NCBI GenBank assembly: GCA_009772895.1
Contig: WOUP01000024.1
Location: forward strand, 1 to 47,269
Source: Puniceicoccaceae bacterium 5H
Lineage (GTDB): Bacteria > Verrucomicrobiota > Verrucomicrobiia > Opitutales > Oceanipulchritudinaceae
Length of the DNA stretch: 47,269 nucleotides
Direction: 5' to 3'
The notes under the pieces were generated by a model, which made no database searches, had not been told where the DNA came from, and saw nothing but the letters and a program-made list of their open reading frames with translations. The position numbers and the translations under genes were made by a program. Shown here one piece after another: positions 1-47,269 of this stretch (position 1 is its first letter; the number at the start of each line of letters is the position of its first letter).

Positions 1-26
1 TCTGGAGACGTCGCCCTGCCTATTTC

Positions 27-310
27 CCCGGCATCCTGGAGGGATGCCAGCCTATAGCCGGTGGTTGAGCGCGCGCAGCGAGCGACACCACCGGTTGCCC
101 GTTCCCCCACGGGAGCACCTTGAAGAGGTGCCAGCAACGGGCGCCCTCACCGCACCCGTGGCACGCCCTTCGGGGTGCATTCGCGCGAGAAGGGGGACGT
201 TCCGGTGGTGTCGGGGCGCCCTACGGTCTCCCCCTCAACCACCGGCTACAAGCTACGACCCCTTCGGGGTCCGCGCGAGGGGACGTTGTCAAGGCAGGGC
301 GCAGCGTCCG
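27..310. repeat. Hairpin-rich dispersed repeat, copy A
   Basis: This stretch is nearly identical to 491-770 and contains a fixed series of short inverted repeats: GGCATCC/GGATGCC (30-36 with 42-48), CCGGTGGT/ACCACCGG (58-65 with 87-94), GCACCT/AGGTGC (115-120 with 126-131) and a GACCCC-ttc-GGGGTC hairpin around 257-271. The open frames that cross it (starting MPAYSRWLSARSERHHR) repeat in both copies and have no protein character, so I treat them as spurious. The serial hairpins suggest a REP/BIME-like or structured-RNA-like dispersed element. Strand and function are unknown. Confidence 0.8.
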
Positions 311-490
311 CGCCAGCCGCCGCCTGGAGCTCGCCCACTGCCATCCAAAAGAGGTCTCGTTGAGCTCCGACAACGTCAGAAAAGCGGCGGGATGCGCTGC
401 ACTCCAAAACGCACTAGCCGGTCCGCTCATGCCTCCTTCTCATCTTGACGTTTTTTGGGGTTCACCAACGGCGGTCTGTAAACGGCGTTT

Positions 491-770
491 CCCGGCATCC
501 AGGAGGGATGCCAGCCTATAGCCGGTGGTTGAGCGCGCGCAGCGAGCGACACCACCGGTTGCTCGTTCCCCCACGGGAGCACCTTGAAGAGGTGCCAGCC
601 ACAGGCGCCCTCACCCCTCCCGTGGCATCCCTTCAGGATGCAAACGCGAGAAGGGGGACGTTCCGGTGGTGTCGGGGCGCCCTGCGGTCTCCCCCCAACC
701 ACCGGCTACAAGCTACGACCCCTTCGGGGTCCGCGCGAGGGGACGTTGTCAAGGCAGGGCGCAGCGTCCG
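491..770. repeat. Hairpin-rich dispersed repeat, copy B
   Basis: Second direct copy, offset from copy A by 464 bp at the left and 460 bp at the right, because of a few small indels in the middle. Differences fall partly in hairpin arms in a compensated way: the second-half hairpin reads GCATCC-cttca-GGATGC here, while copy A has another short hairpin sequence at the same place. The copies are separated by ~180 bp of unrelated sequence (311-490) in which I see no gene. Confidence 0.8.
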
Positions 771-858
771 CACCAGCCATCGAACCGCCAACGGAGCCGC
801 GTAGACGCGCCACGCAACTGATGGCTGAGCCCTCCCCGGGTCGGTGGCGGGCGGACAC
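771..858. other. Intergenic, no gene seen
   Basis: Short stretch between repeat copy B and the terminator of the leftward operon. I see no coding sequence, RNA gene or clear regulatory element in it. Confidence 0.5.
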
Positions 859-892
859 AAAAAGGCCCTCCGCACGCGGGGGCGCGGAGGGC
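859..892 (-). terminator. Rho-independent terminator of the DUF2249 operon
   Basis: A 9-bp GC stem (GCCCTCCGC at 865-873 with GCGGAGGGC at 884-892) is followed on the minus strand by a run of five T residues (A-run at 859-863 on the plus strand). It lies 24 bp past the stop of the last gene of the operon. Confidence 0.85.
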
Positions 893-915
893 GGGTGTTT
901 CGTTTCCCCTCAAAA

Positions 916-1227
916 CTATTGCAGCATCGTAAGGTCGCTGATGCGGTCAGGCGTCCAACGGATGTCGTCCAACACGCGCACGAGGGCCGTCTGCACACCC
1001 GGCAAGCCGGCTACGACGGAGCGCGTGCCTTCTTCCAGCGTGTCCTTGAGCGGGCAGCCGGGCGAGGTGACGATCAGGTCGACTTCGACGGTGCCGGCGC
1101 ACGGAAGGCGAATTTCTTCGATCAGGCCCAGATCCACGATGTTGAGTCCCACTTCGGGGTCTTCGATCGTGCGCAGGGCTTCGACGACCGTGGCGACGGT
1201 CGGGGATTCGGCGATGGTATCGTTCAT
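916..1227 (-). CDS. DUF59/MIP18-family metal-sulfur cluster assembly factor
   Basis: A 103-residue protein with the compact DUF59 (MIP18/PaaD/SufT-like) fold: an N-terminal helix, then the family hallmark region IEDPEVGLNIVDLGLI (residues 21-36), a central beta strand and TSPGCPL (54-60) with the conserved cysteine. Members of this family help deliver or repair Fe-S clusters in the cytoplasm. The ATG overlaps the stop of the preceding membrane-protein gene as ATGA, so translation is probably coupled and this is the last gene of a three-gene operon that starts at 2965. Its place next to NO-handling genes fits a role in repairing nitrosylated Fe-S enzymes, but that is inference from context. 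A strong terminator follows at 859-892. Confidence 0.85.
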   Translation of the reverse strand: MNDTIAESPTVATVVEALRTIEDPEVGLNIVDLGLIEEIRLPCAGTVEVDLIVTSPGCPLKDTLEEGTRSVVAGLPGVQTALVRVLDDIRWTPDRISDLTMLQ

Positions 1228-2504
1228 GATGCGACGGGGGTAAAGGAACGCAGGCGCCGCCAGAGCTGGCAGCAGTTGAGGGCGCGGGTGGCGAACAGGC
1301 CGGCGGTGGCCACCATTGCCGCGACGAGGCCGGCCGGTTGCGGGGCAAACAGCGCGAAGCCCCACGTCCCGACGACGGCCACGACCCAGCCAAATTCGAC
1401 CCAGAGCAGGCGCTCGGACCACAGTTGCTGCACGGTCGGCAGCTTTTGGCGACCGATGAGCGGCGCGCAGGCGACTTGCCAGACGAGGAACGGGATCACG
1501 CGGGCGGAGACGGCGAAGGCGATCGGGATCAGTGCCAGCGGCAGCGCGGCGGCCAGGGCGAGCCATTCGGCGTGGAGGGTCAACGTCTCGGGTGTCCAGA
1601 CCTGCAGCAACCAGAGCACGGCGCAGGCGGTGAGCCCGAGTGTGCCGAGGCTGTAGCTCCAGAACGAGCCGCCCAACGGTCGCAGGCGGGAAAGGAGTTG
1701 GCAGGCAGTCGCCACGAGGTGCGGCAAGATCGCCAGCCCGAGCAGCGTATCGCCCGCGGTCACCAGGCGCGGCAGTTCGCCCAGCAGCCCCACCGTATCG
1801 AGCAACAGGCCGAGGTTGAGGCACAGCAGCGCCAGCCCCGCCGCGGTCTTGCCCGTGCGGCGCGAGACCAGAAACATCGGCACGAGACGGTGGGACAGGC
1901 CCAGCAATACTTGCAGGAAAAAGCCGCCAAAGGCCACCCGCAGGTGCAGACCGCGCACCTGCTCCAACCCGACGGGAAGCGAGGCCCAGCCCGCGCGAAA
2001 ACTGGCCATCCACAGCCCCAGCGCAACCGCTGCCAGCAGCCACCACAGCCCGGCGTAAAGCCCCACGGATTCGGGCTCCCAGGAGCGGCGACGCTCGAGC
2101 GCCGAGAGTGCCAGCAGCGCAAACAGCAGCAAGCCCGCCGTCACGAGACTGCCGCCGATCACGAGCAGGTGGTCGCGCGCCAGCCAGAAGCCGGCGACCA
2201 TCAGGGCGGTGCCCGCCAGGTGGAGGGCGGCGTGGACCATGGCGATCACGCCGCCCCCCTGGATCCGGCGTTCACTGATCACCGGGCAAAGCTGATGCGC
2301 CGCCCCGAGATACACCGAAAGCAAGCCGCCCAGCAGCAAGGCGTGCACCCCGGCCAGAAACGCCGGGTGCGCGGGCGCAAAGCTGCCCGTGGCCTGCCAG
2401 GACTGGCCAAACGCCACCAGACCGACCGCCGTAAAGAGCGTCGCAAGGACGAAAAAGGCGAAGGTGCCGCCGACGGAAAGCAGATTGGGGCGCGCGGTCT
2501 TCAT
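1224..2504 (-). CDS. Polytopic heme-copper-oxidase-subunit-I-like / NnrS-like membrane protein
   Basis: About 426 residues, dominated by roughly twelve hydrophobic segments. Histidines sit in or beside membrane segments: AAHQLCPV near residue 60, MVHAALHLAG near 85, GLHLRVAFGG near 190 and GLSHRLVPMF near 210. This pattern resembles the shortened heme-copper-oxidase-I-like and NnrS-like proteins that accompany NO and N2O reductase genes in many denitrifiers; those are linked to NO tolerance. I cannot tell from sequence whether heme is bound. The ATG at 2502-2504 overlaps the stop of the DUF2249 gene (ATGA), and its own stop overlaps the DUF59 start, so the three genes form a tightly coupled operon. 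A longer upstream frame exists but would run through the DUF2249 gene and is rejected. Confidence 0.7.
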   Translation of the reverse strand: MKTARPNLLSVGGTFAFFVLATLFTAVGLVAFGQSWQATGSFAPAHPAFLAGVHALLLGGLLSVYLGAAHQLCPVISERRIQGGGVIAMVHAALHLAGTALMVAGFWLARDHLLVIGGSLVTAGLLLFALLALSALERRRSWEPESVGLYAGLWWLLAAVALGLWMASFRAGWASLPVGLEQVRGLHLRVAFGGFFLQVLLGLSHRLVPMFLVSRRTGKTAAGLALLCLNLGLLLDTVGLLGELPRLVTAGDTLLGLAILPHLVATACQLLSRLRPLGGSFWSYSLGTLGLTACAVLWLLQVWTPETLTLHAEWLALAAALPLALIPIAFAVSARVIPFLVWQVACAPLIGRQKLPTVQQLWSERLLWVEFGWVVAVVGTWGFALFAPQPAGLVAAMVATAGLFATRALNCCQLWRRLRSFTPVAS

Positions 2505-2965
2505 TCCGCCTCCTTGAGCAGGTAGATGTGGTAGCTGCTGTCCGGTTGGGGTTCTTCCTCCCAAGGGATGCCCCGGGCCGCGAGCTGGGCCAGCAACGGG
2601 CCGGGCCGATGCGGCACGTGCACGACCATACTGCCGCCCACGGGCAGGCCCGCATAGGTCTCCAGCGTGCGCTGCATGGGCTCGGGCGGCGGCAGGCGGC
2701 GCAAGTCGAGGAACAACGGCACGTTCACCGCCGGCGTATCCAGCTTTTCCACCGTGATGCAAAAACCGCCCGCCTCCGGCACGACCGTGTAGTCCGCGCC
2801 CCACACGCGCAGCTGCTCGTAGAGCGGCACGGGCTCGAACGGCACATGCAGGACGATTGTCTCGCCGGGCTGCATCGCCGTCACGCGCTCATGCACCACC
2901 GGCAGCGGGCTTTGCCCCTGCTGGAGCATCGCCCCCAGATCCAGTTCCGATTCCAGTTGGTTCAT
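2501..2965 (-). CDS. Tandem DUF2249 domain protein
   Basis: A 154-residue soluble protein made of two DUF2249 units (about residues 22-76 and 83-150). Both show the family pattern of a short helix, a GETIVLHVP or GGSMVVHVP strand, then a PxPLxxQL segment. DUF2249 proteins are small and uncharacterised; they occur with hemerythrin, NnrS and nitrite or NO reductase genes and are thought to act in NO or Fe-S metabolism. First gene of a three-gene operon. The FNR/Dnr box at 3000-3013 is placed so that transcription should start at the A of this ATG, giving a leaderless mRNA. No Shine-Dalgarno sequence is visible, which agrees. Confidence 0.85.
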   Translation of the reverse strand: MNQLESELDLGAMLQQGQSPLPVVHERVTAMQPGETIVLHVPFEPVPLYEQLRVWGADYTVVPEAGGFCITVEKLDTPAVNVPLFLDLRRLPPPEPMQRTLETYAGLPVGGSMVVHVPHRPGPLLAQLAARGIPWEEEPQPDSSYHIYLLKEAE

Positions 2966-3013
2966 GGGGCCACTTTAGCGAAAGCGAGCCGCCTGTGCCT
3001 TGACGCCGGTCAA
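2963..3013 (-). promoter_or_regulatory. Class II FNR/Dnr-type promoter of the DUF2249 operon
   Basis: Reading the minus strand: a perfect palindrome TTGAC-CGGC-GTCAA (3013 to 3000), 22 nt, the -10-like hexamer TAAAGT (2977 to 2972), 6 nt, then ATG (2965). A box centre of 3006.5 puts +1 at 2965 if the regulator acts at -41.5, as FNR does at class II promoters. The box lies in the gap shared with the divergent Crp/Fnr gene and could also affect that gene. Confidence 0.75.
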
Positions 3014-3034
3014 GCCCGCCGCGAAACTCCGCAC

Positions 3035-3748
3035 ATGGCGACCAACGCGAGTTCGATCCGGGCCACGGTCTTGCAGGCCACCCTGAAGCAGTGCCCCCTC
3101 TTCAGCGCGCTCGACGACAGCGCGCTGGCGGAAGTCGCCGCGACCTGCAGCCTGCGCGGGCTCGAAAAGGGCGAATTCCTCTTCCATGAGGGCGATCCCG
3201 CCGAAGGCTTTTTCGTGGTCCAGACCGGCGCTATCAACGTGCACCGCATCTCGCCCGACGGCCGCGAACAGGTCATTCGGGTGTTCCGCCCCTACTCGTC
3301 CTTCGCCGAGATCGCGCTGTCCGCCGCCGAGCACTACCCCGTGCACGCCATGGCGATCCAGGCCTCGCAGGTCCTCCTGGTGCAACGCCGCCCCTTGCGG
3401 GAGCTGATCCAGCGCAACCCCGACATCGCCTTCCACATCATCTCGTCGATGAGCAACCACTTCCGGCACCTCGTGCAGATGCTCGAAGACCAGAAGTTCA
3501 AGGACATCGAGAGCCGCCTCTCCCACTGGCTGCTGCGCCATCTGGACGATCCGGCCACGGACGCTCCCGGCGAAGTGCGCCTCGACACCTCCAAGAAGCT
3601 GCTCGCCAACCGTCTGGGCGTCGCCAGCGAAACCCTCTCGCGGGCCTTCGCGCGCTTCCGCGAGGCCGGCTGGATCGAAGTCGACGGCCCGCGCATCCAG
3701 GTCCTGCAGCCGGGTGCCTTGCGCGCCATCCTCGAAGCCGCCGAATAG
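3035..3748 (+). CDS. Crp/Fnr-family regulator, probably Dnr/NnrR-like
   Basis: A 237-residue regulator with an N-terminal cyclic-nucleotide-binding-type beta barrel (about residues 18-130), a long dimerisation helix (about 130-160) and a C-terminal winged helix-turn-helix. The recognition helix ASETLSRAF carries the E-x-x-S-R arrangement that contacts TTGA half-sites in FNR-type proteins, and a perfect TTGAC-N4-GTCAA box sits 21 bp upstream. The FNR four-cysteine Fe-S motif is missing (only two scattered cysteines near the N terminus), which favours a heme/NO-sensing Dnr or NnrR-type sensor over an oxygen-sensing FNR. It most likely activates the nos and DUF2249 operons. ATG at 3035 chosen because the longer upstream frame would run through the divergent operon. 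Confidence 0.85.
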   Translation: MATNASSIRATVLQATLKQCPLFSALDDSALAEVAATCSLRGLEKGEFLFHEGDPAEGFFVVQTGAINVHRISPDGREQVIRVFRPYSSFAEIALSAAEHYPVHAMAIQASQVLLVQRRPLRELIQRNPDIAFHIISSMSNHFRHLVQMLEDQKFKDIESRLSHWLLRHLDDPATDAPGEVRLDTSKKLLANRLGVASETLSRAFARFREAGWIEVDGPRIQVLQPGALRAILEAAE

Positions 3749-3756
3749 CGGCGACA

Positions 3757-3790
3757 AAAAACGCCGGGGGATCAGCCCGGCGCGCTTTTT
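3757..3790. terminator. Bidirectional terminator between the regulator and nosY
   Basis: The stem CGCCGGG (3762-3768) with CCCGGCG (3776-3782) is flanked by A6 on the left and T5 on the right, so it can end both the rightward regulator transcript and the leftward nos operon. Confidence 0.8.
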
Positions 3791-3814
3791 GGAAATAGGT
3801 GGGTTATGCCCCGT

Positions 3815-4600
3815 CTACTCCGCGCCGTGGGCGCGGTAACGCAGCCCCCAACCGGCACGCAGCAGCGGCAGGGACGCGAACGGCAGGGAGATGGCCGCGA
3901 GCCACACCAGCGGGTGCGCCATCCACCACAGGGCCAGGCCGTTGCTCGTCTGCGGGTTCATCGGCACCGCGTTGAGGCCGAAAAAGACGAAGATGCGGAA
4001 CGACTCGAGCGGATTGCTCATCAGGGTAGCCAGGGTCGCGACCGGCGTGGCGCTCGGAGCCAGCCATTGGTGCGCCGCAAAGGCCAGCGCGCCAGAGCCG
4101 AACAACAACAGGCACCACCAGCCGAGCGCGCCGAAGTAGGCCCGCACCTCCGTGCCCGCGCAAAAGCCGCGCCACACGCCCAGACAGGCGCAGACCAGCA
4201 CCACCAGCGCGCCGCCGACGGCCAGCAACAGAAAATCGCCCGCGTTGCCGCCAAAGGCCGACGGCAGCACCAGCAGCAGGAGCAGGCCCAGCAGGTAGGC
4301 GGTCGAGACCGTGGCCTTGGCCGCCACCCGTGCCTGCGACGCTCCCGGCAGGAGGGCCATCAGCGGTGCCTCGCCCAGGTCTTGCCGCACCAGCATCACC
4401 GTGCCGAGCAGTGCGAGCAGCGGCAGCAGGTAGTAGACGATTTGAAACAGCAGCCAGACACGGCTTTGCGGGTCACCCGTCGCGGCGACGGCAATGCCGC
4501 CGGCCAAGGCGGCCGCCCAACCGACCTGCAGCGCGCGGTGGCGCGTCAGCGCGTAGGCTTCCCGCTGCAAAAGCGGCCAGAATATATGAGCATCAGCCAT
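3815..4600 (-). CDS. nosY: NosY-type ABC transporter permease
   Basis: A 261-residue integral membrane protein with about six hydrophobic segments and no signal peptide. Together with NosF it forms the ABC transporter that works with periplasmic NosD to mature the copper-sulfur centre (CuZ) of N2O reductase. The name rests mainly on position: it follows nosZ, nosB, nosD and nosF directly and overlaps the end of nosF by 8 bp, the standard nosDFY order. The length fits NosY (usually 270-280). Last gene of the operon; a bidirectional terminator follows. Confidence 0.85.
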   Translation of the reverse strand: MADAHIFWPLLQREAYALTRHRALQVGWAAALAGGIAVAATGDPQSRVWLLFQIVYYLLPLLALLGTVMLVRQDLGEAPLMALLPGASQARVAAKATVSTAYLLGLLLLLVLPSAFGGNAGDFLLLAVGGALVVLVCACLGVWRGFCAGTEVRAYFGALGWWCLLLFGSGALAFAAHQWLAPSATPVATLATLMSNPLESFRIFVFFGLNAVPMNPQTSNGLALWWMAHPLVWLAAISLPFASLPLLRAGWGLRYRAHGAE

Positions 4601-5246
4601 CGTGGGCCTCCTTCAGTTCAAAAGGGTTCTCGGTCTCCGCCTCGCCGACCTTGCCATCGGCGCAGTTCAGCAAGCGGTCCATGGAGTCGCCCCATTCGGG
4701 CAAAAGGTGGGTCGTCACCAGCGCGATAGCGCCCTCACGGGTCATCTGGCGCAGCCAGCTCCGCAACTGTATCCGCCAGTGGGGGTCGAGGCTCAGCCCC
4801 GGCTCATCGAGCAAGAGCAGCTGCACGGGGCGCAGGGAAAGGGCCGCCAGCCCCAGGCGTTGCCGCAAACCGCCGGAAAGCTCGCGGGTGCGCTTGTCGG
4901 CATGGGCTTCAAGGCCCCAGCGCACGAGCGCGGCCTGCACGGCTTCGGGCGATTGACGCCACACGTCGGCGTAAAACCGGAGCACCCGGCGCACGCTGAG
5001 CAGCGGATGAAAGCGCAGGTCTTGCGGCAGATAGCCAACCTGTTCTGCGCGGAGGCGTTGGCCGTCGAGCAGGATACGCCCGCCGGTGGGGCGCTCGAGC
5101 TGGGCCAGCAAGCGCAACAGGGTCGACTTGCCGGCCCCGTTGGGCCCTACCAGCACGTTGAGCGAGCCGGGGGCCAGGGAGAGCTCGACCGCGTCCAGCA
5201 CGGCGTGGCGGCCATAGCGTTTGCTCAATTGGGATACCTCAAGCAT
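4593..5246 (-). CDS. nosF: NosF-type ABC transporter ATPase
   Basis: A 217-residue ATP-binding subunit. Walker A GPNGAGKST is at residues 34-42, the ABC signature LSGGLRQR at about 123-130 and Walker B LLLLDE at about 143-148. A switch-region histidine follows in VTTHLLPE. It powers NosY in the maturation of N2O reductase. The protein is shorter than most NosF (about 300 residues), lacking the usual C-terminal extension. ATG at 5246, 14 nt after the nosD stop, was chosen because the fold starts there; the longer frame upstream is out-of-frame nosD sequence. It overlaps nosY by 8 bp. Confidence 0.9.
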   Translation of the reverse strand: MLEVSQLSKRYGRHAVLDAVELSLAPGSLNVLVGPNGAGKSTLLRLLAQLERPTGGRILLDGQRLRAEQVGYLPQDLRFHPLLSVRRVLRFYADVWRQSPEAVQAALVRWGLEAHADKRTRELSGGLRQRLGLAALSLRPVQLLLLDEPGLSLDPHWRIQLRSWLRQMTREGAIALVTTHLLPEWGDSMDRLLNCADGKVGEAETENPFELKEAHDG

Positions 5247-5260
5247 CGGAAAAAAGGCGT

Positions 5261-6535
5261 TCAGGGGTTGGTTTGCACGGGGTGCGGGTCTTCGATCACC
5301 GGCAGGCCGGAGACCCGGCAGCGGCTGGCGACAAAGCGCAGCAGATCGGTGAAGGCGGAGCCGGAGACGAGACCGACGAGGGCGTGCTCGCGGCGCTTGG
5401 GGCCGAGGATGTCGCTCTCGTAGTGTGGCCAGTCCCCCACCCCGTCGCCGTCGAGATCGGGCGAACCGGCGGTGCCCCACACGTTGCCGACGCCGTCGAC
5501 GGACCACTGGTTGAGGCGCTCGCCCTGATCCAGCTCCACCGGATGCAGGTTGCGCTCGAAGCGGTTGGCCGTCAGCCGGTTGTCGGCCGAGGTGGCGGAA
5601 AAGCGCACGCCCACGTAGTTGCGGGCCACGTCGTTGCCCTCCAGCAAGTTGCGCTGGCTGTTCTCGAGGTAGAGACCGATCGTGTTGCCCGTCACCGCGT
5701 TGCGGGTAAAGCTCGAATCGTCGACCGACTGCAGCAACAGGCCATAGGCGCGTTGGCCGCGGTTGTTGAAAAAGCGGTTGCGGTCGGCGCGGATGCCCTC
5801 GGAATACATGATGGCAGCGCCCGCCGCGTTTTGCGTGAAGTCGTTCTCTTCAAAGGTGTTGCCGTCGCTATACATGTAGTGCAGCCCGTAGCGCACGCGT
5901 TCGACGGTATTGCGGTAGACCCAGGTGTGGTGGGTGAAGGAAAAGTAGATGCCGTCGCGGGTATTGCGGATGGTGTTGCCGCGGATCTGGTGGCCCTCAC
6001 TGTTCCAGAGGTGGATGCCGTTGCCGCGGCGGGCGGTGTCGAGCGCGACGGTGCAAAGCTCGGTCGGGCGGCTGCTCCAGCCCTGCTGCAGGACGTCGGC
6101 GTGCGCGGGCGGCAGGTAGATGAGGCCGTCGATCACGTTCTCTTCCAGCCGCGCGTAGGAGGCGCCTTTGACGTAGATGCCGTGCAGCACACGCTGGATG
6201 CGGTTGTCGCGGACGGTTGCCCGATCGCCCTCGATGAAGACGCCCGCCTCGTCGTCACTGAGGCTGAGGCCGGAGTGCTCGATGCGAAAGCCTTCGATCG
6301 TCACCCCCGTGCCCACGATGTGGATCACGCTGCTCTGGCCGTCGCCCTCGATCAGAGGCCAGTCATGGCCCCGCAGGGTCAGCGCCTGGCGGATGACAAG
6401 CGGGCCGGCGTAGGTGCCCGGCGCCACCTCGATCACATCGCCCGGTGCGGCAGCATCGATGCGCTCCTGCAAGGTCGCCGCCGTCAGCGGCAGCGCGGTC
6501 GCCAGCAGGGCGAGGCAAAGAAAAAGGCGTTTCAT
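5261..6535 (-). CDS. nosD: NosD, periplasmic copper-site maturation protein
   Basis: About 424 residues: a Sec signal peptide (charged MKR, hydrophobic core, cleavage after about residue 20) and then a right-handed parallel beta-helix made of CASH/NosD repeats, seen as recurring short units such as GIYVKGA, GIYFSFTHH, GLHYMYSDGN and GLYLENSQRN. NosD works in the periplasm with NosF and NosY to assemble the CuZ centre of NosZ. The start ATG overlaps the stop of the nosB-like gene by one base (TGATG), so translation is probably coupled. Confidence 0.93.
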   Translation of the reverse strand: MKRLFLCLALLATALPLTAATLQERIDAAAPGDVIEVAPGTYAGPLVIRQALTLRGHDWPLIEGDGQSSVIHIVGTGVTIEGFRIEHSGLSLSDDEAGVFIEGDRATVRDNRIQRVLHGIYVKGASYARLEENVIDGLIYLPPAHADVLQQGWSSRPTELCTVALDTARRGNGIHLWNSEGHQIRGNTIRNTRDGIYFSFTHHTWVYRNTVERVRYGLHYMYSDGNTFEENDFTQNAAGAAIMYSEGIRADRNRFFNNRGQRAYGLLLQSVDDSSFTRNAVTGNTIGLYLENSQRNLLEGNDVARNYVGVRFSATSADNRLTANRFERNLHPVELDQGERLNQWSVDGVGNVWGTAGSPDLDGDGVGDWPHYESDILGPKRREHALVGLVSGSAFTDLLRFVASRCRVSGLPVIEDPHPVQTNP

Positions 6536-7152
6536 CAGGCGGCCTCCCGACGTGAGCACCAGATCGCAAGCACGAGGCAGGCGAAGAACGCGAACAGGAA
6601 AAGCGAGCCGATCATGGGCAGGCTGGTCTGCACAAAGTTGGCAATCTGCTGCGTGCCCAGGATGGTGGGCGTAAAGGGCTCGATCGTGACGGGTGCCTTC
6701 GGATCGAGGTCGTGCCCGTATTGGTGCATGCGGTAGGCAAAGCTGCCCATCGAGAAAAGCCCGAAGTAGACGAACAGCGCCATCAGGTCCACGACCTGGC
6801 TCATCTTGCCGTGCACGGCGGCGCGGAAAGAGAGCATGGCGAACAGCCCGAAGGCAAAGGGGATCCACTTCATCTCGATGAAGTCGGCCGCATGGATCGC
6901 CTTCATCCCGATGTAGTGGTTGAGGTTGTTGATCTCGACCAGGTCCTGGCCGCCGTTGCCGCCCACCAGTTTCCAGGCGTAAACGGTCAACTGCAGGCCT
7001 TCCTGGTATTGCGGCGCCACGAGGTGGATCTTCCACAAGGGCAGCACGGTGGCCCCTACCAGCGCGGCGACCGCGAGGATCAGCCACAGGCGGGAGACGC
7101 CGTTGAGGGGCTTTTCGAGGAAGCGGAATTCGGCGCGGAGGAAGGAAGTCAT
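6535..7152 (-). CDS. NosB-like integral membrane protein of clade II nos clusters
   Basis: A 205-residue protein with about five hydrophobic segments and a conserved-looking soluble part between them (NHYIGMKAIH). Its place between nosZ and nosD matches the gene called nosB in clade II (Sec-type) N2O reducers, a membrane protein of unknown function thought to take part in electron transfer or NosZ maturation. It has no recognised cofactor motif. It starts 74 nt after nosZ and overlaps nosD by one base. The call depends on position and membrane topology rather than on a diagnostic motif. Confidence 0.7.
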   Translation of the reverse strand: MTSFLRAEFRFLEKPLNGVSRLWLILAVAALVGATVLPLWKIHLVAPQYQEGLQLTVYAWKLVGGNGGQDLVEINNLNHYIGMKAIHAADFIEMKWIPFAFGLFAMLSFRAAVHGKMSQVVDLMALFVYFGLFSMGSFAYRMHQYGHDLDPKAPVTIEPFTPTILGTQQIANFVQTSLPMIGSLFLFAFFACLVLAIWCSRREAA

Positions 7153-7226
7153 GGCAAAAAGAGGGTTGGGGGAAGCGCCGGGCGCGCGGGGTTTGGACCC
7201 ACTGGCCGGCTTGAGCTATAGGGGCG

Positions 7227-9128
7227 TTATTGCTGCGCTACTTCGCCGGAGGCCGGGCGCACCGTGAGGTAGCCTTGCATCTCCTGGTGGAGCGCGGAAC
7301 AGAAGTTGGTGCAGTAGAAGGGGAAGACGCCGGGCTTCTCGAGCTTGACGCGCACCGTCTTGGTCTCGCCCGGGTCGATCACCACGTTGAGGTTGTGCTC
7401 GGCCAAGCCGAAGCCGTGGATCATGTCCGTCGTCTGCTCGATGTTGGTGATGTGCAGCACGAGCGTGTCGCCCACCTTGGCCTCGATCCGGTCGGGCCCA
7501 AAGCGGCTGCGCACGGCCACGACCTTGGCTTCGACCACGTCGCCCTTGCGCTCCACTTCGGCCTCGTCGAGGCTCCAGACCGCGTTGGGGTCCTTGTTTT
7601 CGGCTTTGGGGTAGACTTCGATCGGCTGAAGCGTGTCGGCCTTGATGATCTGGGCGAAGTGGGGCTCCGGCTCGGTGTAGGCCTCGTAGACCATTTCCAT
7701 CTTGTCACCCTTGAGGCTGATCAGCTGGCTGGATTCCGGTTGGGACGGCCCGACGGAGAGGTGGCGGCCCTTGGAGAGCTTGTTCATCGCCACCAGCCAA
7801 TCGCCGTAGGGCTCGCGGGTATCGCTGCCGCCCACGACCAGGTGGCCGATGTTGAAGTGCACGGGCATCTTGTCCAACACGACCGAGTTGAGGTCGGCCT
7901 TCTCCTCGTCCGTCCAGGGCGGCATCTTCCACTGCGCCACGGCAGACTCGATATAGAGGGAGGTGTAGGCGTTGCCCTTGCCGTCAAACTGCGTGTGCAA
8001 CGGCCCCAGGCCGACCGGCACCTCGCCCTCGACGATGGCGTCGTAATTGATGATCGGCACGCCGCGGAACTCGCCGGTGAAGTCCTCCGCTTCGATCGCC
8101 GCCAGCACCTTGTCGAAATTGAAGACGGTGGTCGTCGGCTGGAGCTTGCCCGAAGCGATGACCCAGTGGCCTGTCGGGTCGGTGTCGATGCCGTGCGGGG
8201 ACTTGCCGACCTCCACATAGTAGAGCACGCCGGGTGTCTTGGAGGGGTCGATCATCGGCACGCCGTCCTCGACCGTCACCTGCCCATTGCGCACGGCTTC
8301 CTCTGCCTTGCGCCAGTTGACGAAGGCCGCGAGGTCGCGGTCGCGCTGGCTGGCATTCACTTCCATGACCGATGAGGCCATCTCGGTATTGTAGGAGGTC
8401 CAGAACGCCCAGTCATGGCTCGGACCCTTGCCGGTGGAGCCGAGGTCCCAGTTGAAAGGCGGCGTGAGGATCTGCCAGCCGACGGACATGGTGCCGTCTT
8501 CCGGGTCGATCGCGATCCCGCTGACCATGCCGTTAAACTCGTCGGCATAGTTGTCGGGGTTGGCGTAGCGGCCCTTGGGCAGCGGCACCGAAAAGCGCGT
8601 GGCCACCAGCACGTATTCACTGTCTTCGGTCACAAACGACGAGCCGTGGTTGCCCGATGAATTCGGGATCGGCCCGAGGATCTGCTTGGTCTTGAAATCG
8701 CGCAGATCGATACGGGCGATACGGTTGTTGGCGTTGTCGTTCACGAAGAGCCAGCGGCCGTCGTAATTTCCCCCGGTCTTGGAAAGCGCCGGGTGGTGCA
8801 CGTCGCCCCAGGTGTATTCGCCCAGCATTTCCTTGGTCTCTTCGTCAAAGCCGTAGCCCGTGCCCGGATAGGGCGAAAAGACCGGGATGGTGGAGATGTG
8901 GCGCATCGAGGGGATGCCGGCCACGAAGACCTGCCCGGAGTGGCCGCCGGAGTAAAACAGGTAGTATTCGTCCTTTTCGCCCGGCGCCACGTAGGTCTGT
9001 TCGGCGGCCGACATGTGGTTGCCGTCGGCGGTGGCGGCCGACGAGCCGTCGTCCCGGGAACAGCCCGCGAGGGCGAGGCCGGCGGTCAGAAACGCCGCAA
9101 AGGAGAGTTGGATGGGTGCAAACTTCAT
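7227..9128 (-). CDS. nosZ: Nitrous oxide reductase, clade II, lipoprotein type
   Basis: A 633-residue enzyme that reduces N2O to N2. The N terminus is a Sec lipoprotein signal (LTAGLALAGC), not the Tat signal of clade I enzymes. The seven-bladed propeller keeps all CuZ histidines, in DVHHPALS, SGNHGS, KSPHGID, GPLHTQFDG, FNIGHLVV and EPHFAQ. The C-terminal cupredoxin domain keeps the CuA ligands in HGFGLAEHN and CTNFCSALHQEM. All catalytic residues I know to look for are present, so the enzyme should be active. It is second in the operon, 28 nt after the cupredoxin gene. ATG at 9128 is preferred over an upstream in-frame TTG at 9167, since the signal peptide starts there. Confidence 0.96.
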   Translation of the reverse strand: MKFAPIQLSFAAFLTAGLALAGCSRDDGSSAATADGNHMSAAEQTYVAPGEKDEYYLFYSGGHSGQVFVAGIPSMRHISTIPVFSPYPGTGYGFDEETKEMLGEYTWGDVHHPALSKTGGNYDGRWLFVNDNANNRIARIDLRDFKTKQILGPIPNSSGNHGSSFVTEDSEYVLVATRFSVPLPKGRYANPDNYADEFNGMVSGIAIDPEDGTMSVGWQILTPPFNWDLGSTGKGPSHDWAFWTSYNTEMASSVMEVNASQRDRDLAAFVNWRKAEEAVRNGQVTVEDGVPMIDPSKTPGVLYYVEVGKSPHGIDTDPTGHWVIASGKLQPTTTVFNFDKVLAAIEAEDFTGEFRGVPIINYDAIVEGEVPVGLGPLHTQFDGKGNAYTSLYIESAVAQWKMPPWTDEEKADLNSVVLDKMPVHFNIGHLVVGGSDTREPYGDWLVAMNKLSKGRHLSVGPSQPESSQLISLKGDKMEMVYEAYTEPEPHFAQIIKADTLQPIEVYPKAENKDPNAVWSLDEAEVERKGDVVEAKVVAVRSRFGPDRIEAKVGDTLVLHITNIEQTTDMIHGFGLAEHNLNVVIDPGETKTVRVKLEKPGVFPFYCTNFCSALHQEMQGYLTVRPASGEVAQQ

Positions 9129-9156
9129 CGGGTGGTCAGCGAGTTTGGGGGTTACG

Positions 9157-9690
9157 TTATTCAACAACGATCACGCCGCTCATCCCCACCTGATAGCGGC
9201 CGGGGAAGGAGCAGAGGAAGGGATACTTGCCGGGCTTTTCCGGCAGCTGGAAAACGATGGTGTCGGACTCGCCGCCGCCGAGCAGCTTGGTCGCCGCGAT
9301 GATCGACGACTGGAATTCCTTGGGCAGGTAGTCGTTACCGGCCTGCGTCATGGCGGCCTCGAGGAACTGCTCCTGATCCGTGTCTTGCTGCAGCACCACA
9401 AAGTTGTGCCCCATGGAGAACTTGGGCATCGTGCCTTCGTTCGTCAGGGTGACCGACAGCACTTGACCGGCCTTGGCCTTGATCTCGTTGCGGTTGAACT
9501 TCATCTGGTCGTTGGCGGTGACGTTGATGAAGCGGTCGGGCGTCAACGTAGGCTGTTCCTGGGCAGCCACGGCGCCGTCGGAGTTCGCCGCCGTCGAAGC
9601 GCTCGCCTTTTCTCCGCCGCAACCGGCGAGGAAGGCGACCGCGCTGGCGGCTATGAAAGTGACGGGAAGGAATCGCAGGGTTTGTTTCAT
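9157..9690 (-). CDS. Azurin-like cupredoxin lipoprotein with an altered copper ligand
   Basis: A 177-residue protein: lipobox LAGC (Cys24), a Ser/Ala-rich linker to about residue 50, then an azurin-type cupredoxin domain. The azurin hallmarks MGHNFVVL (His95), LLGGGESDTI and the C-terminal CSFPG loop (Cys160) are clear. The position that is His117 in Pseudomonas azurin is Arg165 here (codon CGC, one base from His CAC), and the loop is one residue longer, ending in Met170. As first gene of the nos operon it would be the expected electron donor to NosZ, but the missing histidine questions an ordinary type 1 copper site. ATG 9690 is chosen over the one at 9699, which overlaps the predicted -10 hexamer. 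Confidence 0.85.
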   Translation of the reverse strand: MKQTLRFLPVTFIAASAVAFLAGCGGEKASASTAANSDGAVAAQEQPTLTPDRFINVTANDQMKFNRNEIKAKAGQVLSVTLTNEGTMPKFSMGHNFVVLQQDTDQEQFLEAAMTQAGNDYLPKEFQSSIIAATKLLGGGESDTIVFQLPEKPGKYPFLCSFPGRYQVGMSGVIVVE

Positions 9691-9739
9691 GCGGCTCATA
9701 GTATTTGAAACCGCGTCTCGATTCCTTGACCTAGATCAA
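9690..9739 (-). promoter_or_regulatory. Class II FNR/Dnr-type promoter of the nos operon
   Basis: Minus strand: TTGAT-CTAG-GTCAA (9739 to 9726), 22 nt, TACTAT (9703 to 9698), 7 nt, then ATG (9690). The box-to-hexamer distance is identical to the promoter at 2963-3013. A box at -41.5 puts +1 at 9691 or 9690, so the nos mRNA should have almost no 5' leader. Confidence 0.8.
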
Positions 9740-9819
9740 CCCCAGGCAAAGCTGCACCCCACGAAACGCAAATCTCTGCGCCCGAATCGGATACGCACTA
9801 CCGCTCTGTGCCCGTACGC

Positions 9820-9857
9820 AAAAAAGGCGCCGGTCGGCCATAAATCGACAGGCGCCT
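9820..9857 (-). terminator. Rho-independent terminator of norZ
   Basis: A 12-bp stem with one mismatch (AGGCGCCGGTCG at 9825-9836 with CGACAGGCGCCT at 9846-9857) is followed on the minus strand by a run of six T residues (9825 to 9820). It separates the norZ transcript from the nos promoter. Confidence 0.8.
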
Positions 9858-9899
9858 GATGCGATGAATAGACGGTAGCTTCTAAAAAACCAGGCGGCC

Positions 9900-12263
9900 C
9901 TACTCCGCCGAGACGGCAGCGTCTTCGCTGGCACGAGTCGACCACCCGAAGTGCAGGCCCGCGATGAACCAGCCGAGCGCGAGGATGCCGACCGCAAAGA
10001 TCGTGTCGCCGATCACGCGCAGCCAGCGCAGGGTGTCCATACCGTCGCCCTGGAGGAACTCCGCCGAACGCGCATACCACATGCCGTGTTCCACGCTGGC
10101 GACCGTCTGCAGCAGGCCGACCGGCAACACGCTGATCAGCACCATCAAGGCAAGGCCGAGGTTGATCGTCCAGAACGCCAGCTTGAGCGCGCCGGACTTC
10201 CATTCGCGGTGGTGCGTGAGGCCCTTGAGGCAGAAGAGCGTCAGACCGATACCGAGCATGCCGTAGACCCCAAACAGTGCGGTGTGGCCGTGCACCGGCG
10301 TGGTGTTGAGCCCCTGCATGTAGTAGAGCGCAACGGGGGGATTGATGAGGAAGCCGAAGAGGCCTGCGCCCACGAGGTTCCAGAACGCCACCGCGACAAA
10401 GAAGTAGATCGGCCACTTGTAGGCCGAGACCCACCGCTTGGCGCGCGAGAGCGAGAGGTTTTCGTAGGCTTCGAAGCCGATCAGCACCAGCGGCACCACC
10501 TCCAGCGCGCTGAAGACCGAGCCCAGGGCCAGCACCGCCGTCGGCGTGCCCGTGAAATACAGGTGGTGGAAGGTGCCGATGATGCCGCCGAACAGGAAGA
10601 TCGTGCAGCTGAAGAGCACCGAGGCCGTCGCCGTGCCCGTCTTGAGCAGGCCCATGCGGGTAAACAGGAAGGCGATCACGACCGTGGCGAATACTTCAAA
10701 GAAGCCCTCGACCCAGAGGTGCACCACCCACCAGCGCCAGTATTCGATCAGCGCATAGTGACTGCCCTGGCCATACATCAGGCCCGCACCGTAGAAGCCC
10801 GCGATCGCGAGCGAGCTGAGGAGGAACAGCCCGAGCAGGCTCTTGTGTTCGCCCGGTTGCCGAAAGGCCGGCCACATCGCGCGCGTCATCAGGCCCAGCC
10901 ACACAAACAGGCCGACGAAGAGAAACCACTGCCAGAAGCGCCCGAGGTCGACGTATTCGAGGCCCTGGTGGCCAAACCAGTAGCTGGCCGTCAACCCCAT
11001 CTCCTGCCGCGTCGAATACCAGGTGCCGAAGAGCGTGCCGATCACGATCACCAGCAGGCAGCCGAAGAGCACGTTGACCCCCAGCCGCTGAAACTTCGGC
11101 TCGTAGCCGGAGACGGCGGGCGCCATGTAGAGCCCCGTGGCCAGCCAGGCCGTCGCGATCCAGAAAATACCGAGCTGGGTGTGCCAGGTGCGAGTGACCG
11201 CGTAGGGCAGCCATTCCGCCAACGGGATGCCGTAAAAGGCCTCGCCCTCCACACCATAGTGGGCCGTGACCGCCCCGAGGATCACCTGCACGACGATCAA
11301 CGCCGCGACCACCCAGAAGTATTTCAACGTGGCGCGCATACTGGGCGTCGGGCGCAGCGCCATCAGCGGGTCTACCTCGGGCAGTTCTCCCGTGGGCTCT
11401 TCATGGTGCTTCTCGACGGCGTAAAACCAGGCCAGCGCCCCCACCCCGGCCAGCAGCAGCACAAAGCTGAGCACCGACCACACGACGACCGCGCCCGAGG
11501 GGCGATTGTCGATCAGCGGCTCCGGCGGCCAGTTATTGGTATAGGTGATCGCAGGCACGAGGTCCGTCACCTGGTCTTCCGCCGTGGTCGCAGCGCCATC
11601 GGTCGGACGCTCGGTGCCGCAGGCCCAGGCCGCCCAGAAAAAGAAGGCGTTCATCGCGTCCTGCCGGTCCACGTGCTTGATCGTGTGGGCCGGGATGGCG
11701 TAGGCGTCGCGCAACTCGGGCGGCGTCATGCCGCCGTCGGCCAGAAAACGGATATCCGGGTCGAACTGCTCGGCGTCGCCGAAGATGGCCGCATAGTAGC
11801 GCGCCATGGCGTCGACCGCCCGGGCGCGATCGACGGAGAGCGTCAGCGTATCGGTAGCCGCGTCGTAGCGATTGGTGCGAAACGCGTGCTTCAGCCGCGC
11901 CTTGATCGCCGCCAGCTGTTCGCCCTGCAGTTCGGCAAACGGCAGCCCGTAGCGCGCCTGCGACCACTGCTCGGCCACGTAGAGGATCTCGCGGTGCAGC
12001 CAGTCCGAAGACCAGTCCGGCGCAACGTAGGAACCGTGGCCCCAGATGCTGCCCAGCTCCTGACCGCCGATGGATTGCCAGACGGCCTGCCCTTTCAGGA
12101 TCTCGTCCCCCGTGAACAGCGTCTCGCCGTCCTCGGTCACCACTTTATCGGGGTAAGGCGGCGCCTTGCGGTAGATCTCCGTCCCGTAGTAGCCGAGCAC
12201 GGCAAAGGAGCCCACCACCACGGCGAAAAAGCCCAGCCAGAGTTTCCAGTAACTTCGTTTCAT
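9900..12263 (-). CDS. norZ: Quinol-dependent nitric oxide reductase (qNOR)
   Basis: A 787-residue membrane enzyme that reduces NO to N2O with electrons from quinol. The N terminus has one membrane helix and a periplasmic domain with the qNOR-typical KGQAVWQSIGGQELGSIWGH, which replaces the cytochrome c subunit of cNOR. The catalytic part has about twelve more helices and the heme and FeB ligands in TWHTQLGIFW, HLWVEGFFEV, GTFHHLYFTG and TPVHGHTALFG. The HLWVE segment also carries the glutamate near FeB. Length and order are normal for the family. ATG at 12263 is supported by a strong AGGAGG Shine-Dalgarno 7 nt upstream; a frame extending to 12308 is therefore not used. Transcribed alone, ending at the hairpin 9820-9857. 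Confidence 0.96.
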   Translation of the reverse strand: MKRSYWKLWLGFFAVVVGSFAVLGYYGTEIYRKAPPYPDKVVTEDGETLFTGDEILKGQAVWQSIGGQELGSIWGHGSYVAPDWSSDWLHREILYVAEQWSQARYGLPFAELQGEQLAAIKARLKHAFRTNRYDAATDTLTLSVDRARAVDAMARYYAAIFGDAEQFDPDIRFLADGGMTPPELRDAYAIPAHTIKHVDRQDAMNAFFFWAAWACGTERPTDGAATTAEDQVTDLVPAITYTNNWPPEPLIDNRPSGAVVVWSVLSFVLLLAGVGALAWFYAVEKHHEEPTGELPEVDPLMALRPTPSMRATLKYFWVVAALIVVQVILGAVTAHYGVEGEAFYGIPLAEWLPYAVTRTWHTQLGIFWIATAWLATGLYMAPAVSGYEPKFQRLGVNVLFGCLLVIVIGTLFGTWYSTRQEMGLTASYWFGHQGLEYVDLGRFWQWFLFVGLFVWLGLMTRAMWPAFRQPGEHKSLLGLFLLSSLAIAGFYGAGLMYGQGSHYALIEYWRWWVVHLWVEGFFEVFATVVIAFLFTRMGLLKTGTATASVLFSCTIFLFGGIIGTFHHLYFTGTPTAVLALGSVFSALEVVPLVLIGFEAYENLSLSRAKRWVSAYKWPIYFFVAVAFWNLVGAGLFGFLINPPVALYYMQGLNTTPVHGHTALFGVYGMLGIGLTLFCLKGLTHHREWKSGALKLAFWTINLGLALMVLISVLPVGLLQTVASVEHGMWYARSAEFLQGDGMDTLRWLRVIGDTIFAVGILALGWFIAGLHFGWSTRASEDAAVSAE

Positions 12264-12311
12264 GTCGTCCCTCCTTGCAGGTTTGGCCAGCACGGCCTTC
12301 AGCTTCAATCT

Positions 12312-12342
12312 ATTTAACGCTTAAAGGCTTTAATGCTTTAAT
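12312..12342 (-). promoter_or_regulatory. Tandem 8-bp repeats upstream of norZ
   Basis: On the plus strand GCTTAAAG (12319-12326) is followed by two exact copies of GCTTTAAT (12327-12334, 12335-12342), preceded by the related ATTTAAC. Read on the minus strand this is a ladder of TTAAA units spaced 8 bp, about 50-80 bp before the norZ start. It is AT-rich in a very GC-rich region and is the likely norZ promoter/operator. No FNR-type box is visible here, unlike the other two denitrification promoters. Confidence 0.5.
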
Positions 12343-12514
12343 ACCCTCTTAACTGGATGGGAGCTGCCGGTGCGTCAACCTTTTTACCGCTGCAATCACA
12401 GCGAAAAAAAGCGGCGGATCACGTGCCGGCTCAACCGGAAGGGCTTGCGTGCGTCGGGCCCTAAGCGCGATTGCGATATTCACAAACCGGACTTGCATTT
12501 TAGCCAAGACGGTA
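12343..12514. other. Intergenic between norZ and feoA
   Basis: Divergent control region. I see no gene; a short frame from 12370 merely extends feoA upstream and lacks coding character before residue 59. It contains two TTG-N9-CAA stretches, one base too long for an FNR box. Confidence 0.4.
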
Positions 12515-12530
12515 TTTTGATATATCAAAA
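12515..12530. promoter_or_regulatory. Perfect 16-bp palindrome before feoA
   Basis: TTTTGATATATCAAAA lies 13 nt before the feoA ATG, next to its Shine-Dalgarno (AGGAAG, 12531-12536). It resembles an FNR site but has a 2-bp rather than 4-bp centre, so a different regulator, possibly an iron-responsive one, is more likely. A repressor bound here would block feo transcription or ribosome access. Confidence 0.5.
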
Positions 12531-12543
12531 AAGGAAGATCGCC

Positions 12544-12807
12544 ATGTCCAAAGATTCGACCACAACCGCTTCAATGACACTCGCCGACGTCGCGCCGATG
12601 AAGAAGGCGCGCATCCGTGCGCTGCAGGACGACTTTGCGCCCTACGAGCGCCAGCGGTTGATTGACCTCGGCGCCGTGCCCGGCACGGAAGTCCAGGTGC
12701 GTGGGGCCGCGGCCTTTGGCGGCTTGCGGGCCTATGGCCTGCGGGGGGCGATCATCGGCTTGCGCCAGCAACAGGCGCAGCGGATCCTCGTCGAGGAGGT
12801 GGCATGA
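12544..12807 (+). CDS. feoA: FeoA, ferrous iron transport accessory protein
   Basis: An 87-residue SH3-like protein: MTLADVAP start of fold (residue 11 on), then RLIDLGAVPGTEVQVRG, the glycine-rich turn typical of FeoA, and a closing beta strand GLRQQQAQRILVEEV. FeoA supports the FeoB ferrous iron channel at the inner face of the membrane. ATG 12544 has AGGAAG 7 nt upstream; an alternative ATG at 12574 matches the usual FeoA N terminus. Its stop overlaps the feoB start (ATGA). Iron supply next to qNOR, an iron- and heme-rich anaerobic enzyme, is a sensible pairing but not proof of co-regulation. Confidence 0.88.
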   Translation: MSKDSTTTASMTLADVAPMKKARIRALQDDFAPYERQRLIDLGAVPGTEVQVRGAAAFGGLRAYGLRGAIIGLRQQQAQRILVEEVA

Positions 12808-14765
12808 GTCACTGCCCGCCTTCTGCCTGCCAATCCTGCCCGGCCCACCAGGCGGCCGAAGCGGCGGGCTTTGGGATCAAGGAGGGCGATTGGGACTACC
12901 TCGTCGCCCTGGCCGGCAACCCCAACACCGGTAAGAGCACCGTCTTTAACGCCCTCACCGGGCTGCGCCAGCACACGGGCAACTGGCCGGGCAAGACGGT
13001 CTCGCGCGCCGAAGGCTTGTTCCGCCAGGACGGCCAGCGCTTCAAGCTCGTGGACCTGCCGGGCGCCTATTCGCTGCTGGGCGTCTCCCGCGACGAAGGC
13101 GTGACGGCCGACTTTCTGGAGCATGGTAACGCGGATGTCGCGCTGGTGGTGCTCGATGCGACAGTGCTGGAGCGCAACCTGGCCTTTCTGCTGCAGGTGC
13201 TCAACCGCATGCCCCGCTGCGTGGTGGCGCTCAACCTGATGGACGAAGCGCGGGCGCGTGGCCTCTCGATCGACGCCCGGGGCCTCTCGCGTGACTTGGG
13301 GGTGCCAGTGGTGCCGATCGCGGCGCGCCGCGGCGAGGGCTTGAAATCATTGAAGGAGGCCGTGCTGGAGGTTGCTTCCGGGCGCCTGGAATGTCACCCG
13401 CTGCAGATCGCCGGCGAAGAGGAAATCGCCCAGCGCTACCACGAAGAGGCGAGCCGTCTGGCGCAAAAGCATGTGCAGGCGGTGGGCAAAGACCAGCGGC
13501 GCTGGCAGGACCGGCTCGATTACTGGCTGACCCACCCCGCCACAGGCTTCCCCCTCATGGCCCTGATCATGGCCGGCGTGCTGTGGTTGACCATCGAGGG
13601 CGCGAACGTGCCGTCGGGCATGCTGGCCGAACTGCTGATCGACAAGTTGCACCCCTGGCTGCAACAGGCCTTTGCCGCGCTCGGCAGTCCCGCCTGGCTG
13701 ACCGGTGTGGTGGTGGACGGCGCGTATCTCACGCTGGCCTGGGTGGTGAGCGTGATGCTGCCACCGATGGCAATTTTCTTTCCGCTCTTCACCCTGCTGG
13801 AAGACTTTGGCTACCTGCCGCGCGTCGCCTTCAACCTCGACCCGCTCTTCCAGCGTTCGGGAGCGCATGGCAAGCAGGCCCTGACCATGGCGATGGGCTA
13901 CGGCTGCAATGCCGCCGGGGTGATCGCGACTCGCATCATCGAGAGCCCGCGCGAGCGCCTGATCGCTATCCTGACCAACAATTTCGCGCTTTGTAACGGC
14001 CGCTGGCCGACGCAGATCCTCATCGCCAGCGTCTTTCTCGGCGGGCTCGTGGCACCGGCCTACGCGGGCCTCACCGCCACCGCTGCCGTGTTTGGCGTGG
14101 CCGGCCTGGGCGTGCTGCTCACCTTCATTTCCTCGTGGGTGCTTTCGCGCACGCTGCTGAAGGGCGAAGCCGCCGCGTTCAGCCTCGAATTGCCGCCCTT
14201 CCGTCCGCCGAACGTGCTGCGCACCCTCTACACCTCGCTGATTGACCGCACCCTGTTTGTGCTGTGGCGGGCGATGGTCTTTGCCGCCCCGGCGGGGATC
14301 GTCATCTGGCTGATCGCCAACGTGGGGATCGAGGGGCAAAGCCTGGCCGCATGGGCCGTGCACGGTCTGGACCCCGTAGGCACACTGGTGGGCCTCAACG
14401 GCGTCATCCTGCTGGCCTACGTCATCGCCATCCCGGCCAACGAAATCGTCATCCCCACGGTGCTGATGCTGACCGTGCAGATGACGGGCCATGCGGTGAG
14501 CGGCTATGCCGGCTCGGGCGTACTGTTCGAGACGGGCGACGCCGGGGTGCTCCTGCCCCTGCTGCACGCGGGCGGCTGGACGACCTTGACAGCAGTGTGC
14601 CTGATGCTCTTCAGCCTCTGCCACAACCCCTGCTCCACCACGCTCTACACGATCTACAAGGAGACGGGCAGCGTGAAGTGGACGACCTGGGCGGCGGTCA
14701 TGCCGACCGTGCTCGGCTTCATGCTCTGCGGCCTGCTGGCCCTGGGCTGGCGCCTGACCGTCTAG
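12804..14765 (+). CDS. feoB: FeoB, ferrous iron transporter
   Basis: A 653-residue transporter. The N-terminal G domain has G1 GNPNTGKST (residues 38-46), G3 DLPG (84-87) and G4 NLMD (144-147). A helical linker follows, then about ten membrane segments with the two Gate motifs (PLMALIMAG and FALCNGRWPTQ regions). It imports Fe(II) across the inner membrane. It is shorter than E. coli FeoB (773) mainly in loops and the C terminus, within the range of other phyla. The extreme N terminus before the G domain is cysteine-rich (Cys4, Cys9, Cys12 with His3 and His15), a possible metal or redox motif. Start overlaps feoA and is preceded by GAGGAGGT. Confidence 0.95.
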   Translation: MSHCPPSACQSCPAHQAAEAAGFGIKEGDWDYLVALAGNPNTGKSTVFNALTGLRQHTGNWPGKTVSRAEGLFRQDGQRFKLVDLPGAYSLLGVSRDEGVTADFLEHGNADVALVVLDATVLERNLAFLLQVLNRMPRCVVALNLMDEARARGLSIDARGLSRDLGVPVVPIAARRGEGLKSLKEAVLEVASGRLECHPLQIAGEEEIAQRYHEEASRLAQKHVQAVGKDQRRWQDRLDYWLTHPATGFPLMALIMAGVLWLTIEGANVPSGMLAELLIDKLHPWLQQAFAALGSPAWLTGVVVDGAYLTLAWVVSVMLPPMAIFFPLFTLLEDFGYLPRVAFNLDPLFQRSGAHGKQALTMAMGYGCNAAGVIATRIIESPRERLIAILTNNFALCNGRWPTQILIASVFLGGLVAPAYAGLTATAAVFGVAGLGVLLTFISSWVLSRTLLKGEAAAFSLELPPFRPPNVLRTLYTSLIDRTLFVLWRAMVFAAPAGIVIWLIANVGIEGQSLAAWAVHGLDPVGTLVGLNGVILLAYVIAIPANEIVIPTVLMLTVQMTGHAVSGYAGSGVLFETGDAGVLLPLLHAGGWTTLTAVCLMLFSLCHNPCSTTLYTIYKETGSVKWTTWAAVMPTVLGFMLCGLLALGWRLTV

Positions 14766-14774
14766 CCCGCGCCC

Positions 14775-16073
14775 TCAATCGCGCGTGGCGCGACGCCGGT
14801 CCTGCGGAGGCGGCGGCTCCAGGAACTTGCCCTCGAACGCCCGATAGTCGCAGAGGTCGCGCCGACCGGGCGAGACGGCCCAGGGCGCGCCGGCCGTGGC
14901 CAGCCAGCACCGCCGCTCGTAAGCCCGCTGCGCATAGGTATCGAGCTGGTCCACGAAGTCGAAGATTTCGCCCTCGCGGTCCACCCGGCGGCGGCGGAAG
15001 CGCCCCGGAATATCGTAAATCATGGCGGTATCGTGCACCGCATTGACCCACTTCACCTCGCCCTTCGCCAGCTCGGTGGTGCATAGATACTGCGTCTCCT
15101 CCCCCTGCAAGTGCCGCACGATGGTCTCGAACATCAGCTCGCGCATGGGGATATGATCGCAGGTGCGCAGGATGTCGGTCCGGCCGTCCACCTCGAAAAC
15201 GTGCTCGCCCGAAAAACGCCAGGTGAAGGTGCCCTGCGTCCCCAGAAAACGGATCTCCGGATCGACGCTTTGCTCGGAGCTGTGCGAGAGCACGATGGAG
15301 GCGCGCGCGCCGCTCGAGAGCTGGGCTTCGGTGCGAATTGTGTCGTAGCTTTCAATCCGCTTGGAACGGTAGAGCTCCGCCGCCACCTCCACCAGCTCCG
15401 CCCGCTCGGTCAGGCGCGCACCGGCAAAGAACAGGATCAGGTTGACCGCATGGGAAAGCGCGTTCTGCAACGGTGAATCCAGCACCCAGGAGGCGCCGTC
15501 GTGCAGGCGTCCGGCCCAGTAATTGCGTTGGTAATACGACTCGCCACGAGGCCAGAGACCGATGCTGTCGATGCGGTAAATCTCGCCGATTTCGCCCGCC
15601 AACAGCCGCTGCTTGATCTCCCAGGTGCCCGGCAGATAGGTGTGCTGAAAGCCCACCACGACCAGCAGCCCCGTTTCGCGTTCGACGACCTGGATCGCAT
15701 CGACCTCCTGCAGCGTGGCGGCCAGCGGCTTTTCGACGAGCACCGGCAACCCGTGCCGCAAACTGTCGATCGTCATGCGCGTGTGCCAGCCGATGGCGGT
15801 GGGGATGCACATCCAGTCCAACCGATGATGCTCCTGCGCCAGCATCGCCTCGTAGCCATCGTAGATCGGCACCTTGCGCGCCTCGAAGTAGCGCACCTGT
15901 TCGCGCGCTTGTTCACGGTTGATGATGGTTACGGCTCCCCATTGGATCCGACCCGCGGCTTCCAGCTTGCGCAAGCTCTCGAAGTAGGCCTGGGCGTAGC
16001 CGGTCACGCCGACGAGGCCGACGCGGATGGGTGGAGGCAGGAAACAAGGGGCGCTGGAGGCTGAGCTTTCCAT
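14775..16073 (-). CDS. Gfo/Idh/MocA-family oxidoreductase
   Basis: About 432 residues. The N-terminal Rossmann fold starts IRVGLVGVTGYAQAYFE (dinucleotide-binding glycines) and carries the EKP motif (VLVEKPLAAT) that marks the family. The C-terminal half is the mixed beta-sheet substrate domain. Such enzymes oxidise or reduce sugars, inositols or sugar acids with NAD(P); the substrate is not readable. ATG 16073 is preferred over a TTG at 16082. It follows the GxGYxYP gene by 27 nt on the same strand and is probably in the same transcript. It converges with feoB with only 9 bp between stops and no obvious terminator. Confidence 0.85.
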   Translation of the reverse strand: MESSASSAPCFLPPPIRVGLVGVTGYAQAYFESLRKLEAAGRIQWGAVTIINREQAREQVRYFEARKVPIYDGYEAMLAQEHHRLDWMCIPTAIGWHTRMTIDSLRHGLPVLVEKPLAATLQEVDAIQVVERETGLLVVVGFQHTYLPGTWEIKQRLLAGEIGEIYRIDSIGLWPRGESYYQRNYWAGRLHDGASWVLDSPLQNALSHAVNLILFFAGARLTERAELVEVAAELYRSKRIESYDTIRTEAQLSSGARASIVLSHSSEQSVDPEIRFLGTQGTFTWRFSGEHVFEVDGRTDILRTCDHIPMRELMFETIVRHLQGEETQYLCTTELAKGEVKWVNAVHDTAMIYDIPGRFRRRRVDREGEIFDFVDQLDTYAQRAYERRCWLATAGAPWAVSPGRRDLCDYRAFEGKFLEPPPPQDRRRATRD

Positions 16074-16100
16074 GAGCGGCAAGTAGGAGAAGAACCGGCC

Positions 16101-18212
16101 TTATTCGGGGCGGGTATAGGTTTCGAAAGTGGGATTCGCGGCGGCGAACTTGAGGAACACGTCGAGCGGCACGACTTCAAAGGCCGGCCCGAGCTCGTCG
16201 AGGATGCCCTTCACCCGCGTGATGTCGCTCCACTGCCGCACGTGCAGGAGCAGGAAGTAGGGCCGTTGATCGTTGATCGCCGCCAGCTCGCGCAGGTCGG
16301 CCACCACCTCGGCCTCTTTGCGCTCCGGCGACAGGTAATAGTCGTAGGAGAGCATCGCCCGCCCATCTTGCGCCACAAAGGTATAGGCAGGCGCGTAGCC
16401 GTTGAGGAAGCCGATGGCGTTGGGTAGCTCCTTGAAATAAGTGTCCACGACCGACTGCGGCAGGTCGGGATTGCCGTCGATGGAGTTACCCTCGGAATAA
16501 TCCATGATCTCGAAGACGTTCAGGTCCAGGATCTCCATCACGCGACGGCTCTCCTGCAGCACCTGCGGCAACGCATCCTGCGGGATGGCCTTGGCATACA
16601 TGTAGCCCGGCCCCGAGAGCCCGCCGATGAAGAGGTCGTTGTCTGTGGCCTGATCGTAGAACATCTCCAACATCGACGGCCCCATCCAGAGCCAGTTGGG
16701 CGTCACCTGCCACGCGTACGGGATCGTGCCGCGCCCGGGGCGCGTCCAGGCGCCGATGCCCAGTGCATCCGTCTGCACGGCGGCGATGTAGACCTTACGC
16801 TCCGGCTTGTAGACCTGGCCGTCGTCCACGTTGTGGTGATTGCGGAACTTGAAGCCAGGAGACAGCGGCACCTGCGTGTTGAAACTCATGTTGGGCAAGG
16901 TGTGCAGCCCGGAGACGCGGATGACGTGCGAGGAAGCGAGCTTGACGTGATCCCGCTCCAGATCCTTGCCGTAGGAATGCCAGCCGAAGCAGACGCCCAT
17001 CGGGTTCATCTCCGAGAACAGGCGGTCCGCCAGCGCGTATTCCTCCTGCTCCTTGGGGTCGTCGTCGTCGGTGGAGAGATCGGTGAAGAAGCACTGGTGA
17101 TACATGCCGAAATCGGCCACGCCGGGGCGCATGCGCGGGCCGGCATCACCGCCCATCCAGACGATGTAATCCTTGCTGCAGCGATCCCAGTAGGCGTCGT
17201 AGGCCCAGCGGTAGATCTCGACGTCGGACATATCGGTAAACTTGCCGCGGAAGTCTTCGATCCGGCGCAGGCCCAGTTCCTCCATCAGCGGAATCTCGTC
17301 TTCGGAGACCACGATGGCGTCCTCCAGCCCAGCCAGGGTAAACGCCACGATCAGGGACGTGCGCACGTTTTTGTCCCACACGATGTAGGTGTCGAGCTTG
17401 TCGCGAAACGTCGTCAACGCCTGGCGGAAGCCCTTGAGCTCCGTAAAGGTGAACTGCTTCTTCGCCTTGTAGTAGTCGAAGATCTCGTCGGTAAAGCGGA
17501 AGTCCCACTCTTCCCCGTAGATGAAGTAAAGCAGCGGGGCATCCTGGTTCACGATCCCTTGCAGCGTGATCAGAGCCGCCTGTTCGGGCAACTGCCCCTT
17601 GATTGCCCAGTCGTCCGACATGTGCATGTAGTAGGCGTCCCGGTAGCCCTCGCGCTTGAGGCGGTAGACGATGGGCTCATCCGCCGGACGCGTCGAGCGC
17701 TCGATGATCCAGGTGAGCACATTGCCGCCGGGTTCCATGCTGAAGGTCGAGCGGGAAACAAAGGGGTGGCGGCCCTGCGAGGACAGCAGTGGATAGGTGT
17801 CCTCGATCTGCAGGGTCGCGTAGGGCTCCAGCCATTTGGCCACCAGCTCGCGGGTCGCGCCTTCTTCGCGCCGCAGGCCCATAAAGGCGTTGGTCGCAAA
17901 GACCTTGTCGTCGATCTTCGTCCGGTTGACCTGACCGCCCACCGTCAAATCCAGTTGATCCTCGAGGGTCCGCCGGGTGCCCCAGCGCTGGGTCAACGCC
18001 ACGTGCCCCTCGGATACCGTGCTGAACTCCAGCGAAACGGTGTCGAAGATGTCGATCGTGGTGCTTTCGGACGGGATCAGGATCCAGTTACCGTCCCAGT
18101 CTTCGGCTCGGAGGGCATCCTGATCCTGCGCGTGCACGGCCGCCGCGAAAAGGCAGACCAGGCAGAGGTTGAAGAAGTGACGAAGTGAGAACGGATAGCT
18201 CGAGAGTCTCAT
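16101..18212 (-). CDS. Secreted GxGYxYP-family protein
   Basis: About 703 residues with a Sec signal peptide (MRLSSYPFSLRHFFNLCL start, cleavage near AVHA-QD at residue 28). The C-terminal half contains GLSGPGYMYAKAIP, the motif that names the GxGYxYP family, preceded by WQVTPNWLWMGPSMLEMFYD; the N-terminal half matches the companion GxGYxYP N-terminal module in layout. The family is common in gut and marine polysaccharide loci of Bacteroidota, Planctomycetota and Verrucomicrobiota and is suspected to contain glycoside hydrolases, but no activity is established. ATG 18212 gives the signal peptide; the longer frame up to 18314 does not. Divergent from the isomerase gene, sharing the palindrome at 18370-18380. 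Confidence 0.8.
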   Translation of the reverse strand: MRLSSYPFSLRHFFNLCLVCLFAAAVHAQDQDALRAEDWDGNWILIPSESTTIDIFDTVSLEFSTVSEGHVALTQRWGTRRTLEDQLDLTVGGQVNRTKIDDKVFATNAFMGLRREEGATRELVAKWLEPYATLQIEDTYPLLSSQGRHPFVSRSTFSMEPGGNVLTWIIERSTRPADEPIVYRLKREGYRDAYYMHMSDDWAIKGQLPEQAALITLQGIVNQDAPLLYFIYGEEWDFRFTDEIFDYYKAKKQFTFTELKGFRQALTTFRDKLDTYIVWDKNVRTSLIVAFTLAGLEDAIVVSEDEIPLMEELGLRRIEDFRGKFTDMSDVEIYRWAYDAYWDRCSKDYIVWMGGDAGPRMRPGVADFGMYHQCFFTDLSTDDDDPKEQEEYALADRLFSEMNPMGVCFGWHSYGKDLERDHVKLASSHVIRVSGLHTLPNMSFNTQVPLSPGFKFRNHHNVDDGQVYKPERKVYIAAVQTDALGIGAWTRPGRGTIPYAWQVTPNWLWMGPSMLEMFYDQATDNDLFIGGLSGPGYMYAKAIPQDALPQVLQESRRVMEILDLNVFEIMDYSEGNSIDGNPDLPQSVVDTYFKELPNAIGFLNGYAPAYTFVAQDGRAMLSYDYYLSPERKEAEVVADLRELAAINDQRPYFLLLHVRQWSDITRVKGILDELGPAFEVVPLDVFLKFAAANPTFETYTRPE

Positions 18213-18369
18213 GGATGTGAAACAGAGGGGGTGAAGCTGCGGAGATGAAAAAAACGGACGAACGCCGCCAACCACATAGATCAGCAGGGCGGGAGAGCAG
18301 CGCTCGCCTTCCACCGAAGGATGCGCTGAGTAGGGGTCGCCCCGGGCGGGTTCGCAACGTGAGTTTTGT

Positions 18370-18380
18370 TTTACGGAAAA
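18370..18380. promoter_or_regulatory. Regulon palindrome, site 1
   Basis: Core TTTAC-G-GAAAA with a right flank GCG; the right half reads CGCTTTTC on the other strand. It sits between the divergent GxGYxYP and isomerase/epimerase operons. One mismatch to TTTAC-N-RTAAA. Confidence 0.6.
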
Positions 18381-18425
18381 GCGTCTGAGCCCTCGGAAGC
18401 GCGCTCCAGCGCCGCACCCTGAGGG

Positions 18426-19295
18426 GTGAAAACATCACCGCCCGTGAGCACGCAAACCACCTTTGAAGACCTGGATCTGGCGATCCTGACCGACGAATTG
18501 AGCCTCGATCTGGAGGCGGCGATCCTGGCGGGCAAGGCCCTCGGTATCCGTCGCTACGAGCTCAGATGCGTGGACACCTATGAGCAGCGCGTGCCCGACC
18601 TCAAACCCTGCCGCCGCGAACAACTGCAGGCGTGGGTGCAGCAGGGAGAACTCGCCATCACCGCCTTGTCGCCCGGGCTCTTCAAGCTACGACCGGAGAA
18701 CTTGTCGCAGCTCAAGGCCGAGCTGGAGCAAACCCTGCCGGCGACTTGCGAATGGGCGCGCGAACTCGGGGCTCCTTGCGTCATCGTTTTTGGCTTCCTC
18801 CGTTCGAGCCTCGCTCATCCGGTCGAGGTGATCGCCCGCCTGCGCGAAGCCGCTCAGGTCGCCGCCGCCTTCGGCCTCAAGCTCGCGATCGAAAACGAGC
18901 CGGGCGCCTACTGCGACACCGGCGCGCGCACTGCGGAGATCGTCGCCACCATCGGCGAGGCCAATCTCGGGATCAACTGGGACCCGGCCAACGCGGTCGT
19001 GGCGGGTGAGGCGGCCTACCCCGTGGGCTACGAGCGCGTGCGGCCCTGGTTGCAAAACGTGCACGTCAAGGATGCCATCCCCCTGCTGGACGGAACCTGG
19101 GCCAACCGCCTGCTCGGAGACGGCGGAGTCAACTGGTGGGGCCAGCTCGCCGCGCTGCGCCGGGATCGACCGGTCGATCACGTGACCCTCGAAACCCACG
19201 TCCTGCCCCTGCTGCCTTCCACCCGGGAGAACCTCCGGCGTTGGAAGGCCCTGCGGCAGGCCACCGATGTCTTGCTCAACACCGAGCGTTCCTAA
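18426..19295 (+). CDS. Sugar phosphate isomerase/epimerase-like TIM-barrel protein
   Basis: About 289 residues of the AP-endonuclease-2/xylose-isomerase-like TIM barrel. Likely metal ligands appear in the usual order on strand ends: Glu in LAIENEPG, Asp in INWDPANA, His in NVHVKD and Glu in VTLETH. Such proteins isomerise, epimerise or dehydrate sugars and inositols in the cytoplasm. The start is uncertain: GTG at 18426 or GTG at 18444 (MSTQTTFED); a GAGGGGTGA stretch lies before the second. First gene of a two-gene rightward operon with the large toroid protein 17 nt downstream. Confidence 0.8.
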   Translation: MKTSPPVSTQTTFEDLDLAILTDELSLDLEAAILAGKALGIRRYELRCVDTYEQRVPDLKPCRREQLQAWVQQGELAITALSPGLFKLRPENLSQLKAELEQTLPATCEWARELGAPCVIVFGFLRSSLAHPVEVIARLREAAQVAAAFGLKLAIENEPGAYCDTGARTAEIVATIGEANLGINWDPANAVVAGEAAYPVGYERVRPWLQNVHVKDAIPLLDGTWANRLLGDGGVNWWGQLAALRRDRPVDHVTLETHVLPLLPSTRENLRRWKALRQATDVLLNTERS

Positions 19296-19312
19296 CCGTC
19301 ACACTCCTTGTC

Positions 19313-21787
19313 ATGCACGCCCCCACCAACCTGCTCGACCTGCCCGATCTGGAAGCCCCCATGGGCGATTTGGCGCAACACCGCATGTTGTCCGAATGCC
19401 GCGCGATCTGGACCGCGCCGTTGCCTGAAGAACCGGGGGCGCCGCCCTCACGCATCATCCACCAGCGCGCCTTTACCCCCACGGGCCCGGCCCGCGTCCG
19501 CCGGATCGGCTGGCGCAACGCCCAGGGGTATCACAAGTGCGGTAGCCACCAGCTGACCGACTGGATCGTGGACCTGCGCATCCTCACCCTGGATGCGCCG
19601 GACGCGTCCTGGCGGGTGCTACACTACGTGCGGGACCTGCCCCGGGCATCCGACGACGCCCCTTACACCTGGCTGGACCTCGAGGAGCTCACCACCTACG
19701 GCCTTTGCCTGGAGATCCGGCGGTGCGGGATCGACGGCTGGTGGACGCCCTGGAACCTCGCCGCCGAGGCCTTTGTGGTGGAGGGTCAACTCGAGGCGCC
19801 GCTCGCCTCGCGTCGCGAGCGCCTGCTCTCGCTCGGGCCGGTCGAACTCGCTCACCTGCCGCGCGGACTCGAAGCCCAACGCCTCGATGGCGAGTTGCGT
19901 TTTCGTTCCCGCTGGCTGGAGGTGGGCTTCTGCCTCAGCCGCCCGGGCTTGACCTACCTCGCCCTCGACCAGGACGGCAACTGCGATACCGGTGAAAATC
20001 TACTCTGCGTCGGCCCCGGTTCTTTCCATCAAGGCCCGATGCTCAACCTCGTGGGCCAGCCGCCCAATGCCGATCCCGCCGTGCGCTTCAGCTTTACGGG
20101 TCGCGTCACCGTCAAGGGCAACACCATCCGCTACCATCTGCGCGAGGACGCGCTGGACATGGGCTATGAGCTGGTCTGGAGCGTCTACGATCAGCACCTG
20201 GAATTTCGCGGGATGCGGACCCAGGCCCACGCACACACCGCCTGGCACAGTGCGGCCTGGAAGATCAGCCTGAACCCGAGGGTAGCCGCCTGTCACCTGC
20301 TCGGCCGCCTGCTTCCCGCCGGACAGACCGGAGCCGTCGCCACGCCCGCGATCCTGCACGCGCCCCGCTTCGGCAGCCTCGCCCTGACCCAGGAGGGATC
20401 GGGTTGCCTGCGCATGGACGTGAACCGTCCTCAGGATCGGCTGGAATTCGAGTTCAAGATCGGTGAGGCCGCGACGCCGGAGGGCCATTGGCACCTGCCG
20501 GCCGGGCGTCACCAGGCCGCCTGGCACCTGCATTTGACCGTGCCCGAATTTCCCCTCAAATCGAGTGCCCCGCTGGCTGTCCGGGCCGCCTTGCGCCGCG
20601 CCGGCCATACCGGCCTCAACTATCGCCCCGATACCGCCACCCTCAGCAACAACGGGGCCTCCATGCATTGCCCGATCTCGATGGACACCTGGAGCGCCCA
20701 ATGCGTGCGCATGGGCCCCTTACTGCCTGGCCTGCCCGCCCACGAGATGCTGCGGACCTCCCTCGAGCGGTGGTTGACCGGGGGGCCCGGCTATGCCGCC
20801 GGTAACCTGCTCTCCCCGGCGGGCGTGCACCCGGCGGAAGACGACTACCTCATGACGGGCACGGCGGCCCTGTTTGGCTTGGCCGAATATTTGACGCAGG
20901 CCGCGCCACCCGGTTGGGGTCAGCGCTTCGAGCCCGAGATCCGCCGCAAACTGGAGGCGATGCTCGCGCGCGACCTCGACGGCGATGGCCTGATCGAGAG
21001 CCGCAACCGCACCGGCACCTCGGGCACGGGCCAATGGAGCACCTGCTGGTTCGACGTGATTTCGTTTGGCTGGAAAGACGCGTTTTCCAACGCCATCCTC
21101 TACGAGGCCTTGGGCATAATGCTGCGGGCCCTCGAGCCGTGCGGTCTGGAGGACTGGCGCTCCCGAATAGTCGATTGGCGGACGCTAATGCAGCAGGCCT
21201 TCACCCCCACGTTTCTGAATCCCCAGACGGGCTGGTATGCCGGCTGGGTCTGCCCGGAGGGCAAACGCCACGACCACGCGTTTCTGCCGCCCAACGGGGC
21301 CGCCGTCGCCGCCGGCCTGGTCGCGCCCGCGGAAGGGCACACCCTCCTGAAGCGCCTGCTGCAGGAAATGAAGCGCGTAGCCCTGCCCTCTCCCCGCCTC
21401 GGCCTGCCGGCCAACCTGTGGCCCATCCCGGATGCAGACCTTGCCGACATCATCCAGGGCTATCCCTTCGGCTACTATCAAAACGGTGGGCGCACACATG
21501 GACAGGCCCGCCACTTTGTACGCGGCCTCTATCGGGCCGGGCTGGAAATAGAGGCGGACCGCCTGCTGGAGCAACTGTGCAGCGGCCTCGCCGACGCCTC
21601 GGTCTTCGGCGGTTGCAAGAGCGGTCGCGACTGGCGCTACTGGGACGACCGCCCCTGTGGCTACGAGGGCTTGCTGACGGACCAGTTCGGCGTCCTGGGT
21701 GTCGCCCTGGAACGCTACGGGGGCGTGACGCGCGATTTGGCGGGGCCGGCAGAACCCCGCTCAGAACCCATAACACGGCAATCCTAG
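19313..21787 (+). CDS. Large cytosolic glycosidase-like protein (predicted helical toroid)
   Basis: An 824-residue protein without a signal peptide. The N-terminal half (to about residue 430) is beta-rich. The C-terminal half, from AEDDYLMTGTAALFGLAEYL on, has the helix-rich pattern with acidic signature DLDGDGLIESRNRTG and WFDVISFGWKDAFSNA typical of (alpha/alpha)6-toroid glycosidases such as GH78, GH63 or GH116-like enzymes, ending with GGRTHGQARHFVRGLY and WRYWDDRPCGYEGLL. I could not assign a glycoside hydrolase family. Being cytosolic, it would act on imported oligosaccharides or glycosides. A strong terminator hairpin follows at 21791-21823. Confidence 0.6.
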   Translation: MHAPTNLLDLPDLEAPMGDLAQHRMLSECRAIWTAPLPEEPGAPPSRIIHQRAFTPTGPARVRRIGWRNAQGYHKCGSHQLTDWIVDLRILTLDAPDASWRVLHYVRDLPRASDDAPYTWLDLEELTTYGLCLEIRRCGIDGWWTPWNLAAEAFVVEGQLEAPLASRRERLLSLGPVELAHLPRGLEAQRLDGELRFRSRWLEVGFCLSRPGLTYLALDQDGNCDTGENLLCVGPGSFHQGPMLNLVGQPPNADPAVRFSFTGRVTVKGNTIRYHLREDALDMGYELVWSVYDQHLEFRGMRTQAHAHTAWHSAAWKISLNPRVAACHLLGRLLPAGQTGAVATPAILHAPRFGSLALTQEGSGCLRMDVNRPQDRLEFEFKIGEAATPEGHWHLPAGRHQAAWHLHLTVPEFPLKSSAPLAVRAALRRAGHTGLNYRPDTATLSNNGASMHCPISMDTWSAQCVRMGPLLPGLPAHEMLRTSLERWLTGGPGYAAGNLLSPAGVHPAEDDYLMTGTAALFGLAEYLTQAAPPGWGQRFEPEIRRKLEAMLARDLDGDGLIESRNRTGTSGTGQWSTCWFDVISFGWKDAFSNAILYEALGIMLRALEPCGLEDWRSRIVDWRTLMQQAFTPTFLNPQTGWYAGWVCPEGKRHDHAFLPPNGAAVAAGLVAPAEGHTLLKRLLQEMKRVALPSPRLGLPANLWPIPDADLADIIQGYPFGYYQNGGRTHGQARHFVRGLYRAGLEIEADRLLEQLCSGLADASVFGGCKSGRDWRYWDDRPCGYEGLLTDQFGVLGVALERYGGVTRDLAGPAEPRSEPITRQS

Positions 21788-21790
21788 ATG

Positions 21791-21823
21791 AAAAGACCAC
21801 CTCCGTCGCCCGACGGAGGTGGT
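21791..21823. terminator. Bidirectional terminator
   Basis: A perfect 13-bp stem (ACCACCTCCGTCG at 21796-21808 with CGACGGAGGTGGT at 21811-21823) with a 2-nt loop. On the minus strand it ends in TCTTTT, so it best serves the leftward TonB-receptor transcript; it also closes the rightward operon. Confidence 0.8.
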
Positions 21824-21874
21824 TGCTTATTGTGACAGCGATGCAGGCTACTGATGCAGAGACTGAATGGCTCT

Positions 21875-24800
21875 CTAGAATCTAACCGATGCCGTGAAGG
21901 AAATGACCCGACCTTCGAGAATGCGGTAGGTATAGGTCTCGTCCGGGTTGGCGTGGATCGGCACCAGGCCGTCGTGGTTCGTCAGGTCGGAGACATAGAC
22001 CTGGAACGTCGTTTCGAGGCCGCCGATCTGCGTATCCACATTCACGAAGACGTCGAAGAAGTTCATCGAGGGCGCCATGTAGGGGTGCTCGATGTCCGGC
22101 GCCACGGACCCGGTCTCTTCGTCGATCATGGCAGGGAAGCCGATGCCGGCTTCGTCTTCATAACGGTAGGTACCGCCGATCTCGAGGCCGTCGATGTGGA
22201 AGCGCTCAAAGATGTCTTCAAAGCGATACTTGGAGGTCACGACGTAGCGCCATTCCCGTTGCTCGACCGTGGGATAACCGTCCTGGGCCGCCGCCAGCAG
22301 CAGCGGCGTGCCCATCAAGTCCTGCGTGTATTTGGCCAGCGTGATGCCCGACGTGTCATCCATGACGTAGTGCTGGGCAAAATCGCTTTCAATCCAGTTC
22401 GGCACGACGAAATCGTTGTACCAGCGACGGAGAACCGGCGCGGTATTGTCGGTCGTGGTCTCCTGACGCGAGATCTTGAGCAAGGTCGTCCACTTGCGGA
22501 TCGGATTCAGCAGAATTTCGATTTCGACCCCTTCCGAAACAAAATCCTGTGTCGCACTGCGATTCGGATTCGGGTTGGTCGTGGTATTGTCGGGCGTATC
22601 CCAGTCGAATTCCACGCCATGGAGCGCAATGACCGCATCTGAAGGCAGGACCGCCTGGACGTCTGCCGCCGTGTAGCCTTGAGCAATATTGGCCGGATTA
22701 TCGAGCTGATAGGCCAGATTGCGCATGATGGACTGCGGAGCGGCCACGGCGTCGGTGTAGAAGCTGCCGTTGTAGACCCCCGTCTCGAAGAAGTTGACCC
22801 GGGCACTGATCTTGTTGTCCAGGCCACTCACCGTGAAGCCCCATTCCTCGGTTTCACCCGACGCGTTCGGGATGCTGTCGCCGATGGCATCGAGGCCGCC
22901 ACCACCGGGCTGGTAGTTTTGCCCTTTGCCGTAGTGCAGGCTCAGATTGAGCCCCGCCGGCATATGCCGCTCGATGAAGTGCGGCGTGTGCAGCACGATG
23001 CCCCAATTGCGGTTCTCGAACTCCTTTTCAAGGGTGGAGTCATATTCCGGCCCGGCCAGGAAGTCCGGATCATGCAAGTCGGAACGCCCAGGATTGCCGT
23101 TGGGGTAGATCACTTGAGGCGCGCTCATGGTCGACGAATTCCATTCGTCTCGCCGCCAGGCGTACTGGAAGACGGCAATATCGTCGAGCAGGTGCCAGGT
23201 GCCGTTGAGCACGTAGGAGTCGATCGTTTCGATGCCCTTCGTCCCCGAATAAGTGGCCGGATAGCCACCGTTGTCCGTCGCCTGGTAGAGCGTCAGCATG
23301 ACGTCCTCATACGACTGAGTCGTCAGGTTGAGCATGGAGAACGTGAGTTGGTCCGGCACCGTCTGCCCACTGTTGATGGGCTGGATGTTCAGGCCCTTCA
23401 GGTCCTCCGCGCTATCGAAGTCGAGCAGGTTCACCCCGCTGCTGCGGCCGGAGTAATCCAGCGCGTGATATTGCCCCAGGTAAAAGGTCTTGGTGTGGAA
23501 TGACGTCTCGGGATCGTCACCCAGCAATTGCTCGTAGATGTCGTCCGGCGAAGTCGTGTCGCGGGTGTAGATCAGGTAGTAATTGCTGTCGCGCGTCTGG
23601 TAGAGACCGGTCAGGTCCACGTTGCCGAGCAGGCGTTCCCACAACGAGCCGTCATCCAACACCTGATTCGCTTCCAGGCTGAGGAAAGCCGTCAGGCGAT
23701 GCGATTCCCGCTCGTTGCGGCTGATCGAGTTTTCGGCGCGACTCGCCACGGCAACCCCACCGTAGTTGGGGTTTACACGCACCTCGCCGCCCAGAGAAGA
23801 CTCCGTCGTGCCGAGGTAGGGATTGAAGTCGATCATGATCGACTCGCCGCCCGGGTCTCCGCGCAACTGGTTGAGTTGGCCTTCGCGGAACGACTCGTGG
23901 TGATAGGCGTAGTTCAGGCCCAGGCGGTTATCCCAGAACAGCTTTTCGACCTCTACGATGTAGTCCTCAAAGCGCGCGAAGTCGGTGCTGAGGCCGCCGT
24001 CGAGCAAATGCTTGCGGTAATCGAAGATGCTGCGGTCCGTAATTTGGCGGTCCGTACGCGTATCCCACATCGCCCCGCTGCCGGCGACCGCAATGGGCTC
24101 GCCCGTATCCGGGTAGGCGCCACTGAGTGAGATTGAGTTGTTGTAGTTGCGCAACGAGAGCATCATCCGGTGCGTCGTGGAATACGCGGCGCTCGAGCCC
24201 AGCTCATTGGCATACTGAATGGTGCGCGCGCCCAACGGATCGGGCTCACTGCTGTTGGGGTCGAGCCAGAAGACCGTCGGCCCGTCCGCACCGCCGAGCA
24301 TCGGGTAAACCCAGCGATTGTTCGGCTGATTCAACTCCGGATAGATTCCCCCCGACTGGGAATACCACGTGCCGGCTTCGAGCGCATCGTTAAAGATCGG
24401 CAGCCCGGCGTCGCGCAACGCGTAATAGCCGGAGATCAGGTCTGCCGGCGGCATGGTGCGAGGCGGCGAAGCATCTCGCTTGCCCCATTCCCCGCTCGCG
24501 CGGACGGTAAAGGTCTGGTCGCCGAAGGGGTGGATCGTCGTGGTGAGGAAGACGCGGTGTTGGTCGTCGTAAGCCTCTTCCTGTTCATAGTTTGCGTTGT
24601 CCGCCAACAGCGCGACGCGAACCGCCAACACATCTTCGATCGCCTCCACGTTGTAGCGGAACTCCTCCCGCGTGCTGCCATACTGGTCGACCTTGAGACG
24701 GGCATTGCCGAAGTTTCCGGCCATCTCGGCCTTGATCAGCGAATTGTTGACGATACCAGCGGCGCTGCCCAGGCCGAAAAGGGCGGCGTTGGCCCCACGC

Positions 24801-25288
24801 TGCACTTCAATACGGCTCGTATTGTAGGCGTCGAAGGGAATCTGCGTCTTGAAGAACTCGCGCGTCAAATCCGCCTCGGCCAGACCGCGCAAACGCGTCA
24901 CGCCGCCGGAATTGTTATCGCGGGCCAGCTCTCCAATCGGATCCCCTGGCGTCACGCCCTGCGAACCGGAGAAATTACCCGAGAGGCCACTCACTTCGGA
25001 GTTGGCCTGAAACAGGAGCACGTCGGCAATGTTCACCGAGTTGGTGTCTGCCATGAAGTCTTCCGTGACGACCGAAATCGAGGTCGCCAGGTCTTTGAGG
25101 TCCGACCGGATGCGGGTCCCGGCCAGGGTTTCTGAAGCGTAATACCCCACATCGCCCGAGGCATCGACCGTAAACGGCGATAACTCGTAAATGTCTTCAT
25201 CTTCTGGAGCATTGGTCGGAGTCTGTGCGCAAAGCGCCACAGTGGAAAACGCACTGAGCCAGCAGAGACTGAAGCGGGCCAATTTCAT
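21875..25288 (-). CDS. TonB-dependent outer-membrane receptor
   Basis: About 1137 residues: signal peptide (MKLARFSLCWLSAFSTVALCA), a short region with the TonB-box-like YELSPFTVDA, a plug domain (about residues 45-190; ETLAGTRIRSDLKDL, TRIEVQRGANAALFGLGSAAG analogues) and a long 22-strand beta barrel ending in ITASVRF-type residues with the required C-terminal aromatic. The N-terminal ELSPFTVDAS form is common in verrucomicrobial receptors. No SusD partner is next to it, as expected outside Bacteroidota. It likely imports the substrate of the surrounding locus across the outer membrane. ATG 25288 is chosen for the signal peptide; an ATG at 25339 is in frame. Two regulon palindromes lie upstream. 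Confidence 0.93.
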   Translation of the reverse strand: MKLARFSLCWLSAFSTVALCAQTPTNAPEDEDIYELSPFTVDASGDVGYYASETLAGTRIRSDLKDLATSISVVTEDFMADTNSVNIADVLLFQANSEVSGLSGNFSGSQGVTPGDPIGELARDNNSGGVTRLRGLAEADLTREFFKTQIPFDAYNTSRIEVQRGANAALFGLGSAAGIVNNSLIKAEMAGNFGNARLKVDQYGSTREEFRYNVEAIEDVLAVRVALLADNANYEQEEAYDDQHRVFLTTTIHPFGDQTFTVRASGEWGKRDASPPRTMPPADLISGYYALRDAGLPIFNDALEAGTWYSQSGGIYPELNQPNNRWVYPMLGGADGPTVFWLDPNSSEPDPLGARTIQYANELGSSAAYSTTHRMMLSLRNYNNSISLSGAYPDTGEPIAVAGSGAMWDTRTDRQITDRSIFDYRKHLLDGGLSTDFARFEDYIVEVEKLFWDNRLGLNYAYHHESFREGQLNQLRGDPGGESIMIDFNPYLGTTESSLGGEVRVNPNYGGVAVASRAENSISRNERESHRLTAFLSLEANQVLDDGSLWERLLGNVDLTGLYQTRDSNYYLIYTRDTTSPDDIYEQLLGDDPETSFHTKTFYLGQYHALDYSGRSSGVNLLDFDSAEDLKGLNIQPINSGQTVPDQLTFSMLNLTTQSYEDVMLTLYQATDNGGYPATYSGTKGIETIDSYVLNGTWHLLDDIAVFQYAWRRDEWNSSTMSAPQVIYPNGNPGRSDLHDPDFLAGPEYDSTLEKEFENRNWGIVLHTPHFIERHMPAGLNLSLHYGKGQNYQPGGGGLDAIGDSIPNASGETEEWGFTVSGLDNKISARVNFFETGVYNGSFYTDAVAAPQSIMRNLAYQLDNPANIAQGYTAADVQAVLPSDAVIALHGVEFDWDTPDNTTTNPNPNRSATQDFVSEGVEIEILLNPIRKWTTLLKISRQETTTDNTAPVLRRWYNDFVVPNWIESDFAQHYVMDDTSGITLAKYTQDLMGTPLLLAAAQDGYPTVEQREWRYVVTSKYRFEDIFERFHIDGLEIGGTYRYEDEAGIGFPAMIDEETGSVAPDIEHPYMAPSMNFFDVFVNVDTQIGGLETTFQVYVSDLTNHDGLVPIHANPDETYTYRILEGRVISFTASVRF

Positions 25289-25484
25289 AGCAGTGAGTAC
25301 TTGGGTTAAACTTAGGATCTTGAGACATCGCCTGAACATTCACTACGTATCCATGGCCCTGAAGCGAGCCAACATAGCCCTGTCCAATCAGTAAGATCAG
25401 GATGCACCAGACTTGCAGTGAAATGTCCCCGGCGATGCCGCAGGATTTAAGTTTATCCCGAATTCAAATCTATATTTTTGACGG

Positions 25485-25495
25485 TTTACAATAAA
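25485..25495. promoter_or_regulatory. Regulon palindrome, site 2a
   Basis: Core TTTAC-A-ATAAA with left flank CGG and right flank GC. On the minus strand a TTAAAT hexamer lies about 40 bp downstream, placing it beside a plausible TonB-receptor promoter. Confidence 0.65.
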
Positions 25496-25625
25496 GCCTG
25501 ACCCAATCTCTTGGGCGCGCGTCGAGGCAAACCCCATCAGACGTCGACAAGCAAGGCGCCTCCTCCCTTTTCGGCCAATGGCCAAACACCGCCCCGGGGA
25601 GTCTCCCCCCGCTCCAACCGCCTGA

Positions 25626-25636
25626 TTTACCGTAAA
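25626..25636. promoter_or_regulatory. Regulon palindrome, site 2b
   Basis: Core TTTAC-C-GTAAA, the only perfectly symmetrical copy in the window. It lies 141 bp from site 2a (centre to centre), so looping between the two is possible. Confidence 0.65.
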
Positions 25637-26059
25637 GCACAGGCAGTCTCCCACCAGCGATTTTATGAATTAGAATAAAAGTGGGAATACATAGTCAATC
25701 AACGTTGAGTTACCCTCGCTATACGTCCATCACCCAAGCTCGGAACCGCGCACTTTCCTTTTCCTTGCCGTCCATTCAGAGCAAACGTCTTTCCATGCAT
25801 AACCAGAAACCGGGCGTATAAAATAAACCACCACGACATGGAGGCTCGGGCGCAATTTTACTCGCTTAAGCAAAATAGTATCCATAGCATCATGTTACCC
25901 CACTCAAGGCGCAAGACATGCTACTCTCATTGCGTCGCGGCTTGCTGAACGTCTATCGGTCTTGACTGACGTATCCACCCAGAGATTACTGGATTTTCTG
26001 CAGCCTCTCGCCCTAGCCGTAACCAACCGATTTCACTGGATTCGCCCCCTTCGATCGCC

Positions 26060-27094
26060 ATGAACGAACGCCCATCCTGCAAAACGATCGCCGCAGAGGC
26101 CCAGGTCAGCCGTATGACGGTCTCCATGGCCCTCCGGGATCACCCGCGCATCGCGCCGGAGACCCGTGAACGCATCAAGGCCATCGCCGCCCGACAGGGC
26201 TACACCCCCGACCCGAACCTCACGGAACTGATGCGCTACCTGCGCAAGCGCGATGTGAGCAAGGACGAACCCGTGATTGCACTCCTGAACGGCAGGCGGC
26301 GCCCCTTGCGGGAGTTCAGCGAAGAAGCTTTGCTCATCCGTCAAGGCGCCATCGAACAGGCGCAAAAGCTGGGCTTCAAGACGGAGGATTTTTGGCTGCA
26401 CGCCCCCGGGATGCGCGTCAAACGCATGGTCCAGATCCTCGAAACACGCGGCATCCGCGGCGTCGTCGTGCTACCGGTCGAGACCCTGCGCGACGTGTTT
26501 TCCCTGCCGCAGGAAAACTTCGTGGGGGTCGCCACCTGCGCCGTGGCGGCCAAGCTCGGGTTCAACCAGGTCCACCCGCACTTTTACCAGGCGATGCACG
26601 TGGGCATCTCGGCGCTCGTGGACCGCGGCTTCAAGCGCATCGGCTTCTGCATCAGCGATGCCGAGGACGAACGCTCCAACCACCTCTTCAACTGCTACCT
26701 CACCTGGTATCAGCAAAGCATCCCCGCCAACGACCGGATCCCGCCCTTGATGGGCTCGCAGATCAGCCGGGAAGACCTGCTCGATTGGGTGCAGCGGCAC
26801 CAACCCGACGTGGTCTACAGCACCCAGAGTGCACACTACCAATGGCTGCTCGAAGGGGGTTGGCGCGTGCCCGACGATCTGGGTTTTGTGGCGCTCGGAC
26901 CGGCCGATGAAAAGGCCCAGGGCATTGCGCGGGTCGATATTGGCTATCGCAAGATCGGCGCCACCGCGATCGACATCCTCAAGACGCGTCTGGCCAACGA
27001 GCGCATCGGCCCCACCGACAACCCGGCCGTCACGCTGATTCGCGGCAACTGGATCGACGGCGCGAGCATTTCCCAACCATCGGCCGTGGCCTGA
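26060..27094 (+). CDS. LacI-family transcriptional regulator
   Basis: A 344-residue regulator. The N-terminal LacI helix-turn-helix is clear (CKTIAAEAQVSRMTVSMALRD, split recognition helix SRMTVSMAL), followed by a hinge region and a periplasmic-binding-protein-like ligand domain (PVIALLNG, GIRGVVVLP, RIGFCISD, DDLGFVALG). The recognition helix has RMTVSM where LacI has YQTVSR, and the hinge reads YTPDPNLTELMRYLRK, not the usual YxPNxxARxL. It is the only regulator in the catabolic block and the obvious candidate for binding the shared palindrome. Convergent with the following symporter gene, 14 bp apart. Confidence 0.9.
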   Translation: MNERPSCKTIAAEAQVSRMTVSMALRDHPRIAPETRERIKAIAARQGYTPDPNLTELMRYLRKRDVSKDEPVIALLNGRRRPLREFSEEALLIRQGAIEQAQKLGFKTEDFWLHAPGMRVKRMVQILETRGIRGVVVLPVETLRDVFSLPQENFVGVATCAVAAKLGFNQVHPHFYQAMHVGISALVDRGFKRIGFCISDAEDERSNHLFNCYLTWYQQSIPANDRIPPLMGSQISREDLLDWVQRHQPDVVYSTQSAHYQWLLEGGWRVPDDLGFVALGPADEKAQGIARVDIGYRKIGATAIDILKTRLANERIGPTDNPAVTLIRGNWIDGASISQPSAVA

Positions 27095-27108
27095 GACGCC
27101 GTCGCCGG

Positions 27109-29316
27109 TTACGCGCCGAGGCGCAGCATACCCCACAGTGCCAGCAAGACCAGGCCGACCACCAGCCAACTGGCGCCGAGGCCCAGCACGTCCAGCTTCA
27201 ACGGGCGCGCGATCTCCCAATTCGTGCCCGGCAGCAGCTTGCGGTGCGCCAGAGACTCCGGGTGCGCCGCCGAATAGGCCACCGCCTCCGCATCGGCTGC
27301 TTCCGTTCGCCGGACCGGCGTGTAGATCTTGCCGAAGAAATAATCCAGGTGCTTCGGGTCCACGGGCTTCGTCACCAACGACAACAGGATCAGCAGGACG
27401 AAAGGCGTGATGGCGGTGAAAAAGAAGCGGGCGGCCACCAGTTGGGATTTCTGACAGTGCGTGAAATCCACGCCCACCAGGCTCATGACCCACAGCTCGG
27501 CTTCGAAGCGCCCCAGGCCCACCAACGGCGAGTCGGGATCCTCCGGATCGAGCCGCGCCACCCGCTCGAAGAAGATGCCGGTGGGTTCGATCAGAAAATC
27601 CTTCTCCACCGGATCTCCGAGCGCCGTCGCCCGACCGGCTACGATGTCTTCCTGGGTCGCGGGCGCCGTGCTCACCACGGAATGCGCTTCCGTCTGCACC
27701 AGGAATTCCGGTCGGGTGCGCGCCCAGTCGAGCGACTGAAACACGTTTGGAATGACGGCAAAGATCGCGAAACAGATGAAGATCTCCACGATCACGGCCA
27801 CCCGCGTGAGGCGTCGCCAGATGAACCCGAGCCAGATCGGCGCGCCGAACACAGCGGGCACGGAAATGAAGTACTTGAAGAGCTCGAGCAGGTTGTCCAC
27901 GTAGAGCGCAGTCCCGATCCCGCCCAGCAGCGTCACCCCGATCACCGCGCGCCCGACCCACAGGTAGTGGGCTTCAGTTCGCCCGGGTCGCAGCGGCTGG
28001 TAGATGTTGCGGATAAAGAGGGCCGAGATGGACACCGAACTCGCGTCGAGCGTGGACATGTTGGCGGCGAGAATGCCCACCAGCATCAGCCCCACTGCTC
28101 CCGGCGCCAGAAAGTCGCGCGTCATGATGCCCCAGACCAGGTCCGGGTCTTGCAGCTGGCCCGCATAGAGCCCGATCGCAATCAGCCCGGCCAGCGCCCA
28201 CAGCAGCATGAGGAAGCGTTTGAGAAACATGCCGCCGATCATGCCAAACCGCGCCGCATTCTCATCGGTAGCCGAGCCGGCCGTCATGATGTTCTGGGCT
28301 ACGGCGATAATCGCCACGAGGTTGGAGAGGAACATCGCCACAATCCCAGCCGCGCTGTAATCGCTCATCGAAACGGAGCCGAAGAGCTGGAAGTAGAAGG
28401 CAGGGACCGTGTCGTGCAGCCCCTCGAAACCGCCCAGCTTGTGCAGTCCCATCGGGATCAGAATGATCGAAAAAACGATGATCAAGAGGCCCTGGATCGC
28501 GTCCGTGATCGCCGCCGCCCGAAAGCCGCCCATCATGGTGTAGGCGGCCACGATCAGGCCGTAGGCAAAGTAGAAGGGCACCGGGTCGACGAAGGAATAA
28601 AAGGCCTTCAGCTCACCGTGCAGATACCTTTGTTGCAGCACCGAATACGTCTCGAGTTCCGCGACGCTGAGTTCGGCGGGGTCGACACTGGCGAGGCGCT
28701 GGTAATCCGCATAGGCATCGACGCTGGCCTGTTCTTCCGTCGACATCTGCTCGTAGGTCTTCGGCGTCAGGGCCATCATGGTCTTGGCCGCCACCATATA
28801 CCCCACCCCACATGCCGCGAAGGCGATCAGGAGGGTAAAGAAGGCGTAGCACCCGCCCAGAAAGGGACTGCGAAAGCGCTCGTGAAAGTAGTCGCCCAGC
28901 GTCGTCACCCGAGCACGCCGAAACAGCAGGGTCGAAAACCAGTAAAACGGCGTCACGAACAAGACGAGGAACTGAATCCACATGCCGCCGATGCCCTGGC
29001 GATAGGTCTCCCGCGTCACCGCCACCGCCTGGTCTGCGTTGGTCGAGGCGCCGAAGTTGAGGAAAAACTGGTAGAAGCGGCCCAGGGAGCGCCCCGCCAG
29101 GAAAAAGTCATTGGTGTCGTGACCGACTTCGCCCGCCTTCTTGCCGATCCAGAGAATGATCAGGAAGTAGGCCAGCACGACGAAGCAATCGAGCAAGTGT
29201 AGACCGAACAGTTGCACAGGATAAGGGAGGCGCCGGCCAGAGTCATAAGAGAAGTCCCAAAGGTCGGCGATCTCAAAAGGGGTGGGATTGAAAACGGGGG
29301 ATAGCCCGCCGAACAA
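27109..29316 (-). CDS. Sodium/solute symporter (SSS family), long form
   Basis: About 735 residues with around 13-14 membrane helices. The SSS pattern is visible from LLDCFVVLAYFLIILWIGKKAG with NDFFLAGRSLG after the first helix, GGFRAAAITDAIQGLLI in the sixth and NMSTLDASSVSISALF in the eighth, the sodium-site helix. Two soluble inserts are unusual: about 60 residues after AAKTMMAL, and about 100 residues near the C terminus before the last helices. It would import a sugar, sugar acid or amino acid with Na+. The start is unsure: there is no ATG, TTG at 29316 keeps the conserved-looking NPTPFEIADLWDF stretch, GTG at 29217 would begin just before helix 1, and the frame beyond 29350 is unlikely because it contains the palindrome at 29367. 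Confidence 0.85.
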   Translation of the reverse strand: MFGGLSPVFNPTPFEIADLWDFSYDSGRRLPYPVQLFGLHLLDCFVVLAYFLIILWIGKKAGEVGHDTNDFFLAGRSLGRFYQFFLNFGASTNADQAVAVTRETYRQGIGGMWIQFLVLFVTPFYWFSTLLFRRARVTTLGDYFHERFRSPFLGGCYAFFTLLIAFAACGVGYMVAAKTMMALTPKTYEQMSTEEQASVDAYADYQRLASVDPAELSVAELETYSVLQQRYLHGELKAFYSFVDPVPFYFAYGLIVAAYTMMGGFRAAAITDAIQGLLIIVFSIILIPMGLHKLGGFEGLHDTVPAFYFQLFGSVSMSDYSAAGIVAMFLSNLVAIIAVAQNIMTAGSATDENAARFGMIGGMFLKRFLMLLWALAGLIAIGLYAGQLQDPDLVWGIMTRDFLAPGAVGLMLVGILAANMSTLDASSVSISALFIRNIYQPLRPGRTEAHYLWVGRAVIGVTLLGGIGTALYVDNLLELFKYFISVPAVFGAPIWLGFIWRRLTRVAVIVEIFICFAIFAVIPNVFQSLDWARTRPEFLVQTEAHSVVSTAPATQEDIVAGRATALGDPVEKDFLIEPTGIFFERVARLDPEDPDSPLVGLGRFEAELWVMSLVGVDFTHCQKSQLVAARFFFTAITPFVLLILLSLVTKPVDPKHLDYFFGKIYTPVRRTEAADAEAVAYSAAHPESLAHRKLLPGTNWEIARPLKLDVLGLGASWLVVGLVLLALWGMLRLGA

Positions 29317-29366
29317 GTGGCGCCACGATCCGCCAACGACCCGGGCCGAGCAACGGAACAGGGTGC

Positions 29367-29377
29367 TATACCGTAAA
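29367..29377. promoter_or_regulatory. Regulon palindrome, site 3
   Basis: Core TATAC-C-GTAAA, one mismatch from the consensus. It lies between the divergent symporter and threonine-dehydratase-like genes and could serve both. Confidence 0.55.
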
Positions 29378-29490
29378 TCCGGGCAGGGGTTCCGTCGTTG
29401 GCCGGTAAGGCGCATGCCTTGGGTTACCGGGCATAACCGCGCCGGTCCTGCCGGTTCGCCCGAGGCTCACCTCAACCGCTTTTCTTCACC

Positions 29491-31023
29491 ATGTCCGCCC
29501 CCACCTGTCTTGCGGAGACGCTGAAGCTCGAAATCATTCGGGCGCGGCAACGCATTTACCGCGTCGCCGCGCCGACCCCGCTCGAGGCCTACGACCTGCC
29601 GGAGGGCGTGCAGCTCTTCCTCAAGCGCGAAGACCTCTCGCCCATCCACTCCTATAAGTGGCGGGGCGCCTACAACTGCCTTGCCCAGCTCTCGCCCGGC
29701 GACGCCGCCCTGGGAGTCATCACTGCCTCCGCCGGCAACCACGCACAAGGCATCGCTCTCTCGGCCCGCCTCTTGGGCATCTCTGCTCGGATCTATATGC
29801 CGCAGACGACGCCGTGGACCAAGCAGGACGCCGTGCGCCGACACGGGGGTGAAGCCGTTGAAGTCGTCCTGATCGGCAACAGCTTCGGCGATGCGGTCGC
29901 GGCGGCGATGGAGGACCGCGACGCCAGCGGACGCATCTTTATCAGCGCCTACGACCACCCGCACGTCATCGGCGGCCAGGGCACCATCGCGGACGAGATC
30001 GCGATCAGCGGCCAGGGCCCCTTCGATGCGGCTTTTCTCCAGATCGGGGGCGGCGGTCTGGCGGCAGGGATCGGCCTGTGGCTCAAGGAGCACTTTCCCG
30101 ACATCCGCCTTATCGGGGTGGAGGGCGAGGGACAGGCGAGCTTTGACCTGGCCCGCCGGCACCACGCCCCCCGTACCCTGGAACGGGTCGACATCTTTTG
30201 CGACGGCACGGCGGTGCCCCGCGTGGGCGACTTCACCTTCCCCATCCTCAGGGACATCCTCGACGACTACCTCCAGGTCTCCAACGACGAGGTCTGCACC
30301 GCCATCCAGGAGCTCTGGAACCGGGCCCGCTGCCTGCCCGAGCCCTCCGGCGCGATGGGTTTCGCCGGGCTGCGGCGCCAACTCGACCGCTGGCGCGGCA
30401 AGCGCGTGCTCGTCATCATCTGCGGCTCCAACATCGACTTCCAGAAGCTCGCCCTGATCGCCGGGCGCGCCCCTTTTGGCGACCCAACCCGCCGGGCGTG
30501 GCGCATCCGGCTGGGCGAACAACAGGGTGAGCTGGACCGGTTGCTCGGCTCCTGCTTCGGACAGCTCAACGTGGTCGACTTTCAATACGGTCAGATCCAC
30601 CCCCAGGTGGCCCACCACATCATCACCTTCGAGGCGACCGAGGCCGAAGCGCAGATCGTGGGCCGCGAACTGACCGCCCACGGCTTCCCCTATGAAGACG
30701 TCAGCGGACGGACGGACGTGCGCTTTCGCGTGATCCGCTTCGACCCACGTTTGCTGCAATATCCGATCTTCGCCCGCGTGGAACTCAACGAAAAGCCGGG
30801 CACCATCCGCGAGTTTGTCGCCCTCATGGCACCCTATGCGCGCCTCTGCTACTTCAACTACCAGTTTACCGGCGAGCGGGTGGCGCGGGCCCTGGTCGGC
30901 TTCGACTTTGCCGATCCGGCCCAGCGCGAGGGCTTTCGCGAGCAGGCGCGCGCGCTGCGCGAACCCATCACCGGATTCGAGGAACTGGGCGAGGATACCG
31001 CGCGGCGACTGCTCGACAGCTAA
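29491..31023 (+). CDS. Threonine-dehydratase-like PLP enzyme with C-terminal ACT-like region
   Basis: A 510-residue fold-type II PLP enzyme close in layout to biosynthetic threonine ammonia-lyase (E. coli IlvA, 514). The PLP lysine lies in SYKWRGAYN (IlvA has SFKLRGAYN); SAGNHAQG and the phosphate loop GGGGLAAGI follow. From about residue 330 two ACT-like regulatory modules are recognisable (EKPGTIREFVALM). It deaminates a hydroxy-amino acid such as threonine or serine to a 2-oxo acid. In this catabolic locus, with its own regulon palindrome, a catabolic role on a substrate-derived amino acid or amino sugar acid is plausible; a housekeeping ilvA role cannot be excluded. Confidence 0.85.
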   Translation: MSAPTCLAETLKLEIIRARQRIYRVAAPTPLEAYDLPEGVQLFLKREDLSPIHSYKWRGAYNCLAQLSPGDAALGVITASAGNHAQGIALSARLLGISARIYMPQTTPWTKQDAVRRHGGEAVEVVLIGNSFGDAVAAAMEDRDASGRIFISAYDHPHVIGGQGTIADEIAISGQGPFDAAFLQIGGGGLAAGIGLWLKEHFPDIRLIGVEGEGQASFDLARRHHAPRTLERVDIFCDGTAVPRVGDFTFPILRDILDDYLQVSNDEVCTAIQELWNRARCLPEPSGAMGFAGLRRQLDRWRGKRVLVIICGSNIDFQKLALIAGRAPFGDPTRRAWRIRLGEQQGELDRLLGSCFGQLNVVDFQYGQIHPQVAHHIITFEATEAEAQIVGRELTAHGFPYEDVSGRTDVRFRVIRFDPRLLQYPIFARVELNEKPGTIREFVALMAPYARLCYFNYQFTGERVARALVGFDFADPAQREGFREQARALREPITGFEELGEDTARRLLDS

Positions 31024-31037
31024 AGCCGGTCCCGCGC

Positions 31038-31048
31038 TTTACCATACA
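31038..31048. promoter_or_regulatory. Regulon palindrome, site 4
   Basis: Core TTTAC-C-ATACA with flanks CGC and ACG, one mismatch. It lies 84 bp before the first amidohydrolase gene; a TGTAAT hexamer starts 41 bp from its centre. Confidence 0.65.
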
Positions 31049-31131
31049 ACGGGCCGCCCCTCTGCAGGCCCGCAAGAATCGTTTGTAATCGCGTCATCAC
31101 CCAGCCGACCCGGCTCGCCCTTCGACCGCCC

Positions 31132-31899
31132 ATGCGCATCATCGACATCCACACCCACCCCGTCTTTTTCGGAGACGGCGCCCAGCGGGAGCAGGTCGAC
31201 AAACTCGTCCGGTATGCCCGCAGCCTCGGGATCGAGCGCATGGTGGCGCTGGGAGACGTGCTCTATCACGGCCCCACCCCGACGCCCGAACAGATGGCGG
31301 AGATCAACGACACCACCCATCAGCTGATGCAGTGGTATCCCCACTTCTTCATCGGGTTTTGCGGGCTCAACCCCTTGTGGGGCGAGCCGCCCGTGCGGGC
31401 CGAGCTGGAGCGCTGCGTGGCGCACGGCTTTCGCGGCATCAAACTGGAGATCTCCAACAATGCCCGCGACCGCGTGATGAAACCGCTGATGAAGGCCGCC
31501 GAGGACTTCGGGGTGCCGGTGCTGCAACATACCTGGGACACCAAGGGCAAGGCCATGCGCCAGCAGCACAGCGATTCGTCCGACACCGCGTTGCTGGCCC
31601 GCCGCCACCCCAACGTGAAGGTCATCATGGCCCACCTCTACGGGATCGGCGTCCGCGGCATCCTGGAAGCCAAGCACCTGCCCAACCTCTATATCGACAC
31701 CTCCAGTTGCCTGCCCGTCGCCGGTCTCGTGGAGTGCGCGATCGAGCAATTGGGCGACGACCGCCTGCTCTACGGCTCCGACCTGCCCATCCGGGAGTTG
31801 GGCCAGTGCATCGGGCGCGTGTCCGGGGCGGCCATCAGCGAGGCCGCCAAGCACAAAGTCCTGTTTCAAAACGCCTGCGAACTCCTCGGAGGGATCTGA
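31132..31899 (+). CDS. Amidohydrolase-family metal-dependent hydrolase (Amidohydro_2 type)
   Basis: A 255-residue TIM-barrel hydrolase. The metal ligands of the family can be followed: HxH in IDIHTHP (residues 5-8), GIKLEIS, the histidines in VLQHTWD and VIMAHLYG, and the final aspartate in LLYGSDLP. Family members hydrolyse lactones, amides or decarboxylate small acids in the cytoplasm. It is followed after 2 nt by a second amidohydrolase, so the pair is one operon. Substrate unknown; lactone opening or C-N cleavage would fit the locus. Confidence 0.85.
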   Translation: MRIIDIHTHPVFFGDGAQREQVDKLVRYARSLGIERMVALGDVLYHGPTPTPEQMAEINDTTHQLMQWYPHFFIGFCGLNPLWGEPPVRAELERCVAHGFRGIKLEISNNARDRVMKPLMKAAEDFGVPVLQHTWDTKGKAMRQQHSDSSDTALLARRHPNVKVIMAHLYGIGVRGILEAKHLPNLYIDTSSCLPVAGLVECAIEQLGDDRLLYGSDLPIRELGQCIGRVSGAAISEAAKHKVLFQNACELLGGI

Positions 31900-31901
31900 A
31901 G

Positions 31902-32657
31902 ATGTGGATCGACGTAAACGCTTCTCACGGGCACTGGCCCTTCGACCGCCTGCCGCGACGCACCTTGCCCGAACTCGAAGCCCATCTGGTGAGCGAGGGG
32001 ATCGAGCGCGCACTGGTGTCTCCGATCGAGCCGCTCTTTCTGGCCGACCCCGATCCCAGTAACCGGGAACTGCTCGCAGGCTGCCGCGCGTGCCCGCACC
32101 TCGTGCCGGTGCCCGTTCTGCACCTCGGCATGCCCGATTGGCGGGAAAATCTGGAGGCCTACCAGCAGCAGACAGACCTGAAGGCGGTGAAGCTCTACCC
32201 CAACTTCCACCACTACCCGCTCTCGTCACGCGCCTGCCGGGATCTCGTCCGCATCCTCCGCGACACCGGAACGCGCCTGATCGTCAACATCCGCATGTTC
32301 GACGAGCGCAACGGTTATACCGGGCTCAAGATCCCCGGGGTAAAGGTCAAGCACCTCGCCGGTTTCGCGGAACGGCACGCAGACTTCCCGTTTCTCTGCA
32401 CCGGCCTGTATCGACCGGAAATCCTCGAATTGGCCGACCGATGTGTGGACTTCCGCACCGACCTTTCCTTTGCCGACTGGCACGACCTGATCAATCAACT
32501 GCTGACGAGGCTACGCCCGGAGCAACTCCTTTTCGGTTCGCACACCCCTTTGTTCGTCACTCGAGCCGCCACGCTGAAGCTCGAACTGGCCCCGATTCCG
32601 GAAGCAATCCGCGCCCAGATCGGGCGGGAAAACGCGCGCACCTTCTTCCGCCTGTAG
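31902..32657 (+). CDS. Amidohydrolase-family protein with altered final ligand
   Basis: A 251-residue paralogous amidohydrolase-type protein. It begins MWIDVNASHGHWPF, with HxH shifted to SHGHW, and has TDLKAVKLYPNFHHYP for the middle strands. Where the family ends with GSDxP it has LLFGSHTPLF, so the catalytic aspartate is His. This form may use a changed mechanism or a different metal set. ATG 31902 has a GGAGG Shine-Dalgarno 8 nt upstream, inside the end of the first amidohydrolase gene. A longer upstream frame is a shadow of that gene and is rejected. Confidence 0.8.
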   Translation: MWIDVNASHGHWPFDRLPRRTLPELEAHLVSEGIERALVSPIEPLFLADPDPSNRELLAGCRACPHLVPVPVLHLGMPDWRENLEAYQQQTDLKAVKLYPNFHHYPLSSRACRDLVRILRDTGTRLIVNIRMFDERNGYTGLKIPGVKVKHLAGFAERHADFPFLCTGLYRPEILELADRCVDFRTDLSFADWHDLINQLLTRLRPEQLLFGSHTPLFVTRAATLKLELAPIPEAIRAQIGRENARTFFRL

Positions 32658-32671
32658 AGGGCCGGGCACAG

Positions 32672-32682
32672 TTTACCATAAA
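32672..32682. promoter_or_regulatory. Regulon palindrome, site 5
   Basis: Core TTTAC-C-ATAAA with right flank ACG. It lies 122 bp before the second symporter gene; a CTTAAT hexamer begins 41 bp from its centre. Confidence 0.7.
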
Positions 32683-32803
32683 ACGCCGCCAAGGTGCCCC
32701 GCGCAGGGCAACGCCCCCTTAATAGCGTTCGCACGCACCCGGATGATGTCCACCTCCCCGATGGGCCGACGCAGAAGCGCCCCGTCCATTCGCCCTGCAC
32801 CCA

Positions 32804-34666
32804 ATGCCAAAACTCAATTTCCTCAACAGCCTGGATTACAGCATCCTGGGCATCTACATGCTCATCGTGCTCGGGGTCGGTTTCTACGTCTCCCGCTTCA
32901 ACCGCGAGACGGCGGACTACTTCAAGGGCGGCGGCCACATCCCGTGGAAGCTCTCGATGCTCTCCCTGTTCGTCTCGGGCTTCTCTGCCTTCATGTTCGT
33001 CGGTGCGGCCGGGGTCACCTACAGCAGCGGCGGCGGGGCCATGGTGCTGTTCAACCTCGCGCTGCCGGCCTACCTGCTCGGCTACTGGATCTTCGGGCCG
33101 CTCTGGCGGCGCACGCGCCTCGAATCGCCCCTGCAATTTCTCACCCGGCGGTTCTCCCGACGCACCACGTATTTCTACACCCTGCTGGCCGTGCTACCCA
33201 ACACGCTCGTGCTCGGCATCATGATCTACACGCTCTGCATCTTTCTCTCCACCGCGCTGGGGATCTCGGAGCAGACGTTTCACCTGGGCCCCATCTCGAT
33301 GGACGGCTTTGAGCTGTCGATGTTGGCGACCGGCCTGGTGATCATGATCTATTCGACTTGCGGCGGCCTCTGGGCGGTCATGGTCACGGACGGCATCCAG
33401 TTTCTCATCATCCTGCTGATCACCCTGGTGCTGACACCGGTGGCCTACATCTACCTCGGCGGCGACCTCGTCCACGGCATCCAACGCGTCATCACGGAAG
33501 CGCCGCCCGGCTACTTCGCGGTCAACCTCGAGGGCAAACCGCTGCTGTTCTGGCCGATGTGGGTGATCTACATCATGTTGGGCTACAACGTGAACTGGCA
33601 CATCGCCCAGCGCTACTACAGCGTCGCGGACGAGCGGGACACGCGCAAGATGGCCCTGAGCTGCGGCCTCTTGTCCACCGTGTTGCCGGTGCTGTGGATC
33701 GTGCCGCTTTTCACGGTGCCCATCCTGTTCCCCGACATGGCCAGCCTCTGGCCCAACCTCGCCCAGCCCAACGAAGCGTCCTTCATCACGCTGGCGATGG
33801 CGGTGTTGCCCAACGGCATGCTGGGTCTGCTGACGGCCGCTATCCTCGCGGCCACCATGAGCTCGACGGATACCCTTTTCAACTGGCTGGGCGCGGTGCT
33901 GACCAAAGACGTCTATGTGCCCATCGCCCAATCCATCACCGGCGAGGAGCCCTCGGATCACACCCAGCTGTGGATCGGTCGCCTTTCGGTGGCGCTGCTG
34001 GGTATTCTGGCCATCTGGATCGCCTTCAACGTCAAGCGCTTCGGCGGCGCGTTCGATGTATATATGAAGGCCGAATCCCTCTACAAGGTGGCGCTCTTCA
34101 TCCCCGTCTTTTTCGGCCTACTCTACACGCGCACTCCTGCCTGGTCGGCCATCGCCTCGGTCTCAGCCGGGGTCATCGGCGTGCTGATGGTGGGCATCGC
34201 GGCGGCCCTGCAGGGCCATTTGCCGCTGACGGGCTTCAACGTCCTGTTCGCCGATCTCGAGGTGACGGTGCTCGGCTTCGACCTGACGCGCTACGAGTGC
34301 AATGCGCTCGCCGGCATCGTGCTGAGCACGACGGTATTCTGGCTTTCGGCGCTCTTCAACCGACGCGAGGGAGACTTCAAGGAGCGTATCGAAGCACTCG
34401 AGGCCGACCTGAGCACGCCCGCCTACGCCAACACCGACGACCGGGTGCGCCCTGAGGGCCTCAAAGCCTACCGCCTCATGGGCTGGGTCGCCGTCTTTCT
34501 AGGGGTCGTGCTCGCGCTTTTCACCCTGCCGGTATTGCACCAGGGCGGCTGGTTGAACGCCCTCACTGGCACCATCTCCATGACGATCGGCGCCTTCATC
34601 CTCTGGTCGGTGCGTAAATACGAACGCCAGTTGCCTCTCCACGATACGAGCCCCTCCGAACAATGA
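32804..34666 (+). CDS. Sodium/solute symporter (SSS family)
   Basis: A 620-residue symporter with about 14 membrane helices: LDYSILGIYMLIVLGVGFYVS with ETADYFKGGGHIPW after helix 1, GGLWAVMVTDGIQFLII in helix 6 and ATMSSTDTLFNWLGAVLTKDVY in helix 8 with the sodium-site Ser/Thr residues. It imports a small solute with Na+, probably the same or a related substrate as the other symporter of the locus. First gene of a three-gene operon; its stop overlaps the next start (ATGA). Confidence 0.93.
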   Translation: MPKLNFLNSLDYSILGIYMLIVLGVGFYVSRFNRETADYFKGGGHIPWKLSMLSLFVSGFSAFMFVGAAGVTYSSGGGAMVLFNLALPAYLLGYWIFGPLWRRTRLESPLQFLTRRFSRRTTYFYTLLAVLPNTLVLGIMIYTLCIFLSTALGISEQTFHLGPISMDGFELSMLATGLVIMIYSTCGGLWAVMVTDGIQFLIILLITLVLTPVAYIYLGGDLVHGIQRVITEAPPGYFAVNLEGKPLLFWPMWVIYIMLGYNVNWHIAQRYYSVADERDTRKMALSCGLLSTVLPVLWIVPLFTVPILFPDMASLWPNLAQPNEASFITLAMAVLPNGMLGLLTAAILAATMSSTDTLFNWLGAVLTKDVYVPIAQSITGEEPSDHTQLWIGRLSVALLGILAIWIAFNVKRFGGAFDVYMKAESLYKVALFIPVFFGLLYTRTPAWSAIASVSAGVIGVLMVGIAAALQGHLPLTGFNVLFADLEVTVLGFDLTRYECNALAGIVLSTTVFWLSALFNRREGDFKERIEALEADLSTPAYANTDDRVRPEGLKAYRLMGWVAVFLGVVLALFTLPVLHQGGWLNALTGTISMTIGAFILWSVRKYERQLPLHDTSPSEQ

Positions 34667-36663
34667 CCCGACGCGATATGCTGCGCCTTGGCGGCGCCTC
34701 CCTGCTCTATACCATGCTCGGCTCGCCCCTGGCCGCCGCTGCTTCCGGCGCAGATGCCGGCGCACAACCGCTTTTCCTGACGCCCGACAACCTGAGCCGC
34801 CTCCGTGCCAACGTGCGCACGCCCCTGCTGCGCCCCCTGTTCGAGACCTGGGCGCAAGCAGCTCCCGACGCCCTGTATCCGCTGCTGGAGAAATTTGCCG
34901 AGACGCAGGATCGGGTGCGGGACTTTTCGGCTGTCATGATGCAGTTCGAGCACGATTGCGTGCTGCACCTCGTGCAACCCGATCCGGTGCGCACGAAGGC
35001 GCTTTGCGATACGATCACCCAGATTGCCAGCCTGCCCTACTGGGACTACTTCCGCGACGGCGGCACCGAAGTGCTCGGGATCCAACGGGCCTCCATGGTC
35101 ACGGTGCGCTTCCTCTTCGCCCGCGAAGCCCTCGGCGACGATCTGCCTCCAGAGCTCGAACGCAAGCTCATGCAGGCCGTGGCCGACATCGGCTGCGCGG
35201 AGTGCGCCCGCACCCTCTATGACATGGACCACCCCGAGACCGTGCGCGGCTGGAGCTTCGACACGATCCACGCGGATTTCATGGACATCGACATGCGGCG
35301 CTGGCCGACGATCCTGGGTGGGCACAACCTGCGTTCAGCCCCCACCGGCGCGCTGGGGCTCGGGGCGCTGGCCCTGCGGGGTCGCGATCCGCGCGCAGAG
35401 GAATGGCTCGAAATGGCCGTCGGCAGCTTCCACCAGTTCCTGCGCGGTTTCTCCCCCGACGGCAGCTATTTCGAGGGCCTGAGCTACCTCGAATATTCAC
35501 TGCGCACCGCCCTGCCCTTCATTGACGCCCACCGCCGGCTCATCGGCGACGTCGACTGGCTGAGCGAGGTCAATTGGGACGGCACGCTGGACTACGTCCT
35601 GTACATGCAGTTGGGCAAACATGCCGACGGCAGCCCAGACATCGTGAACTTCAGCGACGCCCGTCGCAGCATCTTCCCCGGGGCCGTCTCCCTGCTCGGA
35701 GCCTATACGGGCAATCCACTCGCCGGCTTCGCCGCTCAATACGCCGGCGATCCCACCTGGTTTTACGACTTCCTCTGGTATCGCCCGGAAGCCCCGAGCG
35801 AACCGCCGCCGCCCCGGCTCAAGAACATGCGCAACGACCTGAACTGGATCGTCTGCCGCTCCGGTTGGGGGGCGGACGACGCGGTCATCGCCTTTCGCAG
35901 CGGCGGCCCCGCCAACCACGAGCACGCCGACCGCAACCACATCACTTTCAAGGCCTTCGGCGAGCGCCTGCTCAACGACCACGTCGGCGCCTCCTACGAT
36001 TACCGGGAGCCAGCCTGGAAGCTCCGGCAAACGGAAGCCCACAACGCCGTCCTGATCGACGGCCAGGGGCAGATCTACGTCGACGGGCATGAAGGCGTCA
36101 ACGAGAGCGACGCCTACGCCACCATCCTGCAATACGAGGACCACGGCGAACGCGTCTGGTGGACCAGCGACGCCACGGCAGCCTATCGCCCGAAGAACTA
36201 CCACCTGCAGCAGGTGCTGCGCACGGTCCTCTTCGCCAAACCGGGCGTGCTCGTTGTGGTTGATCAGGTGCATTTCCGCTATCGACCGTTCTCCGTCGAC
36301 GCGCGCTTCTACCCCGACAATGCCGATGGCCAGGCCCGTCTCGAGGTCGAGGACGACCGCTTTACCCTCACGCGTCCCCATGCCCGATTACATGGGCTGG
36401 TCGCCTCCGACGTGCAGGCCGCGCCTCGGCTCACGCAACTCGACCTTCCCATGGCGACGCCCCTGTTTGCCTGCGTCGAAGTCCATGCACCGCCGGCGCT
36501 GCGTCACCACCTGATCACCGTGCTTGCGGCCACCCCGGGGGCGGATCGAGCCGCGCCCCCGATGCGGGTCGAACGGGACGGGGACCGCTGGAAAATCCGG
36601 GCCGGAGACCTGCGGGCCGAGATCCGCACGACCAGCCACAGTCCGGAGATCACCCTTCTCTAA
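34663..36663 (+). CDS. Exported heparinase II/III-like polysaccharide lyase-type protein
   Basis: A 666-residue protein with a Tat-like signal (TRRDMLRLGG, then a hydrophobic stretch to about residue 28). An N-terminal alpha-helical toroid (about 40-380) is followed by the heparinase II/III beta-sandwich (about 385-620), with NHEHADRNHITFKAFGERLL and REPAWKLRQTEAHNAVLIDG, the region that holds catalytic and zinc-site residues in PL12/PL15/PL17/PL21-type lyases. Such enzymes cleave uronic-acid-containing glycans by beta-elimination. Substrate and PL family cannot be decided by eye. Overlaps the symporter by 4 bp. Confidence 0.82.
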   Translation: MTRRDMLRLGGASLLYTMLGSPLAAAASGADAGAQPLFLTPDNLSRLRANVRTPLLRPLFETWAQAAPDALYPLLEKFAETQDRVRDFSAVMMQFEHDCVLHLVQPDPVRTKALCDTITQIASLPYWDYFRDGGTEVLGIQRASMVTVRFLFAREALGDDLPPELERKLMQAVADIGCAECARTLYDMDHPETVRGWSFDTIHADFMDIDMRRWPTILGGHNLRSAPTGALGLGALALRGRDPRAEEWLEMAVGSFHQFLRGFSPDGSYFEGLSYLEYSLRTALPFIDAHRRLIGDVDWLSEVNWDGTLDYVLYMQLGKHADGSPDIVNFSDARRSIFPGAVSLLGAYTGNPLAGFAAQYAGDPTWFYDFLWYRPEAPSEPPPPRLKNMRNDLNWIVCRSGWGADDAVIAFRSGGPANHEHADRNHITFKAFGERLLNDHVGASYDYREPAWKLRQTEAHNAVLIDGQGQIYVDGHEGVNESDAYATILQYEDHGERVWWTSDATAAYRPKNYHLQQVLRTVLFAKPGVLVVVDQVHFRYRPFSVDARFYPDNADGQARLEVEDDRFTLTRPHARLHGLVASDVQAAPRLTQLDLPMATPLFACVEVHAPPALRHHLITVLAATPGADRAAPPMRVERDGDRWKIRAGDLRAEIRTTSHSPEITLL

Positions 36664-36686
36664 ACCCAACCTCCTGCATCCCGATC

Positions 36687-37886
36687 ATGAGCGCAAAAAA
36701 TGACGCCATGCTGACCCGCGCGCTGCGCAGCATCCCGTGGGGCACCCAGACCAACGCCAAGCGGGTCGACCGCGACCACATTCCCTCTCGTCCACCCTTT
36801 ATCGAGCGCGCCCGCGGCTGCCGCATGTGGGACCTCGACGGGCGCGAGTATATTGACTACCGGGCGGCCCTCGGCCCGATCGTGCTCGGCTATTGCCACG
36901 AAGAGGTCGACACCGCCGTGCGCCGTCAGATGGAGCGCGGCACCCTCTTCAGCATGGCCAGCCCGCTTGAAGTCGAGGCCGCCGAAGCCATCCTGAACAC
37001 CCTCGGCTGGGCGGACCAGATCCGCTTCATGAAGACGGGCGCCGACGTCTGCGCCTGCTGTCTGAGGATCGCCCGCAGCCATACGCAACGCGACCACGTT
37101 CTGGTCAGCGGGTATCATGGCTACCACGACTGGTTTGCCCTCGGCTGGCCCAACCACGGCGTCCCGCACCTGCTGGAACAACTGGTGCACGAAATCGCCT
37201 ACGACGACATACCGGCGATGGAGCGCGTATTTGCCGAGTACGGCCCGGAACTGGCCGCCGCGGTCGTCGTACCGCTGGAATGGCACCTCGAGCCCTCCCC
37301 GGCCTACCTGCAGCGCCTGCGCGAACTCTGCAACCATTACGGCGTCGCGCTCGTCTTCGACGAAATCCTCACCGGCTTCCGCCTTGGGACGACGGGAGCG
37401 GCGGGATACTTTGGCGTCACGCCCGACCTGGCCGCGTTTGCCAAGGGCATGGCCAACGGCTATCCCCTCTCGGCCTACGCGGGCAAGCGCGCATGGATGG
37501 AGACGCTCAACCAGATGATCCTCACCACCACCTACGCCGGCGAGACGCTCTCCCTCGCCGCCTCTCTGAAGGTGATGGAAATCTTCCGCCGTGAACCTGT
37601 GCACGCCCATCTGTTCCAGCTCGGGGCCGAGCTGCGCAGCGGCTTCGAGGCCATCTTTCTGGAGCACGGCTTCCCGGCCACGACCATCGGGGTCGACCCC
37701 GGCGCGGTGATCGACTTCGCCCCCGCCGGAGATGCGGCGGAGAAGCTGCACCGGCAACTCTTCACGCGCCTCTACGAGCGGGGCATCTTTGCGAATGAGC
37801 AATGGTTCATCACCTATGCCCACACCCGGGCCGACATCGAGCAGACGCTCGAAGCCATGGCCATCTGCGTGCGGGATCTGGTGTAG
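36687..37886 (+). CDS. Class III aminotransferase, GSAM-like
   Basis: A 399-residue fold-type I PLP enzyme resembling glutamate-1-semialdehyde aminomutase. The PLP lysine lies in AAFAKGMANGYPLSA, the PLP-nitrogen aspartate in VFDEILTGFRLG, and MKTGADVCACCLRIAR forms the N-terminal cofactor loop. Copies in catabolic loci usually move amino groups of amino sugars or omega-amino acids rather than make heme. Third gene of the symporter-heparinase operon; a 12-bp-stem terminator follows. A heme-biosynthesis role is unlikely here because the gene is co-transcribed with a polysaccharide-lyase-like gene. Confidence 0.87.
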   Translation: MSAKNDAMLTRALRSIPWGTQTNAKRVDRDHIPSRPPFIERARGCRMWDLDGREYIDYRAALGPIVLGYCHEEVDTAVRRQMERGTLFSMASPLEVEAAEAILNTLGWADQIRFMKTGADVCACCLRIARSHTQRDHVLVSGYHGYHDWFALGWPNHGVPHLLEQLVHEIAYDDIPAMERVFAEYGPELAAAVVVPLEWHLEPSPAYLQRLRELCNHYGVALVFDEILTGFRLGTTGAAGYFGVTPDLAAFAKGMANGYPLSAYAGKRAWMETLNQMILTTTYAGETLSLAASLKVMEIFRREPVHAHLFQLGAELRSGFEAIFLEHGFPATTIGVDPGAVIDFAPAGDAAEKLHRQLFTRLYERGIFANEQWFITYAHTRADIEQTLEAMAICVRDLV

Positions 37887-37915
37887 CGTAGCGACAGCGC
37901 CCCACTACAAACTGT

Positions 37916-37951
37916 AAACGCCCGGCTACGATAGCCGGGCGTTTCTCTTTT
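37916..37951. terminator. Bidirectional terminator
   Basis: A perfect 12-bp stem (AAACGCCCGGCT at 37916-37927 with AGCCGGGCGTTT at 37933-37944) and a 5-nt loop, followed by TCTCTTTT. It lies between the convergent aminotransferase and aldolase-like genes. Confidence 0.85.
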
Positions 37952-37992
37952 GCCGTTCAAGCGATGATAACTGTCCCCAAACGAAAAGCAGG

Positions 37993-39057
37993 CTACCGGA
38001 GCCAGGCATCGAGGTGGCTCTGGATAAAAGCGTCGTCGTTCAACTCTGGGTAGGTGCGGTAAATCCGGTCGATCGCTTCAGCCTGCCCCGGCGAAAGCCC
38101 CTCCTCGGGATTGAGCGTCCAGATGCCTTCCAGCAGGCCCTGACGCCGGAGGATCTCGTGAATCCCGGTGATGCAGCCCCGAAAGCCGTGCGCCACATCG
38201 AAGACGACGGCATTCACATCCACCCATTGCTGGGCGCGCGTCATCCACTCGGCGGACAGCGGCAGGCCGTCCGCCCGGAGGCGGCGAATGCGTTGAAAAT
38301 CCTCCACCGCGCGCTGGGTCCACACCGCCCATTGGCCCAACAGGCCACCCCGGATCGGGATGCTCTGCCCCGGGCCAGGGCCGAAGCGGTAGGTCGTCAG
38401 CAGGTCGAGCAGGATGTTGTCGTCGTTGCCGGTGTAGAGGGCGAGGGAGTCTGCCCGGCCGGCATCCACCACGGCCCGCGCCACGTCGAGCGACGCATAG
38501 CGGTTGAAGGGCGCGAGCTTGATCGCCACCAGGTTCTCGATCTCGGCCGCCTGCCGCCAGAAGGCGTAAGACAATGCCCGCCCGCCCACGGAGGGTTGCA
38601 GGTAAAAGCCGAACACCGGCATCACTTCGGCCACCGCCCGCAGGTGCGCGACCATCGCCGCGTCGGAGGCGCCCGCAAAGGCGGCCAGGCTCACTAACCC
38701 GAGGTGGTAGCCCAGCCCGGCGGCAATTTCCGCCTCCTGCACCGCCTGGGCGGTCGGACCGGCGATCCCGGCCACGCGGACCAGCGTGGTGCCCGCCTCG
38801 GCGGCATCCATCGTCTCCGCCGCCAGCGCCAGCACGGGCTCGTAAAGCCCCACCGACGGCTCGCGGATCTCGAATTGCGTGGTGTGCACACCCACGGCGA
38901 GACCGCCCGCGCCCGAGGCCAGATAGTAGCGCGTCAGGGCACGCTGGCGGCGCTCGTCGAAGCGGCGTCGGGCGGTCAGGGCCAAAGGATGAGCGGGAAT
39001 GGCGACCCCCTGAAACAGACGCTCGCGCACAGGAAGAGGTAAGGTATGGGCGGACAT
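37993..39057 (-). CDS. DHDPS/KDG-aldolase-family lyase
   Basis: A 354-residue TIM-barrel class I aldolase. The Schiff-base lysine is in LVAIKLAPFNRY, the partner tyrosine in GFYLQPSVGG, and the substrate loop reads GVHTTQFEIRE where DHDPS has GTTGE. Family members cleave or form 2-oxo-3-deoxy sugar acids, sialic acids or dihydrodipicolinate precursors. The altered loops and extra length over DapA (about 290) argue for a catabolic aldolase rather than lysine synthesis. It follows the epimerase gene by 8 nt in a two-gene leftward operon. Confidence 0.85.
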   Translation of the reverse strand: MSAHTLPLPVRERLFQGVAIPAHPLALTARRRFDERRQRALTRYYLASGAGGLAVGVHTTQFEIREPSVGLYEPVLALAAETMDAAEAGTTLVRVAGIAGPTAQAVQEAEIAAGLGYHLGLVSLAAFAGASDAAMVAHLRAVAEVMPVFGFYLQPSVGGRALSYAFWRQAAEIENLVAIKLAPFNRYASLDVARAVVDAGRADSLALYTGNDDNILLDLLTTYRFGPGPGQSIPIRGGLLGQWAVWTQRAVEDFQRIRRLRADGLPLSAEWMTRAQQWVDVNAVVFDVAHGFRGCITGIHEILRRQGLLEGIWTLNPEEGLSPGQAEAIDRIYRTYPELNDDAFIQSHLDAWLR

Positions 39058-39065
39058 GGATCGGA

Positions 39066-40112
39066 TTAGAAATTCCCGTCGCGGCGCTCAAAGCCCGTCG
39101 GCTTGTGGAAGGTGGAGCCATCGCGTTGAATCCAGGCGGCGATCCAGCGCATCATCGTTTCGACCGAGACTTCCGGCGGGCCGAAGAGCCGGTGCGAGGC
39201 GGAGGCGTCGCTCAACCATGCCGTGGGTGCTTCTTCGCCCACAAACCTGGGTTTGCGGCCGAGCAACGTGCCGAAGCAGCACGCCAGATCGCGCACCGAC
39301 AAGATGTCCGCACCCGTAATGTTGAGGGGGCGCGGAGGGGAAGCCGCCACGCTCAAGGCCTGCACGATCTGGTTGAGCGCGTCGTTTTGCCAGATGATGT
39401 TCACGTAGCCCATCGTCACGTCGACCGGCTCGCCGTTCATGACTTTGAGCGCAATATCGACGGGCACGCCGTAGCGAAATTCGACCGCGTAATTGAGGCG
39501 GATGAGCGTGACGGGGGTGCCGCAGCGCAGCGAAACCGCCTCGAAGGCGCGCTCGCGGCCCAGGCAGGAAAACGCGTAGGCACCCACGGGCTGACGCGGC
39601 GCGTCTTCCGTCGATCCGCCCGAGTCGGGCGGGACGTAGGCGTAGACACAACCGGTGGAAAGCGCGACGATCCGGGAGATCGCGTAGCGCTCCGCCAACT
39701 CCGCCGCGACGTCCACGTTCATCTGTTGCAACAGGCCCGGGTTGTCCGCCGTGCCGAACTTCGCGCCGACGAGGTAAAAGACGGTCGGGCACTCCGGCAG
39801 GCTGCGCACAAAAGCCGCGTCGCGAAAATCGCCCACCAGCGTCTTTACCCCCACCCGCTCGTAGGCTTCGCGACCGGCCAGGGTGCGAAAGCGCGAGGCG
39901 GCGTAGACCGTGTTGTCCTTGCCCAGCTGACGGAAGCCCTCTTTCAACATCCAGCTGAGATGAAAGCCCATTTTGCCGCCGGCGCCCAATACGATGACAT
40001 CCCCCTCGAGCGAGGCGAGCGTCTCCAGGGTGCCCGCCTTGGGCTGGGCGAGAAACGAGTCCACCTCATTCATCGAACAAGGCAGCGGCAAGGAGGAGTT
40101 GACGGTGGTCAT
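39066..40112 (-). CDS. NAD-dependent epimerase/dehydratase-like protein
   Basis: A 348-residue extended SDR-type protein. The NAD-binding motif is VIVLGAGGKMGFHLSW (residues about 39-54) and STGCVYAYVPPDSG follows the fifth strand. The catalytic YxxxK motif is missing: the region reads GAYAFSCLGRERAFE, with Arg or no lysine in place. It may act through another mechanism or serve a related non-redox step. First gene of a leftward operon with the aldolase-like gene; a regulon palindrome lies 48 bp upstream. Confidence 0.78.
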   Translation of the reverse strand: MTTVNSSLPLPCSMNEVDSFLAQPKAGTLETLASLEGDVIVLGAGGKMGFHLSWMLKEGFRQLGKDNTVYAASRFRTLAGREAYERVGVKTLVGDFRDAAFVRSLPECPTVFYLVGAKFGTADNPGLLQQMNVDVAAELAERYAISRIVALSTGCVYAYVPPDSGGSTEDAPRQPVGAYAFSCLGRERAFEAVSLRCGTPVTLIRLNYAVEFRYGVPVDIALKVMNGEPVDVTMGYVNIIWQNDALNQIVQALSVAASPPRPLNITGADILSVRDLACCFGTLLGRKPRFVGEEAPTAWLSDASASHRLFGPPEVSVETMMRWIAAWIQRDGSTFHKPTGFERRDGNF

Positions 40113-40159
40113 GCGGTCGATCTTTCTCGGGTAGCCATTTCAGACAAGGGGGTGCGTGT

Positions 40160-40170
40160 TTTACTGAAAA
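40160..40170. promoter_or_regulatory. Regulon palindrome, site 6
   Basis: Core TTTAC-T-GAAAA with right flank CCG, one mismatch, like site 1. It lies between the epimerase start (40112) and the stop of the upstream isomerase gene (40176), so the epimerase-aldolase pair probably has its own promoter. Confidence 0.6.
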
Positions 40171-40175
40171 CCGCC

Positions 40176-40964
40176 TCAGCTCACCGCCGTCAGCCAGGTC
40201 TTCAGCGCCGCCGCGTCTTCCCGGAATGCCTCCAGCGAAGCCTCGCGCACATGCTCGATCAATGCCCAGCGGCCCAGATTGCGCACGGGTTCCAACGCGG
40301 CGAGGTAGCGCTTCCACTCATCCTCTCCCTCCTGCAAAGGCCGGATGTGGGGCCACGGGTTTTGGCCGAAATGAAAGCAGTGCAGGTTCGTCACCCGCGG
40401 CTCCAATTGGCGCAAGCCGGCCAATCGAACTTCGGGCGAAGTCTGCAGCGGAGGCTGCCACAGCGTGCGCACATTGGGCCGGTCGATGGCGTCCAGCAAC
40501 CGTGCGGTGGACGTCGCCGTCTCGGTCAGCGTCCGCCCGTGGAACTCGAAGTCCAGACGCAACCCCCGCTCGCGCGCTGCCGCAGCAAAGCGTTGTGCCT
40601 GCTCCACGATGCGGAAAAAAACGATGTCTTCCACCGCCTCGGGGCTTTGTTTGCCGGCCCAGATGCGAATTGCAGGCGCGCCGAGGGCTTCGGCCGTATC
40701 CAGCACCGCATCGTAGGACGGCGACGCCACCTTGGGATCGCCCACCAGACACTCGCAAAACTTGTAGTACGAGCCAAACGAGACGACCTCCAGACCGGCT
40801 TCGCGCGTGCGGCGCGCAATTACTTCCGCCGTGCCCAGTTGGCCCGTGGGCACATGCACTTCCCCGCCCCACTCGATGCCGCGCAGCCCGGCATCCGCCA
40901 CCGCTTCGATGATGCGTTCAGGGGACAACGCCCGGAAGGTAATGGAAACAAGTCCAGCTTTCAT
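40176..40964 (-). CDS. Sugar isomerase/epimerase-like TIM-barrel protein
   Basis: A 262-residue member of the same fold as the protein at 18426 but not closely alike. Metal-site candidates are Glu in LDFEFHGRT, Gln/Asp region in TLWQPPL, His in LHCFHFG and Glu in ALIEHV. The N terminus MKAGLVSITFRALSPERII is typical of the family, so ATG 40964 is taken over one at 40982. Substrate unknown. Divergent from the secreted toroid-like gene, with a regulon palindrome in the shared gap. Confidence 0.8.
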   Translation of the reverse strand: MKAGLVSITFRALSPERIIEAVADAGLRGIEWGGEVHVPTGQLGTAEVIARRTREAGLEVVSFGSYYKFCECLVGDPKVASPSYDAVLDTAEALGAPAIRIWAGKQSPEAVEDIVFFRIVEQAQRFAAAARERGLRLDFEFHGRTLTETATSTARLLDAIDRPNVRTLWQPPLQTSPEVRLAGLRQLEPRVTNLHCFHFGQNPWPHIRPLQEGEDEWKRYLAALEPVRNLGRWALIEHVREASLEAFREDAAALKTWLTAVS

Positions 40965-41013
40965 GGTCGCCGAGCCCACCATTTCGCCCTACAATGCGCC
41001 ACATCCCGCCGGT

Positions 41014-41024
41014 CTTACGATAAA
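41014..41024. promoter_or_regulatory. Regulon palindrome, site 7
   Basis: Core CTTAC-G-ATAAA, one mismatch. It lies between the divergent isomerase (start 40964) and secreted toroid-like protein (start 41075) genes and could control both. Confidence 0.55.
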
Positions 41025-41074
41025 CCACCCCTTGGCGTGCCTCTCCGCCGACCGACCACAACATCCGACCTATC

Positions 41075-43015
41075 GTGTGTGCCTTCTTCGCATCCATTCG
41101 CCTGAGTCGACGAACCCTCACCCGCGTTCCCTGGCTGTGCTTGGCCTGCTGGATCGCCTGGACCCAAGCCCTCGCGGCTGAAAGTGTGTGGCCGGCCGAA
41201 GCCGAACGCCTGGCCGCACTGGAACAGCGGCGCGAACGCGTCATCGACGAGGCGATTGCGCGCATCGACCCGCAAGACCCGTCCAAAGGCAGCCTGTTCG
41301 ACATCGCGGCGACGGTCTCGCGGGGCGAAAACCTCGACTGGGCCCGTCAACGCATCCGCGCGCTGAACGATCCGCCATCGGGCGCAATGTTCTGGATGCA
41401 CCCGATGGTGCTCGCGATGTATGCGGGCCGCGACTCCTGGAACGAGGACGACTGGGCCTACTTCCGCGAGCTGTGGCGGACCTACTTCCCCTACCGTGGG
41501 GATACGGAAAACCATTGGCTGATGTATTACGCGAGCCTGTATCTGGTCTGCGAGATGTTCCCTGAAGCCGGCGGCGAAGCGTGGTACAACGGCAAGAGCT
41601 CGGTCGAAAACATGGAGGAAGCCAGGGACTACTTGCGCGACTGGGTGCGGGTCACCACCTCCTACGGTCAAGGCGAGTTCGATTCGCCCAACTACATCGA
41701 GGAATACGTGCGCCCACTCTCGCTGCTCGCCGGTTGGGCTCAGGACCCCGAAGTGCGGCAGATCGGGCGCATGATGCTCGACTACATCCTCTTCGACTTT
41801 GCGGTGGAAGACCTCAACGGGCTCTACGGCGGCGCCCACAGCCGCATTTATCCCCGCTATACCCTGGAACCGGCCCTGACACCCGCCGCCTCCCACGCCT
41901 GGTTGCTCTTCGGGCAGGGTGAATACCAATCGACCGCCGGCTGCCTGATGCTCGCCTTGAGCGGCTACACCCCACCCGCCATCCTCGACCGCATCGCCCG
42001 CGACCGCGAAACGCCCTATGTGCAGCGTGAACTGAAACGCACCCGTTGGCGGCTCCGGCACATGGGCCCGGAAACCTTCGAGATCGACGGACGCGTCACG
42101 GCACCCGTCTACAAATACAGCTACGTGCACCCCGACTTCGTTCTCGGTTGTTGCCAGGGCGGCACGCTGCAGCCCATCCAGCAGCAGACCTGGAGCCTCA
42201 TCTGGCGGGAAGACCGACCGCGCGGCATCTCCAACACCATGTTTGCCGTCCAGCCCCACGCCTCACCGGAGGAAGGCACGCGCTTTTTCGTGACGGACTG
42301 GGATACGGTGACCGACCTCATCGCCCGGTCCAAAGTGGATTACACGGCGCCGGACAAGCTGGAAGGCGGGTCGCCCTACGAACAGATCTTCCAGCATGAG
42401 GGTACCTTAATCGCCCTCTACGACATCCCCGAGGACAGCCGTTTCCCACACATCCATACCTTTTTCTCCGAAGACCTCACCGCCCGCACCGAAGCGCCTT
42501 CGGGCTGGATCTTCGCCCAGGGCGGTCCGATCTACCTCGCTTATCGGCCCTTCGCCCCGGGCGAATGGCGACCGGTCGACTGGACGGGCCTGCTGCACGG
42601 CGGCGCCGGCGGCTGGGTCAGTAGCAACTTCGCCGAGTTGGCCGGAAAGAGCGAACTCTACCACAGCGAGGCCCGCCAAAACGGCTACGTCCTGCAGGTG
42701 GCTTCCCAACGCGATTTTGCCTCTTTCGCCCAATTTCAGAAGGCCGTCGAAGCCCTGCCGCTGAAGTTCTCGCTGCAAGGCACCCCCTCGGTGCGATTCA
42801 CCACGCTAGACGGCACCCAGCTCACCGCCACCTACGGCCAACCACCCGAAGTCAACGGCGCACCCGTCGACTACGCGGACTGGCCCCTGTTCGACGGTCC
42901 CTTCGGTCACGCCGAGCGCGGCAGCGAACACCTGGAAATGCGCTACGACGAAGCGCGCTACCAGCTCGACTTCACCGACTTGACCCGCAGCAGCTCTACC
43001 CCCTCGCAACAATGA
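41075..43015 (+). CDS. Secreted protein of unknown function, helical-toroid-like
   Basis: A 646-residue protein with a signal peptide (cleavage near QALA-AE, residue 34). The first ~330 residues are helix-rich and aromatic (NHWLMYYASLYLVCEMFP, SPNYIEEYVRPLSLLAGWA, GGAHSRIYPRY), the layout of an (alpha/alpha)-toroid, and the remainder is beta-rich (about 350-640), as in polysaccharide lyases and some glycoside hydrolases. I recognise no catalytic motif or family. The GTG start at 41075 gives a normal signal peptide. The stop overlaps the propeller gene (ATGA), so the two are co-translated and may act together outside the cell. Confidence 0.7.
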   Translation: MCAFFASIRLSRRTLTRVPWLCLACWIAWTQALAAESVWPAEAERLAALEQRRERVIDEAIARIDPQDPSKGSLFDIAATVSRGENLDWARQRIRALNDPPSGAMFWMHPMVLAMYAGRDSWNEDDWAYFRELWRTYFPYRGDTENHWLMYYASLYLVCEMFPEAGGEAWYNGKSSVENMEEARDYLRDWVRVTTSYGQGEFDSPNYIEEYVRPLSLLAGWAQDPEVRQIGRMMLDYILFDFAVEDLNGLYGGAHSRIYPRYTLEPALTPAASHAWLLFGQGEYQSTAGCLMLALSGYTPPAILDRIARDRETPYVQRELKRTRWRLRHMGPETFEIDGRVTAPVYKYSYVHPDFVLGCCQGGTLQPIQQQTWSLIWREDRPRGISNTMFAVQPHASPEEGTRFFVTDWDTVTDLIARSKVDYTAPDKLEGGSPYEQIFQHEGTLIALYDIPEDSRFPHIHTFFSEDLTARTEAPSGWIFAQGGPIYLAYRPFAPGEWRPVDWTGLLHGGAGGWVSSNFAELAGKSELYHSEARQNGYVLQVASQRDFASFAQFQKAVEALPLKFSLQGTPSVRFTTLDGTQLTATYGQPPEVNGAPVDYADWPLFDGPFGHAERGSEHLEMRYDEARYQLDFTDLTRSSSTPSQQ

Positions 43016-44025
43016 AGCGCCTAGCCCCCTATTGGATCATCGCCCTCCTGACAGCCTGTCCCGCCGCCTACGCCGCAGAGCCGCCCACGCCGGAGCTGTT
43101 TGCCGCCATGATCATGACGAAGCAACAGCAGGCGAGCGCCGTCCCCACCAGCAGCGGCGTGTTGTGGCGCGCCCCCAAGGGCGCGTGGAGCCGCCTGGGG
43201 CCCGAGATCCAATTGGTCAGCAGCGCTACCGTCGATCCCCATGATCCGGCACACATTTTCCTCGCCTGCGGCAACGGCATCGTGCGTTCGCGCGACGGTG
43301 GAGAGACTTGGCGGATGGTAACCGGCTGGCGCGAGGCCGACGTGCTCCAGATCGTCGTCGACCCCCAGTCGCGCGAAAACGTCTACGCGGCCACGGCCTG
43401 GGGCGTACTCGTCTCCCACGACGGCGGCGAGAGCTGGAGGGACGCCAGCGAGGGATTGCCGGCGGAACGCCTGGCCAAAGGCATTGCCATCGACCCGCGC
43501 AACCCCGCCCGACTGCTGCTCGCCACTACCACGGGGCTTTTCGAGAGCACCAACTGCGGCGCAGTCTGGCGACGCGTAGACGGCTTCCCAGAGGTGGCGG
43601 CCTTACGCATCTGCCAATCGGAAACCGATCTGGACCGGTGGCTGGTCGGCACCGAAGGACGTGGAGTCTGGCGCTCGCGCGACAACGGCCACACGTGGAG
43701 CCCATGCGCGCCCGCTCTCGCCCAGGCCAACGTCTACGCCGTCGCCGTCGCGCCGCACGATGCCGATCTGCTGGCCGCGGGCGGCTGGACCACCGGGGTG
43801 TGGTTTTCCCGGGATGGGGGCGACAAGTGGCAACCAGCGGCCACCGCCCTGCCCTCGGCCAATATCACGGCCATGACCTTCGACCCGGTTCATCGCCACC
43901 GCCTCTGGGCCTCCACGTTTGAAGAGGGCACCTTCTACACCGAGGACTTTGGAGCGACCTGGCACAGTGCGCACCTCGACGGTGCCTACGTCTTCGACCT
44001 GGGGTTTCTGGATCTCAAGCGCTGA
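43012..44025 (+). CDS. Secreted Asp-box (BNR/sortilin-like) beta-propeller protein
   Basis: A 337-residue protein with a signal peptide (MKRLAPYWIIALLTACPAAYA). Six Asp-box repeats follow at regular spacing: SRDGGETW, SHDGGESW, STNCGAVW, SRDNGHTW, SRDGGDKW and TEDFGATW, the third degenerate. This predicts a beta-propeller as in sialidases, sortilins and photosystem II assembly factors. The catalytic Arg triad of sialidases is not evident, so a binding or scaffold role is as likely as hydrolysis. Overlaps the preceding gene by 4 bp and converges with the M20 gene, 2 bp apart. Confidence 0.82.
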   Translation: MKRLAPYWIIALLTACPAAYAAEPPTPELFAAMIMTKQQQASAVPTSSGVLWRAPKGAWSRLGPEIQLVSSATVDPHDPAHIFLACGNGIVRSRDGGETWRMVTGWREADVLQIVVDPQSRENVYAATAWGVLVSHDGGESWRDASEGLPAERLAKGIAIDPRNPARLLLATTTGLFESTNCGAVWRRVDGFPEVAALRICQSETDLDRWLVGTEGRGVWRSRDNGHTWSPCAPALAQANVYAVAVAPHDADLLAAGGWTTGVWFSRDGGDKWQPAATALPSANITAMTFDPVHRHRLWASTFEEGTFYTEDFGATWHSAHLDGAYVFDLGFLDLKR

Positions 44026-44027
44026 GC

Positions 44028-45314
44028 TCACCCCGCTGGTAGCAACGCCAGTGCGGCGGCCGTCAGCGCAAAGATACCCGTTCGGAGCGTCGGGGCCGGA
44101 TCGGGCGCGAATTGCGTGTGGTGCAGCCCCGGCAGCAAGCGGCCTTCCCGCGTGGCCTGTTCAAACCGCTCCGGCTGCATCGCCCCGAGCCAAAAGAGGC
44201 AGATCGGGATCGAGCGGTCCGGGCCAGCGTAAGCCGTAAAATCCTCGCCCGCCAGCACAGGCTGCCACGGCTGCACGTGTTCCGCCCCCAGCCAGGCGCG
44301 GAACTGTCGAGCCACGGTCTGCGTCAGCGCCGGCTCGTTGTAGACCGAGCGCACGCCGTTCAAGCGCGTAACCTCCGGCATCAAGTAATCCGGAAAGCCC
44401 GCGGCCACCGCCTCGCCGCGCACGGTGCGCTCGAGCGCGGCCCAGAGCTGCCCCCGCACTGCCTCGCTGAAGGAGCGCAGCGTTACCTGGAGATTCACCT
44501 CGTTGGGGATCACATTGCCCGTGTTGCCGCCCCGGATGGAGCCGACCGAGATCACCGCCGGTTCCTGCGGATCGACTTCGCGGCTGACCACCGTCTGCAG
44601 CGCCAGCACGATACGGCTCGCGAGCACGATAGGGTCCCGGGTCTGGTGGGGAGCGGAACCGTGCCCGCCGATCCCGCGCACCCGGACATCCGCATAGTCC
44701 GCGTTGGCCATGCCGAAGCCTTCCGACAAGGCGACCGTGCCCGCCGGCTGCAAGTTGGTCACGTGCAGGGCGATGGCGGTATCCGGGCGCCCGAAGCGCT
44801 CATACAGCCCCGCTTCGAGCATGCCCAGGGCGCCCTCGAGGATCTCCTCCGCCGGTTGCGCGACACACACCAGGGTGCCTTGCCAACGATCGCGGAGTCG
44901 CGCCAGCTGCTGCGCCGCACCCTGCAGCACCGTGGTGTGCACGTCGTGACCGCAGGCGTGCATCACGGGCACGCGCTCGCCCTGCCGGCTGGTGGCGACG
45001 ACCTGGCTTGCGTAGGGCAAGCCCGTTTCTTCCGGCAGCGGCAGCGCATCCATATCTCCCCGCAGCAGCACGGTGGGGCCCTCGCCGTTGCGCAGCACTC
45101 CGACCACCCCGTGACCGCCGAAGTGCTCGGTCACGTCGAGACCCGCGGCGCGAAACGACTCGGCCACGATGCTCGCGGTTCGCTGTTCCTGCCCCGAAAG
45201 CTCCGGATGGGCGTGAAGGTCGCGATAGAGGGTTTCGAGCGCCGGCAGGTCCGCCTCGATCCGGTCGCGGATCAGGCGTTGCAAGGCGGATGCTGGGGTG
45301 GAATCGGAAGCCAT
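44028..45314 (-). CDS. M20-family amidohydrolase (N-acyl-amino acid/hippurate hydrolase type)
   Basis: A 428-residue metallopeptidase-fold hydrolase. Metal ligands appear in VMHACGHDVHTT, QPAEEILEG, IALHVTNLQ and LAGEDFTAY; the lid/dimerisation domain lies between (GGHGSAPHQTRDPI). Enzymes of this group remove acyl groups from N-acyl amino acids or amino sugars. No signal peptide, so it acts in the cytoplasm. ATG 45314 fits the start of the fold; longer frames lack support. A regulon palindrome lies 98 bp upstream, tying it to the catabolic locus. Confidence 0.9.
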   Translation of the reverse strand: MASDSTPASALQRLIRDRIEADLPALETLYRDLHAHPELSGQEQRTASIVAESFRAAGLDVTEHFGGHGVVGVLRNGEGPTVLLRGDMDALPLPEETGLPYASQVVATSRQGERVPVMHACGHDVHTTVLQGAAQQLARLRDRWQGTLVCVAQPAEEILEGALGMLEAGLYERFGRPDTAIALHVTNLQPAGTVALSEGFGMANADYADVRVRGIGGHGSAPHQTRDPIVLASRIVLALQTVVSREVDPQEPAVISVGSIRGGNTGNVIPNEVNLQVTLRSFSEAVRGQLWAALERTVRGEAVAAGFPDYLMPEVTRLNGVRSVYNEPALTQTVARQFRAWLGAEHVQPWQPVLAGEDFTAYAGPDRSIPICLFWLGAMQPERFEQATREGRLLPGLHHTQFAPDPAPTLRTGIFALTAAALALLPAG

Positions 45315-45411
45315 GGCAGTGAAAAGGTGACCCGGAGAATGCTGAACCGAAACAGCGCCGGGATCCAGCCATTGACGGACAATATTGCGTCTCCGTCGAT
45401 CTGCTGCCCGG

Positions 45412-45422
45412 TTTACCATAAA
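45412..45422. promoter_or_regulatory. Regulon palindrome, site 8
   Basis: Core TTTAC-C-ATAAA with flanks CGG and GCG, the closest match to CGNTTTAY-N-RTAAANCG. On the minus strand a GTCAAT hexamer begins 41 bp from its centre, upstream of the M20 gene. Confidence 0.7.
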
Positions 45423-45728
45423 GCGTTGGCTTTCAGCCATTACGCCGTTACATGTCTGCAAACCGTAAAAAAAAGCGCGTTTTTTTGGCGGGATTGCGGA
45501 TGAGAACGCGCATGTTCGTATAGGCGTGTTTTGCGTCCCGGTTCTGGGACGATTTGCGGACGCCGCACGCCTGCCTCAGGAACGTTCGTTCGGTTGCCTC
45601 CCCGCAATCGAGTTCCTCGCATCCAGCCCCACCTGCGAGCGCTTTGAAGGCATGGCCTTCAAAACAACGAACTAACCGAAAGACTACTCGTGGCCGAGAG
45701 GCCGCAGTAAAACCCCATATACCCCATC
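45423..45728. other. Intergenic before the beta-helix/ricin gene
   Basis: No gene seen. It holds a degenerate half-palindrome (CAAAC-C-GTAAA, 45459-45469) and an unusual A8-GCGCG-T7 tract (45467-45486) that does not look like a terminator. The beta-helix gene promoter should be here but I cannot place it. Confidence 0.4.
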
Positions 45729-47159
45729 ATGATAGGAACACCCAAAATGAAGTACGCAGCAGCAACGGGTTCCCAGCCCCGAAGCTTCTTGTCTGGAATC
45801 CCTCACCCCCTCTCCTTCGCCCTACTCCTCCTTGCCTTCCTTGCCCTCGGTGCCAGCGCCCTCCACGGCTACGCCAATGAGGTATTCTGGCGCAACGGCT
45901 ACTACCGCTGGACGAACAACAACGTCGAACAGGGGCAATCCAGCGACCTGGCCACCGCCATCAACAATGCGATCGGCTCCGGCAACCGCGATCTCCACAT
46001 CCTGGTCGGCGGCAGCCTGCATTCGCAGGTCGACCTGCAGCCGGGCCTGAACATCTACGGTCACAACAACACGTTCGACAAAACCCACGGCGGCTACGGC
46101 TTCTTCCGCGACGGCTCGGGCCCCATCGGGATCTTCGACCTTACACTGACCGCCCCGCGCGGCTCCGGCATGGGCATCCGCACCAGCCGTGCCAGCGATA
46201 TCGACATCCGCAACGTGCACATCGTCGGCGGCAGCATCGGCATCCGCGTCGACAGCCACCCGAGCCGCCCCTATGAAGACGGGCGCTGGGTCTACAACCT
46301 CAACGTGCAGGACTGCAGCTTCGACAACTGCAGCAGCCACGGCCTCGAAACCTACGGCGTGGACGGCAACAACGTCTCCGGCATCGTCGCGACCAACTGC
46401 GGCGAGTGCGGCGTGCTCTTCAACAAGAGCGTCAACGGCCACGTGTGGTCGGTCTACGCCTACCGCTGCTGCTACGGCGGGGGCTACGCCGGCCTGCGCT
46501 TCGCCAACGACTGCGGCTACTTCGAGGTCGAAAACGCCACCTCCATCGAGTGCGGGCGCGGCCTCTTCATCCTGACCGGCAGCCACGACATCTGGGTCAA
46601 GAACGTCTACATCGCCGATACGAGCGACATCGGCATCTGGCTCGAAGACGTGGACAACTGCACCGTCGACTACGGCGCCAACAACTCCGGCACCTCGGTC
46701 AGCGGATCCGGCAGCTCCTCCAACACGACCTCCAACCTGGGCAGCTTCGGCATCAAGCGGCTCCAGAACCGCGCTACGGGCATGTATCTCGACGGCATGG
46801 GCCGCACCTCCAACGGGGCCGACGCCGCCCAGTGGTCCAACACCTCGAGCATCCACGCCACTTGGGGTCTGGTCCCCGTCGGTTCCAACTACTACGTGGT
46901 CAACCAGGGCACCGGCATGAAACTCGACGGCTATGGTCGCACCACCAACGGCGACGCCGCGGCCCTCTATACAGCGGGCTCGCAGCACCCCAACACCCAG
47001 TGGACGCTCCAGTCGGCCGGCAGCGGCTATTACTACCTGCAGAACGTCAACACCGGTATGAAGCTCGACGGCTACGGTCGCACCACCGACGGCGACACGG
47101 CCGCCCAATACTCCGGCAGCACGACCAGCACCAACGCCCAATGGCAGCCGGTCAACTAG
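45729..47159 (+). CDS. Secreted right-handed beta-helix protein with ricin-type lectin domain
   Basis: A 476-residue protein: a signal-peptide-like stretch (about 25-45), a pectate-lyase-like parallel beta-helix (about 50-310, recurring units such as DIDIRNVHIVGG and GIWLEDVDN), a Ser/Gly/Thr linker, and a C-terminal ricin-type beta-trefoil (about 335-476) with three repeats TGMYLDGMGRT, TGMKLDGYGRTTNGD and TGMKLDGYGRTTDGD. The lectin domain would bind glycans at the cell surface or outside. No active-site residues are identified. ATG 45747 (MKYAAATG) is as likely a start as 45729. No clear regulon palindrome precedes it, so it may belong to a different unit. Confidence 0.8.
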   Translation: MIGTPKMKYAAATGSQPRSFLSGIPHPLSFALLLLAFLALGASALHGYANEVFWRNGYYRWTNNNVEQGQSSDLATAINNAIGSGNRDLHILVGGSLHSQVDLQPGLNIYGHNNTFDKTHGGYGFFRDGSGPIGIFDLTLTAPRGSGMGIRTSRASDIDIRNVHIVGGSIGIRVDSHPSRPYEDGRWVYNLNVQDCSFDNCSSHGLETYGVDGNNVSGIVATNCGECGVLFNKSVNGHVWSVYAYRCCYGGGYAGLRFANDCGYFEVENATSIECGRGLFILTGSHDIWVKNVYIADTSDIGIWLEDVDNCTVDYGANNSGTSVSGSGSSSNTTSNLGSFGIKRLQNRATGMYLDGMGRTSNGADAAQWSNTSSIHATWGLVPVGSNYYVVNQGTGMKLDGYGRTTNGDAAALYTAGSQHPNTQWTLQSAGSGYYYLQNVNTGMKLDGYGRTTDGDTAAQYSGSTTSTNAQWQPVN

Positions 47160-47173
47160 TTGCCCACCGACTC

Positions 47174-47269
47174 TAGAGGCCGTTTCAAAACTTCATCCTG
47201 CGCATCGTTAGCATAACGCAGGCGATCATGAAGAACGCATGGTAGATATTGAAGTGGTGCTCATGGCGC
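47174..47269 (-). mobile_element. Truncated end of an IS5-like insertion sequence
   Basis: The window ends inside an insertion sequence. The terminal inverted repeat probably starts near GAGGCCGTTTCAAAAC (about 47176-47191), after CTAG, which may be the target duplication. Only about 95 bp of the element are visible. Confidence 0.65.
47185..47269 (-). CDS. IS5-like transposase, C-terminal fragment
   Basis: The last ~27 codons of a transposase read on the minus strand and end at a TGA (47185-47187). The peptide finishes IYHAFFMIACVMLTMRRMKF, the usual tail of IS5-type DDE transposases. The rest lies beyond the window, so completeness cannot be judged. Confidence 0.7.
   Translation of the reverse strand, partial: RHEHHFNIYHAFFMIACVMLTMRRMKF

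Follow-up and report, generated by a model that had tools for sequence, protein, structure and literature searches.

Nine palindromes built on TTTAC-N-GTAAA, lying in the 47,269-nt stretch of DNA analysed here (the window), are very likely bound by the LacI-family protein of 26060..27094, which would be the dedicated regulator of the carbohydrate regulon around it. As judged by sequence comparisons, a LacI dimer would read the TTTAC and GTAAA half-sites one base apart. The regulon would serve carbohydrate uptake and breakdown and be common to scattered Opitutales, its predicted members being a TonB receptor, two sodium symporters, a heparinase-type protein, an aldolase, an epimerase, TIM-barrel proteins and amidohydrolases. 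We infer that the ligand of the regulator is a sugar or uronate. The locus contains the following genes:

14775..16082, minus strand: Gfo/Idh/MocA oxidoreductase, downstream of GxGYxYP on the same strand
16101..18314, minus strand: GxGYxYP putative glycoside hydrolase
18426..19295, plus strand: TIM-barrel (AP_endonuc_2) protein, TIM1
19307-21787: gene without Pfam match, next after TIM1
21875..25339, minus strand: TonB-dependent receptor, 1154 aa
26060..27094, plus strand: LacI-family regulator, 344 aa (Pfam LacI and Peripla_BP_3), recognition helix VSRMTVSMALRDHPRI
27109..29217, minus strand: sodium:solute symporter SSF1, start corrected to GTG 29217
29491..31023, plus strand: threonine dehydratase (IlvA-like), membership doubtful
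31132..32657, plus strand: two Amidohydro_2 genes (31132-31899; about 31905-32657)
32804..37886, plus strand: SSF2 symporter, heparinase II/III-like protein (HepII) and class-III aminotransferase
37993..40112, minus strand: DHDPS-like aldolase and NAD epimerase
40176..40982, minus strand: TIM-barrel protein TIM2
41075..44025, plus strand: g41075 (without Pfam match) and BNR-repeat protein
44028..45314, minus strand: M20 amidohydrolase, its site not conserved elsewhere

A sequence-only reading of this DNA had taken the sites to define the edges of the system, which does not hold: the left edge lies at about 14.8 kb, because the Gfo/Idh/MocA gene follows GxGYxYP on the same strand, and on the right the end of the contig truncates the system. 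Gfo/Idh/MocA orthologues adjoin TIM1 in three genomes (G043, G046 and G047), in which the gene order SSF2-HepII-aminotransferase is also the same. Searched against solved structures, the heparinase-like protein matched only a distant oligo-alginate lyase and heparinase, and the DHDPS-like protein, g41075 and the 19307 protein gave no matches. Heparinase-related lyases, an SSF symporter and a TonB system are likewise listed for the Verruconatronum alginate genes in the main text of PMC13274419, which discusses other Opitutales; the word "LacI" is absent from that main text, and the likeness drawn here to the window locus is one of gene types.

The nine sites, each 17 nt, are:

18367..18383, plus strand: TGTTTTACGGAAAAGCG, between GxGYxYP (minus) and TIM1 (plus)
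25482..25498, plus strand: CGGTTTACAATAAAGCC, upstream of the TonB receptor
25623..25639, plus strand: TGATTTACCGTAAAGCA, second TonB site, 434 bp before the LacI ATG
29364..29380, plus strand: TGCTATACCGTAAATCC, upstream of SSF1 (minus) and the ilvA-like gene (plus)
31035..31051, plus strand: CGCTTTACCATACAACG, upstream of the amidohydrolase pair
32669..32685, plus strand: CAGTTTACCATAAAACG, upstream of SSF2, HepII and the aminotransferase
40157..40173, minus strand: TGTTTTACTGAAAACCG (plus-strand text), upstream of the epimerase and DHDPS-like genes
41011..41027, plus strand: GGTCTTACGATAAACCA, between TIM2 (minus) and g41075-BNR (plus)
45409..45425, plus strand: CGGTTTACCATAAAGCG, upstream of M20 (minus) and 317 bp before a lectin/beta-helix gene (plus)

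All nine places reported from the sequence alone are present in the window where they had been located. The motif is exact at four of them (TTTAYNRTAAA at 25485, 25626, 32672 and 45412, against 0.02 expected in the window) but only near-exact, with one deviating base, at the other five (18370, 29367, 31038, 40160 and 41014). Searching the window for TTTACNRTAAA with at most one mismatch returns the same nine places and none besides (16 strand-matches versus 0.42 expected). The extended form CGNTTTAY-N-RTAAANCG stands as a consensus but not as a description of each site, since a full match to CGNTTTACNRTAAANCG occurs at 45409 only, the sole one in the genome. The proposed intergenic location holds for all nine if the over-long SSF1 ORF is shortened to GTG 29217, where its orthologues begin. 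A matrix trained on orthologous sites places the same nine at the top of the window (16.7–23.0 bits, 25623..25639 highest and 41011..41027 weakest), followed by a place within a gene at 15009 (14.4 bits) and then by 8.2 bits; the training sites had been chosen using the window matrix, and the ranking is therefore not fully independent. The denitrification and feo genes lack the motif, as had been noted: their best place, at 12518 and directly preceding a FeoA domain, reaches 12.7 bits, below all nine, and with the orthologue matrix their best is 8.2 bits.

Genome-wide, the 17-mer with at most one mismatch is found at four places, all on the window contig, C32. With at most two mismatches there are 25 distinct places, seven of them on C32 (1.2% of the genome) and the other 18 all at two mismatches. 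Uniqueness is weakened by one of these 18, C35:19938, which scores 21.3 bits and was rejected as an additional regulon member, being inside an ORF, and by six more places outside the locus that score 14.8–16.3 bits. Whole-genome totals of TTTACNRTAAANCG were not above a reversed-pattern control in five relatives, and only G000 exceeded its control; the evidence in the relatives thus rests on position rather than on counts. A covariance model built from sequence only proved too weak to serve as a genome-wide matrix: with 150 of 576–1408 candidates scored per genome, it gave two matches in G000, both on C32 (E 1.4 and 2.0), and one with a better E of 0.95 in G001, which is without the LacI.

Homologous loci in other Opitutales keep the sites. 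With the window matrix, 38 of 47 regions upstream of orthologous genes score 14 bits or more, compared with 1 of 13 genes presumed to be internal to operons, and 300 palindrome-keeping permuted matrices gave a mean of 0.74 and a maximum of 11 regions. Gene starts were anchored by hand, and the survey left out L062, L064 and L070 (duplicate contigs), L075–L081, and the LacI row of L045 (wrong stretch). GxGYxYP was searched over 900 bp upstream, and its rows are not independent because each of its five sites is also that of SSF2 (at two loci) or of the amidohydrolase (at three); without these rows the count is 34 of 42. The one-base spacing predominates: among exact TTTAY-N(k)-RTAAA matches in 447 kb of orthologue loci, k=1 occurs 31 times, and k=0 and each of k=2–6 once or twice.

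Conservation extends to individual promoters. The SSF1 site TTTACNGTA[TC]A is present in 14 of 14 orthologues of one set (the remote SSF1 paralogue at L050, which has a site, was excluded from SSF1 counts). The SSF2 site TTTACCATAAA is identical in the window and 9/9 orthologues; complete SSF2 upstream regions, the window included, have a site in 11/11, with another central base in L146, L149 and L152. All 13 TonB relatives examined carry an upstream site of at least 12.6 bits, often two, and a site precedes four of five amidohydrolase orthologues. The GAAAA arm of the 18367 site recurs by TIM1 orthologues (G046, L056:12890; G047, L043:10325; G043, L052:14433), and for the 41011 place sites lie near orthologues in G043 (L053), G046 (L044:3335) and G002 (L048:9892), G047 reaching only 8.4 bits. 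One of two epimerase orthologues examined has the site (15.6 bits in G043, 6.9 in G046). Where loci are split, the site accompanies the genes, as with the G043 orthologues of TIM1 and BNR and with SSF2 of G007, which lie on another contig of their genome. The claim that the sites serve all transcription units is thereby upheld for most, at conserved orthologous promoters, but not for ilvA and M20, whose membership is not conserved: among five relatives of ilvA and six of M20 taken from other genomes, none has a nearby site above 12.4 bits, a maximum found by an ilvA relative (L108). The window ilvA site coincides with the conserved SSF1 site.

The sequence-only reading gave no mechanism; the placement of the sites relative to promoters favours activation no less than repression. 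Flanks were grouped by gene family (sites scoring 11.5 bits or more and followed by 75 nt of sequence, together with 13 flanks from the window) and scored with E. coli-like promoter matrices. The -35 element matched best at 12 nt past the site and the -10 element at 35 nt, with a 17-nt spacer. The joint -35/-10 score was equalled in none of 5000 rotations and puts the site centre at about -53. This fixed distance to a promoter-like pair is an activator-like placement, and the LacI-family regulator may well activate these promoters: many catabolic promoters would be bound immediately upstream of their -35 element, with help to RNA polymerase. Taken by itself, the -10 signal is less strong (P 0.037 with all families included, 0.21 with SSF2 left out, 0.30 with orthologues alone), and the joint spacing is not fitted by the TonB, LacI and HepII groups or by the 45729 flank. 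Six further sites show the -10 peak at 35 and no -35 peak at 12, and their joint score at 35 is nearly equalled at 30.

It is possible, if somewhat unlikely, that the same protein at the same sites is a classical repressor, which would block RNA polymerase or an activator from upstream of -35, or loop the paired TonB sites, and let go on sugar binding. LacI-family proteins are mostly described as repressors, paired sites precede TonB in several genomes, and a site precedes LacI itself in 4 of 16 orthologues; on the activator reading too, in a few relatives the own-gene site is placed elsewhere, and there LacI may repress. Repressors, however, tend to have sites that overlap the promoter in varying positions, and a single site-promoter distance across several gene families is typical of activators. 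CcpA of Bacillus subtilis offers precedents for both outcomes in the part of PMC3463425 considered here, since cre sites upstream of -35 activate ackA, pta and ilvB but an upstream cre represses lev. The window regulator resembles CcpA in belonging to the LacI/GalR family and in having sites upstream of -35, but CcpA is global, works with HPr-Ser-P and reads WTGNNARCGNWWWCAW (PMC3463425), whereas the window protein looks local and reads TTTAC-N-GTAAA.

That the regulator, whether activating or repressing, is the 26060-27094 protein follows the earlier proposal of a single-regulator regulon, which conservation, co-occurrence and natural regulator swaps support. The protein has the LacI-type HTH at its N-terminus (PF00356, 42.5 bits, cut-off 27) and a sensor domain of the periplasmic-binding kind (PF13377, 45.1 bits, cut-off 26.5). 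Its orthologues (66–71% identity) occur in 13 of 372 genomes, its own included, and at 16 named loci, partly in the same genomes; the recognition helix VSRMTVSMALR recurs in 25 of 26 listed LacI rows, some of them the same genome twice. Among SSF1 genes of at least 61% identity, a set overlapping the 14 orthologues above, 13 of 16 have the site (16.4–21.9 bits). For 11 of them the same stretch also encodes this LacI, for G235-C10 a different contig does, and in G011 none was detected. The three site-less genes (G312, G045 and G235-C26; 5.5, 4.4 and <9 bits) all lie beside another LacI of 27–28% identity, so that G235 holds both kinds of SSF1. At two of the three swapped loci TCTAAC-N-GTTAGA is found nearby instead; the third has no TCTAAC palindrome within 6 kb, and counts of the pattern in G312 and G045 were lower than the reversed-pattern control.

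The LacI protein is not, as had been stated, the only candidate regulator in the window, since 2528-3748 encodes a cNMP-binding protein with a Crp-type HTH. Binding of the sites by this CRP/FNR-family protein or by an unlinked factor is nevertheless highly unlikely. G011 fits such a factor, for its SSF1 and SSF2 carry sites and no LacI orthologue was detected at E 1e-100 (the SSF1 gene there is truncated by the end of a 3-kb contig). The swapped SSF1 genes, including the two copies within one genome, and the confinement of the best matches to this contig argue against it. The FNR/CRP box is usually TTGAT-N4-ATCAA, a different motif with a spacing of 4 or 6 bases; with at most one mismatch it is absent at the locus units, the only one lying at 9726, outside the locus. 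Still less credible is an AT-rich promoter (UP) element contacted directly by RNA polymerase: the sites are AT-rich and lie at about -45 to -61, but they form a strict palindrome with one-base spacing and conserved C and G positions, and are absent from SSF1 genes adjoining another LacI. Chance AT-rich palindromes in intergenic DNA, suggested by the five deviant sites and the 21.3-bit place inside an ORF, can practically be dismissed given nine places versus 0.42 expected and their retention in other genomes.

For a regulator of this family the putative operator is unusual in its odd centre, with one free central base between the half-sites. An odd-centred operator is possible for a LacI-family dimer, as the natural operator of E. 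coli LacI shows, although that protein is a repressor with a different half-site whose main operator overlaps the transcription start. In the survey of Ravcheev et al. 2014 (PMC4052901, whose main text does not contain "Verrucomicrobi"), 1251 of 1303 motifs are even palindromes, 1173 with a central CG, and about 4% are odd; the window locus resembles the local sugar regulons described there in having the regulator gene within its gene set, palindromes before several units and paired sites, and differs in its odd motif with a free centre. In the LacI hinge helix an Ala and a Leu are conserved, and the Leu inserts at a central CG (PMC2978694); by eye, the hinge helix here (YTPDPNLTEL) has the Leu and a replaced Ala, and the sites have no central CG.

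A LacI paralogue in the same genome has a nearly identical helix, VSKMTVSLALRDHPRI, and its own promoter (C2:150840) carries GTTTAC-GTAAAC, the same half-site without the central base, as do C2:161527 and C5:28750. The candidate even-centred site of the paralogue is GTTTACGTAAAC. With one mismatch, the even pattern GTTTAYRTAAAC is only slightly above its reversed-pattern control (7 versus 5 per strand in G000, 9 versus 6 in G001). That the two paralogues share a half-site and are kept apart by the operator centre alone, the odd form activating at about -53 and parity, in place of the half-site sequence, serving as the specificity code, is a speculative and rather doubtful proposal. A general odd-palindrome rule for LacI proteins of this order was unsupported around 36 paralogues, where upstream palindromes with 8-base arms and at most one mismatch numbered 14 at gap 0 and 6 at gap 1.

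A concrete pairing of regulator and sites, open to experimental test, is proposed here for a large catabolic locus of the Verrucomicrobiota. Orthologues are present in Pelagicoccus sp. SDUM812005 and SDUM812002 and in strains DG1235 and K14, which are not labelled as metagenome assemblies, and a test in culture may therefore be feasible. The SSF1 regulator swap, which in one case falls within the same genome, and the paralogues with odd and even operators offer natural experiments in operator choice by LacI proteins. If activation is true, LacI-type proteins may switch on the sugar loci of this group instead of merely releasing them from repression.

The sequence-only reading had listed nine copies of TTTAC-N-RTAAA in the window, all placed between genes. 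These nine are exactly the places in the window with at most one mismatch to TTTACNRTAAA (0.42 expected), although five of them carry one deviation; exact matches to TTTAYNRTAAA number four, against 0.02 expected. The intergenic position holds for 9/9 sites, once the over-long ORF covering 29367 is trimmed: orthologues of the symporter SSF1 with a visible start begin near residue 62–67 of this ORF, which fits a GTG start at 29217. Scanning both strands with a 17-base-wide matrix built from the nine sites, we found no further place in the window above 14.4 bits. With a matrix derived from orthologue sites, these nine again take the highest scores (16.7–23.0 bits), followed by 15009 (14.4 bits, within a gene) and then by 8.2 bits; this ranking is strong but not fully independent, because the orthologue sites were chosen with the window matrix.

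18426–19295: TIM-barrel gene, TIM1
26060–27094 (+): LacI-family regulator, LacI
27109–29217 (−): sodium symporter, SSF1
from 32804 (+): second symporter, SSF2, first gene of its unit
40176–40982: TIM-barrel gene, TIM2
from 41075: gene without Pfam match, g41075

The genome comprises 4.10 Mb in 40 contigs, and the window is the whole of contig C32. All four genomic places with at most one mismatch to the 17-mer lie in C32, as do 7 of the 25 distinct places with at most two. Outside it, seven places (6 of the 18 with at most two mismatches, and one other) score 14.8–21.3 bits with the orthologue matrix, at least three of them within ORFs.

The locus spans 14.8 to 45.3 kb and encodes a Gfo/Idh oxidoreductase, a GxGYxYP protein, two TIM-barrel proteins, an IlvA-like enzyme, two amidohydrolases, an M20 amidohydrolase, a heparinase II/III-like protein, a class-III aminotransferase, DHDPS-like and epimerase-like enzymes, a BNR protein and two proteins without Pfam matches, together with a TonB receptor, LacI and the sodium symporters SSF1 and SSF2. 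Between 45729 and 47159, at the contig end, lies a beta-helix and ricin-type lectin protein that weakly resembles an ulvan lyase beta-trefoil domain.

That homologous loci in related genomes keep the sites was borne out, with at least 14 bits in 38 of 47 core upstream regions (34 of 42 without the GxGYxYP rows) and upstream of 1/13 genes taken as operon-internal; in a control of 300 palindrome-keeping column permutations of the matrix, the mean was 0.74 and the maximum 11, of 47. Upstream of SSF1, TTTACNGTA[TC]A is found in 14/14 orthologues. For SSF2, the window and 9/9 orthologues share one identical upstream site, TTTACCATAAA, although the DNA around it has diverged; three more orthologues differ at the central base only, and 11/11 complete SSF2 upstream regions hold a site. 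Sites also precede TonB (13/13, each scoring at least 12.6 bits; several of these genes have two), the amidohydrolase (4/5), GxGYxYP (5/5, every one common to a divergent neighbour) and LacI itself (4/16). The one-base centre of the palindrome is strict: in 447 kb of orthologue loci, exact TTTAY-N(k)-RTAAA occurs 31 times at k=1, and 1, 2, 2, 1, 1 and 1 times at k=0, 2, 3, 4, 5 and 6. In the related genome G043, the TIM1/Gfo-Idh and g41075/BNR orthologues keep sites though on a different contig from LacI. A remote SSF1-like symporter of G043 (contig C31, L050:5332–6555; 29% identity) has a site of 14.9 bits just upstream, which suggests a wider regulon there. The SSF1 match at G047 C1:1405887–1408007 (L117) contains one in-frame TGA, which may reflect a sequencing error, a pseudogene or a problem of frame.

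LacI had been named the only regulator candidate in the window, but it is not the only regulator gene there: a CRP/FNR-type gene (cNMP-binding and Crp HTH) lies at 2528–3748. It stands left of the locus, near nosZ- and norB-like genes, with feoA- and feoB-like genes on the same side. An FNR-like box, TTGACCTAGATCAA, with one mismatch, lies at 9726–9739 upstream of a cupredoxin gene, and the perfect palindrome TTTTGATATATCAAAA (0.00 expected) at 12515–12530, directly before the FeoA domain coding sequence, is possibly an iron- or oxygen-regulator site.

A search of 372 genomes of the order gave LacI orthologues (66–71% identity) in 13, the present one counted; they also occur in 16 named Opitutales-type loci whose genomes partly overlap the 13. 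In the sister genome G001 no LacI reaches this identity, and the next LacI proteins among the matches listed reach at most 38%. LacI is flanked by TonB and SSF1 wherever the locus is long enough, except in L060 (no TonB match within 7.3 kb) and G007 (no SSF1 found). Of the 26 rows listed, which include certain genomes twice, 25 share the recognition helix VSRMTVSMALR; G007 has VSSM.

We compared the upstream regions of all 16 listed SSF1 genes with at least 61% identity, window included. Thirteen have a site (16.4–21.9 bits), and 11 of these have LacI in the same stretch. For the SSF1 on contig C10 of G235, LacI lies on another contig; in G011 no LacI orthologue was found, and SSF1 runs off a 3-kb contig. 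The three site-less genes, in G312 (C55, L124; 5.5 bits), G045 (C6, L125; 4.4 bits) and G235 (C26, L154; no score of at least 9 bits within 6 kb), all adjoin a different LacI (27–28% identity) with the helix FS[IV]ATVSEALRN or YSVATVSEALRN. Both kinds of SSF1 thus coexist in G235, one copy of each. Sixteen remoter SSF1 relatives (about 40% identity) reach at most 6.8 bits. A second odd palindrome, TCTAAC-N-GTTAGA, is present at two of the three swapped loci, in some copies with mismatches:

G312: C55:55703 (upstream of SSF1), C55:50945
G045: C6:12846 (before LacI), C6:17461, C6:17492, C6:21511

Speaking against this second palindrome, it is rarer genome-wide than its reversed-pattern control in G312 as well as in G045, it has matches elsewhere too, and the 6 kb covered at the SSF1 copy on G235 C26 contain none. 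As judged from these comparisons, the nine palindromes are quite probably LacI sites of a local regulon.

For the mode of action, 71 site-to-gene flanks were aligned and scored at each distance with separate −35 and −10 matrices, E. coli-like and entered by hand. Family-averaged peaks fall 12 nt (−35) and 35 nt (−10) after the 11-base core, giving a 17-nt spacer despite the separate scoring; the joint score of −3.23 (next best −5.90) was reached in 0/5000 rotations by gene family. Taken by itself, the −10 signal is weaker (P 0.037 overall, 0.004 in the window only, 0.21 without SSF2, 0.30 in orthologues only). Six previously unused sites from the same two gene families peak again at 35 for −10 and not at 12 for −35, the joint score at 35 (−2.79) being nearly equalled at 30 (−2.98). 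Exceptions to the 12/35 spacing are the TonB, LacI and HepII groups together with the 45729 flank. This spacing puts the site centre at about −53, upstream of −35, like the activating sites of the LacI-family protein CcpA in the available text of PMC3463425, and on this likeness we lean towards LacI acting as an activator. Repression by the same LacI from the same sites is plausible but less likely; lev is a counter-example among CcpA sites in that source. Sharing regulator and sites, repression overlaps with the regulon assignment itself.

The window motif is odd-centred, whereas a survey of 1303 LacI-type regulators, in its available text, gives 1251 even palindromes and odd ones in only 4% (PMC4052901). 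Around 36 LacI paralogues there is no family-wide excess of odd palindromes. The helix of the paralogue at C2:150681 differs from that of LacI at two places; GTTTACGTAAAC lies at its own promoter, again 10.7 kb off and once in C5, with similar even sites at a related LacI of G001. These GTTTAC-GTAAAC (or GTTTAT-GTAAAC) sites, partly at a paralogue with a nearly identical helix, are:

present genome: C2:150840, C2:161527, C5:28750
G001: C12:364291, C12:344380

Among the matches listed for Verrucomicrobiota/Opitutales LacI and polysaccharide regulons, no title or abstract opening describes this regulon. With an even site beside a near-identical helix, the two regulators of this genome seem to share a half-site and to differ in the operator centre. 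The two less usual features of this probable LacI regulon are its odd palindrome centre and activator-like site position.
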